NCBI GenBank assembly: GCA_029959195.1
Contig: CP114117.1
Coordinates: forward strand, 248,001 to 312,000
Source of the DNA: Dictyophora rubrovolvata
Lineage: Eukaryota; Basidiomycota; Agaricomycetes; Phallales; Phallaceae
DNA length: 64,000 bases
Direction of reading: 5' to 3'
This document shows, in pieces, positions 1-64,000 of this stretch; positions within the stretch are counted from its first letter, which is position 1; every line of letters starts with the position of its first letter. Position numbers and translations under genes: made by a program. Below the pieces are notes generated by a model. The model made no database searches and was not told the DNA's origin. It saw only the letters and a program-made list of their open reading frames with translations.

Positions 1-243
1 ATGAGCCTCAACTATCGGTTGCTGAGGAAGAACATACTACTCACCTGAGCGAGAACCTTCATCGCCAGCTGTGGTGTTATTGAGCCATCAGTAATCAGTT
101 CGTCAAGCGAGTCCGTAAGGGCCATGCCAATTCTAACCGGAAACAAAGGGAAAGGGAAGAGGCAGTCCATTTGAAGAACTCAAGTTAACGCACGAAGATC
201 CTCGATAGAATTCGTAATAGACTGTATCCTTGGTCCCAGACAT
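1..243 (-). CDS. TOA2: Transcription factor IIA small (gamma) subunit, partial at window edge
   Basis: TFIIA gamma pairs with the large TFIIA subunit and stabilises TBP on promoter DNA in the nucleus. Exon 1 runs 243-194 and reads [17 protein letters not shown], the family's usual YYExYRxSxIG start. A 61-bp intron (GTGCGT...TTAG, 193-133) leads to exon 2 (132-45), reading [16 protein letters not shown] and then [13 protein letters not shown], which is the conserved N-terminal helical region. A GTGAGT donor follows at 44, and the rest lies beyond the left edge. About 46 of the roughly 110 residues usual for the family are visible. The exons are too short to appear as long ORFs. The start is the only ATG giving the canonical N-terminus. 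No damage is seen. This single-copy housekeeping gene marks the left end of the repeat-rich region. Confidence 0.87.
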
Positions 244-1091
244 TTTGTTCGAGAGGCCTGAGCACTGCCGTAGCGAATAACGTTCAGGAAATCGTCCGTC
301 GTCGGTGGACGAAATTCAAAGCGATTGATTGATCGCGTCAGACTCGGCAATATCGGCGCACACCCCAAAGTTCAAACACAGCCGCTTGCGGCGCTTGTGA
401 GTTCAATCCTATCGGCCACGGTACACACAGCACACCACGCTGCAATCAATCCGCCTTAGGAAATGGGTATAGTTGATATGGCAATCCAGAAACTATTTTC
501 TCTATATGTCGTCGCGGGGACTCTGAGTGAGTAAGTACAAAACAGAACAAATAAGACTTTCTTAATACTTCTTGTGTGTCACACAACAGTAAGTGAAGTC
601 TGAAGAGAGAGAAAAACTTTCAGAAAGCCACACGCTAATGATAATCTCGTATGCATAAGCGGACACCGTCATGATCTTGACTCATACTGGCGTAGTGAGT
701 CGATCGTCAAAGGTCATTATTGCTGACATGACGTGAGGTTAGCTGCTGAGGAATGCGAGATGATGACTTAGAAATGAAACCTTTTAACCCTGTTTACGTT
801 GCCGCCGTGGATGGGTCAATTACGCTGTCAGATTGATTGACGATTGAAAATTGACCAGTTTTAAAAAAGAATAAAGGACCAATTTTGTAGTAGGTAGAGC
901 ACACTGGAGCTCACCGATGTCTTTCTCTATCACCTTTTCCTTCTGAACACCAGGTTTGTTTCTTCTATTTAGCTCATTTCCCTAATGGTGGTTATGCGCG
1001 TCGCGAAGCGTCTGGAATTTCCATCATCAAGATTCTATCAGTCACAAAACAATATTGAAAGTCAACATTCGATTTGCGTCTTTTAAATCCC
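244..1091. other. Intergenic region between TFIIA gamma and the MFS gene
   Basis: About 850 bp without a supported gene. It should hold the promoter of the TFIIA gene (to the left) and the 3' flank of the MFS gene (to the right), both on the minus strand. No repeat or mobile element was recognised. Confidence 0.5.
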
Positions 1092-3150
1092 TCAAAGTGG
1101 ATGCCATCTAGATCCGTACAAGTGACATACAAAAACCATGAGACCTCCAAGAGCCATCAGCCCGGAAAATAACCCACACGCTCTAGCAGTACCTAAGTTA
1201 TCAACAGCATCTCCAAGATAAAAAGGTCCAATCTGAAAAAAAAAGTTAGATGAAAAAGATACTTTTAGATGAGCCGACTTAACGAATCCCCAGAGTTGAC
1301 GTAGGAAACTGACAAAGGCTGAAACGTGACCCGTCTGATCTATGTATGTCTCGATTGCGTAGGTTGTACAGATTGATGAGACAATCTGTTGCCCGAATAC
1401 TGTTATCGCTGCGCCGATGTCCTTTGTATGAAATGAAAAAAAAAACAACGATTCTTTCATGCTGGTGCATACTTACTGGAGTGATATTCCAGTGACCTTT
1501 CTGAGCGTTTTGAAGCTGAACACCCCACACTGAAATCGGAAATAATTCGAACCATTAGTTTACGGAGCAACGACATAATGTAATATTCAAACTGGACAAA
1601 CCAATTAGACCAACCACAGAACAAACAAAGCCCGGGTAAATCAGGAGAAGACGGTGTTCAGGCACTCGATTACCTGTCTTCTTAGCACGCCAATTCATAA
1701 ACACGTCACTTCCTCGTCCAACCAGAATCTCTCCTATTATTGCTCCGACTAATTGTGCGATTACTTGAAGCCCAATTTGTCCTGGTGTAAGTCCAAATTT
1801 CGCTCCGAATATCTGGATAGATAAATTATCAAGAGCGAGACAGAGCTGCTTAATATCTGATAGATACCTTTGGTACGAAAACGGTCTATCGAATTCGGAA
1901 TGAATTATTATATTAGCCTGGCATGTAGACACTTACAACGAATATGTTTGCATGACAAAATACCAACGCATTTGCAAGGGATGGTAGAAAAACGGTAGGA
2001 TATCTAAGACCGACATAAAAAGGTCGTAGGAATTCCTGGAGGTGAATGGGTTCATTTTGATAAATGGGGAATCGGTACCATTTACGCCTCGTAGATGAAG
2101 TCTCACGGTAATCCCGTTTTGGCTTCAAAGTTTCATATCCGAATAATAAATGAGCAAAAAACAATGCCAGCTGCAGAGCGGCTGTTAAATCAAAGGCTGC
2201 ACGCCATCCGCGATTTTGGATAAGGAACCCAAGCCTGGGACTGTTCCAGTTTACTTTGGTTTAGTTGCACATTTAAAGCGCTTACATGATTGGGGCTAGA
2301 AGAGGGCCGGTGCTGACCATCAATGCTACGCACGGCAGAATCAGGATACGCATGTTTAGGCATAACATTTAACCATACACCAGACACCCATCTTTTCCCC
2401 GCATTCTTCAGGCCGAAACATTTCTCTCACGGTACAGGCTCCCAGAGATAAGGGTGGGGATATAAATATCGCTAAAAACTTTATTAGTGTGATAGAATTT
2501 TATTCGTGTACTAGGAGAATATCAACCCTGTAGCGCCCTCGTTACCATAAGGGATCCATAGGAATGACAGAATACTCCTGCCAGCGTGCACACAGCGGAG
2601 AGGAAAGCTGAAATCAAATACACGGGCCGCCGACCAATCCGGTCGGATATCGGTGTCCATATCAAAGGAAATGTACCCAGCAAGATAATAGGTACAGATC
2701 TAGGAAACTGTTAAAACAGGTAGTAAATTATGGACTAGTTTATGTATGATACCCACACGAGAAATGTGGCCTTGTTTATGCTGACGTCGAACTCTTCGGA
2801 TATTTGCATAAAAGCTGGAATAACGATGCCTAGGTTTGAGTGTATATGCTTTAAATATCAGGAATAATGGGTGTATTTGAATGAGAAACGTGCCTGCAGT
2901 GAAAGGAGCTTGCATAGTGTGTAAGCAGACAATTGCTAGGACGCTGTTTTTGCGCCATCTAGTTAAGTGTCGGTTTGAATGAGAATGTTGGTAGTATGTG
3001 TAAGGTTGCGTACTTTGACCATTTTTTGGGATCATCGTTGTCCAATGAAACAGTGGTTTCGAAAGTTTCAATTGCATCTTTACGCTCAACGTTGTCTTCG
3101 AGCTGATCGACGTCCTTTTCATAATATGAAGGGGGCTTTACACTGGACAT
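1092..3150 (-). CDS. Major facilitator superfamily (MFS) transporter, DHA1-like
   Basis: A multi-exon membrane transporter, probably a proton-coupled exporter of small molecules at the plasma membrane; the substrate cannot be read from sequence. The start at 3150 (MSSVKPPSYYEK) precedes an acidic cytoplasmic tail and the DPKKWSK motif typical of fungal MFS proteins just before helix 1. The next exons carry helix 1 (SVLAIVCLHTMQAPFTAGTF), FMQISEEFDVS, and the MFS signature loop WTPISDRIGRRPVYLIS near 2,650. Later exons give the cytoplasmic loop (around 2,000-2,120), GLTPGQIGLQVIAQLVGAIIG near 1,750, and a C-terminal helix ending GSRWHPL at 1092. Introns are about 50-70 bp with GT...AG ends. 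No stop was seen inside the exons read. Neighbours suggest no pathway. The transporter class is secure; the subfamily is inferred. Confidence 0.82.
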
Positions 3151-4325
3151 GGATGAAGTTCGATCGATCACAGTATACAAGCCAACCTTGAATTCCTACT
3201 GGGTGTTTTTAAATATGAGTTAAGGCAGGGCCAGTATAAACGTGGTATACTATAGAAGAAAGACACGGCTAGTGGTCACCGTATAAAGAAGCGTTGATTC
3301 GATGCCTGGCTGCAAGGCTCGACCTGTGACCAGCGTATTTGAAAAAGGTCCCTAATATGAATGAGGTCGATTCTCGGCTTTCGTGGGATTCACAATTCCA
3401 CTAGACTTTCAGCGTCAGGATAATCAATGGGTAAGCTCGAGCGTTACAGCATGCATTGATTCGATGGAGGGATTGATTAATTTGGTTGTAACATTCACAC
3501 GTCAAGAATCAAACAAGTTGCCTCGAGGTTTCGTACTGGCCCTGGTACGCAAACTTCAAAATGTTATTTCCACAGACACACAGCTACTAATTCACGTACC
3601 ATCATCAGTCTGGAACTAAAGTGCTGAATATCCGAATATAAATGTAGTAACACGCCTCTAGGAATTGAACGAAGAACTGGGGTTACTCTCCAAACAATTT
3701 TCACTGATTTTCACAGCACTTCCCATGGGGTCCCACAGAGAATTCTAGCTGACCCCGCAGTAGATTTAATCCCAGGAACTGGTAGTGAGTCATAAGTAGC
3801 CATACATAGTCTAAGCTAGTAATAAGTCCCACCTACTAGTACCCGATCCGATACCAAATTGTGCGCAAGTAGTCGAAAAAGGGTTTATGGAGATCGTCGA
3901 CGGAACAATCGCACCGAGTCGCAGTTAGAAATGCACCTTTTTATAAGAGTCCCATCCCACAGCCTGAGATGATATGTTAATACAACGGTTTTTTTTTTGG
4001 GAAAGCAGCGTGGTGACGCGTTCAATCGTGTTGACGTCGAGGGTTCCGCTTTGCTTCCGTGTCTTACACAACTAAATTTACGTAATCCGTTTTGTCAGCT
4101 GAGCTTCAACTCCAACTTTGAGCCAACTTCGAACTTCAAGTTCTACCGGGTCAAGGCCAATCCACACGAATCCGCGGATAGGCATTTTGAATAACACGGG
4201 TCAAACTAATAGCATTCAAGTTGTTGTCTGGGACATTGAAGCTAGAGGGCCAGTTTTGTCAATGTTCTACACCATCTTCCACGAAATATATCAGTCGTCT
4301 ATCATCGCTTTAGGACAGCCTCTTC
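3151..4325. other. No supported gene
   Basis: About 1.2 kb upstream of the MFS gene. Short open stretches on the plus strand (3,383-3,619, 3,997-4,194, 4,118-4,336) show no recognisable domain. The promoter of the MFS gene should lie at the left end. The rest may be decayed coding sequence continuous with the fragment at 4,326-4,837. Confidence 0.4.
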
Positions 4326-4837
4326 TTGGTCCATGACATGCATGGCATGTCTGAAATATTGCTTACCGGGCCTGCCACGCATGACAGAGAAATAGGAAAA
4401 GTATGGAGCTTGCGTGTGCATGAAGTAATGGCCCCTCTTTATCACGATTATTTGAATATCTCAAGATTTGGAATGCTGCCAGCTAATTCGGACACTGAAC
4501 GGTATCAAGATGCTATTACTATCGTGGTTGGATATCTCACTCATTTTTAACCAGACTAATTGGGCGGTACAGATCAAGCTCCGATGAGAACACTGAAGTA
4601 TTGGAATATGGGCTGACAGCGTGGAGTAAAGCAATTTTCTCATACTTCACGAAGATAGATGGCAATGGCTGGGCGATAGGTCCACATGGCCAACTTCTGT
4701 TCTGGGTCCCGGAAAAGATGCGAGAGGGCCTGTGGTTTCCGTGCACAGCGTATACAACCCAAAACAAGATTACAAAACTCAACTTCAACAGATTTGTACA
4801 TGGTGCAAAGTGGACAGAGTGTAGTCGTCGCCCATGA
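4326..4837 (+). pseudogene. C-terminal fragment of a large fungal protein with the LLFWVP...FVHG motif
   Basis: The piece at 4,601-4,837 reads GNGWAIGPHGQLLFWVPEK, then REGLWFP, then ITKLNFNRFVHGAKW and TEC. This order (GW..GP...LLFWVP, R.GL..P, KL....FVHG..W..C) is the C-terminal signature common at the end of WD40/NACHT-type and related repeat-rich proteins of Agaricomycetes. The preceding stretch 4,326-4,550 is open but not assigned. No repeat domains or upstream portion are present, so this is read as a remnant, not a gene. It could instead be the last exon of an unrecognised gene reaching back into 3,300-4,300. The motif match comes from memory of the family, not from a search. Confidence 0.5.
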
Positions 4838-5879
4838 TATATAATATATTAATAAGCTCACATTGTGTAAAAACTATGCATAATGCATAAGTTCGATTTC
4901 AATTTTAACCCCAATTCGTCTTACATTATACGGGTAAAAATGTACCAAAGAAAGTTAAAGGAGAGAGGCGGATAGATGTTACTTACATAGCACATCCGCC
5001 GCGTCCTTGGCCTTAGTTATTGGCCAGAAGCCGTGTGACATATACAGTTGCCCAAGTCACATTTTCATCCTTCAGACTGCATGGTCATAATCCGGTACGG
5101 AAAGATATGGTAGGCTTTTTAGGTTTTTGAAAATCGTTTCCTGTATCTTTTATATTCACAGCCCGCTTTTAGAAAGGTTAAAGAGTCGCGTGGCAGTGTT
5201 GTCCACTTACAAATGTACAGCCAAGCTGTCCCAGATGCGCGCGTGCAAGGCACACATCTATCAGTCGTCTGGGATCGTCCTTCATAGTGTTCAGTCGATT
5301 GGTCCGATCCCGCTTAGTGAAATGAGATCGATTGCCTGTTTGGGATGGAGGACCCCAGTAACCTAAAAAATTGTTGTAAATAGGCGACGTTCTAAATATA
5401 CAAATCTGAACTTAGAAAAGGTAACAAATAATTGAGTGGGAGAACTAAAGCATCATAAACCAATAGGATCCCCTCGATAATGATGGTTTTTTAGCTGAAA
5501 AAAAAAAGTAATGTGACTGAAAAGTCACAGAAAAGTGACATAACAGGGAGACGAACCCGCGATGCAAAGCCCTACGACGTCGATGAGTCATGATTAAGAT
5601 TGTCCACTGAACAGGTCTGTGCCCTACGAGAAAGCCATAAGACTGTGCAAACATTTCATGCTGCCACAGATTGTGAAAGTGCTAGCTAGACATCATTTCG
5701 AAAAAAGTAACTAATATATTGATTTGTTTTCTGAGGTTGAGAACAGGAAAATACGAATGGAATATATCACATGGGGCCTTCAATGTTCCAACAGCATGAG
5801 TGCATTATAATACAGTTGATAGCAATAAGCATATAAAGTATGTTATGTCTGAACGGTACAGCATATCCTATAGAGATAT
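4838..5879. other. No supported gene
   Basis: About 1 kb of AT-rich sequence. A tRNA-like stretch at about 5,530-5,620 was examined and rejected. The right end holds the target duplication of the solo LTR (GATAT, 5,875-5,879). Confidence 0.45.
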
Positions 5880-6284
5880 TGTCAGGGCTACTCACTCAGA
5901 CTAGAGGGAGGGGATCCTAAGCAAAATATATTCTAGGAATAATACTAACTCACCTAGAGGGAGGGGATCCTAAGAGAACAAACTTAGGGATCCCTCCTCT
6001 AGGGCTACTAACTATATACTATGAAAACGACGAAGGCCACACGCAGCCTTCGGTTCATGGACTGGGTGCGGATACACGCCAGTCCTGGACTTTTAGCTGG
6101 GGCCTAGGCCATGGCTCTGATGAGAACAGGCGCTTAGCACCCGTTGAAGGGAAAATGGGAATACGGAAGGAGAGGGAAATGCAAGAGATGGGATAGAATA
6201 CGAGAAATATGGAAATAAATAAAATAGACCAGAACCGAAGATAAATGTAGGAAAATAAGGGGACGACACTAGCGTACCCTGACA
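5880..6284 (-). mobile_element. Solo LTR of the 6.1-kb Gypsy family (copy 1)
   Basis: A 405-bp repeat with ends TGTCAGGG...CCCTGACA, flanked on both sides by a perfect 5-bp duplication, GATAT (5,875-5,879 and 6,285-6,289). It matches the two LTRs of the Gypsy element at 48,470-54,603 over its full length. Minus orientation. A fossil left by LTR-LTR recombination. Confidence 0.9.
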
Positions 6285-6692
6285 GATATTGTGTTGTTGG
6301 TTTGACTCCCCCTCTGCCTTACATTTTTTCAATCTTTTCTTCCTTGTCCAGCTAATGCTCCTCTGTCTATCCTTACCTTTGCTGCTTTTTTTACTCTTAT
6401 ATTCGCAATTGTTTCCTCATGTCAGGAAGTCTTTTTTATTACCCAGTATATTACTCATTCCTAAGTATGAAGTTTCAATGGGGCTTTATCAGTCATCACA
6501 CTTTATGATTGGGCAGAGCCCTTTGTAATTTGATGTTATTTAATACTATTTTTGTACTATTTTCTTAGGCGATGGTGGCTGGTGTCCTCTCCAATTATAT
6601 CAAATCTCAGATTTCATCGTCGCATCGGACCAGTTAACTAGGAACTCTCCTTCATATATCTGCTTTCTGATAACTACTACAACCAACATGGC
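6285..6692. other. No supported gene
   Basis: About 400 bp of pyrimidine-rich plus-strand sequence between the solo LTR and the unknown gene at 6,693. It may hold that gene's 5' part, but nothing is recognisable. Confidence 0.35.
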
Positions 6693-6965
6693 TTGGAATC
6701 TTTTTCATATATCTACTATGAGCGGTCAGAAGGCCGAACTGCAGATATCCCACTTCCACTTCCAGGTCCAGCGCAAACATTGGCAATAGTGTTACCTGCT
6801 CTGTCTGAGCGGGAAGTAGAAAGATATGGGGTGATACCTTATCCTTTTACGTATGCTGTAAGTAGAAAGCGCAGGACTTGCTTTGTAATAAGCTCGCTGA
6901 TTTCAATAATCTCCAAAATAGATGGTCCTTCAGCAGATAATCAAGGCTTTCAGCTCATATAGATC

Positions 6966-7447
6966 TAGTGATGGATTCAGTTTGGTTCAGTTCAGTTCGG
7001 TCTGAAACCAGTTCATACTTGGCGACCCATTGTAGTTTGAGTTCGGTTTGATCCCAGTTCAGTTCGAAACTGGTTCTAAACCAGTTTGATTGGTTTAAAA
7101 AGACTTGTGTTTAATGCAGGTAATTGTTGGGCGCTAATGCTTAGTAATCACAATTAGTAATGTCTTTCGGGCTCCTCCACTTACTGATGGGCTGATATTT
7201 GGCTGTAGATGAAATGTTCAGAGACTAGGGAGCTCAAAGATGGTAATATGAGAGGAAGTGTGAACAATCTCCTTTAAAAATGTATAGTTTAAAGCCTATT
7301 TTCAGTCTCAGAAACCCTAGGTAATTTGACTCTAGTCAAACCAGTTCAAAATTTTGAATGATCCCAGTTTGAGTTCGGTTCCCAAACTGGTTCCAAACTG
7401 CATCAAACTGGTTACTGCGGTTTCGAATCGAACTGGATCCATCACTA
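6966..7447. mobile_element. hAT-type MITE, 482 bp, with 8-bp target duplication
   Basis: The termini are inverted repeats: left TAGTGATGGATTCAGTT, right (reverse complement) TAGTGATGGATCCAGTT. The TAGTG start fits the hAT terminal rule YARNG. The flanks are TATAGATC (6,958-6,965) and TATAGACC (7,448-7,455), an 8-bp duplication with one mismatch, as hAT elements make. The interior is rich in variants of AACCAGTTTGA and GTTCGGTT in both orientations (subterminal repeats), with no coding capacity. Confidence 0.85.
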
Positions 7448-7913
7448 TATAGACCTTACATGAATACAGACAACAGTGTCCTTCATTATTGTATGAAGAA
7501 TGTGAAAGAAGAGTTTGTTTGGGCGGATGTGCAACTAGAACATTGGCTGCTGTTAGTTCAACCAGGAGCTGAAATTGGACTATGTCCTTCTGAAACTCTA
7601 TTTCTCATTGGGTTGGTGTTTTTGATATATGGAGGGGAGGTTGGAAACAGCAAAACTCACTGGACTCATTCTGATAAGGACAAGATTAGTCGGGAGATTT
7701 GGATTGATCATCCAAGGTCTCTTCAGGTGAGTTGCAGAATCAATACGCTTGTGGTTATAACCCCTGTCTATAGGAAGCCAATGTCCTGGTTTGGAATGCA
7801 ATAGACTCCTTGAGTGATCTGAGTGGTTTTGAGTCTTTGCGTACGTAGTTCTAACATATTTTACTTAGATTTATTTCTTGCCAATATCTGTTTCTTTCGG
7901 TTTTACCTCAGTT

Positions 7914-7931
7914 GGGGGGGGGGGGGGGGGG
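7914..7931 (+). repeat. Poly-G tract (18 G)
   Basis: An uninterrupted run of 18 G on the plus strand directly after a TTTTACCTCAG putative splice acceptor. Length is likely to vary between alleles or with sequencing error. Confidence 0.85.
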
Positions 7932-8198
7932 AAGCGGCAGGTCTTTTAGATATTTTTATTTTGAAAAAGCAACATGTGGAGATATAAGAAGTGAATGGAG
8001 AGAGTTTCCCTTGGAGGCATATGCACATGATAGCCTCTGGAGGGAGATTGTTCCACAACCTGGAACATTTTTGGGATTCAAATTACAATTGGAGGACAGC
8101 TCTCCTCCATCATATGCTCCACCAAAGTAGGTTGGGCTATTATATTTGTTGCAGCGAAGCACAGCACAATCAATTGAATAGGTTTTTCTTGGCTATGT

Positions 8199-8800
8199 TT
8201 GAAAGTAAAGGTAGTTGTCGCTTATGCTCATGAATATTTTCCATCCAATGTGAGGTTTCTTTTGCATGAGCTAGAAATTTACCAGAGACAATTCGCAGAG
8301 ATCTCTCCAGAGGCATGGGGAGTCGTGGTAGATGGGATTAATTCTCTTGCAGTGAAAGCCAGTTATTTACTCGTTCTCTCCAAATGAAATAAAGGCATCT
8401 GTACTGCTTTCACTCATCCCAGAATGGAGACTTTCTGCTATATCTACCATTGTTCCTATTAAGACAACAATTGGTAGGCAAGGTCAGACAGTGATATGGC
8501 GCATGCAAATGAGCCAGCAATGATCTTATAGAGTTGAACATAGTGGATATTTCAAGGATATCGAAGATGATGAACTACCCCATTTGAAAAATACAATTGA
8601 GAGATCCTTGTAGCCTGATGTATAATGTTGAATGTCTATTGTTGGCGTCCATGTTGAACGTGCCAATAACCTCTCTTTGTTCCATGTTCTTGAAAAGGGG
8701 GGCTAGTATGGATGATCTACTTGGCCAAATGAGTACCCATGAATGTACCTTTGTTGCTCTCAAACTATTTTTTTCCCCTTCAAGTGAGTTACTACATGAA
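8199..8800 (+). pseudogene. UBL-family gene remnant (copy A)
   Basis: 8,240-8,340 reads YFPSNVRFLLHELEIYQRQF then AEISPEAWGVVV, the end of the first ubiquitin-like unit of the family seen at 21-25 kb. Around 8,380-8,490, in another frame, it reads VIYSFSPNEIKASVLLSLIP, EWRLSAIYTIVPIKT and GRQGQTVIWRMQ, the family's C-terminal domain. The second ubiquitin-like unit that separates these in copies B and E is missing here. Stops and frame changes mean it is not functional. The 3' flank to about 8,850 (AAAAAAACACTCAATAAA) also matches the 3' flank of copies E and G. The family is described under copy B/C. Confidence 0.6.
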
Positions 8801-8948
8801 TGATATAATTGTAATTACAGAAAAAAACACTCAATAAATACAAGGGAAAATAGCTTGACTTCAATCAGCACATATACTTTGAACTCTGGACAACCTGTAC
8901 ACTCTGTGCTCAAATGATGATGATCACTAGTCAGGTAGCCTTCCACGG

Positions 8949-9473
8949 TGTCACACTCTGCGTGCCACACCTTCCTAATTTGGAAGTCTGATCCCATTCT
9001 GCTTATTTCCATACTCACCCTGCATCTCTGTAGCAATCCCATCCCATACTTGTCAGTACTCTGTCTGGACTTCAAGTCCATCACCTTCCTTATGGGGAAA
9101 CCAGCTCCTGACTCTTAGTAAAAGGAACGAAGATTTTATAATCATCACCCCTAGCTATGTACAACCATATGCTACCTTTCCTTATTTATTCTTATCCCCA
9201 TTCCCGTAGTTCCGTTCCCTCTTGTATTTAAAACCCCAGTTTCCAGCTATGGATCCCTAGTCTGAATATCAGCTTTATTAGTCTCATCTCATACTCTCTA
9301 AGTCCCTGCCACTCTGAAATTGAGGGATATATGAAGCTGGGCGAGTGGGCGCAGCTTCTAAGCTGAAGCCGAGTCCCTCGTCCCGTACTTCTGTATTCCG
9401 TCTCCCACCTGTCCCCAGCGGTCCGGACTTTCTCGGAGACATCCGGGATAGTCCCGGACCGCCGTACATAACA
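8949..9473 (+). mobile_element. Solo LTR, second Gypsy-type family (525 bp)
   Basis: Ends TGTCACACTCTGCGTGCC...ATAACA, with a perfect 5-bp duplication CACGG on each side (8,944-8,948 and 9,474-9,478). It contains TATTTAAAACCCC as a likely core promoter. It is homologous to the 660-bp solo LTR at 60,812-61,471 (shared GGCGAGTGGGCGCA block). Sequence just before it (8,920-8,948) is UBL-family 3' flank. Confidence 0.87.
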
Positions 9474-10004
9474 CACGGGAGATGTCGCACAATCGCCTAT
9501 TGAGCAAAACGGCCACTGAATAGTATCACTGGGAGAGGCAACTTTGTTGAATTTTAGTTCGATTAATGTGTGATGGGAGGTACTTGCATCATTTTCTTGT
9601 CACCTGCCAGTTAAAGGACCTGAAGCTCATTTTCCGAGGTAAACTGTGCACCACAGATACATGTTTTTGACCAAACAGACCTGAACACTTTTTTGGTCCA
9701 ATTATCTATGAAGGGAGAGCCTTCACACTGTTAGGGCTTTAGCAGAGGGACTAAGATGATAAATTTGTGAAAATACCTCATGTGCACCAGGCACCTCGGC
9801 ACGCTCTTCAGTATCATAGTCTCTGGTTGCCAGACCTTTGGGTGCAGATTGTTTGGTAGTAAGCTCGAGTTGTAAGTGGGATACACCTATGATTCATCCA
9901 AACCCATGTGCAGACCTCTTGAGAGCATCAAGAATGTCTATGCCTTTGCCATATCTCAATTCCCGGGCACAGCGGTTCAAGACTTGCGAGTTGTTAGATC
10001 GTGC
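9474..10004. other. No supported gene
   Basis: About 530 bp downstream (3') of the DUF6535 gene. No repeat or coding signal was recognised apart from the solo LTR's target duplication at its left end. Confidence 0.45.
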
Positions 10005-13000
10005 TTATTTAGTCATGGCAGCATATAGCTTATCCAACTCCTCCTGGTCAAGCTTCGATCTCACACGAAGGAAAAACTTTTCCAAGTCCAATTTGGAAAA
10101 CACAAGGGGTTTCCATAGTTGCACAAGCACGGACAAGTTGTAAAGAACTGTGAACAGGGGTATTTTTGGGTTCACAGACTTGAGGAGATCCATTAGGATG
10201 GGATATATGTATATTCCTGCCTTGTGGATACTGTGATAATTCCCTAAGTTTTGGAAACATTTTGAGAGATGGGATATGGTGTCTGTCAATGGGTCATTCA
10301 AGAGGAATGTGCATAAATGTTGGCAGTTCTGTGGGACGAGCAACAGCGCAAACATGATGGGGGGTGTGGAACCTGAGAGAATTGAACCGGGATCATCTCG
10401 TGAATACCATTGATATATGAGAGAGAGGTCATGGTGTTCCATAAAATAAAAGTATATAGCCATGTCAGTGTCCATTGAAATTGAAATTAAATTCCAAACC
10501 CTGTCCAGACACACTACTGCCATAAACCTGACATGGTCTGTCATAGACTCACTCCAGAATGCATTCGCACATTGAAGAAGGCAAAGTGCTGCTGGGGTGA
10601 GATATGTGGATTATGACAATGAAGCCAGTTGTAAAATTCATGAAACAGACTTGACAAGGACTCTTGCCTCTGTCTTTTGTCATCAATGAGTGGTTGGTCG
10701 GAGGTGAGGTTGCAATAGACGGAGAGAAGGAGGAGATAACGTGTTTTGAAGGTCTTGTCCAGGGAATAATCAGGACTGCAACGGTGGAAATAAAAGAACA
10801 GGTAGTCAAATTTCCACCATCCCCGTTCCTTGTTGATATCCCTGAAGGATACGACACCTGCGTTACGTATGGTATTGCAAGTAGGATCAGATTTCCATTC
10901 AAATTGAATGCGATGTTCATGGATGAGTATGTGTGCAGCCATTGTAGCATTTCTTGGTGCTCCTTTCAAGATATGATGCCACATGATCAGAGGAACTTGA
11001 AGCTTGAAACTGTCGTTGATGGCATCATCTAGGATTTGGTCATACACACGATATATTACATTATGGCAAATACAAGAATAGCTTTCTCCTTCTTCCAATT
11101 GACTTTCTACCACGTCAGGGATAGATCGGAGTAAAGCCCAGTTTTCGTTCCCCCCAACATGGAGATCCAGACACAAACCATAATGCAAATCCACGGCATT
11201 TGTTTCACTGATATCCAATGTCTGCGAGAGATCCTGATGAATATCGATTCCGAATCGCTGCCCGGTGATAATTGGATGCACAGCTACATACTATGCAATA
11301 ATCTGATGAACACTCCTGTTTGGAGAAGTCTCATAAAGCCAATTGAGCGCCTCGAAATCGAGGAAAGCCGCATTTTTGACAGCTTTCTTTATATTTTCTT
11401 CTCTCCATCTTGTGAATTTAGGAAACTCCTTGGTGAATATGGTGGGTTGGAGTGTTTGAAAACCACATCCAATGAGGTGAACTAACTCCAGAATCAAAAA
11501 CAATCTGTGTCAGAAGAGGCCATGGATAGAGCGAAGGAGACACTGAATAAAATCGTGACCTTGAAAATTTATTCTGCTCCAAACAGCCTGAAAACCCTTA
11601 TCTAAAATCGCACTAATCCAACGGAGACTTTCTTGCAGAACAAAAAAGAGAATCCCAATGTAGATCGTTAACAAAGTTATATACGGACATTCCGGATATC
11701 GAATGGGCAATATCACAGAAATAAAATATAAGGTATAGGTGATGCCTGTGATAATGACAATCATCCAGGCAATGCGAATGTCCAACAGAAACAATAGTAT
11801 GATGATGCCTGTGAGGAACATGCTGACAGCAAGGTGGAGGAGGATAGGGAGGAGATCGACGATGGCTCCAACTTTCCACAATTCAAAGCCTTTGAACCAC
11901 AGCTGCCTGGCTCTCACTCTTTCATTTGCTGTTCTAGTAATAGAAGACAGATAATAGTACAGCCACTGTTTGGCGAGAACGGCAAATAGCACAGTGGATA
12001 ATGCAATCGCTAAACTAGTAAACCACAGACCATTTACCAAAAATGCATTTGTCGACAGTATGAATTGCGAAGTAGGCGTCAATGTCAAATTTGGGATGTT
12101 ATTTATTGACATCCCAGTAGATTGTGCTCGTAGTATTTGGGCTATTTCAAATAATAAGGATGCAGAGACTTGAGTATTATCTTTCTGAAGACTCTGAGAA
12201 GCTTGTGATATGAATGTTGTTATAATGCCAGAAAAGAGACCAGCCTGACAAAAAAATAAGCTTCAGCATTATGAATACAAACAAAAATTTTGCCTACGAA
12301 AACCAGGAGGACATCTGCAGTCTCTTTCCACCCTTCTACTCTCTCACGATGTAACAATCCGAAGATAATAGCTAAATGTCGTAGCTATATGTACAATCGG
12401 AAAAACTACGAAGATATTTTGTTTGAGGCCATCTAGTCTCCGTGGAGCAGGTCCTGGTGCTGATTTCGTAAGGAGGAGGGTGGGGGAATAATATGATATT
12501 TAGTGAGTGTGTGTGCATCGATATAAAACCAACAACAACAAAAAAATGATGATCCTAAGATCGTGTGTGTGTGAGGGGGACGATAAATGTGAGTTGTGAT
12601 AAAATGGTGAGTCAATACGCCGTCGATAATACAGCGATGATAATCTGTTTTAAAGTTAGTAAGGCTTCAACGACAATACAAATCGTTGAGTTTATACTCC
12701 GAGGCCTCACTCAGAGTAATCCAAAGAAATAGACATGAGCGTAGAAATAGACTAGAGACGAAACTTGACTTGAACTTGACTTAAACTGAACTAAACTTGA
12801 GACAACCGTTCCGGTAGATTGCTGCTGTTACAATTATTTACATGCAGTATATATACCATTTGGAAATATAAAGGAAAGCAGAATGATCACTCATCATTCG
12901 CCATGATAACAAAAGGAAACAAAAAGAGAACAAAGAAACAAAAGAAAACAGAGAAAACGATGGAGGATACAATTACAGAAAAAGGGGAATCGCATATGTG

Positions 13001-13220
13001 GTTAGGGGGAATAGGAGAAATATGTTGAAACAAAAGAGAAACAAAAGAGAAACAAAAGAGAAACAAAAAGAGATCAAAAGAAAACAATGAAACCGGATTC
13101 CCAGCATAGCTTTACCAAAATCACCATCTGGCACTTCTCGCGCTACCTCTTACCCAAAACTATAATCTTACCATCCCAAACTTCTTACTGATCTGGTTCT
13201 TGTTGACGAGATCTTCTTCT

Positions 13221-13763
13221 TCATGGCTGTGGCACAATAATAATGGCTATGGCAACGCTTAACAATACCAGATCTTGAACGAGATTGGATTGGAGATCGG
13301 AATAGGAAGGGAGGGTTTGATTTCCAACAGAGTAGTCGGGAGGGGATGGGATGGCAGATAGGGGTGCGTCTATGAATAAGAATTGAGTATAACTTTGAAA
13401 TTGATGATGAAAGACCAGTCTCCAGATTGATTCTTCTTGACGATTTGTTGAAAGGAACTCGACAAACTCATACGATTCGTCCATGACATTGACGTTGGTT
13501 CGTTCATACAGGGTTAAAGCTCGTGGATATCCTATCTCCAGATCGTCATAAGGAATAGTAATCTCCATTAGTGGCTGTGGAGTAATTGGAAGCATTGTGG
13601 AGGGGTCGACATCAATTTCAGAAACAAGAGTATTGTAAACGCAAAGTCGTGAGAGGAAATTAGGGTTGGGTCCGAATCTGAGAGAAGAACGATATTCAAA
13701 AGGGAAGAAAGGGAGTTGAAAAAGGGGAATAGGGGAAGTAGGAGTATCGTTATTGTCCGACAT
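13221..13763 (-). CDS. ORF B of the two-ORF unit (180 aa), unknown
   Basis: Starts MSDNNDTPTSPIPLFQ and ends in a hydrophobic stretch, LVLLSVAIAIIIVPQP, that could be a C-terminal membrane anchor. The middle (LCVYNTLVSEIDVD, then IPYDDLEIGYPRALTLYE, then ESIWRLVFHHQFQ and FLFIDAPL) has the same order of features as ORF A: a short strand, a D/E-rich turn, a hydrophobic block, then a SYRIWL/SIWRLV-like strand. The two look like old duplicates, a judgement by eye. The copy at 56,371-56,949 is broken, with about two breaks. No known family was recognised. It lies within an LTR-like fossil. Confidence 0.5.
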   Translation of the reverse strand: MSDNNDTPTSPIPLFQLPFFPFEYRSSLRFGPNPNFLSRLCVYNTLVSEIDVDPSTMLPITPQPLMEITIPYDDLEIGYPRALTLYERTNVNVMDESYEFVEFLSTNRQEESIWRLVFHHQFQSYTQFLFIDAPLSAIPSPPDYSVGNQTLPSYSDLQSNLVQDLVLLSVAIAIIIVPQP

Positions 13764-13868
13764 GATAATATGAGTTAACCAAAATTTTTAAGTGCTAATG
13801 AAATGTCCAAAAAGAAAGAAGGAGATGAAATACAAATCTAATCGCTTATCCTAATCAAGCCTTTTGTC

Positions 13869-14501
13869 CTAATTTCGTCCAAGAAGGTTTGAGCAAACGC
13901 GTCGGATCTTTTGGAAGGATCGTTTGGATGGAGAAGAGGGGAGAGATATTGGTTCTGGCGAATGGGGTGAAAAACGAGACATTTGAGGATCTACAGGAAC
14001 AAGATTGGCTGGTCTATATGGGCTATGTTTTTGCGTTTTTATGTTTTTCATGACAACCCAACGACTTGGCACATCTAGAACCAGGAATGTAAATTCAAAC
14101 CCTTCTTGTGTCACTAACCAAATCCGATATGAGTCTTTAACGGCTGATTTGGGTGTAGAATAAATGTTGATAATTGTAAACCAGTCTAATCGTTCCTCGA
14201 TATAAACCTTTTCTCCAAACATGAGACCGGGGTGAACCAAATCCGAACTTCTGCATTGACGAATAATAAGAGGTGGAGGGAACTTCAGGAGGTACGTTTC
14301 TTCGTCGATGTCGAGACTCGCATATTGGGAACTATAGATATAAAGAGTCGTATGCAGATCCAAATCGTACTTCCTTGGACTGGAAGGTGAAAAACGAAAA
14401 GGTGATATAGATTCATCGTCAGAGGGGGGTAATGACTCGGTGGGAGATGCTGGAATGGGCAAAGAGATTGATGATGTATAGTGAAATGAAAATGCGGCCA
14501 T
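13869..14501 (-). CDS. ORF A of the two-ORF unit (210 aa), unknown
   Basis: Starts MAAFSFHYTSSISLPIP and has a Ser/Pro-rich first third (SPTESLPPSDDES). The central region is probably globular (LYIYSSQYASLDIDEETYL, LMFGEKVYIEERLDWFTI, SYRIWLVTQEGFEFTFLVLD). The tail is basic and Ser-rich (SPSKRSFQKIRRVCSNLLGR). The copy at 55,633-56,265 has exactly the same length and is also open, with about 16 of 210 residues changed. Keeping the frame in both copies is notable for sequence inside a mobile element. Function unknown; no catalytic motif recognised. Confidence 0.55.
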   Translation of the reverse strand: MAAFSFHYTSSISLPIPASPTESLPPSDDESISPFRFSPSSPRKYDLDLHTTLYIYSSQYASLDIDEETYLLKFPPPLIIRQCRSSDLVHPGLMFGEKVYIEERLDWFTIINIYSTPKSAVKDSYRIWLVTQEGFEFTFLVLDVPSRWVVMKNIKTQKHSPYRPANLVPVDPQMSRFSPHSPEPISLPSSPSKRSFQKIRRVCSNLLGRN

Positions 14502-14684
14502 TTTTTTTTTTTTTTTGTAAGGGTTTTGATTTCGAGAGGCTGTGGTGTATCGGTTAAGTTTTTGGTAGTTCGACACTCCGCTTTGAACCAAAAATCAGAA
14601 TGTTTCCTTATTAGGAAGATTTTGGTGTGCGACAACGATCAAACGACTCAGCTTCATCAAGGTAAGTCAACCAAACACGAGCGT

Positions 14685-15143
14685 TGTCAGGGTACGCTAG
14701 CGTCGTCCCCTTATTTTTCTACATTTATCTTCGGTTCTGGTCTATTTTATTTATTTCCATATTTCTCGTATTCTATCCCATCTCTTGCATTTCCCTCTCC
14801 TTCCGTATTCCCATTTTTCCTCCAATGGGCGCTGAGCGCCTGTTCTCATCAGAGCCATGGCCTAGGCCCCAGCTAAAAGTCCAGGACTGGCGCATATCCG
14901 CGCCCAGTCCATGAACCGAAGGCTGTGTGTGGCCTTCGCTGATTTTCATAGTATATAGTTAGTAGCCCTAGAGGAGGGATCCCTAAGTTTGTTCTCTTAG
15001 GATCCCCTCCCTCTAGGTGAGTTAGTATTATTCCTAGAATATATTTTGCTTAGGATCCCCTCCCTCTAGGTGAGTTAGTATTATTCCTAGAATATATTTT
15101 GCTTAGGATCCCCTCCCTCTAGTCTGAGAGAGTAGCCCTGACA
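14685..15143 (+). mobile_element. Solo LTR of the 6.1-kb Gypsy family (copy 2)
   Basis: 459 bp with ends TGTCAGGG...CCCTGACA. Flanks AGCGT (14,680-14,684) and AGCAT (15,144-15,148) are a 5-bp duplication with one mismatch. It is about 53 bp longer than its relatives because a block ending in GGATCCCCTCCCTCTAG is tandemly doubled at about 15,015-15,120. It lies in the first conserved exon of the DUF6535 gene, separate from the 2.3-kb unit. Confidence 0.88.
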
Positions 15144-16276
15144 AGCATTGCCAGCGGCCTCTTCCCCAAATCGATCTCGTGGATATTTCTGTTCGTAATC
15201 ATATCTATTATTGGCTAATATGTCTCACATTAGAGTGCCCAACATAAATAGAATTACAAGACTCACAGCCAGTTTCGAGTGATAAGCTTTTGTTCAACCC
15301 AAAAAACCTCTTGTGCCCCGTCGTGTTTCATTGAGTATGAGTTTGATTAGGTGTTTCTGGGTTAGGTGTGGCCTCTTTGGAAAGTATGTGAGCGACGAAT
15401 GCTCATATCCCAAAACAAGAAACCCACCAAGAAAATTGCGGAAGAGAGCCACCAAATCCTCTATGGTTTGGTCAGACTGTTTTCCCTTCACTGGACCAGC
15501 GGCAGATGGTTCGCTGTCCTTGCTCAAGGAAGTCGTTGCAGTGTTTATAGATGGAGACTTTGAATTTTCAGCGACTAGCACAGGTCCTTGGTTACCGGGC
15601 CCATCCATGGCCCTTCCGGAGCTTTCACCACATTTGCCCTGAGCATCGAAGTGCTCTTTTATTTCGTTCAAATTACCAGTAGTTGTTTCAGATATGGTAG
15701 GTGTTGATTGCGAGATGATGTTAAGAGGATAGGGTCACTGATAATGTCACAGGAATGAACTGTCCGGAAACATAGAGGCGCTATCATTACTCAAAATGTA
15801 AGCTGTCACCTCATTTGAGCCTCAGGAATCTCAATGGATAGAACTGCGTGTGAAGAAGCAACTGGTCATTCGAAGCTAATCCAGAATGGGTCGTTACTCT
15901 GAAAAAAAAATCGGCCTCCTGGGTTGCGAATACCAACTTAACAAATAGGGGGTTTCATGTTGGTGAATTCCAATGTGAATTCAGGCTGAATTTGTTCCTG
16001 AATTTGTTCTTGAATTCATTCTCGGAATTCTCCGGAAATCAGTTTTGGAGTTCAGGTTGGAGTTCAGTGTGAAAGCAGCTCAGAGCTGCTTTCGCACTTT
16101 GATCAGAAATTCCACTCGCTAACTTATTCTGAACTCTTGCTTAATTGTTTAATTTAATTTCAATTTACTTCATAAAATTATTCCATTTATTATCTCCCAC
16201 CTATACAGTTCTTACAAATCCAGTAAGCGCTGTTCGTGCCCAACCATGTCAGTCCATTTGTCCTCTCATATCATCA

Positions 16277-17686
16277 ATGCCTATGCCTCTGAAAACATCC
16301 AATAGAAAGAAGCCTCCTTCTGATCGTGTCTTGTGCAGCACAAATCACAAGCCTGGAGACAAGGCAAAGAAGTATGCTGCCGAAATCCCATGGATGAAGC
16401 ATGATGAATGGACCTTCTGTCTCATTGAGTACATCGAAAACAATGTTGAATTTTGGCGGAAATTATTCTCTGATGCGACAAAAGATGCAAAAGCCGAAGG
16501 TTGTAGAAAGAACACTGCAAAGAATTCAAAAGCCAGCTTTCATGCTGTACTTGCGAAGTATGTTTTTGACGAAGCAAACAAAGAAGATGAGGATTTGCGC
16601 GAGAGTTGCAGAGGGGATGTTGGCCACTATACTAAATCTGTTTCGGGACAATTACAACGGTGAGTTGGGGTTAATAATTCATCAATCTATTCATTCATTT
16701 ATTTCTAGATTAAAAAAGCGCTATAAAGAGTATTGTGTTGAACTTAGGGCAACTGGGGCGGGGTTAGATTCTACAGATATATGAGAGAACTCTGATATTG
16801 CAAACAAAATTGGTAAACTAAACTTCTCTCCTACCTAATCCTGAATACTCAACATGTTTCAGAAAAAATTCGCAATGAATGGCCATTTTGGGAGCGGCTT
16901 CATGCCTTGTGGCGTGAACTTCCAAACTTCAATCCAATTGGTGTCTCAACAACAGGCTCACGCGGGGGTTTCGCAGGAGGTGCAGCTGATTTATGGACAG
17001 CCCTGAAATTGCCAACAACTGATAATGAATCCGACGCTGGAGACAATGTGGATGATAGCACACAAATATCTGATGGTGTGGCGGCTGATAATGTTGAAGG
17101 TGGTGAAGAAGGTACTAAGGACATTGTACTAGTAGGTTATTCCAGCTTAAAGATATTCTTATGCAGTCTGTTTATTAGACTGCTACTAGACTTCTGGAAC
17201 AAACCCACCTTCTAAGCGTCACCCAGCTATCCGCAGTGCTTCCACAGTATCTAGTGGTTTTTCTTCATCCAGATTATCAACGCCCATGTCAGCTACAACT
17301 ACTACAGCTTCATCTTTACCTTGGAAAGGGAAGAAGCACTCGATTACTGAACTACTCAATACTGACTATGACCTGGCTGAATCTAAATGACAGCTCACAG
17401 AGCGCCAACGCATGCAGCACAAGGAGAAACTTGCAAGGTATGTATTCAAAACTCAGCAACTTAAGCTGGAGCAGCAGTGAGAGGAGAATAAATACAGGCT
17501 TGCACTTATGCAGGTGGAAGCTTATAACAAAGCTTCTTTGAGCACCTCACGCCCCCCACCTATTGTTACATCACCATCTGTAGCTTCTTTGATGTTGCCT
17601 AGTACCTCCACATCTGCCGCAGACCTCTTAACAGATGTATCAAGTGATGGTCTGTTACAGAACCAATTTGATTTTGGAAGTACATG
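16277..17686 (+). pseudogene. Harbinger accessory Myb/SANT-like DNA-binding protein, broken
   Basis: The second protein of PIF/Harbinger elements helps the transposase bind the ends. The start MPMPLKTSNRKKPPSDR is followed by WTFCLIEYIENNVEFWRKLF, a trihelix/Myb-like helix typical of this family. After a GTGAGT...CTAG intron comes LKKRYKEYCVELRATGAGLD. A stop directly after STDI breaks the frame, although the homologous continuation NSDIANKI is present. The next exon has EWPFWERLHALWRELPNFN and PIGVST, another family signature, then an acidic region to about 17,130. The tail (17,240-17,690) shifts frame several times. It is on the strand opposite the transposase, and the two converge near 17,690. 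Confidence 0.8.
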
Positions 17687-17698
17687 ACCATTTTTTAG

Positions 17699-19385
17699 CT
17701 AGGTTAAATAGATTAGGCCACTATTTAATAGAGTTCTTTTCACTCCAGAACGCTTTAATTCAGCTTGCGCTATCCGTTGCCATGAACCTACTTCATTTGG
17801 TGCTGGTTCATGTTCAGTCACATTGGCCGGTTCCCCATCCAGCCCGCATTCTACCAGCTTATTTATCTCTGAAATGGTCTCGTGCTCGATGTGAGAAATA
17901 AGAGTGTGTATAACAAGACATGTTCGAATCCACTCAAGCACACGTTTATGGTCACATTCATCATCAATTTGCTAATGTAATCCTTTGAGAGAAGAAAACC
18001 GTCCTTTGAGATAACTAACAGCATGTTCTGACTTGACCTGGACCTGTTAATAAAAATAGTAAGTTCACCACATGCTTAAGCTTTCAAAACACTTACTCTA
18101 GACACCCAGTAATTAAATTTCTTGTTAATTGACTCATTAGAGTATGGCTGTTTGTAAGGCGAGATTATCCATGGTTGCAATGGATATGCAGTATCTGCCC
18201 AGATCCATTCACCATTTATAAAGAGCTTGTCATGTTCTTTATATGTCTAAGATGCCTAGAAAGCTGTGGAGTCATGGGTGCTACCACAATAGCCTAAACA
18301 GTAGTTGATTATCCACAGATTTGGCAGTGTAATAAGCTAGGTGATAGACCAAATATACAAGTCAGATAAGTTCAACCATGATAACGTGAATACTTACTTG
18401 GAGATTTAAAGAATAATTACTTTTCCGATCATAATAACCCTCTCTATGAAAACCTGGCTTCTCTGCCAGTGGCACCAAGGTCCTATCCACCAAACAAAAT
18501 CCATCCCTCCAGCCTTCACAGGATAATTCAGCAATTGTATCTTTTGCTTCCTCTTTTTCTTCTGCAGTTGGCCATCTAATAATGCGGTCATGGTGTTGCA
18601 AGAATGCCATCATCACACGCCTGGTGGCAGCAACAACACATCCTGCGCTAACTCCAGCCCACTGTGCAACTGCCTCTACTGAAGCAGCATTACCAAAATG
18701 GCTGAATTGAAAGAGTGTTATTGCAAGTTGAAAGTGAAGAGGAAGCTGGGGCCGTGGTACCAGAGGAGGAAGCTGGAGACCACGATCATGATAACTTTCC
18801 TGGATCTATGGATTTTGACATCCAACTTGCTGAGGACTAGAATGTGTCTGTCTGTCAATGTATGTGATTGATTACTTGATGTCCAGTCTAAGGCCGATGG
18901 GTCGACATTCAATTTAGTTGGTTATTGCAATTTTATAAAGTGGGTCCTGTGGACACAAACACAGGATTATCTTCTATCCAAAGGAGAAGCTTATCAAAAG
19001 TATTAGAGGAGACATGAAGATTTGCATGGAAACGCTTGCTGTTGTCCATCTGGAACTTGTCTAATACCAGAGAGAGCTGCGAAACCTTGTGTACAGTGTT
19101 GGGAAACAACACCCGTGTTTGTAGTAGATAACTCCTTAATTGTATTAAAGCATGGAGCTGATGAAGAGTATAAATATCTTCATCTTCAATATGATACGCA
19201 TTTTCATCTTCTTCTGAATCATGATCCTCAGTATTTATTTCTGAGAGGGATGAAATAGATGAAAAAGACAAAGTAGTTGAAAGGGATGAAAGGGATGAAA
19301 GTGAGCTCACGCTCATGGTTTCCGAGTCATCTGCATTACTACCATATTCCACTTCACTGAAATTATCATTTTCGAGACTATGCAT
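17699..19385 (-). pseudogene. Harbinger DDE transposase (DDE_Tnp_4 type), broken
   Basis: The enzyme cuts and rejoins the element's ends. An acidic Ser-rich N-terminus (19,385-19,150) leads to FHANLHVSSNTFDKLLLWIE near 18,990. After a 204-bp insertion (18,727-18,930) it continues LAITLFQFSHFGNAASVEAV and AQWAGVSAGCVVAATRRV. The first catalytic Asp lies in FCLVDRTLVPLAEKPGF with DRKSNYSLNLQ (18,420-18,510); note R where most relatives have G (VDGT). The second Asp is in GEWIWADTAYPLQPWI near 18,190, and the Glu in SEHAVSYLKGRFSSLKGL near 18,000. All three acidic residues are readable, but in-frame stops, frame changes and the insertion make it non-functional. Confidence 0.85.
18727..18930 (+). 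other. 204-bp insertion in the Harbinger transposase, flanked by a 10-bp repeat
   Basis: GTTATTGCAA occurs at 18,717-18,726 and again at 18,921-18,930, and the transposase reading resumes on either side, so the segment between is an insertion. On the plus strand the insert reads like the end of another protein (acidic EEEAGAVVPEEEAGDHDHDN, then PGSMDFDIQLAED-stop) followed by a non-coding tail. No poly-A and no inverted ends are seen. It may be a captured gene 3' end; origin unknown. Confidence 0.55.
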
Positions 19386-19777
19386 TCTTTGTCTAATATG
19401 CTGCAGCCTGATAATTTTTAATTCAGTAGCTTGTATCAGTTGTTGTCATACCGAGGGGCTAGGCATATTTCTGAGGTCGAAGTTCTTTTTTGAGTTGCTG
19501 AACTTGTAATGTGACCACTGACCCAGACAAGTTATAATTTATTACGAATTAATGTTAGTCATACCTAAGTTATAACTACATTATCTTATCTTATTTGATC
19601 TAGACAAAAATGCGAAAAGTGAAATGCTAAATGTGGGGGGGTTTTACATTGGGCAAACTTGGTCTGAATTCGCTGTGAACTCCATGATAACTCCGGAAAT
19701 CCAAATGGAGTTCAGGAAGGAGTTATCCATGGAATTCAGAGTGAATTCAGAGTGAATTCACCAACGTGAAACCCCCT

Positions 19778-21011
19778 AATGCTCACTGCTCAGTATTGAA
19801 TGACGGGTGCAAATCTTTTGGCACAAAATGACACTGCTTTCTCTTCTCATCTTTGATTTTGGGACCGTTATTTGGGCACAACCACATTTCATTTGTGGAT
19901 TATCATTTCAATCTTTCATTTACAAGCTGGCACAGCAAGTCTAGAAGTTTTATTCAACAAACCCGGGCTACATGGAAAAGCATAAGCATCATAATTGAGT
20001 TAGCAAATAGTCACTTAATATGTTGAAATATAAGAGTATACCACAAGTTCTATTGCCACATCTCATTCGTCACGTGGGTATTTGCATTGAGAAAGATTGA
20101 GATCTAAAGTCATCTGATCCCACTCAGATGAACATGACACTTTTTAATGCCAATTCGGGGATGGTTTCTTTGTAGTTCCCATTCCCACAATGCAGTTTTT
20201 AATACCTTTCGCTGCGTTACAAAGGAGTCAATGCATATAGCATGCCACCTAAAAATACGTTCAATTCAAACCAGTCAGTCATTCACAGGTATAAACGATA
20301 TGCACATTCTACCAACCACGCAGCAACTTCCTCGCAACCCATTCTAAGAAGATCGCCTTTCTCATCCTTCTCAATGAATTCACAAATCAACAAGTACACT
20401 CCCGAAGCCTAACAATGGGTTGCTCGAACCATACACTCATGTTTTGATTTGGCACTCAAGCTACGGCGATCTCTAGCCAGGCAGCCTTCCATAGGAGATG
20501 TTGTGCACATCTGATCAATGATGCTTGTAATTTCATTTTCATGAAGGCTATAACCGGCTGAGAAACTCAAGTCAACGACCTCGAGATGACATTAAGTTAA
20601 CAATCCAACTTACCAGATGGGCAGGCATTCCCAATGTCAGTCTTAACTCAACCAACAAGTTCTTAGTATACTCGCAATAGCGCTACAGTACATCATTGGG
20701 ACATTCATCCGGCAATGACAACCAAAATCAGCCGCAAGTTACTAGCTTGCAATTGCAGCTTCAATGGGAACATCACCTGGTATCTGGCGCGACTTGAACG
20801 TACTCTTTCTACCAAGTCGGGATAAAATGTTCAAACGCGTACGAGCTGGTGGAAACAAGATTGAGTTTTATTGCATTGTTTGTCAATGATGGAAAGGGTA
20901 AAAGGGCAAGGTAGTATTAGGCGAATGACTAACCCAGGCATGAAGGTGTGACAAAACACGTCACAATCATCCACTGGTCTCGACTCTCCTCATCATTTTT
21001 TCTACCACAAA
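19778..21011. other. No supported gene; faint UBL-family flank remnant
   Basis: About 1.2 kb. A stretch near 20,470-20,510 (CTAGCCAGGCAGCCTTCCAT followed by AGGAGATG) matches the 3' part of the UBL copies (8,924-8,948 and 25,915-25,950), so a decayed family member probably ended here. Otherwise nothing was recognised. Confidence 0.45.
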
Positions 21012-22095
21012 ATGCACCAAACAAGAAGATCCACATCCAGAGTTTCTCACAACACAAAAACAATTTTTAGTATTTAATGCAAGACGCGTTATTTTGCCAT
21101 GTCCGACGAGTTACGAGGTACACGCTATTTCCCGACCTACTTTCAAGATTCTAATTTCTCATACACATTTTATTTGTTATTTTTAATAGGCAGCCATCGA
21201 TTCTGCTTGCGGAAATTTCCCAGAAATACCCCACATTTCTCTGCGATGAGCTGGACACTTACCAGGGGCAACTCACCGATGTTTCTATGGAGTCATAAGG
21301 AGCCATGGTAAGTCGAAGTCCACGCTTATCAATTGCTTTGGTTCTTTGTGAGTCTCTCAATGTATCTTGATTCACAATAAGCTGATACCAGAATTTCCGG
21401 TTGCAGAATCTGAACGAAATTCGCATACAAATCCAAATCCACAACCTGTACGGCAAGCAGTCTGAGCTCAAGGTATTTCCGAGCACACGAGTTTGGCACT
21501 TGGTCTATGCGTGTAGACATAAACTGGGTGAAGGCCGCTATTGTATATTTCACTATCGCGATATGTTATTTCATGACAAGCAGCTCTACGAACGCAAGAT
21601 TGGTGACAAGGGCGTTATTATGTAAAGCGAGAAAATCTTTGGTGGGAGGAAAACCGGTTATTTACTTGTTTTCACCTAAGGGGATAGAGGTGTCGGTATC
21701 ATTTTCGCTCATTCAGGAATGGAGACCCCCGCTAGATATTCTGTTGTTTCTGTTAAGACAACTATTTCCCACTGACACCGACCACAAAAATGCTTCATAC
21801 AACAACGGAATCCACGCCTAAAATCACTCCCACTCAAATGATAATTCTCGTATTCAACGAAAGACGTGTTATTATACCACTCCCACGCACCTACGGTGTG
21901 GGTCACTCGTGGGGTTCAAACTTCATAAATCATGTCCGTTTGATTTACGCATTTTATTTGCTATTTCACAGGTAGCTGCACTTTATGGTCGTACATATTC
22001 TTCAAAAGTATCTCTCTATCCAACTGTGAGGTTCCTTTCAAATGAGCTAGAAATTTGCAAGGACAATTCAGAGATCTCTAGAGAGGCGTCAGGCA
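21012..22095 (+). pseudogene. Two adjoining UBL-family copies (B and C), broken
   Basis: Copy B starts at 21012 (MHQTRRSTS). Its first ubiquitin-like unit is split by an intron: ARRVILPCPTSYE, then AAIDSACGNFPEIP...CELDTYQGQL. After ALVL and a GTGAGT...GCAG intron, the second unit at 21,405-21,625 reads IRIQIQIHNLYGKQSELKVF, HLVYACRHKLGEG and FHDKQLYERKIGDKGV, a beta-grasp pattern like ubiquitin. The C-terminal domain (VIYLFSPKGIEVSVSFSLIQ) follows in another frame and stops near 21,770. Copy C starts at 21790 (MLHTTTESTPKITPTQ), reads MIILVFNERRVIIPLPRTY and the next exon VRFLSNELEICKDN, and is cut at about 22,095, where zinc-finger-family sequence begins. Neither copy is whole. The full family, as I recall it from other basidiomycetes, has two UBL units and a long C-terminal domain of unknown role. 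Confidence 0.65.
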
Positions 22096-22720
22096 GTCCT
22101 CTCCAGAAAGGGGGAATTTGTAGGTACAAACAATTCCCCGTTTGCCCTCGAACTCGGTTGAGAAGAATAGTGTGCCGACGAGGTGAAAGCCGTTTTGCAT
22201 GGCAGTTGTGGCATTCGGCAGTTGCGGTGGGGGACCCCCCGAAATCGTGTGGGGTAAAGGAAATGAATGGCGACCACAAAGTCGCTTTGATGGTGTAAGG
22301 CTAGCTGTACATCCCCTGCAAACATGCCGATGACTCAACTTTATCCCTTCCCATCAATTGGATGAAATTCCTCAACCTACCAGGCTTCAGAAACGCCACC
22401 ATGATGTTCAAGCTAGCCTTACACCTTCAAGCAACTTCGTGGTCACCGTTCACTTCCTGTACCTCACACAATCCCAGAACACCCTTCACCACAACTGCCG
22501 AACGCAACAACTGCCATACAAAACGGCCTCGATCTCGTCGGCACACTATTCTCCTCAACCGACTCGGAGTTCGTGGGCAAAGGCAAACTTGGAATCATTG
22601 TGAAACTCCACCACGCCGTCAAGCTAGACTTACACTTTTCAAAGTGACTTCGTGGTTCGGATTCTTCCCGCCATTTGTAGTTTGGGTAATGAAAGAAGGG
22701 TTTTGAATTACACCGGGGTG
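22096..22720. repeat. Inverted pair of zinc-finger-family fragments
   Basis: 22,110-22,340 on the minus strand reads FSTEFEGKRGIVCTYKFPLS, the region leading into the first finger of the C2H2 family at 26-34 kb. 22,360-22,610 on the plus strand is the same region in reverse orientation (AACTGCCATACAAAACGG, GTCGGCACACTATTCTCCTC). The two arms are about 230 bp, separated by about 20 bp, so a transcript across them could fold into a long imperfect hairpin. Both arms are fragments with no complete finger. Confidence 0.7.
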
Positions 22721-23129
22721 AGTTTGAGCTCGTTCTTGAATGGTAATAGAGTGGTGATCAAGTTTGAAGGCAGTTTTAACTTACTGTGGGAATGTCTGAA
22801 AAGTCAACAGCTTTATGTACGAAACTCACGCTTGTGGACAGCAACAGTGGAATAATAAGACTGTACATCCAGACCTCGATTTTGTGTGGTGTCGTCCATC
22901 ATACATCATGGTCCACAATGATGCGGCAGCAATACGACGTCCACCACAACTTTGAACTGTCCATCTGCTGACGTCTTCAGTCTTGTCTCTACTTCATTTG
23001 AGTTTCATCCCCTTGGCGTTGAAAAATCAGGATGGCGATGGTACCACATGGGTGATACATCAGGGTCAGATGGGCAATGATTAATGAGCTTCAAGTTGTC
23101 TAAATTGGCCCCATTTTATGTGAGCTCTG
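22721..23129. repeat. Copy of the zinc-finger gene upstream region
   Basis: GTGATCAAGTTTGAAGGCAG and the following about 300 bp (CAGCTTTATGT..., TCTCTACTTCATTTGAGTTT) match the 5' flanks of the zinc-finger genes at 27,640-27,930 and 34,420-34,690. This is the third copy of that promoter-side segment. Its gene body has been replaced by the inverted fragments to the left. Confidence 0.65.
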
Positions 23130-23789
23130 CAGTAGCTCCGCTTCTAGTGAACATCCCTATAGCCAGCACCAGGCACCACCAGGCACCAGCTACCTGGCTA
23201 CTAATAGCCATTGGCTACGTCATGTACTACCTAAATTTAATAGTGACCAGTAGTCACCGATGTCTAATAATAAATTTTATTGGAACGGCTTGTCAAAACC
23301 AGTGGCTATCATTAGATTTTAATGGAGTCTTATCCTGCAATTCCACGGAAAGTCTGCATATAAGTAACTATCCCTATCTTGTTTTCCAACCCTAATTTTG
23401 ATTATGTTGTAGATACTTTCCGAACCCTCTACACTAAAATTTCTGTGGTTGGTGAGGGCGTTGTACATACTTAATACACCTTTGCTTATGATGGGTAGTT
23501 TTAATGTGTTTTTGGTACATAAATTATTTTTTCATCCATTGCCAATAACACTTGACATAGTTCTGGAGTCATGTCCATGTCTGCCATTGGCTCCAGAGTG
23601 AAGCATTCAAGTCAGCAAGATCTCAAAATTAGATCCAGTACTACTAGTAGCACCCAGTGGATGTCACTGGATTCGACTCGCCGTGCAAGACCGTACCAAT
23701 AGTTCAAGGCCGAAGTGTAATGTATGTCACTAGTGCCCATTATTGGATGCCAGTGGACAGTGGGACGTTCACTAGAAGCCATCATACTC
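23130..23789 (+). mobile_element. 660-bp hAT-like non-autonomous element, copy 1
   Basis: Starts CAGTAGCTCCGCTTCTAG and ends CTAGAAGCCATCATACTC; the inner inverted repeat is GCTTCTAGTGAAC. An 8-bp duplication GAGCTCTG lies on both sides (23,122-23,129 and 23,790-23,797), as for hAT. A copy of exactly the same length lies inverted at 46,212-46,871. No coding capacity was found. Confidence 0.87.
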
Positions 23790-23932
23790 GAGCTCTGCAT
23801 CTCGGGTTCAAAACATCTAGTAGTCTCCAGAGGAAGGTCACGTCACTATCACATCGGAAATAGCCAGACCAATCCACATTTTTCTCCTACCATCCAGGTT
23901 GACTTGTATTCTTTTTTTAAACTGTCAGAAAA

Positions 23933-25980
23933 ATGCCCACATCAACAAAATCTGCCTCCAAAGTCTCTCACAGCTCAATGATAGAGTGATAGTTCTTATT
24001 TTCAATAAAAGACGCGTTATTATACCGTGTCCAATCAGCTACGAGGTATGTGTTTCTTCTCAATCACCCACATATCTCAATTCAATTCATACGCCATTTT
24101 TTTGTTATCTCACAGGCAGCCATTGATTCAGCTCGCAAATATTATTCCGAGATACCTTCACAATTAAACATGAAGTTCCTTTGCAACGAGTTGGATATTT
24201 GCCAGAGACAACTCGCAGAAATTCCTGAAGAGCTATGGAGAGACATTGTTAAGTACCAATTCTTGGGTATTGGCGACGAATGTATAAACATTAATAATCG
24301 TATTTAATGATGATACAAACGTCACCGTAATGTCATAGAGTGTGGTCTCAACCTGAGTGGGTTGTACCACGACAGTCCTCTGGACATTGGCTCTACTTGT
24401 CTTGACGTTGTTCGGGATCTTCGAGTCGTTGTAGAATCTCGTTGAGCCGAAGCTCTAAGAAGTCTAAAATGATCTGGTAGAATAGATCATCAACTAGAAA
24501 GCAGAAGAACAAGAGATGGAAGAAGTAGCGGATCCAATGCCGGAACAGCGTTGTCGCTACAGACAGTTTAGATTTAAAGCGTTTGGAAATGACTGAAGTG
24601 CTATTGGGAAATGAAGACTATATTGAGATATCAAACTAGGTTCAATATTAAGTCTGAAGAGAAGTCTAGCTACGAAGTATAGGAGGCTTTATATACAAGT
24701 ACGCTAGAGGTTTGAATCTCAGTTCGAAATAGATAATGAACTTGAGAACGTATACATGTCATAGCAATTCGTGAGTATCATAGGTATATGCAGGGTCAGT
24801 TTGCCATGTGGCAAACATGAGGCAACAAGAACAAAGGGAAAGCACATAAGGACCTATGACTGTCATAGATGATCTCATGCGCGGTTTGGAACTAGAATTT
24901 ATACCAAAGGTCTATCCGCGGCTTACTGTAAGTCCTAGGAAGACGACGGCCTCTAGGACTTCATAAAAACGGCAATGAAGTCTGATAAGACTTCTGGTCG
25001 TGGCGTCTATGAAGCGATTGTGATAAGATAACGTTTAAGTACGATAAGATAAGGGAATATAATAAGGAATCCGTATCGCTAGTGATGTCATGAATCGGAT
25101 CATGACAGATGTGGTAAATCGCGTCAACTCTCTTACAATAAATGTTTCCTTACGGGAAGTATCTGAATCACCATCTCCGAGTACAAGCGCATCTACTACT
25201 TTGGTTCCTCGTGAGTCTCTCAGCATATTTTGATTCACAATGAGCTGATACCGGTATCTCTGGTTTCAGAATCTGAATGAAGGATTCGTATCCAAATCCA
25301 CACCTCGTGCGGCAAGCAGTTCGAGTTCAAGGTCCTTCCTTCCGAACGAATTCAGCGTCTAATCGATGTGTGTAGACATAAATTGAGTGAAGGCTATCAA
25401 CTCTACTACGACGGCGAGGGGTTATTTCATAATGACCAACTCTCTGAATTCAATATTGCTAACAGGGACGTTATTGAAGCGAGAAAACCCCTGTGGGGAT
25501 GCCGGTTATTTACTCGTTCTCTCTGGTTGGAACGGAGGTGTCGGTATCGCTTTCGCTCGTTCCGGAATGGTCAATTTCTGCTATATATCCTGTCGTTCCT
25601 GTTGAGACAGCCATCGAGGGGCAAGGTCAAACGGTGGTATGGCACATGCAAACGAAAGCCAACGGCGATCTCACGGAGTTGAACACCGGATTAGATGTCT
25701 CGTACTTATTCTGCCAGGGAAGCACAGTACGCGCTTTTCCTTACCATTCTCTTTAGTTATTGATCATGGTGTCTGGTTTCAAGCATTGAGATTGTTTCTT
25801 CCGTTCTCAGTCCCCCAGCCTCTCCCAAGTTGGATGAAAGCGTGTCAGGAACTCTCGAGTATTTCAATCCAGTTACTCCCAATCTCACAGTCTCCCATTC
25901 AGTCGTAAACGATGATGATCTCCAACCAGGCAACCTTCTGTAGGAGATCTACTCATGCGCACAAATGTAGCTTTTTTGCT
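23933..25980 (+). pseudogene. UBL-family gene (copies D/E), interrupted by an LTR-like insertion
   Basis: The 5' part starts at 23933 (MPTSTKSASKVSHSSMIE), changes frame, and gives the first ubiquitin-like unit: VLIFNKRRVIIPCPISYE, intron, then AAIDSARKYYSEIPSQLNMK and CNELDICQRQLAEIPEELW (24,116-24,255). The 3' part resumes after an LTR-like block: TTLVPR at 25,190-25,210, a 59-bp intron (25,211-25,269), then the second unit GKQFEFKVLPSERIQRLIDV, CRHKLSEGYQLYYDGEGLFH and QLSEFNIANRDVIEARK. A frame change precedes the C-terminal domain: VIYSFSLVGTEVSVSLSLVP, GQGQTVVWHMQTKANGDLT, ELNTGLDVSYLF. Decay continues to about 25,980, where the gene meets zinc-finger gene 1 head-on (convergent). This is the most complete UBL member here, and D and E are probably one ancestral gene. 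Confidence 0.65.
24331..25137 (-). mobile_element. Probable solo LTR inside the UBL D/E gene (about 807 bp)
   Basis: On the minus strand it begins TGTAAGAGAGTTGACGCG and ends CACTCTATGACA, with TATATAAAGCC inside as a core promoter. The surrounding sequence is UBL gene on both sides. The 5-bp flanks (CGTAA and ATAAA) do not form a clean duplication, so the exact ends are uncertain and the family is not assigned. Confidence 0.5.
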
Positions 25981-26087
25981 CTCAAGCCTTTTCTTTTTCC
26001 TGTACAAGTGATTTGTTGCACCCAACGATATATTTTGAGATTACAAAAAAAAAACACTCGGTAAACGCAAATAATAATAACTAGATC

Positions 26088-27610
26088 TCAGTCACAATCA
26101 CCGCTTTTAGCACTCATCCTCTCTCGCACACGCTGCATATACTCCTCCAGATGAACCTCCAGCTCATGACGTTCCCTTACTTGATCTGTCCTCCATACCT
26201 TTGTCTCAAAATCACACCCCTTAATATCACATTTCACCACCACCTTCTGCAATTTTGTGAACGCCAAAGCATCCTCCAAAGCAATGACCCCGCTCACAAC
26301 GAGCTCTTCTTCGGCCTGAGCATGTATAGCAATGTGTCTATACCGATTCCGTTTGTTATTCCCATTTGAAAACACCCGACATGTTTCTCCAGAAAGAGGA
26401 CATTTGTAGGTACAGATGAATCCCTGTTTGCCCTCGAACTCGGTTGGGGAGAATAGTGTGTCGGGGAGGTCAGGGCCGCTTTGCAGTGTGGATGGGGTTG
26501 CGTTCGGTGATTGGAGTGAAGGACTTCCTGGGATTGGGCGACGCAAAGGAAACGAATGGCGACCACGAGATCGCTTCAAAGGTGTAATGTTAGGGCTGGC
26601 TTGAACGTCGTTGTGCTGTTTTTGAGGCATTATTGGTGTTTGGGGAGTTTCACCTGATTGATGGGAAGGGGTCAAATTGAGTTGTCGATGCGTATGCAGG
26701 GAATGGACCATATTACCATCTCCTAGGTTGTAGCTCTCATGTCCAAACTGAGATTGTTTACTTCCAGGTGTCAAGGTGTTGTTAATGTTCATATCTGCAA
26801 TACAAGAATGACGAATCAGATTGTTGTTTGCGTAATGAGGATGGGTATGTTTCAAACTCACTGGGTTTATCTGGATTTTGATTCGGTCCAGTTGTTCGGG
26901 TTAAAGTCTAAATAAACATATTTGAATAAAATCATGAAATAGAAAAGAATGAGAATAGCGAATTACCAGATTATGAATCATGACATTAAACCTGTGTTCT
27001 ATATATTCGATCAACGCTGGTGTGTCTTCCTCTCCTCCCCATTCATAATTCGGGTCGTCGAAGAAAGGGTTTGAATTACGCTGGGAGGGCGTTTTCATAC
27101 AAGATTGTTCTCGTTTTAGAACAGGAGTACGAGCCAGGAAAAGCTAGGACAAAAATTGAGATGCCGGCATTAAAAATAGAGAAAAGATGTACGCCTACTT
27201 CTTCCCCTTTGCGTCTAGAAATTATAGTTTTCTGGATATCCATGCTTTCGAGAGCAGCACTAAGAGGGCTATCCATGACCTTATTAAGATCATTTCCTGA
27301 ATCAATTGGGTTCGCTGTGTCCGGTTCCGAAGATGGTACCGGAGGCAATTTGACGTCTGCTGCCATTTGACCCCACTCCAAGCATGGTTTGTTTTCAACA
27401 TCAACACTATGACTCAATGTGTTTGATTGAGCGGGAGTTTGTCCGGGATCGTAAACCCCTGCCCAAGTTGTTTCATATGTTCGATGTTCGGGACGTTTTT
27501 CTTGGAGCTATTCACACAAAAAAGAAATGCGTCAGTAAATTTACATGCTATGCAGTAACTTGAAGTTGTAGTCATACCAGAGCATCAACGGCGAAATAGG
27601 GTAATAACAT
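26088..27610 (-). CDS. C2H2-type zinc-finger protein 1, lineage-specific family
   Basis: Five exons can be spliced. MLLPYFAVDAL starts at 27610. The next exon has RTYETTWAGVYDPGQTP, then DVENKPCLEWGQMAAD and ISRRKGEE. After an intron (27,200-27,146) comes NSNPFFDDPNYEWGGEEDTP. A small exon TLTRTTGPNQNPDKP precedes the last exon, which starts MNINNTLTPGSKQSQF. Finger 1 lies in GFICTYKCPLSGETC ... RNRYRHIAIHA and finger 2 in KCDIKGCDFETKVW ... RERHELEVH. The basic tail is VRERMSAKSGDCD. The protein is about 400 aa. Paired fingers suggest nucleic-acid binding in the nucleus, which is inference. Its 3' end faces UBL copy E. Other members are at 28,652, 32,993 and 35,220, with fragments at 22,100. 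No break was seen. Confidence 0.72.
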
Positions 27611-28651
27611 GGTTATTCAACGATTGATAGGCTGATGTGTGTGATGATCCAGTTTGAAGACAACTTTAAGTGATTGTGGTACCTGAAAAGTCACCAGCTT
27701 TATATAAGAAGCTCAAGCTTATGGACAGTGAAAGAGAGCTGTTTCAGACCTCAATTATGTTTGGGATCCTTGCATCCTCTATTGTCCATGGTGACCGGTG
27801 ACTAGTAACACGTCGTCCACCCGTCCACTGCAACTTGAACTGTCCAAATGTCCATCCACCGGCGTCTTTCGTCATTTGAGTTTCTTCTCCCCCTCGGCGT
27901 CGAAAAATCAGGATGGCAAGGGTGTTAAGAGTTTTGGGTTTTGAAATAACCAATCTCTATATAGATAGAACCCAAAACGCATCGCCCAGCGGCCCAGGCC
28001 AGGTGGCAGAGGCAAGTTGAACTTGAAATTCAGCGCTAAAATGCTCAACGCTGTTCGGCAACGCCCGGTGTTACGCTTTTTTCACGCTTTCCACACTGCT
28101 TGTTTCAATGACGCAGGATTTCTAACCAATTGTGCCCAAAAAGTGATCTTCTCGTATAGATATGACGCTGTACAACTCTTGCTAACTGAAGGATAAAGTG
28201 CGGAAAGATATTCAATCCGATGAAGGCTACAGAAGAAAATGCGTTGAATGACGTTGACAAATCGATATCCCTATCACGGTTTGTTTTGTCAAGTTTTCAT
28301 TATGTGTTATCTGACTTCTAATCGGTGTACCTTCTGCACATAGTTGTTATATATCATCCGATCTACAATATTGCTGGGACCCGGGTCATTTGTTCTTAGT
28401 GGGTCACTTTCTTGTGAGCTGTACGTCCCACCCGTTTGTATATTTCAGTATACGCCTCCGTCAACAAGCAACTTATTTGATAAAAGATTCGATTCCCAGC
28501 CATAGAACTGATCTGAAAAGGGAACTTGCGCGAACATACCATTGTTGCTCTCCCTTTGTTCCTGACGTCATCGTACATCAATGTTCTTCTTTCCATAACA
28601 TTTATACAGGCAAGCAAAAAACACATAAATACAGAGAATGGTAACTTGATT
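27611..28651. repeat. Upstream region of zinc-finger gene 1, duplicated at 34,388-35,200
   Basis: No gene. From 27,611 to about 28,350 the sequence is a diverged copy of 34,388-35,160 (shared CAGCGCTAAAA, ACGCTTTTTTCA, CGGTTTGTTTTGTCAAGTTT). The right-hand 300 bp lead to the 3' end of zinc-finger gene 2, and ACAGGCAAGCAAAAAACACA there recurs at 30,008-30,030. Confidence 0.65.
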
Positions 28652-29648
28652 CTAATCACAACCCTTTTTAGCTTTCTTCTTCCCTCGCACACGCTGCGTA
28701 TACACTTCCGGATGGACCTTCATCTCGTGACGTTCCCTCACATGATCCGTCCTCCAAACTTTTTTCTCAAAATCACATCCCTCAATTTTGCACTTCACCA
28801 CCACCTTTGATAATTGGGTTAACGCCAAGGCATCCTCCATAGCAATCACCCCGCACGAAACAATTTCCTCTTCAGCTTGAGCATGTGTCGCCGCGTGACG
28901 ATACCGGTTACGCCTGTCCCTACCACTCAAAATCGCCCCACAAGTGTCTCCCGAACGAGGGCATTTGTAGGTACAGACGAATCCCTTCCTGCCCTCGAAC
29001 TCGCCTTGGACGAAAAGCATGTCCAAAGAGTCTGGACTGCTTTGCGGTGCGGCGGTTCGGCTGTTGTTGAACACTTGGGTTCCAGGACTTGAAGGGTTCA
29101 CAAGTACCCGTTGGGGACTAATGTTTTGGTGGCTAGTGATTGCGCCAGCGTTATCCATGAATTGGTCATTGTCATGAAAGTTTCCAATACCCCATATTGG
29201 TAAAGACCGTATGGGGGGTAGAGTTAGGTCTTCAAACCTTTCATCCACACTGCCAGCGAATGTGGAACATCTCATTTTATCTATCAGGGATAGGCTACAA
29301 GTTTCCTTAATATCCTGATCATGTCAAAAAAACGCGTCGGGTTTGACATCATATTCATGTATAAGGGAAGTTACGCTACCATATTTTGACTTCCACTGGC
29401 TTCCTCCATTGGCCAGTCTTCTGTGGTCCGACCTGTGCTCGGATGAACGAAGGTATTTCGAGGGACATAGGTCTTTGAACCCTCATCGTATATAGGAGGA
29501 TAGTTCCGGCCGTATGTTCGATATCCGTCATAATATCCTCGGAGCTAGTTACGAAGAAAAGCGTTGATAAGGATGGCAGTATTCGCGTTGTTTAGAAGTT
29601 GGAAAACCGTACCAGAGCATCAGCGGTAGCGTGGTCAGGTAATAACAT
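28652..29648 (-). CDS. C2H2-type zinc-finger protein 2, same family
   Basis: Three exons. MLLPDHATADAL starts at 29648. Exon 2 reads YYDGYRTYGRNYPPIYDEGS and TEDWPMEEASGSQNM. Exon 3 starts DIKETCSLSLIDKMRCS. Finger 1 is GFVCTYKCPRSGDTCG ... RNRYRHAATHA; finger 2 is KCKIEGCDFEKKVW ... RERHEMKVH; the tail GKKKAKKGCD is strongly basic. The protein is about 280 aa, shorter than protein 1 because it lacks the DENKP and NPFFDDP exons. The MLLP.xA.DAL first exon and the RTY.....YD.G motif tie it to the other members. All splice signals are GT...AG and no break was seen. A 5' fragment of its closest paralogue lies at 35,220-36,153. DNA or RNA binding is inferred from the fingers. Confidence 0.72.
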
Positions 29649-30129
29649 GATGGGTAGTTTGATGTTCTGGACGAGTGAGTTGGTAGAGAGTTTATTGTTG
29701 GACATTAATAGTCCTATATATATGATACTCGAGCCTTTGGACGACGGGTGTGGACAGGTAGGACCGTCATGTCCATCGTTTCGTCCTGGCTTCGATTTCG
29801 ATGGGCATGGACTTGAAGCAGCAGATGGTCCATTGAAATCGACCACGCGCGGAATGATTATTACAGGGAATGGTCGCTTGATCTGAATTTTCTGGACGCC
29901 GGCCTCGTACGCCGCATAGAACTGATCCGAAACAGGAACTTGCGCGAACATACCATTGTCGCTCTACCTTTGTTCCCGACGTCGTTATACAACAATGTTC
30001 TTCTTTATACAGGCAAGCAAAAAACACATAAATACAGAGAATGACTAATCACAACCCTTTTTTTTAGCCTTCTTCCCTCGCACACGCGCTGCGTATAGTA
30101 CACGTCCAGACGGGCCTCCTCCATCTTAG
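29649..30129. other. Upstream region of zinc-finger gene 2; no gene
   Basis: About 480 bp, similar to 36,154-36,380 upstream of the paralogous fragment. ACAGGCAAGCAAAAAACACA at about 30,010 followed by TTCTTCCCTCGCACACGC near 30,070 repeats the 3' end of a zinc-finger gene, so a further truncated member probably lies here, fused to the F-box remnant. Confidence 0.5.
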
Positions 30130-31050
30130 GCTTCAGAAATCGTTAGCTTATCCAGGTTGGGGATTTCTGAAAGACGCGCAAATGCAATTGTGGTTTGTGT
30201 AAGTAGAGTTCCAGAAACTTGTACCTAGGACAACATTGATGCGAACCTCTTCAAGTTAGAACGGTGTCAATGTTGTTTTTGGATCCTCAAAGTGAATGGA
30301 ACTTACACACACATGCTCAGAAGACTCAGAAAAGGGCATGCTATTAGTGTATTAGTTATTATGTAAGCTACTTTACATGTCCGAGCCACAAAAAACAACA
30401 GTCAAATGGTCTAATAACTTCGTAGATTGTCTTTCGTATTCAATGCGCAGGATGCGAAAACGCGACTGTTGTGCAGTCAACATCTTGAAAAACCTGTGAA
30501 ACCATACGCGATTGATTTCAGGATATATACCGAGGTAGACGTAATCAACGGTTGGAGCAATCAAAGCACGAACATTTTGAATCTCAACTTGAGTGCCTGC
30601 CGCATGCCAATATAAACGTCGACACGCTGGGAAAAGATAGCTTTTTTCGTCAGAATTCCCCAGCAAGCTTGAGCGAGATCTGATAGCATGGGAAAGAGAG
30701 GCAGAGTCGGTATCTTTCCCTCTGAGGACACGAACATGCTGAGAGTACAAGTCAAATCTCTTCCAATTGGAAATATCGATGGAATTTGTAGAGCTCTAGA
30801 GGAAGCGTCAAACGTTGAGAGAAGGTGCAGTACGAGCGGGGAAGGTCTAACTTACATGAGGGTTTTTGACAAGGGATTCGGCGGGTCCCAGAAGCTCTAA
30901 AGCATTATGGAGATTGACGACTGCCCACAGAAAGTGTTTAGATGCTCTAAACCAGAGATTGTTTACCCGAATGGTGGCAGGTAAATCAGTCCCGGGTAGC
31001 CATGAAACAATCTCGTCCACTATATCATAAATATCGAGAGCACGATGCAT
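30130..31050 (-). pseudogene. F-box gene, truncated duplicate
   Basis: Exon 1 (31,050-30,856) reads MHRALDIYDIVDEIVSWLPG and TDLPATIRVNNLWFRASKHF, matching the intact gene at 37,103-38,806 almost residue for residue. Exon 2 begins at about 30,795 and runs LYSQHVRVLRGKDTDSASLS to YERQSTKLLDHL near 30,400, where homology breaks off and the frame ends. A short piece at 30,130-30,250 matches a downstream part of the intact gene (38,030-38,150), so the middle is lost or rearranged. Most of the leucine-rich tail is absent, and a partial protein with the F-box alone is the most it could make. Confidence 0.75.
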
Positions 31051-31600
31051 AGAGGATACCAGGGTTGGGGGTAACGGAGCAGAGTAAACGTGGAATGGGG
31101 TTTCTGAGTTGAAAGTGGTAGTGCGTTCTTCATTATAAATTATGGGCCCAGTCGGTTCGTTTGACCAGTCCAGAGTTGGGACAGCCGTGGCAATTTAGGA
31201 CGTGATCGAGGGAACGGACACTTGAGTGTGGACCACCATTCAAGTTCTTCGTCCTGACAATCGAGACCGGACCAGCTCTGACCTAGCGGGTCACTGGCGG
31301 ATGCTTTCGCGGGCTTTACACTGTAATATACGTCAATCTCGCCTGGAGTACAACTGAGCGATGACAAAGACATATCACAATCTAGCCAGCTTTTAAATGC
31401 ATCGTGGCAAACAGGCTGACTCGACGTGATATACGCATTTTGTCAATATGGAACTTGAGAATTACCGTTCGTTTACAACGTCAGGAGTATATATATGAGG
31501 CGAAATCCGGTTGTGGTCCCTAACTTGTGATTAATTGATGGATACTTGGAGGAAGGAGCCCTTCAGTTCTGATTTTCTTGAATGGTTTCCAGGACGTCCT
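31051..31600. repeat. Upstream region of the F-box remnant, duplicated at 38,807-39,290
   Basis: No gene. The two segments share long stretches (ATGGGCCCAGTCGGTTCG, CGGGCTTTACACTGTAATAT), part of the block duplication. Confidence 0.7.
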
Positions 31601-31940
31601 TATGACTAACGGAGACTGCAACCCATGAATGTAAGTGTTATCTCATGAGAAAAATCTCAATCCTGACCACTCCTGACGCACGCACTTTTCTTAACTCTGA
31701 ATTCCAATAAGTTGATATCAGTATTTATCACCCGCAGAATCCGAACGATGACAAGCAAGCAGTTTGTCTCTTCGAGCATCTCAGCTCAACACCTAACCGA
31801 TGCCTATACAGATACAAAAAGCGAATAAAGCACCTTGGCGCACGACGGATATCTTTGGCAATCACGCTCATGCCTCCTAACCTTGAAAAGCTGAAGCTCG
31901 CCAAAATTCTCAATCTCGCAATCATTTCCTATTGATCAAA
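31601..31940 (+). pseudogene. UBL-family remnant (copy F)
   Basis: The intron-exon boundary of the UBL second unit is still visible: GATATCAGTATTTATCACCC then GCAGAATCCGAACG aligns with the acceptor in copies B and E, followed by SKQFVSSSISAQHLTDAY. Stops cut the frame. It is nearly identical to copy H (39,300-39,590). It lies just beyond the 3' end of the P450 remnant, as copy H does next to the intact P450. Confidence 0.55.
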
Positions 31941-31979
31941 CTACACATTTATTTGTTAATTCACGAATACAACGGATCT

Positions 31980-32459
31980 GACAGATTTATGAAAACTTAT
32001 ATCGGTCCTTTAATTACGAATCAATTCAGAAGTTTCTGAGCATCTGGTCGTGCATCAATTCGACATTTAAAATCTCGGGGGCGTCTAAAGATAAAAGGAT
32101 GAAACCATTTATATTGTGTAACAATGAACCAAATTACTTACGCAACAACCCCCAGGGTAAACTCATGATTTTCATCGATGCCAGATAGCGGTTCATCCTC
32201 CAGCGCGGAGATATTTGTGACATGCAAAACAGTCGCAACCATGATTATGAGAGAAGTTTCTGCCAATGCTTTGCCAGGACATTTACTAAAAATAGGAACG
32301 GGAACGCTTAGAGACTAGTGATTGAAAAAAAAAGTAAGAATAGCCATACAGACCCGAACGCAAAGTCTGGTTTTTTAGCTGGGCACTTCCATCCAGAAAT
32401 CTCTCGGGTCTGAATTTGTGAGTATCGGGCCCGAACTCCTTGTCTGAGCGGAGAAGCCT
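31980..32459 (-). pseudogene. P450 3' fragment, duplicate of the gene at 39,668-41,826
   Basis: Only the last exons remain: LLRSDKEFGPDTHKFRPERF followed by LDGSA (about 32,450-32,370), then the heme-binding exon with CPGKALAETSLIIMVATVLH (about 32,280-32,160), then PRDFKCRIDARPDAQKLLN. The first of these carries a frame change relative to the intact gene. The fragment ends abruptly at GAAGCCTGGTT (32,453-32,463), where UBL copy G begins. This is a duplication junction. Confidence 0.75.
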
Positions 32460-32865
32460 GGTTATGAACGTGCAGCTCCCCTGGACATATCTCCCAAACC
32501 CGATATCACGATGCGTATTTTCATGTTTTTCAAGGGCATTCAAGATGATGAACTCGCTTATTGGGGGGATGCTTTCAAAAGAGCTTCTCAGGATGTGCAA
32601 TTTTGGGTGTCTAAAGTTGTTGGCGTGGATGTTGAGCGTGTCAATGACTCCTCTTTATTCTGTGTTCTTGAATGGGGTGGAATGGAAGTGTTATGAGTCG
32701 CTGAGCTGGAGATCGATGCCCAAGGTCTACATTGAGTCGATGATCCACGTTTTAAATAGATCATCGGAAGGGTTGGACTGGACGAGTGCTCACGCGGACA
32801 TTTCTTTTTTTCTTTCAAGTGATTCATTACACCCAATGATACCAGAAAGATACATTTGTAATTAG
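32460..32865 (+). pseudogene. UBL-family 3' exon (copy G)
   Basis: Reads YERAAPLDISPKPDITMRIF then MFFKGIQDDELAYWGDAFKR and VVGVDVERVNDSSLFCVLEW, GGMEVL. From memory, this is the far C-terminal domain of basidiomycete UBL proteins (YERAAPL...VFMLFKG...VLEWGGMEV). Nothing 5' of YERAAPL remains, because the sequence switches to the P450 fragment. A stop follows GGMEVL. The 3' flank matches copies A and E, and the copy is convergent with zinc-finger gene 3. Confidence 0.65.
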
Positions 32866-32992
32866 AGACGAAAAAACACTTGGTAAATGCGAGGAATAAC
32901 AACTTAATCTTACTCACAACCACTCATACGCTCTCGCACAATGCATAACATTTCCTGACTTAATCTATCCTCCATACCCCCGTCCCGAAACT

Positions 32993-34387
32993 TCACCCCT
33001 CAATATCGCATTTTACCACCACCTTCGGTAATTGCGTGAACACCAAGGCATCCTCCAAATCAATGATCCCGCTCGCAACGAGCTCTTCTTCGTCCTCAGC
33101 ATGCATAGCAGCGTGTCTATACCGATTCTGTTTATCATTCCCGTTTAAAAACGCCGCGCACATTTCTTCAGAAATAGGACACTCGTAGGTACAGGTGAAT
33201 CCCCGCTTGCCATTGAACTCGGTTGGGGAGAATAGGGTGTCGACGAGGTCGTCGGGGCCGTTTTGCGGTGTGGTTGGGGTTGCGTTTGGCAATTGGGGAG
33301 ATTCACTTGATTGATGATGGGAAGGGATTAAGTCGAGTTGCCGACGTACATGCGGGGAATTTTGAACCATATTACCATCTCTTGGGCTCCAGCTCTCATG
33401 TCCGAATTGTGCTTGTTCACTTTCAGGTATCAAGGGGCTGTCAACGTCCATGTCTACAATACGAGAATGGCGAATCAGACTGTCGTTCGTGTAACGAGGA
33501 TGAGTATGTTTTCGAACTTACTGGGTTTATCCAGAGTTTGATTCGACGCAATTTTTCGGGTGAAAGTCTAAATAAACAGATGTGAGTAAAATCATAAGAT
33601 AGGAAAAAGAATAGCGAATCACCACAGGCCCGCCGGAACTTGAACGAATCCTGACTTCAAACTTGTTTTCTAGATATTCGACCAAGGCCGGGGTGTCTTC
33701 TGGCCCTTTCCATTGGTAGCTCGGGTCGTCGAAAGGGTTTGAATTACGCAGAGACGGTGTTTCCATACAAGTTTGATCTCGTTTTCGAGCAGTATCCAAG
33801 GAAAGCTAAGACAAAAAAGCTGAGATGCTTGCATTAGAAAAATGGAAAGAAGATGTACCCCTACTTCGCTGCCTTTGCGTCTGGAAATAATAGTTTTCCT
33901 GGTTTCCATGCTTTCAAGCGCAGCAGTAATAGCCCTATCCATGATCTCATTGATATCATTTCCTGAATTGATTGGATTCGTAGTGTTCGGTTCCGAAGAT
34001 GATAGTGGAGGCAGTTTGACGTCCGCCGCCATTTGACCTGCTTGATCGTTTTCCGTGGTTTTCTGGTCCTGTCAACAGGTAGCACGTTAGCTCCGAGGCC
34101 ACATATATATATGTCTAACATTAGACACCTTACCCTAAGATATCCACCCCACTCCAAGGGTGGTTTGTTTTCAACATCAATGTTGTTCAATGCATTTGAT
34201 TGAGTGAAAGTTTGTCCAGGATCGTAGGACCCGGGCCCTGAAAAAGTTGTTTCATAGGTTCGAAGTTCGGGACGTCTCCCTTCGAGCTACTCGCACAAAT
34301 TAAAGAGAAGAAACACGTCAGTAAATTCACATATTATACAAGTTGTAGTCATACCAGAGCGTCGATGGCGAAATCGGGTAATAACAT
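32993..34387 (-). pseudogene. C2H2 zinc-finger gene 3, second finger lost
   Basis: MLLPDFAIDAL starts at 34387. The following exons parallel gene 1: RTYETTFSGPGSYDPGQTFT, DVENKPPLEWG, an extra small exon, ISRRKGSE, then RNSNPFDDPSYQWKGPEDTP and ASNQTLDKP. The last exon starts MDVDSPLIPESEQAQF. Finger 1 is changed (GFTCTYECPISEEMCA ... QNRYRHAAMHA, still C..C and H...H). A stop directly after VVKCDIEG removes the second finger. Degenerate remains (VWRID, then a stop) lie downstream to about 32,930. It might make a one-finger protein, but loss of function is likelier. It is the block-duplicate counterpart of gene 1. Confidence 0.7.
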
Positions 34388-35219
34388 GGTTATTCAACAG
34401 GTTTAATGATGTGCGTGATGATCAAGTTTGAAGGCAACTTTAAGGCGGTTGTGATACTTGAAAAGTCGCTAGCTTTATATGAAACTCAAGTTTATGGACA
34501 TAAGAGCTGTTTGCGGACCTCAATTTTGTTTGGCGTCCATGGTCCACAGGGAGGCGGTAGTAACACGACGTCCACTGCAACTTGAACTGAGCAGTGTTCA
34601 CAGTCCAATGTCCATCCGCCGACGCCTTCACTATTGTCTCTACTTCATTTGAGTTTCTTCCCTTCGGCGTCAGAATGAGAATGGAGATGGTACCGAGGGT
34701 TTTTTCAAAGACCAGTCCCTAGTCCCTAACCAAATGGGATCGCCCAGCAGCTCAGTGGCAACTTTAAAAAATTCAGCGCTAAAACGTTCAATCAGTTCGG
34801 CAACACGCCCGGCGTCACGCTTTTTTCATGCTTTCCACAACTTGCGGACAGGTAACCAATTGTGTCGTTCAAGAAGAACAAGGCAGATAATCTCCTTGTA
34901 TAGTGATGCGACGTTGCAGAGCTCTTACCAATTGAAGGACAAAGTGCGGAAAGATATCCTTGAAATTTGAATTCGTACATCGATGAACGCTACAGAAGAA
35001 AATACAATGACGTCGGCAAATCGGTGTCCCTATCGCAAAGGTAATTAGAAGTGAACGTGACTTAGACTCTTCTTGCATTTAGATAAAGCACGGTTTGTTT
35101 TGTCAAGTTTGCATTACGTGTTATCTGACTTTTTGCCTTCCGCGCATAGCTGTTATAACTGATACATCGTCCGGTCTACAATAATATTTCTGACCAGAGA
35201 ATCCTTAGAACGAAGCTTG
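34388..35219. repeat. Upstream region of zinc-finger gene 3, duplicated at 27,611-28,350
   Basis: No gene. Diverged copy of the gene 1 upstream region; its left 300 bp also occur at 22,740-23,060. Three copies of this segment exist in the window. Confidence 0.65.
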
Positions 35220-36153
35220 ACATTAAATCTCTCTTTCATATCCTTGATCAAAGGTGTATCCTCCTCGCCTCTCCATTGATGATTCACGTTATCAACGAAA
35301 GGATTTGACCGGAAGGGCGTGGAATCGGAGGGCGAGGAGCTGCCAGGAAGAAGGCAGCCTGTATGAGAGGGAGTATAGGGAGAAATAGGAAGAAAAAATG
35401 TATTTCAGGGAGATAAAGCTCAGTACAACGCTAAAGCCAAGATCTAGTGTGTATTAAGAGATAGAAAAAAATCATCTGATGCTCTTTTTCAACGGGCGCT
35501 CTATCTTGTACTGGGCGGACGGTGAGTTTCTGAGCTCGACAGCGCTTGCACTTCCGGTTGCACCTGTTCACGAACGGGGCTCGGTCCCGCGAAAAGCTGA
35601 GGATGTAAATCAGGATGCTTGTATTCGATCATGTACACGTACTTCTTTGCGTACCCTCTGGGGCATCATATTCTGGGGTTTGGTAGCAACCCAATCTCCA
35701 TCCCTGAATTGACCGGAATCCTGGAAGTTCCCAATCCCCCATATTGGTAGGGATCGTATAGGGGGTAACGTCGGGTCTGTTGACCGCTGATCCACACCAG
35801 CGGATGTCGAACGCTTCACTTTGTCCTGATCATGCCAAAAGAACGCGTCAGGTTCAACGTCAGATGTACATATAAAGCACGTTACGCTACCATATTTTGA
35901 CTTTGATTAACTTCAATCGGCCAGACTTCGGTGGTCTGACCTGTACTCGTATGAACAAAAGTATTCCGAGGGACATAGGTTCTTGAACCCTCGTCGTATA
36001 TGGGAGGATAGTTCCGGCCGTATGTTCGATATCCGTCATAATATCCTCGGAGCTAGTTACGAAGAAAAGCGTTGATAAGGATGGCAGTATTCGCGTGTAA
36101 AATTTGGAAAACCATACCAGAGCATCAGCGGTAGCGTGGTCAGGTAATAACAT
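35220..36153 (-). pseudogene. C2H2 zinc-finger gene 4, 5' remnant without fingers
   Basis: MLLPDHATADAL starts at 36153. Exon 2 reads YYDGYRTYGRNYPPIYDEGS and TEVWPIEVNQSQNM. Exon 3 reads TDPTLPPIRSLPIWGIGNFQ and ends in unrelated sequence near 35,620. A separate piece at 35,220-35,330 (FRSNPFVDNVNHQWRGEEDT, then MKERFNVKL) is the NPFFDDP exon that gene 2 lacks. Both fingers are missing. The remnant corresponds to gene 2 in the first block and shows that the ancestral gene contained that extra exon. Confidence 0.65.
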
Positions 36154-37102
36154 GATGGGTAGTTTGATGTTCTTGACAAGTGAGTGGAGAGTTTATTGTG
36201 GCGCACGAAGTGTGAATAGCCCTATATATATGGTAGAGTTTTTGGACGATGGGAGTGGACCAATCGAACCATCATATCCATTGTTTTGTTCCAGCCTCCA
36301 TTTCGATCGGTACCCATGGTCTTAAAGCTGCACATGGTCCATTGATATTGTCCACGGGGGATAACCATCACAGGGAATGAACCATTTATCTGAATTTGCT
36401 AGACCTATGCGAAAAGCTAACCGGAGTATTCGTCTTCAAGGCTAAATCAGACAGATGGACCACAAACTAACTTTTAGTGAGGAACGGTATCACGTCGTCC
36501 AATATTGTGCTCTAAAACCCTGGATTTTGGGGGCGATCGAACGTGAGTGGGCTGAGTGAGTTGAATCTTCCCCATCATTGGCATCGAAGGCCGGGATAAT
36601 AATGAGGGGTGTATTCTTTCAAAAACAGAGTCGTGCATCCTAATTCTCTTGAAATGTGAGGTGCTGGAGACGGTTTATTTCCTTTTTGCTTCACGGTGGA
36701 CCTGAGCATGTTAAGGTAAGACAACAGCAGGAGTGAATTAGTGAGTTTAATACCAGTTTTTGATGAACAGACCATTGCAAGAACCTCTTTGCAATTGTTC
36801 TTTTAATTGCACTGAACAGCATGGGCCTTCAATGTTGCAAAAAAAAGAGGCGGGCGTGGTGCCGAGTCGCCGACCAATCGGGAACAGCCGGACCAGGTGT
36901 TTGGGCAACGAGTAGCTGGGCATAAAGGCTTATTTCGCAAACGAGCATGAACAGTTTATTCCACGTTTTCATATGCGACTATGTGAATCATGTGATCATT
37001 CAATAAAAATACATGTATGTCTAATAAAATGTGTGTGAGGTGATTGGATTTATATATTTCTGGAGATATTGTAGGTATGAAAAAAGAAAATTTAGTAAAT
37101 AA
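36154..37102. other. No supported gene
   Basis: About 950 bp between the zinc-finger remnant and the 3' end of the F-box gene. The left 230 bp match 29,649-29,880. The rest shows no recognisable feature. Confidence 0.5.
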
Positions 37103-38806
37103 TCAGCGCAATCTGTTACGAACGCGTTCCAGATAGCGAGAAATTTCTGGTGTAAAGGGTTGTGTCGTGAGCTTTTGCATTTCCATATAGAATGCCGCCA
37201 TATGATCCTCAAACTTGTAGACATACTCCATATCCCACCCGAAGACACCTATCGGATATCTGCTAATGGCCAAAAGAAGGGAAGCAATTGTCCCCACCGA
37301 CTCGGGCATAAATGAGCTGCCTCCAAAGTTGACATACTGAAGATCAGGGAAGAACATTCCGCTTTGACGAACATCATTCTCCAATTGGGAATAGGTCTCC
37401 ATATATGTCTTACTATTTGCATTGTTTTCCTTAAGGTATAATGGCAGAAACGTAGCGGCGGGTGTACCACTAAACGGTTGTATACCATCTTTATCGTGGG
37501 CGTGGAAACCAATACAAAAAATGTTTTGTGCATATTTGGCATATAAAGCAAACACCTCCTTTAGATGGAAGGGTCTGACACTGAAAACTTTCAGCGTGAA
37601 CCAGCCAGAAGATACGCCACAGGACTTGAGGAGCTCGACCAGATTGTCTAAGGTCATCTCCACCTGCAAGCAACACAATGACAAAAAATTGAGTTTTTTG
37701 CAGTTCAGTAGCGACCGAACTAAAGGCCATTTGATGGTGTAAATTTTAGGCGCTGTCAGTTCTCCAAAATACAGTACTTCTAGATTGGGACACACTGTTG
37801 GAATGCTCGCGAGGAAAGAATCCACGTCTGTTTCGACATCCTCAATCTGCCAGTAAAGTGAGGCAAGTGCAGTGAGAGAGACTTGACGGAAAAAATTGAA
37901 CACGGAAGGTTGGGGTATCGACGGGTGAAACCTAAGGCAAACCAGGGATGCGAACATTGCCCGCGACAACTCATCACCAACAGTGTAGTCTGTTATTTGA
38001 TACCGTGTGTCACATTCACTCTCTGGACCAGTAATCATTAGATTAGATAGGTTGTGGATTCCTGAAAGACGCGCAATTGCAGTTTTTGTAAGGAGAGTTC
38101 CCGAAACTTCTACGTAGGACAGCGTTAACGCGAACCTCTTCAAGAGCTCATAGAATGGGGCCAAATGGTCTAATTTCGTAGAGTGTCTTTCGTAGTCAAT
38201 GCACAGGATGCGTAAACTCGACAGTTGCGCAGCCAACATCTTGAAAAACCTGTGAAACCATACGCGTCGGATTTTGGGGTGTGCAGTGAGGCTGACGCAA
38301 TCAACGGTTGGAGCAATCAAAGCGCGAACGTTTTGAATCTCCACTTGAGTGCCTGCCGCATGCAAATATAATTGTCGACACGCAGGGAAAAGATAGCTTT
38401 TTTCGTCAGAATTCCCCAGCAAGCTTGAGCGAGATCTGATAGCATGGAAAAGAAAGGCAGAATCGGTATCTTTCCCTCTGAGGACACGAACATGCTGAGA
38501 GTACAAGTCGAATCTCTTCCAATTGGAAATATCGATGCAATTTGTAGAGCTCTAGAGGAATCGTCAAACGTTGAGAGAAGGTGCAGTACGAGCGGGGAAG
38601 GTCTAACTTACATGAGGGGTTTTGACAAGGGATTCGGCGGGTCCCAGAAGTTCTAAAGCATTGTGGAGACTGACCCTCGCCCACAGAAAGTGTTTAGATG
38701 CTCTAAACCAGAAATTGTTTACCCGAATGGTGGCAGGTAAATCAGTCTCGGGCAGCCATGAGACAATCTCGTACACTATATCATAAACATCGAGAGCACG
38801 ATGCAT
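37103..38806 (-). CDS. F-box protein with a long leucine-rich C-terminal region
   Basis: F-box proteins recruit substrates to SCF ubiquitin ligases. Exon 1 (38,806-38,612) starts MHRALDVYDIVYEIVSWLPE and continues TDLPATIRVNNFWFRASKHF, the F-box pattern of Agaricomycete proteins. A 60-bp intron (GTAAGT...CTCTAG, 38,611-38,552) joins in frame to exon 2 (38,551-37,103), starting SSTNCIDISNWKRFDLYSQH. The product is 547 aa. Exon 2 has spaced leucine-rich strands (LSSLRILCIDYE, LTALASLYWQIEDVE, LEVLYFGELTAPKI, LNFLSLCCLQVEMTL), as in the LRR-like substrate-binding tails of this class, and ends LERVRNRLR. No break was found, and a truncated duplicate lies at 30,130-31,050. The substrate is unknown. 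Co-amplification with ubiquitin-like genes is suggestive only. Confidence 0.83.
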
Positions 38807-39290
38807 AGGGGGTACTAGGGTTGGGGGTAACGGAGCAGAGCAAAGATGGAATGGGGTTTCTGAGTTGAAAGTGGTAGTGAGTTCTTCGTTATAAATTATG
38901 GGCCCAGTCGGTTCGTTTGACTAATCCGGAGTTGGGACAACCATGGGAATTTAGGACGTGGTCGAGGAAACGGACACTTGAGTGTGGACCACCCTTCAAG
39001 TTCTTCGTCCTGACAATCGAGATCTGACCGGCCCGAACCTAGCGGGTCAACCGGTCACTGGTGTATGCTTTCGCGGGCTTTACACTGTAATATACGTCAA
39101 TCTCACCTGAAATACAACTGAGCGATGACAAATACATATCGCAATCTAGCCAGCTTTCAAACGCATGGTGGTAGACAGGCTGGCTCCACATGATATACGC
39201 GTTTTGTCAATATGGAACTTGTGTATCGAAGGAAATTACCGTCAGTTTACAATGTCAAGAGCATGTGAGTCGAAACCGGTTGTGATCCTA
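38807..39290. repeat. Upstream region of the F-box gene, duplicated at 31,051-31,600
   Basis: No gene. It should hold the F-box promoter. It is the second copy of the segment described at 31,051-31,600. Confidence 0.65.
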
Positions 39291-39299
39291 AACCGTGAT

Positions 39300-39590
39300 T
39301 AGTTGATGGAGGGACCACTCCTGACGCGCACACTCGTCCTAACTCTGAATCACAATTAGCTGATATCAGCATTATCACCTGCAGAATCCGAACGATGACA
39401 AGTAAGCAGTTTGTCTCTTCGAGCATCTCAGCTCAACACCTAATCGATGCCTATACAGATACAAAAAGCGAATAAAGCACCTTGGCGCACGACGGATATC
39501 TTTGGCAATCACGCTCATGCCTCCTAACCTTGAAAAGTTGAAGCTCGCCAAAATTCTCAATCTCGCAATCATTTCCTATTGATCAAACTA
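39300..39590 (+). pseudogene. UBL-family remnant (copy H)
   Basis: Nearly identical to copy F: CTGCAGAATCCGAACGATGA marks the acceptor, then the SKQFVSSSISAQH-type exon and stops. It lies about 80 bp beyond the P450 stop and is convergent with that gene. From about 39,370 to 39,770 identity with 31,740-32,130 is very high, so this part of the block duplication is young or recently homogenised. Confidence 0.55.
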
Positions 39591-39667
39591 CACATTTATT
39601 TGTTAATTCACGAATACAACGGATCTGACAGATTTATGAAAACTTATATCGGTCCTTTAATTACGAA

Positions 39668-41826
39668 TCAATTCAGAAGTTTCTGAGCATCTGGTCGTGC
39701 ATCAATTCGACATTTAAAATCTCGGGGGCGTCTAAAGATAAAAGGATGAAACCATTTATATTGTGTAACAATGAACCAAATTACCTACGCAACAATCCCC
39801 GGGACAAACTCATGATTTTCATCGATGCCAGATAGCGGTTCATCTTCGAGCACGAAGATATTTGCGACATGCAAAACAGTTGCAACCATGATACTGAGAG
39901 AAGTTTCTGCCAATGCTTTGCCTGGACATACGCTAAGAATTGAAACGGAGACTTTTTGAGACTAGTAATCCAAAAAAAAATGTAGGAATAGCCATACCGT
40001 CTTCCAGAACCGAACGCAAAGTCTGGTTTCAGCTTAGCACTTCCATCCAGAAATCTCTCGGGTCTGAATTTGTGCGTATCGGGCCCGAACTCCTTGTCTG
40101 AGCGGAGGAGAAGCCTGGTTTTATTTACAGCATAAGATCATAACTAAATAAATATTCAATGTAAATTTACCAGGAGTTTCCAAAACAGATAGTTCCTTTA
40201 GGTATGAAATATCCATTTATCACATCGTCTTCTTTTAACTGATGCGGTACTCCTATTGGAGCAGCTGGATGCCACCGAAGTGATTCATTGCAGAGTGCAT
40301 TAACGTAGGGAAGATTTGGAATATCAGAAAACGAGGGCAAGTTATCTCTGCCGATCACTCTATCCAGCTCTTCTTGAGCTTTTTTTTGCACATCTGGATA
40401 AAGTGCCATCGCTAGGAAAAACAAACGGATTTGAGTTTCCAGCTAATATTAGTATAAAATTAATATATGTCCTATTAAAATAAGAGATATTTACCGTGTC
40501 GATTCCAGCGAAATAAATATTCACTGCCGTTCCACGGATCACCTCTTCAGCACCATCGGAGGGATTGGGATTATTGGCGAGATCTTCCAAGCAGTCCGAG
40601 ACAAATGAAGGTTTATAGTTTCCTTGTCTCTATAATATTTTAAAACAAAAGTAGAACAAAATATCATGATACACTCACGAAAGATTTCTTAGCATATTCA
40701 TATGGTATGTTTAGCATGTCTTCAAAGCTTTCGTTCAATTCCTTGGCCGCTTTCGGAAACTCCAAGCCGGGGAACCATGATGGGAGATGCTTCACTATTC
40801 ATATCACATAGACATTAATCATAGACAGATTCGTGGTATGTTGCATACTTAATGGAATGCTATCAACCGTATATGCTCCAGGAACCAACGCTTGAGTGAA
40901 GTAATTCATGAAACGTTCTGCAAATTCCAGATAAGGATCGTTTTCGGGTAGAACGTCAATACCGTATGCAAACTTCAAGTCCTTTAATGATGTTATTAGG
41001 GTTTGGTTTGATTGATTCGTACCTGCATGATAAACCCTCCGATTACGTATCTAGTAAGTTCCAAGTCATTTACAGGCTCAGGAATGAGACGCTGCACAAA
41101 AGACCTTCAGCCAGTGAATAATCAGAGTTATGTAATGAGAACTTGAAAGAGGTTTTTATTGAAACTGTGAAACCTAGCGTTTGCCTCCAAAATCGGATGG
41201 TATGAAATGAGGCTCTTAAATGACAATGCATTGTTCAGTATCGCCCGGTGCCGAGTCCATTATTCACCATAATTCATTGCTACGAGAGCGCTTTCACCAA
41301 CGTTCGTCCTAAAATCGCGAAATGTTTGCCAATTAACCCGTGTTTCATTGAAAGTGGACAACCTACAGGTCATGCATCATACTCGTTTTGGGTCTGTCCG
41401 AATAGATTGCACCTTTTCTATTGAATAATGCCCATTCCATATCTGCTGAGCTGATAAGAAGAATCGACTGGCCCAAAATATTCAGATAGACAAGATCGCC
41501 TGTATATGGATGAATGAATAAATAATAGGCAAGAGCAATATTTCAGGCACTGTATTTCTTAGCCCATTTCTCGTACACTGTATATTCTAAAATTCCAGAC
41601 GGGAAATCTCTCAGATTACCCCATATAAGATGTCCTGGAGGACCCGGTGGTAGCTGAAGGCCTATATACGTGATTGAATACGGGCAGTAAGCACAACGGG
41701 TCATGCGCTAGGAGACGTTATGCTTATGCACGAACCTCTTGGAACACGTACCGTGGTATAGTACAGGAAAGTAGATAGGGATAAAGCTATAGAAGCAATG
41801 GCGATGTCAGAGAGTGATAAGGTCAT
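39668..41826 (-). CDS. Cytochrome P450 monooxygenase, microsomal type
   Basis: A heme monooxygenase expected in the ER membrane. The start at 41826 gives an anchor, MTLSLSDIAIASIALSLSTF. After an intron comes LQLPPGPPGHLIWGNLRDFP, the proline hinge. Further exons give LILISSADMEWALFNRKGAIY-like sequence, RHRAILNNALSFKSLISYHP, QRLIPEPVNDLELTRYVIGG and LEFAERFMNYFTQALVPGAY. The I-helix is GTAVNIYFAGIDT near 40,500, the ExxR motif is in NALCNESLRWHPAAP near 40,300, and the PERF motif is RPERF near 40,060. The heme loop FGSGRR/VCPGKALAE is split by an intron around 39,990-39,930, with the invariant Cys present. The end is RPRDFKCRIDARPDAQKLLN. Introns are short. No break was seen. The CYP family and substrate are not determinable. 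A 3' duplicate lies at 31,980-32,459. Confidence 0.8.
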
Positions 41827-42092
41827 CGCAGTGTGAAAACAGTTTCTGGCTACTAGTAGCTACTGGATGGGTATTTATTAATTCTGGCTTAGCTGATCTA
41901 AAAAGGCTTTTACTTACCGGAAAAACTTGGAGAACTATAAAGATCTGCTTCTATCCTTTCTTATCTGCAGTACCTTATTTCCTCCACGTGCTTAGTAGAG
42001 TCTAAATGTCCCATGGAGATGTTCAGAAAAAGGCTCAAGAAGAACTGGTCAGAGTGGTTGGGAGATATGGACTACCCTCGTTTGCTAATGAT

Positions 42093-42817
42093 TGTCGCAA
42101 AAATCCTTAGAGGATTATAATGCATTATAAACCTAAAAAAGGTTGTCAGACGCCGAGGGGGTTTATAATTGGTTTATAATCATTTCAAGGCTCCAATAAA
42201 CCGCCAGCCATGTTTATAAACTAAATCAGTGGTTTTTTATACATTGTAAAATTTACTTAAATCATCTTACTCCTGTTTTTTTTTAACTTTGTTTTTTTTC
42301 AAACTGAATCACAAGTCAGAGTAGCTTTCAAAAAAATTATATTGAATATGTATATATATATGTACATAGTCTATATACACTATGAAAGAGCGTAATTACC
42401 ACTGCTACTAGACTAATCTACTGCTGCTGCTACTACTAAGACTACTAAGACTAAGACTAAGACTACTACTAGACTACTACTACTGTACATATGACGAATA
42501 CCACTAAGTGGGGCAACATGACCGACTTGAAAATGAACGAAGTCCCAAGTTTATATGGGAACCTGATCTTGCGCACAGACCATCCTCTTTTTTGTGCGAT
42601 TCAAGACATTCAGAGATTAGCCGATGAATGAGTTTTTAGCCGATCACAACTCAGGCGAAGTTGCAGGGCATTCATTGGAGAAGGGACCCGAAAATAAAGG
42701 CACAGGGGAGAAAACTAAGCTCTATACATTGTGAGATTGAAAATAAATGCAAAATTAATTCCATGTTGGGTAAATAAACTTGATTTGAATTATAAACCCC
42801 TTTTGATTTTTGCAACA
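42093..42817. mobile_element. 725-bp non-autonomous DNA element, 3-bp target duplication
   Basis: Left end TGTCGCAAAAATCC; right end, as reverse complement, TGTTGCAAAAATCA; further in, both share GG-TTATAAT. GAT flanks both sides (42,090-42,092 and 42,818-42,820), and the P450 reading resumes across it. The left arm holds the palindrome TTATAATGCATTATAA. The interior has a (CTA)n/(AGACTA)n microsatellite at about 42,408-42,485. The same TGTCGCAAAAATC motif occurs at 58,498 beside the Plavaka remains, so a Plavaka (CMC-type) origin is possible but not shown. Confidence 0.75.
42410..42485 (+). repeat. CTA / AGACTA microsatellite
   Basis: CTACTGCTGCTGCTACTACT followed by repeated AAGACTA and CTACTA units. 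It lies inside the 725-bp element. Confidence 0.8.
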
Positions 42818-43324
42818 GATCTTCCGAGTCTTCCTTACATCAGTGCACTCTGCAATGGACATTACGATGGCATCCAGTTGCTCTCGTTGCATTGCCATAC
42901 ATTGAGATTTAAAAGTTTGAGTATGGCGGGACAATTGCCACCAGGCGATGCATTTGTCGCAAAATCCGAGAGTCGCAGATCAGGCAAGGGTCCAAATCTG
43001 ACCAAGCCTGACAGTCCTGATGGTGACTGACCGACTGGGTGCATGTGCATTTTACCCTCCTGACATCTGTCTCATAGTCCATCACAGCAACATCGACATA
43101 CCCACCTGCCGACACTCCGATCACGATTGCCCAGACCAAATGGCCACGCCTCCACAGCAAACTTAGGTTGCCCAACGGGCTCACGAAGAAGGAGGCTTTC
43201 GCGCGCCACTCTATGGCCAAGTTATTTAGCTGGACTGCAGCGTTCCGGGGCACCCCTCAGCACTACCAGATCATCGCACATCATGGAATCAACATGCTCT
43301 TCCTCGGCATCCCCGACAGGTTGC

Positions 43325-43730
43325 TGTCAGGGTACGCTAGCGTCGTCCCCTTATTTTTCTACATTTATCTTCGGTTCTGGTCTATTTTATTTATTTCCAT
43401 ATTTCTTGTATTCTATCCCATCTCTTGCATTTCTCTCTCCTTCCATATTCCCATTTTTCCTCCAACAGGCGCTGAGTGCCCGTTCTCATCAGAGCCATGG
43501 CCTAGGCCCTGGCTAAAAGTCCGGGACTGGTGCATGTCCGCACCCAGTCCACAAACCGAAGGCCGCGTGTGGCCTTCACTGTTTCTCATAGTATATAGTT
43601 AGTAGCCCTAGAGGAGGGATCCCTAAGTTTGTTCTCTTAGGATCCCCTCCCTCTAGGTGAGTTAGTATTATTCCTAGAATATATTTTGCTTAGGATCCCC
43701 TCCCTCTAGTCTGAGAGAGTAGCCCTGACA
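43325..43730 (+). mobile_element. Solo LTR of the 6.1-kb Gypsy family (copy 3)
   Basis: 406 bp, ends TGTCAGGG...CCCTGACA, perfect 5-bp duplication GTTGC (43,320-43,324 and 43,731-43,735). Inserted in the unidentified coding-like sequence. Confidence 0.92.
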
Positions 43731-43962
43731 GTTGCCTGATGCGCTCAACCTCGCCACAGCTGGCAAGGAGTACGACCTTGGCAACAATGCCGAGTGTGAC
43801 ATCGTTTTCACTGTAGCCAGTGAACATGTCAAATGCATCGCAATCATCCAACATGACCTAACGGCAGATCACAAACCCCGGCGACAGGAGCTTGGGATAA
43901 CTACGAAGCCATCCTCAGTGAACCCCTTCCCAGGTTCATCCAGCGAGATCCTGGGTCACAGG

Positions 43963-44286
43963 TGTTGAGTGCGCGAATAGGCTAAGCCAGGATTCGTAAG
44001 CAATCAGTATATGCACTGTTCATAGGGCTATATTGTTTTGAGGTACCATTTAGCCGTTTTCAAATTTATTATCCTTGTATTTTCTCTTCTAATAGTCTTT
44101 TCTTGATTTTAGCTTTTTTGAAATTATAGCAGTTCTGTTTTCACTCAGAATTAGCTAAAACTGTATATAAAAACCCAGTAGCTAACATACAAATATCATC
44201 AATTTATAATGCCCTTCACTATTTCTCTCTGAGCACACGAACACTGGTTCCCTCATCCTTCTCTGCCTACCTCCTGATGGCGTATA
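43963..44286 (+). mobile_element. LTR-like insertion (about 324 bp), family unknown
   Basis: Begins TGTTGAGTGCGCGAATAGG, contains CTGTATATAAAAACCC as a likely core promoter, and is flanked by TCACAGG on both sides (43,956-43,962 and 44,287-44,293). The 3' end is not a clean CA, and a 7-bp repeat is longer than usual for an LTR, so the class is uncertain. Confidence 0.5.
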
Positions 44287-44455
44287 TCACAGGCCATGTT
44301 GTTGTGTTACCTCAATACCACTTCCAATGTCACAGAGGCATTTCCATACCTGAGAAGAGTTGTTCAGCGCAATCTCAATGCCACTCTCATCTATGACTGC
44401 TGTAACGATGATATTGCCCAGGCGGCCGCCAAGTTCAGCAGGATTCCCGGACTTC

Positions 44456-45054
44456 TGTGAGGGATTTGTTTTAGATTTAGAATAGGCTTAGTTCCTAATA
44501 AAATATAATGGAGTTTTGTTTAGGAATTGTTCAGCAACTAAAAGTCATGTTATTGAAGGTGAGACTCTTGAAGGAAGATTTGAACTTAAGAATTAAGTTC
44601 AAATTAGTAGAGATAGATAGGGACTTATTACTAAGTCCTTGAGAATAGAAAAAGATAAGAGGAAAAAGACCAATTTGATTGATAAGCACTTTGGTGCACA
44701 ACAGTAATTACAAGATAGATTCTTTACAAGAAAAATGAGCCCCTATTTATACACCTTAAGCAAGTACAAATAGCTCCAAACATTAGTAAGAGAAACATCA
44801 TGTGAAAGATAAGAAATTACTTAAAAAGAAAGTGAATGAATAATAGTGGATCAGGGGAAATTATAGTGAGACAGGGAAGTGGAGAGAGATGATAAGAAAA
44901 TAAAGGGGTTCCTGGAACTAAGTCATCTGACTGTTCCTGAAAGATAAGATACATTACAAATAAAGGATTATTAAAGCAAGCAGGAACTAAAAAAAGAATA
45001 AAGGAAATACTTGTTTTTGGGTAGATAAGGGAGGAAATCATGAAATACATGACA
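44456..45054 (-). mobile_element. Solo LTR, third family (599 bp)
   Basis: Plus-strand ends TGTGAGGG...ATGACA with a perfect 5-bp duplication ACTTC (44,451-44,455 and 45,055-45,059). GGTGTATAAATAGGGGC on the minus strand is a canonical TATA region, which sets the orientation. Confidence 0.87.
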
Positions 45055-45447
45055 ACTTCGTCCCAATGTCGGGTTCCAGTTCTATCCCTACAACATCCGT
45101 AATTTCGATGACCTTGAACAGAAGATATTATTGTTTTCCCCCGATAGTTCCTGGAAGGAAATCCACTTCATTCCTGTCATTATGCCAGAGACCTTGCCAA
45201 TCCTAATTGATGCTCCAGCGGACTGCAAAGATCACTTTTCAATGCTCAATGCTGCCAAAGGTTGGATTATATCAATGATCCAAGGTGGCATCAATATCAC
45301 TGTCCTCTCTTTCGGCGCCATCAGTGTCGGCTATGGCATGGATCTTAAGACGATGAATGTCGTTGACTCCACCAGTGCACCCATCATCGACGGTCCGACG
45401 AAAGCGGAGTTCATCAAGGACCGAGTTCTTCTCGATCTGCTTGTATG

Positions 45448-45853
45448 TGTCAGGGTATGCTAGTATCGTCCCCTTATTTTTCTACATTTATCTTCAGTTC
45501 TGGTCTATTTTATTTATTTCCATATTTCTTGTATTCTATCCCATCTCTTGCATTTCTCTCTCCTTCCATATTCCCATTTTTCCCCCAATGGGCGCTGAGC
45601 GCCCGTTCTCATCAGAGCCATGGCCTAGGCCCCGGCTAAAGGTCCGGGACTGGCGCATATCCGCACCCAGTCCATGAACTGAAGGCCGCATGTGGCCTTC
45701 GCCGTTTTTCATAGTATATAGTTAGTAGCCCTAGAGGAGGGATCCCTAAGTTTGTTCTCTTAGGATCCCCTCCCTCTAGGTGAGTTAGTATTATTCCTAG
45801 AATATATCTTGCTTAGGATCCCCTCCCTCTAGTCTGAGAGAGTAGCCCTGACA
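45448..45853 (+). mobile_element. Solo LTR of the 6.1-kb Gypsy family (copy 4)
   Basis: 406 bp, ends TGTCAGGG...CCCTGACA, perfect 5-bp duplication GTATG (45,443-45,447 and 45,854-45,858). Same orientation as copy 3, about 2.1 kb away, in the same target sequence. Confidence 0.92.
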
Positions 45854-46211
45854 GTATGGGCCAAGCTGGTGTTCCCCAACCTCCCAACGATAGGCCTCTC
45901 AATCATGTATGGCTTCAAGACTGGTGACAAGTTCTTTACTCCATCATTCCATGATGGCAAGCCAAAGGAGATGCCGACCAGGCAGATGGGGGAATGCTGG
46001 AAGCGTCGTGCGAGACCTGGGAACCCCTTCGATCTAGGCTTCAACTGGGCCATCTGTGACCGTGTGAACTCTAACCTAAACTTCCTCTTGGGAATGGAAA
46101 TATTTGAATGGCCAGGAGGCATTGACAACCCTGAGTACAATCTCTTGGACACTGTTTAAAGTACTGTGCTTCACTTTAGTCATTCAACGACTGCCCATTG
46201 ACTGTCTTTGT

Positions 46212-46871
46212 GAGTATGATGGCTTCTAGTGAACGTCCCACTGTCCACTGGCATCCAATAATGGGTACTAGTGACACACATTACACTTTGGCCTTGAACT
46301 ATTGGTATGGTCTTGCACGGCGAGTCGAATCCAGTGACATCCACTGAGTGCTACTAGTAGTACTGGATCTAATTTTGAGATCTTGCTGACTTGAATACTT
46401 CACTCTGGAGCCAATGGCAGACATGGACATGACTCCAGAACCATGTCAAGTATTATTGGCAATGAATGAAAAAATAATTTATATACCAAAAACACATTAA
46501 AACTACCCGTCATAAGCAAAGGTGTATTAAGTATGTACAACACCCTCACCAACTACAGAAATTTTAGTGTAGAGGGTTCGGAAAGCATCTACAACATAAT
46601 CAAAATTAGGGTTGGAAAACAAGATAGGGATAGTTACTTATATGCAGACTTTCCGTGGAATTGCAGGATAAGACTCCATTAAAATCTAATGATAGCCACT
46701 GGTTTTGACAAGCCGTTCCAATAAAATTTATTATTAGACATCAGTGACTACCGGTCACTATTAAATTTAGGTAGTACATGACGTAGCCGATAGCTATTAG
46801 TAGCTAGGTAGCTGGTGTCTGGTAGTGCCTGGTGCCAGCTATAGGGATGTTCACTAGAAGCGGAGCTACTG
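46212..46871 (-). mobile_element. 660-bp hAT-like non-autonomous element, copy 2
   Basis: Inverted relative to copy 1 (23,130-23,789) and exactly the same length. Flanks GTCTTTGT (46,204-46,211) and GTCTTCGT (46,872-46,879) are an 8-bp duplication with one mismatch. Its sequence is well over 90% identical to copy 1 by eye. Confidence 0.87.
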
Positions 46872-47062
46872 GTCTTCGTCTACAGCTGACCAGCATTCTA
46901 TGAGGGGTTGAGGAAGCTAGTGTAAAAGAAACACGTATTAAGTGATGGGTAAACTTCCAAGCTTAGTTGTTTAGAGTAATATAGTTCTATTAGCTTGTGG
47001 AGCAGTTCAAACCTTTTTAATCATTCTGAATACAGGATAGACATGTATATGAATACATCCTT

Positions 47063-48465
47063 TTATGCCCCTTCTGAGAAATCACTATCACGAAGGAACT
47101 GAAAGAGTTCCTTAAATGCATGTTGAGCATCATCTGGCCATTTTTTATAGCAACTCAAAAACCTTTTCAAAACAGTCTTTGGGCTATAATAGACACATGA
47201 TCTGACACTTAGAAGCCAAGATAGATTTCTCCGAACTAGATATGACTTTGATTCTAGTACCTCTTTAAAACGTGGAACCGTAGATTCGAGGTGTTTTCTC
47301 CGTGCCTTACACCACATATCCACATCTTTTTCATTGGCAAAGCGACACCGGATATGATACTCGGATAAAACAGCAGTCCAGAGTGGCACTGTGGCTGAAC
47401 TCTCCCAGTCAATAACGGTGACAACGCATGAAGGATCATCCCATGATATAAAGATATCATCCATCTCGGAATTGACCAGTATGCACAGAAATTCACAATT
47501 GAATTGGAGGGCATCCAAAGATTTTTTAAATAATCTGTAAAATTCCTCAAAAAAAAAAATGAATGGAATTTCTTCAGGATCTTGATTCATTGCCTTGTAC
47601 TCTTTTCACTATGTCTTCCACAATTCAGTTTGGTTAGTAATTAGGTCATACTCGGCATCAGCTAGTGCTTTCAGATATTCCAAAGAAGTTTCAAATGGTC
47701 CTTGTAGTGAAGGGGGAGAATATGGTGCCATGTATGGATGGATGAGAGGACTGATGTTCTCTCTGGATGCTTTCAGATCAGAGCTCGGGAGGGGACAGCC
47801 GATTTTCGGGAAATGTAGGTTAAGTAACTGGCTCTCATATTCTATTATCTGGTTCATAATCAATGCAGTCTCTGCAGGGGTCTTAATAGCTGGGTTCCAC
47901 TACCCTATGACCTGAATTGATGATGAGATATGTTAAAATAAAAGGTCTATGAACAAGAAACATCGCTTACCTGCTCTTGGAGCATGTATCAACCTCTGGC
48001 AGGGTTGTCAGTTTTCCAATCGACTGCATAAACCATTGGAACAGGTATGGTGGTCTCTTCCCGAAGAATTGATAGAATCGCAAACTAAATAACTGACTTT
48101 TACAAAGGATTTATTGACTAGTGAGGGAGAACTGACCTCTAAAACAACACTGCATTCTAGAGTGTCATTGTCATGATCTGATAAGTCATTTGCAACACTG
48201 CAATTAACGCATGCAATAATATCGGAGCCATTGTCAAAGATAATAGCAATAGCCTGTATATTATTAGAAATGCCAAAGCCTTGGGTGTTAAATTCAAATT
48301 ACTTGATTGAAGCCACCTAAATAAATAACACTCTTAGAATGTATTGCGACCTGAAGTAAAGGCGACTTTACCTTTGGCAATGCGAAATGCATTCACAGCA
48401 GTCTTGTGCATTATCCTTCCTGCTTCTTCTTTAAGGAAATCTAAATTCAAGTTATTTATTGCTTG
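47063..48465 (-). pseudogene. Aminoglycoside-phosphotransferase-like (APH/kinase-fold) gene, decayed
   Basis: Large family of kinase-fold proteins in Agaricomycetes; substrates are mostly unknown. Reading from the right: NNLNLDFLKEEAGRIMHKTA and NAFRIAKGK near 48,400-48,455; ANDLSDHDNDTLECSVVLE near 48,150; FAILSILREETTIPVPMVYA then VDWKTDNPA near 48,000-48,080, a family hallmark; ETALIMNQIIEYESQLLNLH near 47,850. After in-frame stops following TELWKT near 47,610 it continues MNQDPEEIPFIFFFEEFYRL. SCVVTVIDWESSATVPLWTA near 47,420 is the Mg-binding IDWE motif. The end is at 47063. Two adjacent stops and at least one other frame problem make it a pseudogene. The left LTR of the Gypsy element lies immediately 5' (48,470), so the promoter is cut off. 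Confidence 0.75.
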
Positions 48466-48469
48466 ATCT

Positions 48470-48875
48470 TGTCAGGGCTACTCTCTCAGACTAGAGGGAG
48501 GGGATCCTAAGCAAGATATATTCTAGGAATAATACTAACTCACCTAGAGGGAGGGGATCCTAAGAGAACAAACTTAGGGATCCCTCCTCTAGGGCTACTA
48601 ACTATATACTATGAAAAACGGCGAAGACCACACATGGCCTTCGGTTCATGGACTGGGCGCGGATACGTGCCAGTCCCGGACTTTTAGCCGGGGCCTAGGC
48701 CATGGCTCTAATGAGAATGGGTGCTCAGCGCCCGTTGGAGGAAAAATGGGAATATGGAAGGAGAGGGAAATGCAAGAGATGGGATAGAATACGAGAAATA
48801 TGGAAATAAATAAAATAGACCAGAACCAAAGATAAATGTAGAAAAATAAGGGGACGACACTAGTGTACCCTGACA
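48470..48875 (-). repeat. 3' LTR of the Gypsy element
   Basis: 406 bp, TGTCAGGG...CCCTGACA. It is the same repeat as the solo LTRs at 5,880, 14,685, 43,325 and 45,448. It is joined directly to the purine tract of the element on its right and to APH-like sequence on its left. Confidence 0.9.
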
Positions 48876-51800
48876 CCACCCCCCCCTTCAACCAGGCGTC
48901 GACCCGACACCTGCAGTCTCTCCCAAGGTCAGATTGGCCGTGGGCAGAACAACAGACCATTTATCACACGTGGTGCATTAGGATGCTCTTGATAGAATTT
49001 ACCCAAGAGATCGGGGGCTGCAAGGTCCTTCTCTGGTACTCATTGATCATGCTCCGGGCCATAACCTTCCCAATGAACCTTGAATTTGAGTTTGCTCCAT
49101 TGGACTCGACTATCCAAGACCTCTTCCACAACATAATGTTCTCCATCATCGCAAATCTCGGGAGGAGGAGGGATTCAAGAACGATGACCTGGGATGGTGT
49201 CTTCTGGTCTTGGACGTAACTTCACGACATGAAAGACTGGGTGAAGCCGTGACATCGATTTGGGTAGGAGTAGGCGATATGAATGAGAGCCGACTCTTGC
49301 TGCTATAGGAAAAGGCCCTAGGAAGCAATGGGACAACTTCGCTGAAGGCCTGGTAGTGCGAATGTCACTGGGATCGAGGTAGACCTTGTCACCAATCTTA
49401 TATTCGGGAGTTGGGAGTTGTTTACAATCATAGTACTTGGCCATGTCGTCCTTGGCCTTGATGATAGCAGCTCTGGCTTCTTCGATAGTCGATGACATAC
49501 GGTCTTTGAACTTGTTGACAGACTCGATTTTTGATTTGGGGATATGAGGTTCAAAGCCCATATGTGGTTGACGGCCCATGTGGTTGTTATATGCAAACTC
49601 AGCCATGGGAAGCAGCCTATCCCAGTCATCCTGTCATTCCGAGGTGAAGAGTTGGAGGTACTGTTCGACTTCTGCATTAACCCTCTCAGTCTGACCATCA
49701 GTTTGGGGATGGTAGGCTGTGGACGTGGCGAGTCGAATGCCAAGGAGTCGAGAGAGTTCCTTCGTGAAGTGTGCCACAAACTGTGGCCCCCTGTCGGAAA
49801 TGATCTTGTCAGGGAGGCCATGCAGCTTCCACACATGTTGCAGGTATAGACTCGCAAGACCAGATGCGTCGATAGTGGTGAACGTGGGAATGAAATGAAC
49901 TCGTTTGGTTAGCGAATCTACCACAGAGAGGATCGCATCATACCCATTAGATTCTGGGAGTTCAATGATAAAGTCGACGGATATGAACTCCCAAGGACGG
50001 TGTGGTATCTCGGTGGGGTGCAACTTGCCAAAGGGTGTGTGGCGAGCTATTTTTGTACGCAAGCAGAGATCGCAGGCTTTGACGTATCGTTGGATGTACC
50101 GAGACACACCCGGCCACCAAAAGGTTCGAGAGACCAGCTCCAGAGTTTTGAAATGACCAGGGTGACCACCGACTTTGGTATCATAATGACGTGCAATGAT
50201 TTCTCGTTGTAGATCCTCGACATTGGGAATGTAGATCTTACCACGGTAGTAGAGAACATCCTGATCTTCGGACCATTCACTGGTATGCACCGAATGACCA
50301 CTGAGAGCTCGAAGAGAAGTGACGGCTTTGGAGACACTATCCTCATGCTTGCCTTCTCAATTGGCCTTGCGAATCTGACATAGGAAGTCTTCCTCTTCTC
50401 CTCGGATACGGAATGTTTGCAGGGCATTGATTGCAAACATCTCGGGTCGGATAAGGGTGATCCCTTGGTTGTCATCCTTTCCCGATCTGTGATCTGCACG
50501 TCAAGAGAGGCTGTCGGGCTTCCCCATTGACTTACCCGGGATGTGCTGGAGGGTGAAGTCGAATCGAGCAAGATAGACTGACCACCGAGCTTGTCAACGA
50601 TTGAGGTTGCGAGCGGTCATAAAGTACTCCAAGTTCTTATGGTCAGTGCAAATGTCGATGGGGTGACTTGCGCCTTCGAGAAAGTGTCGCCATTCTTCCA
50701 GGGCTCAAATTATTGCCAGCATTTCCTTGTCATGAATCTCATAGTTGTGTTCTACGGGGCTCAGGGCTTTCGAGAAGAACGCAACTGGGTGCCACTTACT
50801 GTCCTTGTCCGATAACTGCGAGAGCCGCGCCAGAAGCAAAGTCAGAGCTGTCTGCCTCAACTTTGTAGGGTTTAGCAGGGTCTGGGATGAGCAAGATGGG
50901 AGCTGAAGTGATTGAGAGCTTGAGTGCATCGAAGGCTTGCTGACAATTGTCGGACCAGACGAACAAGGTGTCCTTTTTGGTCAGACTGAACATTGGAAGC
51001 ACAATATGAGAGAAGTCTTTGATGAAATGACGATAGAAGTTAGCAAAACCGAGGAAGGATTGAACTTCAGTGACGTTTCTCAGGACAGGCCAGTCCCTAA
51101 CACCCAAGACCTTCGCAGGGTCCATTTTGACTGTATTCTCGGATATGACCATCCCGAGGTACTCAATCTTGGTCTTGCAGAACTCGCATTTCTCTGCCTT
51201 AAGGTATAGCTGGTGCTCACGAAGCCGTTTGAGTACACGTCGAGTAATACGATGATGTTGTTCCAAAACTCGTGTATAGATGAGGATATCGTCAATATAC
51301 ACAGCGACGACACCTTCTGAGATCATGTCCTCAAAGATTTTGTTCATCATTGTCTGGAAGGTGGCTGGACTGTTAGTAAGGCTGAAAAACATCACCAAAG
51401 GTTCAAAAAGGCCTCTATTAGTACGAAACACGGCCTTCCACTCGTCGCCTTCCTTTATCCACACATTGTTGTAGCCCCATCAAACATCGAGCTTCGTGAA
51501 GTAGCGGGCACCCTGCAACTTATTGACGAGTTCCGGGATAAGGGGCAACGAATAACGGTTCTTGATCATCATCGCATTCAGAGCCCGGTAATCCTGAATG
51601 AGATGAAGGGAACCATCCTTCTTTTTGATAAAGAAGACCGGTGAGGCCATTGGTGACTTCGAGAGTCGGATCCGTCCTGATTTGAGGTTTTCCTCTAGAA
51701 ACATGTCCAACTCGGCCTGTTCCTTCGGTGACAGCAGGTAGATCTTACTGGATTTGGGCTCTGAACCAGAGACGAGTTCTATTGGGTGATCCCATTTCTT

Positions 51801-54197
51801 TGACATTGGTAGCGAATCAAAGGATTCTTTGGAAAAGATGTCGTCAAAGTCATAGAATTGTTCAGGCACGATATCGCGAAAACCCTTGGGGGCTGGAGCA
51901 TCTGAGTTCTTGGCATGAGCTTGAGCAAGTCTTTGTGAAATGGTCTCGGTTGCGCCAACGCGATGGAACTTGGGTCCAGTGTCAACCATCGAAATACCAA
52001 AGAGTCAATCGCCATCCTCAAGCTGGAGCTCATCTTCCATGTCTGCCAGATCAGGCATGTCAGGATCTTCAGCCTCGGTGTTGTCAAGTGTCACATCTTC
52101 AGACGTTCGGATCTGTCGAAAGGAACGTTTAGTGCGGTGACCCAAAGGCCAGCTGGGCGCACAGGAACAACATTGGGGACTACAATGCGTCAGTTCTACC
52201 TCTCCAGCAGTATAGTCAATCACCGGGTTGTGGGCCTTGAACCAGGGTAGCCCCAGTAATACGGGATATTTTCCAAGTGTGGTAACGGCAAATAGTACGC
52301 ATTCAGAGTGGGACCAATACCTCATAACCAGATCGACCACATGTGTGATAGCACCGGCCTGGTTGGGTGTACCATCAACATTGAATACAGGAATAGGTTT
52401 CGGGAGTTTGACAGTCGGGAGTTGATGTCTCTCAACGAACTCGCAGTCCAGGAACATACCACTAGCACCCATATCAAGCATGGCTTTGCTGGTGATCAAA
52501 TCTCCTGTGTCAGTACTCTGGAGCTCTACTGAGATTTCAAGTTTCTGAGTACTGGCGGTGGCTGCGAGTTGATATTCAGAGGGTAGTGACTTCCACTTCA
52601 AAGTCGAGAGTCGTGGAGGTGGCAGCGTAGAAGAAGGTGTAGGGAGAGGGGGGTTTTTAGGAGATATAGCAGGGGTAATAGGATTCGAATTACTATCATC
52701 ATTTTGTTCACGATCTATGTACAAAACGTCGAATCTATTGAATGTCGGCAACGAGGGTGTATCCTTCACTCGTCGCCTTCCTGAAAATCCTCTGTTGCTA
52801 CCGATGCAGGAGTCTCTTCTTCCTCTGTTGGTCCAGGCCCTGCATGACTCTGTGCTTCTGCAATGTCCTTTTGGGCAAGGAGCAGTTCGACAAGGTTGTC
52901 AATCTCATCTGTGTTCACGAAACAAATGTCATGTGTGCGAGGACAATCACGCATGAGATGCCCAGCTTGTCCACAACAGTAACATCTAGTGGATTCTGCG
53001 GTCATCCGTCAACATGTGGCATCAACATCCATCAGGTCATGACGTTGTTGAGGAGGTTGAACCAGAATCGACGGCCTAGGCGGAGCAGCAGCAAACCCAG
53101 GAGCAACTGGCCTAGGAGGTGGGAATGGAGGTGGTTGGTACTGGGGGATAGTGGGTCTTAGAGGCAGGAAGGGTGTCAGTCTAGGATGAGACATAGGAGC
53201 CATCATTAAGGAATTAGGAGTCGACAGGGTTGGGAGTTGTTGATGTCAAGTAGCACTGAAGACTTCATTTACTCTTCTATCTTGGTCAAAACGCGCGCAG
53301 CCTTGACCCAGCCTTCAAAATCTTTGTATGTGGGTCGGCTCTGCATGGTAGCAACCTTGGACTGAATTGTCGGGTCTAATCCTTGTCGAAAGTGTGTTGT
53401 GATGGTGAAGCCATCCATGAAGCCAGCATGTTCTATGAGGACATTGAAGGAGTCCACATAATCCTCTACAGTTCGACCTCTTTGAGCATATCTGCTGGAT
53501 AGGAGGAGATTGAAAGCATCATCACGTTCGGTTAAGGGCAGAAATTCCTCTTCGAACTTGAGTCAGAATTCTCCCCATGTCACGAAAGGAATGACACCTG
53601 CGAGGTACTTCTGTAGCAGGCTATTAGCAAAAATGTGGGCGCGGCTGTCGTTCATATACGATAGTGTCCAAATGATCATTTCTTGGTCGGTCGCGAAATC
53701 CTTGCTACATGCGCTCATATAGATCTGGACAGAGTTCCAGAACATGCGTCCTTTGTTTCTATCACCATCAAAGGACTGAGGCACTGTGGGACGGGTATTA
53801 CAAGAATTTCATGAATCTTGTGTGGAAGATGGAGCCGATGCTCGGACAGGGGGAACATTGGTGGGTTGAGGGTTTACTGGGGGTTCTGACGGAGAGTCAG
53901 ATGGGAGTTGAGGTTGAAGAAACAGTTCGAGACGAGATAGGAGTTGTTCGAGTTGAGTGTTGCACATAAGGAAATTTTGTTCCATAGCTGTGAGGTGTTG
54001 CTCTAGATTCAGAGTAGCCTGGTCGGGTTCCATGATAGTAAAAATAGCCTAGGTGCACAGTAAGAAGGATGGGAAGGGTCAAGTTATAGACGGAGCACGA
54101 GGAAGGACTCGAGATGGAACGAGTCGTTGTTGAGGACAATTTTCCAAAGGTGAATGTTGATAGAAATGACCAGTCCTGGGGTAGAAGTTTGTTCTAC

Positions 54198-54603
54198 TGT
54201 CAGGGCTACTCTCTCAGACTAGAGGGAGGGGATCCTAAGCAAGATATATTCTAGGAATAATACTAACTCACCTAGAGGGAGGGGATCCTAAGAGAACAAA
54301 CTTAGGGATCCCTCCTCTAGGGCTACTAACTATATACTATGAAAAACAGCGAAGACCACACACAGCCTTCGGTTCATGGACTGGGCGCGGATACGTGCCA
54401 GTCCCAGACTTTTAGCCAGGGCCTAGGCCATGGCTCTGATGAGAACGGGCGCTCAGCACCCGTTGGAGGAAAAATGGGAATATGGAAGGAGAGGGAAATG
54501 CAAGAGATGGGATAGAATACAAGAAATATGGAAATAAATAAAATAGACCAGAACTGAAGATAAATGTAGAAAAATAAGGGGACAATGCTAGCATACCCTG
54601 ACA
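54198..54603 (-). repeat. 5' LTR of the Gypsy element
   Basis: 406 bp. Just inside the element lies a short perfect hairpin, GTAGAA-GTTTG-TTCTAC (54,181-54,197), where a tRNA-complementary primer site would be expected. No match to the usual initiator-Met tRNA tail was seen there. Confidence 0.88.
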
Positions 54604-54933
54604 GAAAGTAAGGAAGATATCTAGAAGGAACTTTTAGATAGAAAAAGAGAGTAGAATAGAAGTAGAAAAGAGAAATAAAATTCGCTTTCTGGGGCTCAAA
54701 TGTAGAGAGAAAAAGGGGAAAACTCCGAACTCTTTATTGTAAGAACTAACTAGAGGGTTTATATACAAAACTAAGACTCAGAAGTCCTGGTGTCCAGCAT
54801 AGTCCAACCATTGTTCCAAAAATACCTCACATTTGGCCCTAGAGGTGTCCAGGCTCTGAGCACAATAGAAGACATGTCCCTGTCCAGCCTCCCGGTCTGA
54901 ACTTCCCATGCTAGAGGTATTTCTATCCCAACA
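54604..54933 (-). mobile_element. Left-over part of another LTR retrotransposon (LTR 54,701-54,933)
   Basis: On the minus strand a 233-bp LTR starts TGTTGGGATAGAAATACC, contains GTATATAAACCC and AATAAAG, and ends TTTCTCTCTACA. It is followed by TTTGAGCCCCAGAAAGCG, a leader typical of Gypsy elements, which runs to 54,604 and is cut off there by the 6.1-kb element. Only this end of the older element is present in the window. Confidence 0.7.
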
Positions 54934-55509
54934 ACCTTTCTATAGCCAAAAATGTGTCCTTCTTGTCCCTAAAAACTCTTTAAAATCAAAAAAAAGAAAG
55001 AAAGACAAGTTTAGAAGAGATACAGCTGCATATAGGCTGTTTCCCTTCAATAAGACTAATTATACTAACTACAAATAATAGGAAAAATACATAAGAACAA
55101 ATAGTATTATTTTAATTATAATTTTTCTGAAAAAGAAACATATTTAAAGTTGAGATAATCCAAGTCTTGCTCTCAGACCCTGTGGGAACCCCACACCGCT
55201 CAAGCTTGCATATTACTCCTGCTCATGCCAGATTATGACGTAGGGACCCTGCTTTAGTTTTTTCAGTCAGCAATGTCTCAGTCCATAGCCATGAATAAAA
55301 ACTCAGATAGCAAACTCGAGTGAAATCCATCCTTATCATGGTGCTATATGAGAGCGAGTGCTCAAGTGCTCAAGCACTCAACTCTTTCAGAGCTTTTTGA
55401 CTTGCTTCCTTTGACTCTTCCATTCAAAGTATCTGGCTCAACACTTCCAAGCTGAAGACACCAGGTCTAGTTCACTCGTCAAGGTGTGGATTGAACCGTA
55501 ACTGACTGT
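54934..55509. other. No supported gene
   Basis: About 575 bp between the LTR fragment and the right two-ORF unit. Short A-rich runs; nothing recognised. Confidence 0.45.
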
Positions 55510-55632
55510 TGTCGCGCACCAAAATCTTCCTAATAAGGAAACGTTCCAATTTTTGGTTCAAAGCGGAGTTTCAAACTACCAAAAACTTAACCGATACACC
55601 ACAGCCTCTCGAAATCAAAACCCTTATGAAAA

Positions 55633-56265
55633 ATGGCCGCATTTTCATTTCACTATATATCATCAATCTCTTTGCCCATTCCAGCATCTCCCACCGAGTC
55701 ATTACCCCCCTCTGACGATGAATCTATATCACCTTTTTGTTTTTCGCCTTCCAGTCCAAGGACATACAATTTGGATCTGCATACGACTCTTTATATCTAT
55801 AGTTCCCAATATGCGAGTCTCGACATCGACGAAGAAATGTACCTCCCGAAGTTCCCTCCACCTCTTATTATTCGTCAATGCAGAAGTTCAGATTTGGTTC
55901 ACCCCGGTCTCATGTTTGGAGAAAAGGTTTATATCAAGGAACAATTAGACTGGTTTACAATTATCAACGTTTATTCTACACCCGAATCAGCCGTTAAAGA
56001 CTCATATCAGATTTGGTTAGTGACACAAGAAGGGTTCGAATTTACATTCCTGGTTCTAGATGTGCCAAGTCGTTGGGTTGTCATGAAAAACATAAAAACG
56101 CAAAAACATAGCCCATATAGACCAGCCAATCTTGTTCCTGTAGATCCTCAAAGGTCTTGTTTTTCACCCCATTCACCAGAACCAATATCTCTCCCCTCTT
56201 CTCCATCCAAACGATCCTTCCGAAAGATCCGACACATTTGCTCAAACCTTCTTGGACGAAATTAG
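55633..56265 (+). CDS. ORF A of the two-ORF unit, right copy (210 aa)
   Basis: Same length and start (MAAFSFHYISSISLPIP) as the left-copy ORF A, and open throughout. About 16 residue changes against the left copy, many of the kind that C-to-T changes produce (R to C, R to Q, R to H, T to I or M). The central block SYQIWLVTQEGFEFTFLVLD and the basic tail KRSFRKIRHICSNLLGR are kept. Unknown family, inside an LTR-like fossil. Confidence 0.5.
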   Translation: MAAFSFHYISSISLPIPASPTESLPPSDDESISPFCFSPSSPRTYNLDLHTTLYIYSSQYASLDIDEEMYLPKFPPPLIIRQCRSSDLVHPGLMFGEKVYIKEQLDWFTIINVYSTPESAVKDSYQIWLVTQEGFEFTFLVLDVPSRWVVMKNIKTQKHSPYRPANLVPVDPQRSCFSPHSPEPISLPSSPSKRSFRKIRHICSNLLGRN

Positions 56266-56370
56266 GACAAAAGGCTTGATTAGGATAAGTGATTAGATTT
56301 GTATTTCATCTCCTTCTTTCTTTTTGGACATTTCATTAGCACTTAAAAATTTTGGTTAACTCATATCATC

Positions 56371-56949
56371 ATGTCGGACAATAATGATACTCCTACTTCC
56401 CCTATTCCCCTTTTTCAACTCCCTTTCTTCCCTTTTGAATATCGTTCTTCTCTCAGATTCGGACCCAACCCTAATTTCCTCTCATGACTTCGTGTTTACA
56501 ATACTCTTGTTTCTGAAATTGATGTCGACCCCTCCACAATGCTTCCGATTACTCCACAGCCACTAATGGAGATTACTATTCCTTATGACGATCTGGAGAT
56601 AGGATATCCACGAGCTTTAACCCTGTACGAATGAACCAACATCAATGTCATGGACGAATCGTATGAGTTTGTCGAGTTCCTTTCAACAAATCGTCAAGAA
56701 GAATCAATCTGGAGACTGGTCTTTCATCATCAATTTCGAAGTTATACTCAATTCTTATTCATAGACACACCCCTATCTGCCATCCCATCCCCTCCTGACT
56801 ACTCTGTTGGAAATCAAACCCTCCCTTCCTATTCCAATCTCCAATCCAATCTCGTTCAAGATCTGGTATTGTTAAGCGTTGCCATAGCCATTATTATTAC
56901 GCCACAGCCACGAAGAAGAAGATCTCGTCAACAAGAACCAGATCAGTAA
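56371..56949 (+). pseudogene. ORF B of the two-ORF unit, right copy, broken
   Basis: Counterpart of 13,221-13,763, recognisable from MSDNNDTPTSPIP through ESIWRLVFHHQF to the hydrophobic end, which here runs on into an Arg-rich tail (PRRRRSRQQEPDQ). Broken, about two breaks. Confidence 0.55.
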
Positions 56950-57773
56950 GAAGTTTGGGATGGTAAGATTATAGTTTTGGGTAAGAGGTAGCATGAGAAG
57001 TGCCAGATGGTGATTTTGGTAAAGCTATGCTGGGAATCCGGTTTCATCGTCTTCTTTTGATCTCTTTTTGTTTCTCTTTTGTTTCTCTTTTTGTTTCAAC
57101 ATATTTCTCCTATTCCCCCTAACCACATATGTGATTCCCCTTTTTTTTAATTGTATCCTCCATCATTTTCTCCTTTTTCTTTTGTTCCTTTGTTCTCTTT
57201 TTGTTTCCTTTTGTTATCATAATGAATGATGAGTGATCATTCCGCTTTCCTTTATGTTTCCAAACGGTATAAATACTGCATGTAAATACATGTAACAGCA
57301 GCAATCTACCGGAACGGTTGTCTCAAGTTTAGTTCAGTTTAAGTCAAGTTCAAGTCAAGTTTCGTCTCTAGTCTATTTCTACGCTCACGTCTATTTCTTT
57401 GGATTACTCTGAGTGAGGCCTCGGAGTATAAACTCAATGATTCGTATTGTCGTTGAAGCCTTACTAACTTTAAAACAGATTATCATCGCTGTATTATCGA
57501 CGGCGTATTGACTCACCATTTTATCGCAACTCACGTTTATCGTCCCCCTCACACACACACGATCTTAGGATCATCATTTTTTTGTTGTTGTTGGTTTTAT
57601 ATCAATGCACACACACTCACTAAATATCATATTATTCCCCCACCCTCCTCCTTACGAAATCAGCATCTGGACCCGCTCCACAGAGACTAGACGGCCTCAA
57701 ACAAAATATCTTCGTAGTTTTTCCGATTGTATATATAGCTATGACATTTAGCTATTATCTTCGGATCGTTACA

Positions 57774-58497
57774 CCGTGAATCATACAGCCGTATCTGTTT
57801 ATGGTACGGTGAGGAGCTCTAGGCGCCCACATCATTCATGATTCATTTTCCACACATATTCTCTCTATTTTCAGGAATTAACCTCCAGGCTTAGACAAAT
57901 TTTTCAAGGATGGGCTCCATCGCTATATCAATTATGACAACTGTGCTTGAGTCTTGGAAGAGTCGGAACCAGTCATTACTTTGTGATCTCGCCCTACCAA
58001 AAAGGAATATTTCAGAAATTTGGCCCAAATGACATGAACTTTCTTTTGCAATTTTTCTGATATGTTCTCACACAACCACCTTTAATCAAACAGGCCATAC
58101 CAAGATGTTCAACTTGTTTACTGTCTTTGGCACTTTCGGGAAGCATGTTAAGATTCAGAGTTATAATAGTGTCTTAAGAAGTGCTCTTGTAAAAGTATTC
58201 CCACATTGTCGCATGCCCAATCTGTCCCAATCCCATGTGGGGAACATGTATGACTAATCTGAATTACCAATAAAGTCATATTAATCTGTCCAAATTGGTC
58301 AATTTACAGAGTTCAGTTCAATGGCGACAAAGGTGACCAACAACGTAATCAACTCAAAGGACCATCAAACTCATATCGGTAGTACCTGCATATTACCCGG
58401 ACTGACTCGGATCGACATGTCTTGGCACAATACGGCCAGAAGTATGTCTTATAACCGCATGGGCCATATCAAATTCTAGTCATAGTCATCCATCGTG
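57774..58497. other. No supported gene
   Basis: About 720 bp between the two-ORF unit and the presumed end of the Plavaka element. Nothing recognised. Confidence 0.4.
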
Positions 58498-60811
58498 TGT
58501 CGCAAAAATCGCCCAAGCCTGATCTGGATGGGGCAAAATCTGACTTGTGCTGATGCTCACTGAAGGAGGCTGAAGGTCCTTGTGGATGGTGACAGAATCT
58601 GACCGAAGCTTGGTCAGTGCCGCGATGTCCAGATCAGGTGTGCACAAATTAGAAACATCTTTAATTGCACTGTATGTACCTAAGAATATACATTACAATG
58701 TTATAAATCCGTCTGGGACAGCCGCTGCTCAAGGAAAAAGCATAGAAAGGCATCCGAGTCGACTAGGTCATTGAGATAAAAGACCCTTCCAGACTTGTCG
58801 AAGGCTGGAATCATATGGCAGCCACGAACGAAGTACTTCACAAAAGCAAATTCTGCTTTCTTTGATTCTTCAAATACCTGGCATCCCTCCCACTTCGTTT
58901 TCAGCCTCCACACCGAAGGTTCCAAGTAAGTAACTAATGCAATATCATAGTGCGTTTTCAGTCGAGTTTTGAAGGAAAATAAAGTGCGAATTCAACCAAA
59001 TAATATTGGGTCTGTGTTGATCACCACACAGTCATACTACAGCTGGCCAAAAAATTCGGAATTACAGCATATTATGTCTCATTCTTCACACCAGTGTTTG
59101 ATGGAACGGTACCGGAGATAAAGACATTTATACAGAACAAGCTAAATAATCGTCAATACATTTACACATTAAACCAGGTTGAGATTATACCATGAGTGAG
59201 TTGCATGGCTGTTCTTGTGGAAGTAATTGCACTGTCAAAAATTCCCTCAACCACCTCTCAAAATGATGAAAAGTCTGATCCTTGGGAGCTTTGACGTCTT
59301 CCCATTTTTCTGCTGAAATTCGGGGCAAGTCAGACCCCAATTTCCAATGATTTCCTTCAGCTACTGGTGGTGGTGCCTTGTCACCGTCATTATTGATCTG
59401 TTCCTCTTCTTCCTTTTGTCGTGCCGAGTCATATTCCTTGACAGCTAGATGGATTCTGGCTATTGCTTCTTGATTCTCATCAATTTGTGTCATCTGGAGG
59501 TTCGGTTACTCAAAATTGCATGCCGAGTAATAACATACCTGAGACTCCGTGTTTCGAAAATTTGTTTGGTTGTACGCTTGTTGCACTTCTTGCTGAAAGC
59601 CCTCACCAGGCCGTGTTGTGTAATTGTCCATTGATCCTTTCATTTTTAAATCAAATGGGAGATGGACGAGGGAGTGGTGCTTCAGATATTCATAGTTTTT
59701 GCCATATAAGTCTGTTAATTTCTGGACGAGTGTATTAAACCTTAGAGTAGAAAATGTCAAATTATTGTGGGAACATACTGCACAATAAGATTGGTATTGG
59801 GGCAGACATGCATTTAAATATGCAATGTGTTCTTTGGAGACCGGGCGTAAAACCACGATACTGCGAATGACAGCCAAAATGCGGAAACAGTGAATGACGG
59901 GTGAATTGGCAGGTAGAATATTAACCAAAGAAAATACAATGCACTGAAAAAAATATAAGTTTGAATTTCTATCACTTAATTTGGACTTACTTTTAAGATA
60001 TTACGATAGCTGTTGCCATCCGCAAAATCTTTGTCAGTGATGTTGAGGAAGTGCTTAAGTGTCGGCCATCTAGGGATCTCCCGCATGCTTAAATAATGTG
60101 AGAATGAGCGCAGGTTGGAAAAATAAGAAAAATAAACTCACTTTAAAGACAGCTGTCTTTGTTCATTGGCGTTGAGAATGGTGTTGTTCAGCAGTACCCA
60201 CTGGTGTTTCCCCCATTCACCTGAGTCTAATTCATGCAGCATGTCATACGAGTAGGCTAAATATGGGTCAGAATTGGCGATCTTCCAAAATGCATTCTAT
60301 GCACATATATTTGAGATTTTGTTTGTCACGTAATATGTATTGCTCACCTTCACTAAATGCAGTCCTGTATCCTGCAGGAGCTTCTCAGCAGCTGTGGCTG
60401 GTAATGTCAGAGCTTTTTGGTACACGGCCTTCATATCTGACTGGGTTCGAAATGAGACTGACGTAGTCAAGTTCGTTAATGAATGACGATGGGTGAGGCA
60501 ATGCAGGCAAGGATAATTTGCCTATGCACCCTGCTGTTGAGGGTGCAAACAAGCCAGAAGGAAAAATGTCATGATGAGTGTATTTTATTGGCACTAAGAA
60601 AATCATTATTTCTCTTCTCCCCATACTCTGCATCACCTTCTCCTGCTCGAACTTCGCAAAAACGCTCATTATTTCTATGAATAAGACTGTGGAAATTATA
60701 CACTGGATTTATTATTATTTAATCATGTCGAAACACCACTTTCCGGGCCGGTTTTTCCATCGATCAAGGTATTTCATAGCCTTGGCACAGCCCCCTCCTC
60801 GAGCCACATGC

Positions 60812-61471
60812 TGTCACGCTCCGCGTGCCCCAGAGTCCAAACCCAGACTATCCTGAATCCCGTACTACATACCCCATATTTCCTCTTAACTCCAAGACCC
60901 GTACTCCATCCATACTCCATCCGTACTCCGTATCAGACATCTTCCTTAAGGGGATGTGTATTCCGGTCACTTAGTAATAAGGTACCTGGTTGTCATCTTG
61001 GCTTGCACTAGTCAATTCCCACTTTCCCTTATTTGTCATTATCCCCATTTATGTAGTTCTGCTCCCTCCTGTATTTAAACCCCAGCTCCCTCAGCTGTGG
61101 ATCCTCAGTCTGAATATAATCAGTTTAATCAGTTACTCTCTCATCTCTAGTCCATCTCATACTCTTAATCCGTATTGCGTAGTTTGGCTCGGACTTAACG
61201 TTCGAGTCAACTCGTACTTATCATTCACGTTGTCTTCAATGACATGGACTTGTACTCCGTTGTCGTATCACACATTGTCGGACTTGTACGTACTTGCATA
61301 CCTCCTCGTATTCCGAAATCGAGGGATATCGTAAGCTGGGCGAGTGGGCGCAACATATAAGTTGAAGCCAGGTCCCTCACCCTGTACTTCAGTACTCTGT
61401 CTCCTGTCTGACCCCGTGGTCTGGACTTCTTCAGAACTATCCGGAATAGCTTCGGGCCACCGTACGTAACA
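60812..61471 (+). mobile_element. Solo LTR, second Gypsy-type family (660 bp)
   Basis: Starts TGTCACGCTCCGCGTGCC, ends CGTACGTAACA, perfect 5-bp duplication CATGC (60,807-60,811 and 61,472-61,476). Related to the 525-bp solo LTR at 8,949-9,473 but longer by internal sequence. Nested in the Plavaka element, so younger than it. Confidence 0.88.
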
Positions 61472-62097
61472 CATGCTACCAATTAGACACCCTGTCTTGG
61501 CCTCTACAAGGCACGGAACCTCTTATATGCTTATTCACCGAGACTAATACATTACAAATAATGTGTTCAAACCAACACTCCAGCTCTAAACAATATCCTG
61601 GCTTAATTAATCATATTTTGTTTTGGCTGTCCTTGTTCCTGTTCCCAATCCTTTTTCCTTGGTTTTTCTTCATTTCCTTGCATTCCCATCTTGATCTATA
61701 TTCCATATCCTTACATTTTGTTTTGTTTTATTCTAATTTCCATTGCACAATGCTCTCCCTTCATCTCCATTTGTCTTTTCCTTGTTTTATTTTCATATGT
61801 CTTATATCTTCTTCAAATTCACACTTAAGTAGAAGTTCCAATTTAGTGTCGGAAATTTCACTGTAAAAGCATATATAAACTCATCGTTTAGACGAAGAAT
61901 AAACCAGTATTGCACTCCCCAGTATTTTCCAGAGAGAAAATAAGTTTCTAAGTCGCTTTATTGGTGATTTTCGAAGCTACACTTAGGAGACAGAGACCTC
62001 TTGATTCATCTGTCATTGCTCACTTAATTTTGTTCTTTTCAACATCAAACAACCTCATACTCAACTGCTATTATCTTATATCATTTCGCTCTACACT
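61472..62097. other. AT-rich stretch inside the Plavaka remains, possible further LTR
   Basis: No coding match to Plavaka here. AAGCATATATAAACTCATCG followed by AATAAACCAG near 61,867-61,905 looks like an LTR promoter plus polyadenylation signal on the plus strand, but no TG...CA ends with a target duplication could be set. Confidence 0.3.
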
Positions 62098-63668
62098 CTA
62101 AACACAGATTTGGTTCCCTGAAGATCTTCTGTTTATCTCCTGTACACTTGCATCACCGCGTACCACACAAGCAATATGCCTCTTCCTTATCAACGGCATG
62201 AATGCAAATGCCGGGGTGGAGAACTTGAGTACACGTATCTCCACATGTAACTGCTTCACCATTATGTGAGCATTTGCGGATTGGATGGAATATAACATGG
62301 TGGACTTTTTGATACACTTCTCGTTTGAACCTTGTGAACTCAACAGATGTCATAGAGTCGTCTTCATCTTCAGTTGTACTTCTGCCTTCTGAAACCTGGA
62401 AAAAAAATCAGACAAACTCTAGGGTTAGACATCAATGACTTACAATGGGCATGTAACCAATTAGTACACCTCCACCATTGTCAGAGCCATTCCTAATCGC
62501 CACTGGGAGGAAGCCGGCACGCAAGATTATAGGGTGTTTGATGACAGTCTTGGCTACGTTGCTTTTGTCCAGCCATAGATGTAGCAGTAGGAAACAATGC
62601 GGAACACCAGGCTCTTTGGGCAAAGAGTCCTATTTATGTCAGAAAGTAATGTGAGCTTAGGTGAACATGTAGTATGATGAACTACTGACCTGGATTTCCC
62701 ACCATAGTTCACCACTGTTGAGTTTGTCATAGAGCTGTGTAAGTCAATGGCCCCGATAAAGCCATTTTTGCTCCGGATACCACATGATTGATTCAGCCAA
62801 AGTCGGATCTGAAACTATGTCCAAAATCCATTTCCAGGGATCTCAAAATTGAAAAGTAAATCTATATTCTTTGTTTTTAAAATGGTGTACAACTGTTTCC
62901 TCTTGAAACTGTCATGGCGATTCAATATAAAAATAATGGGATAATGATTGCAACTCACCTGAATACTAAAACAACACGCGGCCTTCAAAGACTGATCATA
63001 GTCTTTGAAGGTTTGAATTGTCAGGTAACTACCAGAGGCCCAACATCCATTGATTCCTTCTAGGGTTGTTCGGATGGTTTTGCGGTTGTGGCCCTTTGAC
63101 ACCATCAAATGGCAAAACTCGAAGTCAGGGTGGGTTCAGAATGGGGCCCAAGGTTTCACCTGAGGTTGAGGTTGAGGCTGGTCGGGTTGAGGAGTAGATG
63201 AGGGTTTGACAGTCTCTGGTTCATCCAGAAAAATGACTGTTGGTTTACGATAACTATGAGGGTGATGTAGAATCCGAATGAAGTTGTGCATGAAATGGTC
63301 GGACTGGTCAGACTGGTCATTGACTTCCATATCATCTTCTTCGGACTCTGGATTGTCTAAATAAACATGAACGGTGGGTGCTAATACTGTTACATGAACC
63401 GTAACATACCTGGCATTATTTCGGTAGGTGTGGGTGACATCTCTTGGGGTATCGGGCATCCACCTACATCCCCAGGGTCATCATCTGGGTTTACATTTTG
63501 CAAACATCTGTGAGCTTGCACCCGAGGTATGGCCTGTTCTTGACTTCGTTCCCTTTGACAAGATTTGATGTGTTTGTCAGAGCAACGTTTATTTACAGGC
63601 GAGGCACATACACCACACCATTTCTGATGGTTTTGGAGTCGCAAATGGCATGGAGGTTCAGTCCACAT

Positions 63669-64000
63669 CTGAAGGTAAGGTTTACAGAGAATTAAGATAA
63701 ATTAACGTGGACAAAAATTGAAAGATGAACTTACCTTGGTATCATTCCATTGATTACTGGGGTTTTATGATATGTAGGTAGCACACGTACTTAGCAGAAA
63801 TGAACCAGACGTGCAACATGTGACATGTGACACATGACATACTCAGGTATCCCAACCAATACTCACTACCACTCTTTCACTTTATTCGTACGGCCACACT
63901 TATAATAGACTACCCGTGGGGTAGATAAAGGTGAGGTTTGTTCTCTACATTTTTAGCAGCCTCACTGACATGACAATTCTATAGGCCTCACAGTGGTTCA
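63669..64000. other. 5' flank of the Plavaka transposase gene
   Basis: About 330 bp to the window edge. Contains short ACATGTGACA-type repeats near 63,810-63,840. The element's right terminus was not identified. Confidence 0.4.

Follow-up and report, generated by a model that had tools for sequence, protein, structure and literature searches.

LTRs are ordinarily non-coding, and solo LTRs usually keep only their promoter. Among MMTV-type retroviruses, the sag gene is located largely within U3, and most of its surviving copies are in solo LTRs (490 of 527 contigs; PMC4667437). The subfamilies of crapaud, an LTR retrotransposon with a chromodomain found in Podospora, differ in U3 but share a conserved LTR portion past the TATA box; its full copies, of which 150 were retrieved, are fewer than its solo or fragment LTRs (PMC10787394). 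In the TRIMs Helenus and Ajax, the LTRs additionally contain a tRNA- or 5S rRNA-like sequence and no protein gene; Helenus was detected in several agaricomycetes, with some families present only as fragments and solo LTRs, and fungal Helenus generates 5-bp duplications (PMC10886601). Ginger1, identified only in animals in its report, combines TGTNR ends, terminal inverted repeats of 40–270 bp and a transposase, and its target site duplication is CCGG in 75% and CCGT/ACGG in 24% (PMC2836005). Here we describe a family of 2.3-kb units in the fungus Dictyophora rubrovolvata, which are quite likely LTRs from a divergent family of Ty3/gypsy retrotransposons, almost all of them solo after loss of the interior. 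By analogy, the closest architecture appears to be that of sag in the MMTV U3, since the units seem from their sequence to carry conserved ORFs inside U3, ahead of the TATA box. Unlike MMTV, however, they have two genes instead of one and would belong to a fungal element of the Ty3/gypsy type, and it is the architecture that is compared, with no homology implied. Like the LTRs of Helenus and Ajax, the units carry something extra.

The analysis started from a 64,000-bp stretch of the genome, hereafter the window (GenBank assembly GCA_029959195.1, contig CP114117.1, positions 248,001–312,000 of the forward strand), which contains two units of 95.6% mutual identity. Copy A (12350–14634, minus strand, 2285 bp) and copy B (55510–57773, plus strand, 2264 bp), both read here as solo LTRs of a genome-wide family, with copy A laid out as U3-R-U5, start with TGTCGC and end with GTTACA. 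Copy A is flanked by an exact 4-bp target duplication, ACGA (14635–14638 and 12346–12349), and copy B by CTGT (55506–55509) and CCGT (57774–57777), the first of which can be read as CCGT changed once, from C to T. The size, ends and flanks given for the two units in the sequence-only reading are thus correct, as are the lengths it gives for the open ORFs. ORF A is open over 210 codons in both copies (13869–14501, minus strand, in copy A; 55633–56265, plus strand, in copy B), and only copy A has an open ORF B (13221–13763, minus strand, 180 aa), the corresponding frame in copy B (56371–56949, plus strand) being interrupted by in-frame stops, the first after 38 codons.

Searching the genome (28.2 Mb in 11 contigs) with patterns of the unit ends revealed 108 3′ ends and 76 5′ ends, against 0 for the reversed control patterns, which is far beyond chance. 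From these ends 56 units spanning 2.25–2.97 kb were paired, and the complete copies inspected have TGT...ACA ends, in agreement with the genome-wide patterns. Target duplications were counted in the 47 pairs with both flanks read, the further 9 of the 56 lying outside the count. An exact 4-bp duplication was found in 24 of the 47, all 24 being NCGN; in another 19, as in copy B, the flanks differ by transitions only. The remaining 4 are misfits, among them the unit at the C4 locus described below. At flank positions 2–3, 97 of the 100 3′ ends listed have CG, TG or CA, against a window background of 17%, and the C4 junction is one of the three that do not. Three diverged unit types are likewise found singly, and they share their ends and the nature of their flanks. 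A fixed host segmental duplication, named beforehand as the finding that would undo the case for a mobile element, is refuted by the 43 of 47 two-sided pairs that possess their own target duplication, either exact or transition-only. Separately, transitions seem to erode the CpG sites of the genome that carries the units.

The TGTNR start and the 4-bp CG-centered target are features of Ginger1 (PMC2836005), the target of the units being NCGN, broader than CCGG/CCGT, and the units could in principle be a related cut-and-paste DNA transposon, with its transposase lost or encoded elsewhere. However, comparison of the two unit ends by eye gives 7 matches in the first 11 bases, with no terminal inverted repeat evident beyond, and neither ORF A nor ORF B has a match in Pfam, to a transposase or to any other family. 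Given also the C4 junction, we hold this origin to be very improbable.

Comparison of 26 copies revealed no indels in ORFs A and B (1176 bp in total), whereas the other 1088 bp of the unit contain all 15 length-variable places, which are spread over various copies. If indels were evenly spread, the probability for 14 places all to fall outside the ORFs would be 4e-5, although the sequence outside is richer in low-complexity stretches. Both ORFs recur in the diverged unit types at amino-acid identities of 28%–50%, and codon position 3 is the most different between types and position 2 the least. Genome searches with ORF B gave at least 150 and at least 152 scored matches; among the matches listed is another type, whose identity is about 35% and which has several frames open for about 205 codons. 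Within type 1, the dN/dS-type check proposed earlier, applied to 24 copies after removal of one of each near-identical pair, yielded a weak excess of synonymous changes (P 0.05–0.31 in the non-CpG classes and 0.20–0.95 in the CpG classes), which is what neutral decay of the inserted copies would give, and the changes in ORF A show no departure from neutral. The case for ORFs A and B as real genes rests on the indels and the comparison between types. A duplicated host segment, or a low-complexity LTR whose ORFs happen to be open, would be in line with the stops found in the ORFs of many copies, with the 87% share of transitions among the differences between copies, and with the neutral-like changes of ORF A. 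Against this stand the independent target duplications, the ORFs kept free of indels, the protein matches between types and the long ORF B-like frames of another type, which together leave such an explanation scarcely credible.

The products of the two ORFs gave nothing better than chance when compared with solved structures and families, and their predicted structures were too poor to use (mean pLDDT of 42 for ORF A and 34 for ORF B). ORF A and ORF B show weak mutual similarity and are probably an old duplicate pair. The suggestion that they are ancient duplicates gains weak support from a profile comparison over 42 columns (E 0.0025), for which the reported probability is 12%, and from most of the shuffling tests: the alignment score was reached by 4 of 500 shuffles for A1–B1, 5 for A2–B1, 11 for A1–B3, 1 for A2–B3 and 3 for A3–B1, but by 147 of 500 for A3–B3.

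In each copy of the window, both ORFs are followed by a TATA box, TATAAATAC in copy B (57268–57276, plus strand) and the TATA-like TATATATAC in copy A (12847–12855, minus strand). With the start of R estimated from the TATA box, R-U5 would occupy 57295–57773 (plus strand) in copy B and, by the same estimate, 12350–12828 (minus strand) in copy A. Types 1 and 2 are 92.9% identical from unit position 1749, just before the TATA box (about 10 bases upstream of it in copy B), to the end at 2264; upstream of this block, they can be aligned only in a stretch of ORF A (70.9%) and a 28-base match. Such retention of R-U5 while U3 diverges is the pattern of the crapaud LTRs, although the latter measure 339–443 bp and no ORF in them is mentioned in the accessible part of the report (PMC10787394). 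The pattern also bears on a different explanation, in which the single unit is itself mobile: a non-autonomous, LTR-like piece of DNA of 2.3 kb with two genes, inserted by an integrase acting in trans and never possessing an interior. This would agree with the target-like sequence directly after 97 of the 100 listed 3′ ends, with the exact or transition-only duplications in 43 of 47 pairs, with the single occurrence of all three diverged types, and with the failure to find an LTR pair, even at the two best candidate loci. Nevertheless, a transcript started at a TATA box that follows both ORFs would exit the unit, and both this and the crapaud-like divergence speak against the explanation. Together with a unit joined to gag and pol at the C4 locus, these points make it distinctly unlikely, and given C4 it is no longer needed to account for the solo units.

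The evidence that most directly bears on the units as LTRs comes from this locus (C4, L012 and L013). The unit there ends with ...GTTACA, followed by AAAG and a PBS-like 18-mer, TGGCTGCCCCAGTGAGGC, with no duplication at this site. The complement of the 18-mer ends in CCA, as PBS complements do, and the primer tRNA would accordingly end in GCCTCACTGGGGCAG plus CCA; no such tRNA was found in the loci scanned, a small part of the genome. From position 123 of the interior runs a stop-free frame of 755 codons, a putative gag judging by its position and by a zinc knuckle of weak score (E 0.026). It is followed in order by frames for protease, presumably so from its aspartate motif, RT, RNase H and integrase. 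In Pfam, the RT frame matches RVT_1 and the frame after it matches RT_RNaseH_2, Integrase_H2C2 and rve; the nearest solved relatives of the RNase H–integrase frame are the Ty3 and foamy-virus integrases. Identities to the other gypsies go up to 35%. The element is cut off in the integrase, where it adjoins another inserted unit (500 bp read beyond). The sequence-only reading had found no gag or pol in the units, which holds for both units in the window, where none was seen, but not for the unit at C4. One of its two interpretations, the other being a non-autonomous element moved by foreign machinery, was a very long LTR whose ORFs precede the promoter, and the C4 unit, directly preceding a PBS-like site and gag-PR-RT-RH-INT frames, now makes this the favored one, although no LTR pair was found.

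This unit-PBS-gag-pol junction, in a truncated element, is the only LTR-gag junction found. No partner 3′ LTR of the C4 element is among the matches listed. Its clade has five other pol loci (one at C6, two at C2 and two at C8). For the C2 copy in L018, matches to ORF A or B over the 3.1 kb that follow its pol match are no better than chance (best E 0.010); at C8, a pol has an ORF B at 67% identity behind it on the same strand. The stretch from –10 to –3 ahead of the unit starts nowhere consists of eight purines (0 matches), no 3′ LTR having been recognized among these starts. Same-orientation unit pairs flanking one interior were not found, the two best candidates included. At L029 (C7), two same-strand units 5 kb apart have their own duplications, ATGC/ACGC and CCGG/CCGG, and the interval contains no frame longer than 151 codons and no RT among the matches listed; at L113 (C9:746598/753112), pieces of a type-3 unit lie between the two units and the left one is incomplete. 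Inverted unit pairs found no support as the ends of composite elements: the two units at C7:1931858 each have their own target duplication (CCGC/CTGC and CCGA/CCGA), and of the inverted pair at C4, one unit is flanked by TCGG/TCGG and the other is the unit read as an LTR. Other retrotransposons were rejected as autonomous source or partner. Units insert into chromodomain gypsies (L030 and L032), and the polyprotein close to one of the ORF A frames (L019/L031) belongs to a copia element with identical 219-bp LTRs, inserted in a type-2 unit. The window also holds a gypsy element with 410-bp LTRs (48470–54607), likewise of the Ty3/gypsy type, into whose copies units are often inserted; in contrast to the units, its LTR is short and its solo LTRs have 5-bp duplications with no consistent CG center, and this family was rejected on account of the 5-bp duplications.

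Taking the units as LTRs, we propose a putative model for the family. U3, of about 1.76 kb, would carry ORFs A and B; behind it would come the TATA box and some 0.5 kb of R and U5. The genomic RNA of a complete element would have the 3′ copy of U3 at its 3′ end, downstream of pol, and A and B could therefore be made as accessory proteins, possibly from spliced or internally started RNAs. By eye, a pyrimidine tract and an AG are present ahead of ORF B. The integrase would cut with a 4-bp stagger at NCGN sites, and recombination between LTRs may afterwards have left the solo units. The expression route, the accessory function and the service of the ORFs to the element are what we infer. A more speculative and rather unlikely extension is that the LTR lineage is a two-gene mobile unit, in which the genes of solo LTRs serve the family in trans, for instance in copy-number control, in escape from silencing or in the choice of CG targets, and in which insertion of single units without an interior is perhaps a regular route of spread.

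In a search of the open-access literature, no matching element was recognized. If the LTR reading is true, this genome contains several lineages of fungal LTRs with two conserved genes, which would represent a second, apparently unrelated, case of the architecture seen in MMTV sag. Its strict CG-centered target also offers a way to study an integrase with an apparent choice of CpG sites. Such a case would open two questions to testing: which kind of selection favors genes located within LTRs, and whether a solo LTR can continue to act through protein.

The window carries two copies of the unit, copy A at 12350-14634 (2285 bp, minus strand; flanks ACGA/ACGA) and copy B at 55510-57773 (2264 bp, plus strand; flanks CTGT/CCGT), which share 95.6% identity and both run TGTCGC...GTTACA. 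The sizes, ends and flanks described in the sequence-only reading are thus borne out, as are an ORF A of 210 codons open in both copies and an ORF B open in copy A only. Searching the genome (28.2 Mb, 11 contigs; the window is C1:248001-312000), as that reading had proposed, revealed many further copies. The 3' end occurs at 108 places (26-base pattern, up to 3 mismatches) and the 5' end at 76 (29-base pattern), each with 0 matches in a reversed control; the ends listed, including 100 of the 108 3' ends, form 56 unit pairs with a spacing of 2.25-2.97 kb. A domain scan of the window also detected a DUF6535 gene, which points to an agaricomycete.

Flanking bases were read at the 100 listed 3' ends and at 58 of the 76 5' ends. 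Positions 2-3 of the flank are CG, TG or CA at 97 and 56 of these, respectively, against a window background of 17%, and CG itself accounts for 54 and 45. Both flanks were read for 47 of the 56 pairs. An exact 4-bp duplication is present in 24 of the 47, with CG in the middle of all 24; in 19 the flanks differ by transitions only, and 4, including a unit on contig C4, do not fit a duplication. The NCGN duplications at separate units indicate that units were inserted singly at NCGN, the CG having often decayed since. Such unit-by-unit insertion, each with its own target duplication, refutes a fixed host segmental duplication, which the sequence-only reading had named as the contrary outcome. 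One unit at locus L030 (C2:2496576, minus) has an intact 5' end, stops at unit position 2150 and adjoins gag-like sequence; its flanks, AATAC and CCGTG, do not form the usual duplication, reflecting either an aberrant insertion or a later deletion.

We propose that the units are probably the LTRs of a divergent Ty3/gypsy family, almost all of them solo. The alternative that single units move by themselves draws on the target sequence lying directly 3' of most units, which points to single-unit insertion, but we consider it unlikely given the C4 unit (2501043-2498790, minus). Here, the 5' flank GCGG is paired with a 3' flank AAAG, followed not by target but by PBS-like TGGCTGCCCCAGTGAGGC and then gag, RT, RNase H and integrase frames. 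The complement of TGGCTGCCCCAGTGAGGC ends in CCA, as does a tRNA. A stop-free 755-codon frame from interior position 123 is assigned to gag on the strength of its location and a weak zinc knuckle (E 0.026); a putative protease frame follows it, ahead of the RT. The RT, RNase H and integrase are distant from those of the other gypsies compared (23%-35% identity over matched parts); among solved structures, Ty3 and foamy-virus integrase come closest to the RNase H-integrase frame. A second unit, inverted and flanked by its own TCGG duplication, interrupts the integrase, the continuation of which is absent from the 500 bp read beyond that unit. Pol of this clade, delimited by a 37% identity cut-off of our own choice, occurs at 6 loci; one such pol, on C8, is followed about 3.6 kb on, on the same strand, by an ORF B at 67% identity. 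The C4 junction of unit, PBS-like sequence and gag-pol thus agrees with the earlier idea of an unusually long LTR; however, it is the one LTR-gag junction found, and no LTR pair around one interior was found, so that the expected unit at both ends of full-length elements was not seen. Eight purines at -10 to -3 before the unit start, sought as a polypurine tract, gave 0 matches. At C6:439880 (plus; locus L117), the sole other listed 3' end of the 100 with AAAG in place of a CG-like target, the PBS-like sequence is absent.

At 48470-54607 (minus) the window also holds a gypsy in which two 410-bp LTRs (TGTCAGGG...CCCTGACA) enclose pol and gag-like frames; further LTR copies of this type lie at 5880-6286, 14685-15143, 43321-43730 and 45448-45853. 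Exact 5-bp duplications flank 3 copies (GTATG, GTTGC and ATATC), a decayed one (AGCGT/AGCAT) flanks the copy at 14685, and the outer flanks of the gypsy itself are mismatched. Since these duplications are of 5 bp with an inconsistent CG centre, whereas those of the units are of 4 bp and CG-centred, the integrase of the units differs from that of this gypsy. Other repeats in the window are a 660-bp inverted repeat (23130-23789 and 46212-46871; 96.5% identity) and direct repeats (30403-32463 and 38162-40120; 89%-92% identity).

Two diverged types have the same kind of ends as the window's type 1: type 2, of 2201 bp in L025 and with a copia-interrupted copy in L019/L031, and type 3, of 2347 bp in L019. 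Among six such units read on both sides (type 2 in L019/L031, L025 and L027; type 3 in L019, L025 and L028), the CCGT duplication of one is exact, and five show transition-only differences. Types 1 and 2 have a block in common (92.9% identity) that starts shortly ahead of the TATA box and runs as far as the 3' end; upstream of it, only part of ORF A (70.9%) and a 28-base match align. Between types 1 and 3, similarity covers part of this block (74.3%) and the initial 18 bases. Similarly, crapaud LTRs are described as having a conserved 3' half and a variable U3, ahead of the TATA box (PMC10787394). In L024, L025 and L028, type-1 units have inserted into type-3 ORF A at one and the same position, in both relative orientations. 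In the copia inside the type-2 unit (L019 ~8185-9765 to L031 1-731, C9), the two 219-bp LTRs are identical and one frame is open for 1437 aa.

Across 26 type-1 copies, including 2 with a truncated 3' end, neither ORF contains an indel, whereas 15 places elsewhere vary in length in various copies, the truncated end left aside. Under even indel spread, 14 such places would all fall outside the ORFs with a chance of ~4e-5, a contrast partly expected from the more abundant low-complexity sequence there. ORF A is open in 16 of the 26 copies, with a length of 208 or 210 codons; ORF B is open over at least 180 codons in 16, one of which lacks the ATG. Two genome searches gave at least 150 and at least 152 matches to ORF B, including a group at ~35% identity to type 1 in which several frames are ~205 codons long; type 2 yielded only partial ORF B matches. 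Selection across copies, which the sequence-only reading had wanted tested, is weakly indicated among the 24 type-1 copies that remain when near-identical pairs are reduced to one member each: for single and shared changes, respectively, the non-CpG synonymous excess has P 0.14 and 0.31 in ORF A and 0.05 and 0.11 in ORF B, and CpG classes give P 0.20 to 0.95. Therefore, type-1 copies look like neutral relics. Between types, codon third positions differ most and second positions fewest, at amino-acid identities of 28%-50% for ORF A and 36% for ORF B (type 1 versus 3), suggesting constraint on the ORFs.

Two inverted unit pairs, in L009 (C7:1931858 minus/1938431 plus) and L012/L013 (C4:2490773 plus/2498790 minus), lie 4-6 kb apart and differ by 1 base of ~2255; other pairs drawn from the 26 copies show at least 0.8% divergence. 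Gene conversion between neighbours is one explanation. Two more inverted pairs, partly read, share 99.4% and 97.5% identity.

The suggestion that ORFs A and B are ancient duplicates fared unevenly. Their similarity is suggestive in blastp (E 0.001 over 46 residues), in profile comparison by E value (0.0025) and in alignments that, for five of the six type combinations tried, outscored almost every shuffle, but the profile probability is 12% and the sixth combination did not do so. Neither product has a match above chance in Pfam, NCBIfam, PHROGs or solved structures, and single-sequence structure models were too poor for use.

In the proposed model, the family would integrate with a 4-bp stagger at CG, and the full element would carry A and B in its 3' LTR, downstream of pol. 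The closest published architecture found is MMTV, with sag in U3, for which 490 of 527 sag-bearing contigs were solo LTRs (PMC4667437). A pyrimidine tract and AG upstream of ORF B, noted by eye, would suit a candidate splice acceptor. A and B would be expressed as putative accessory genes of the full element, with roles, at a guess, in anti-silencing or copy control.
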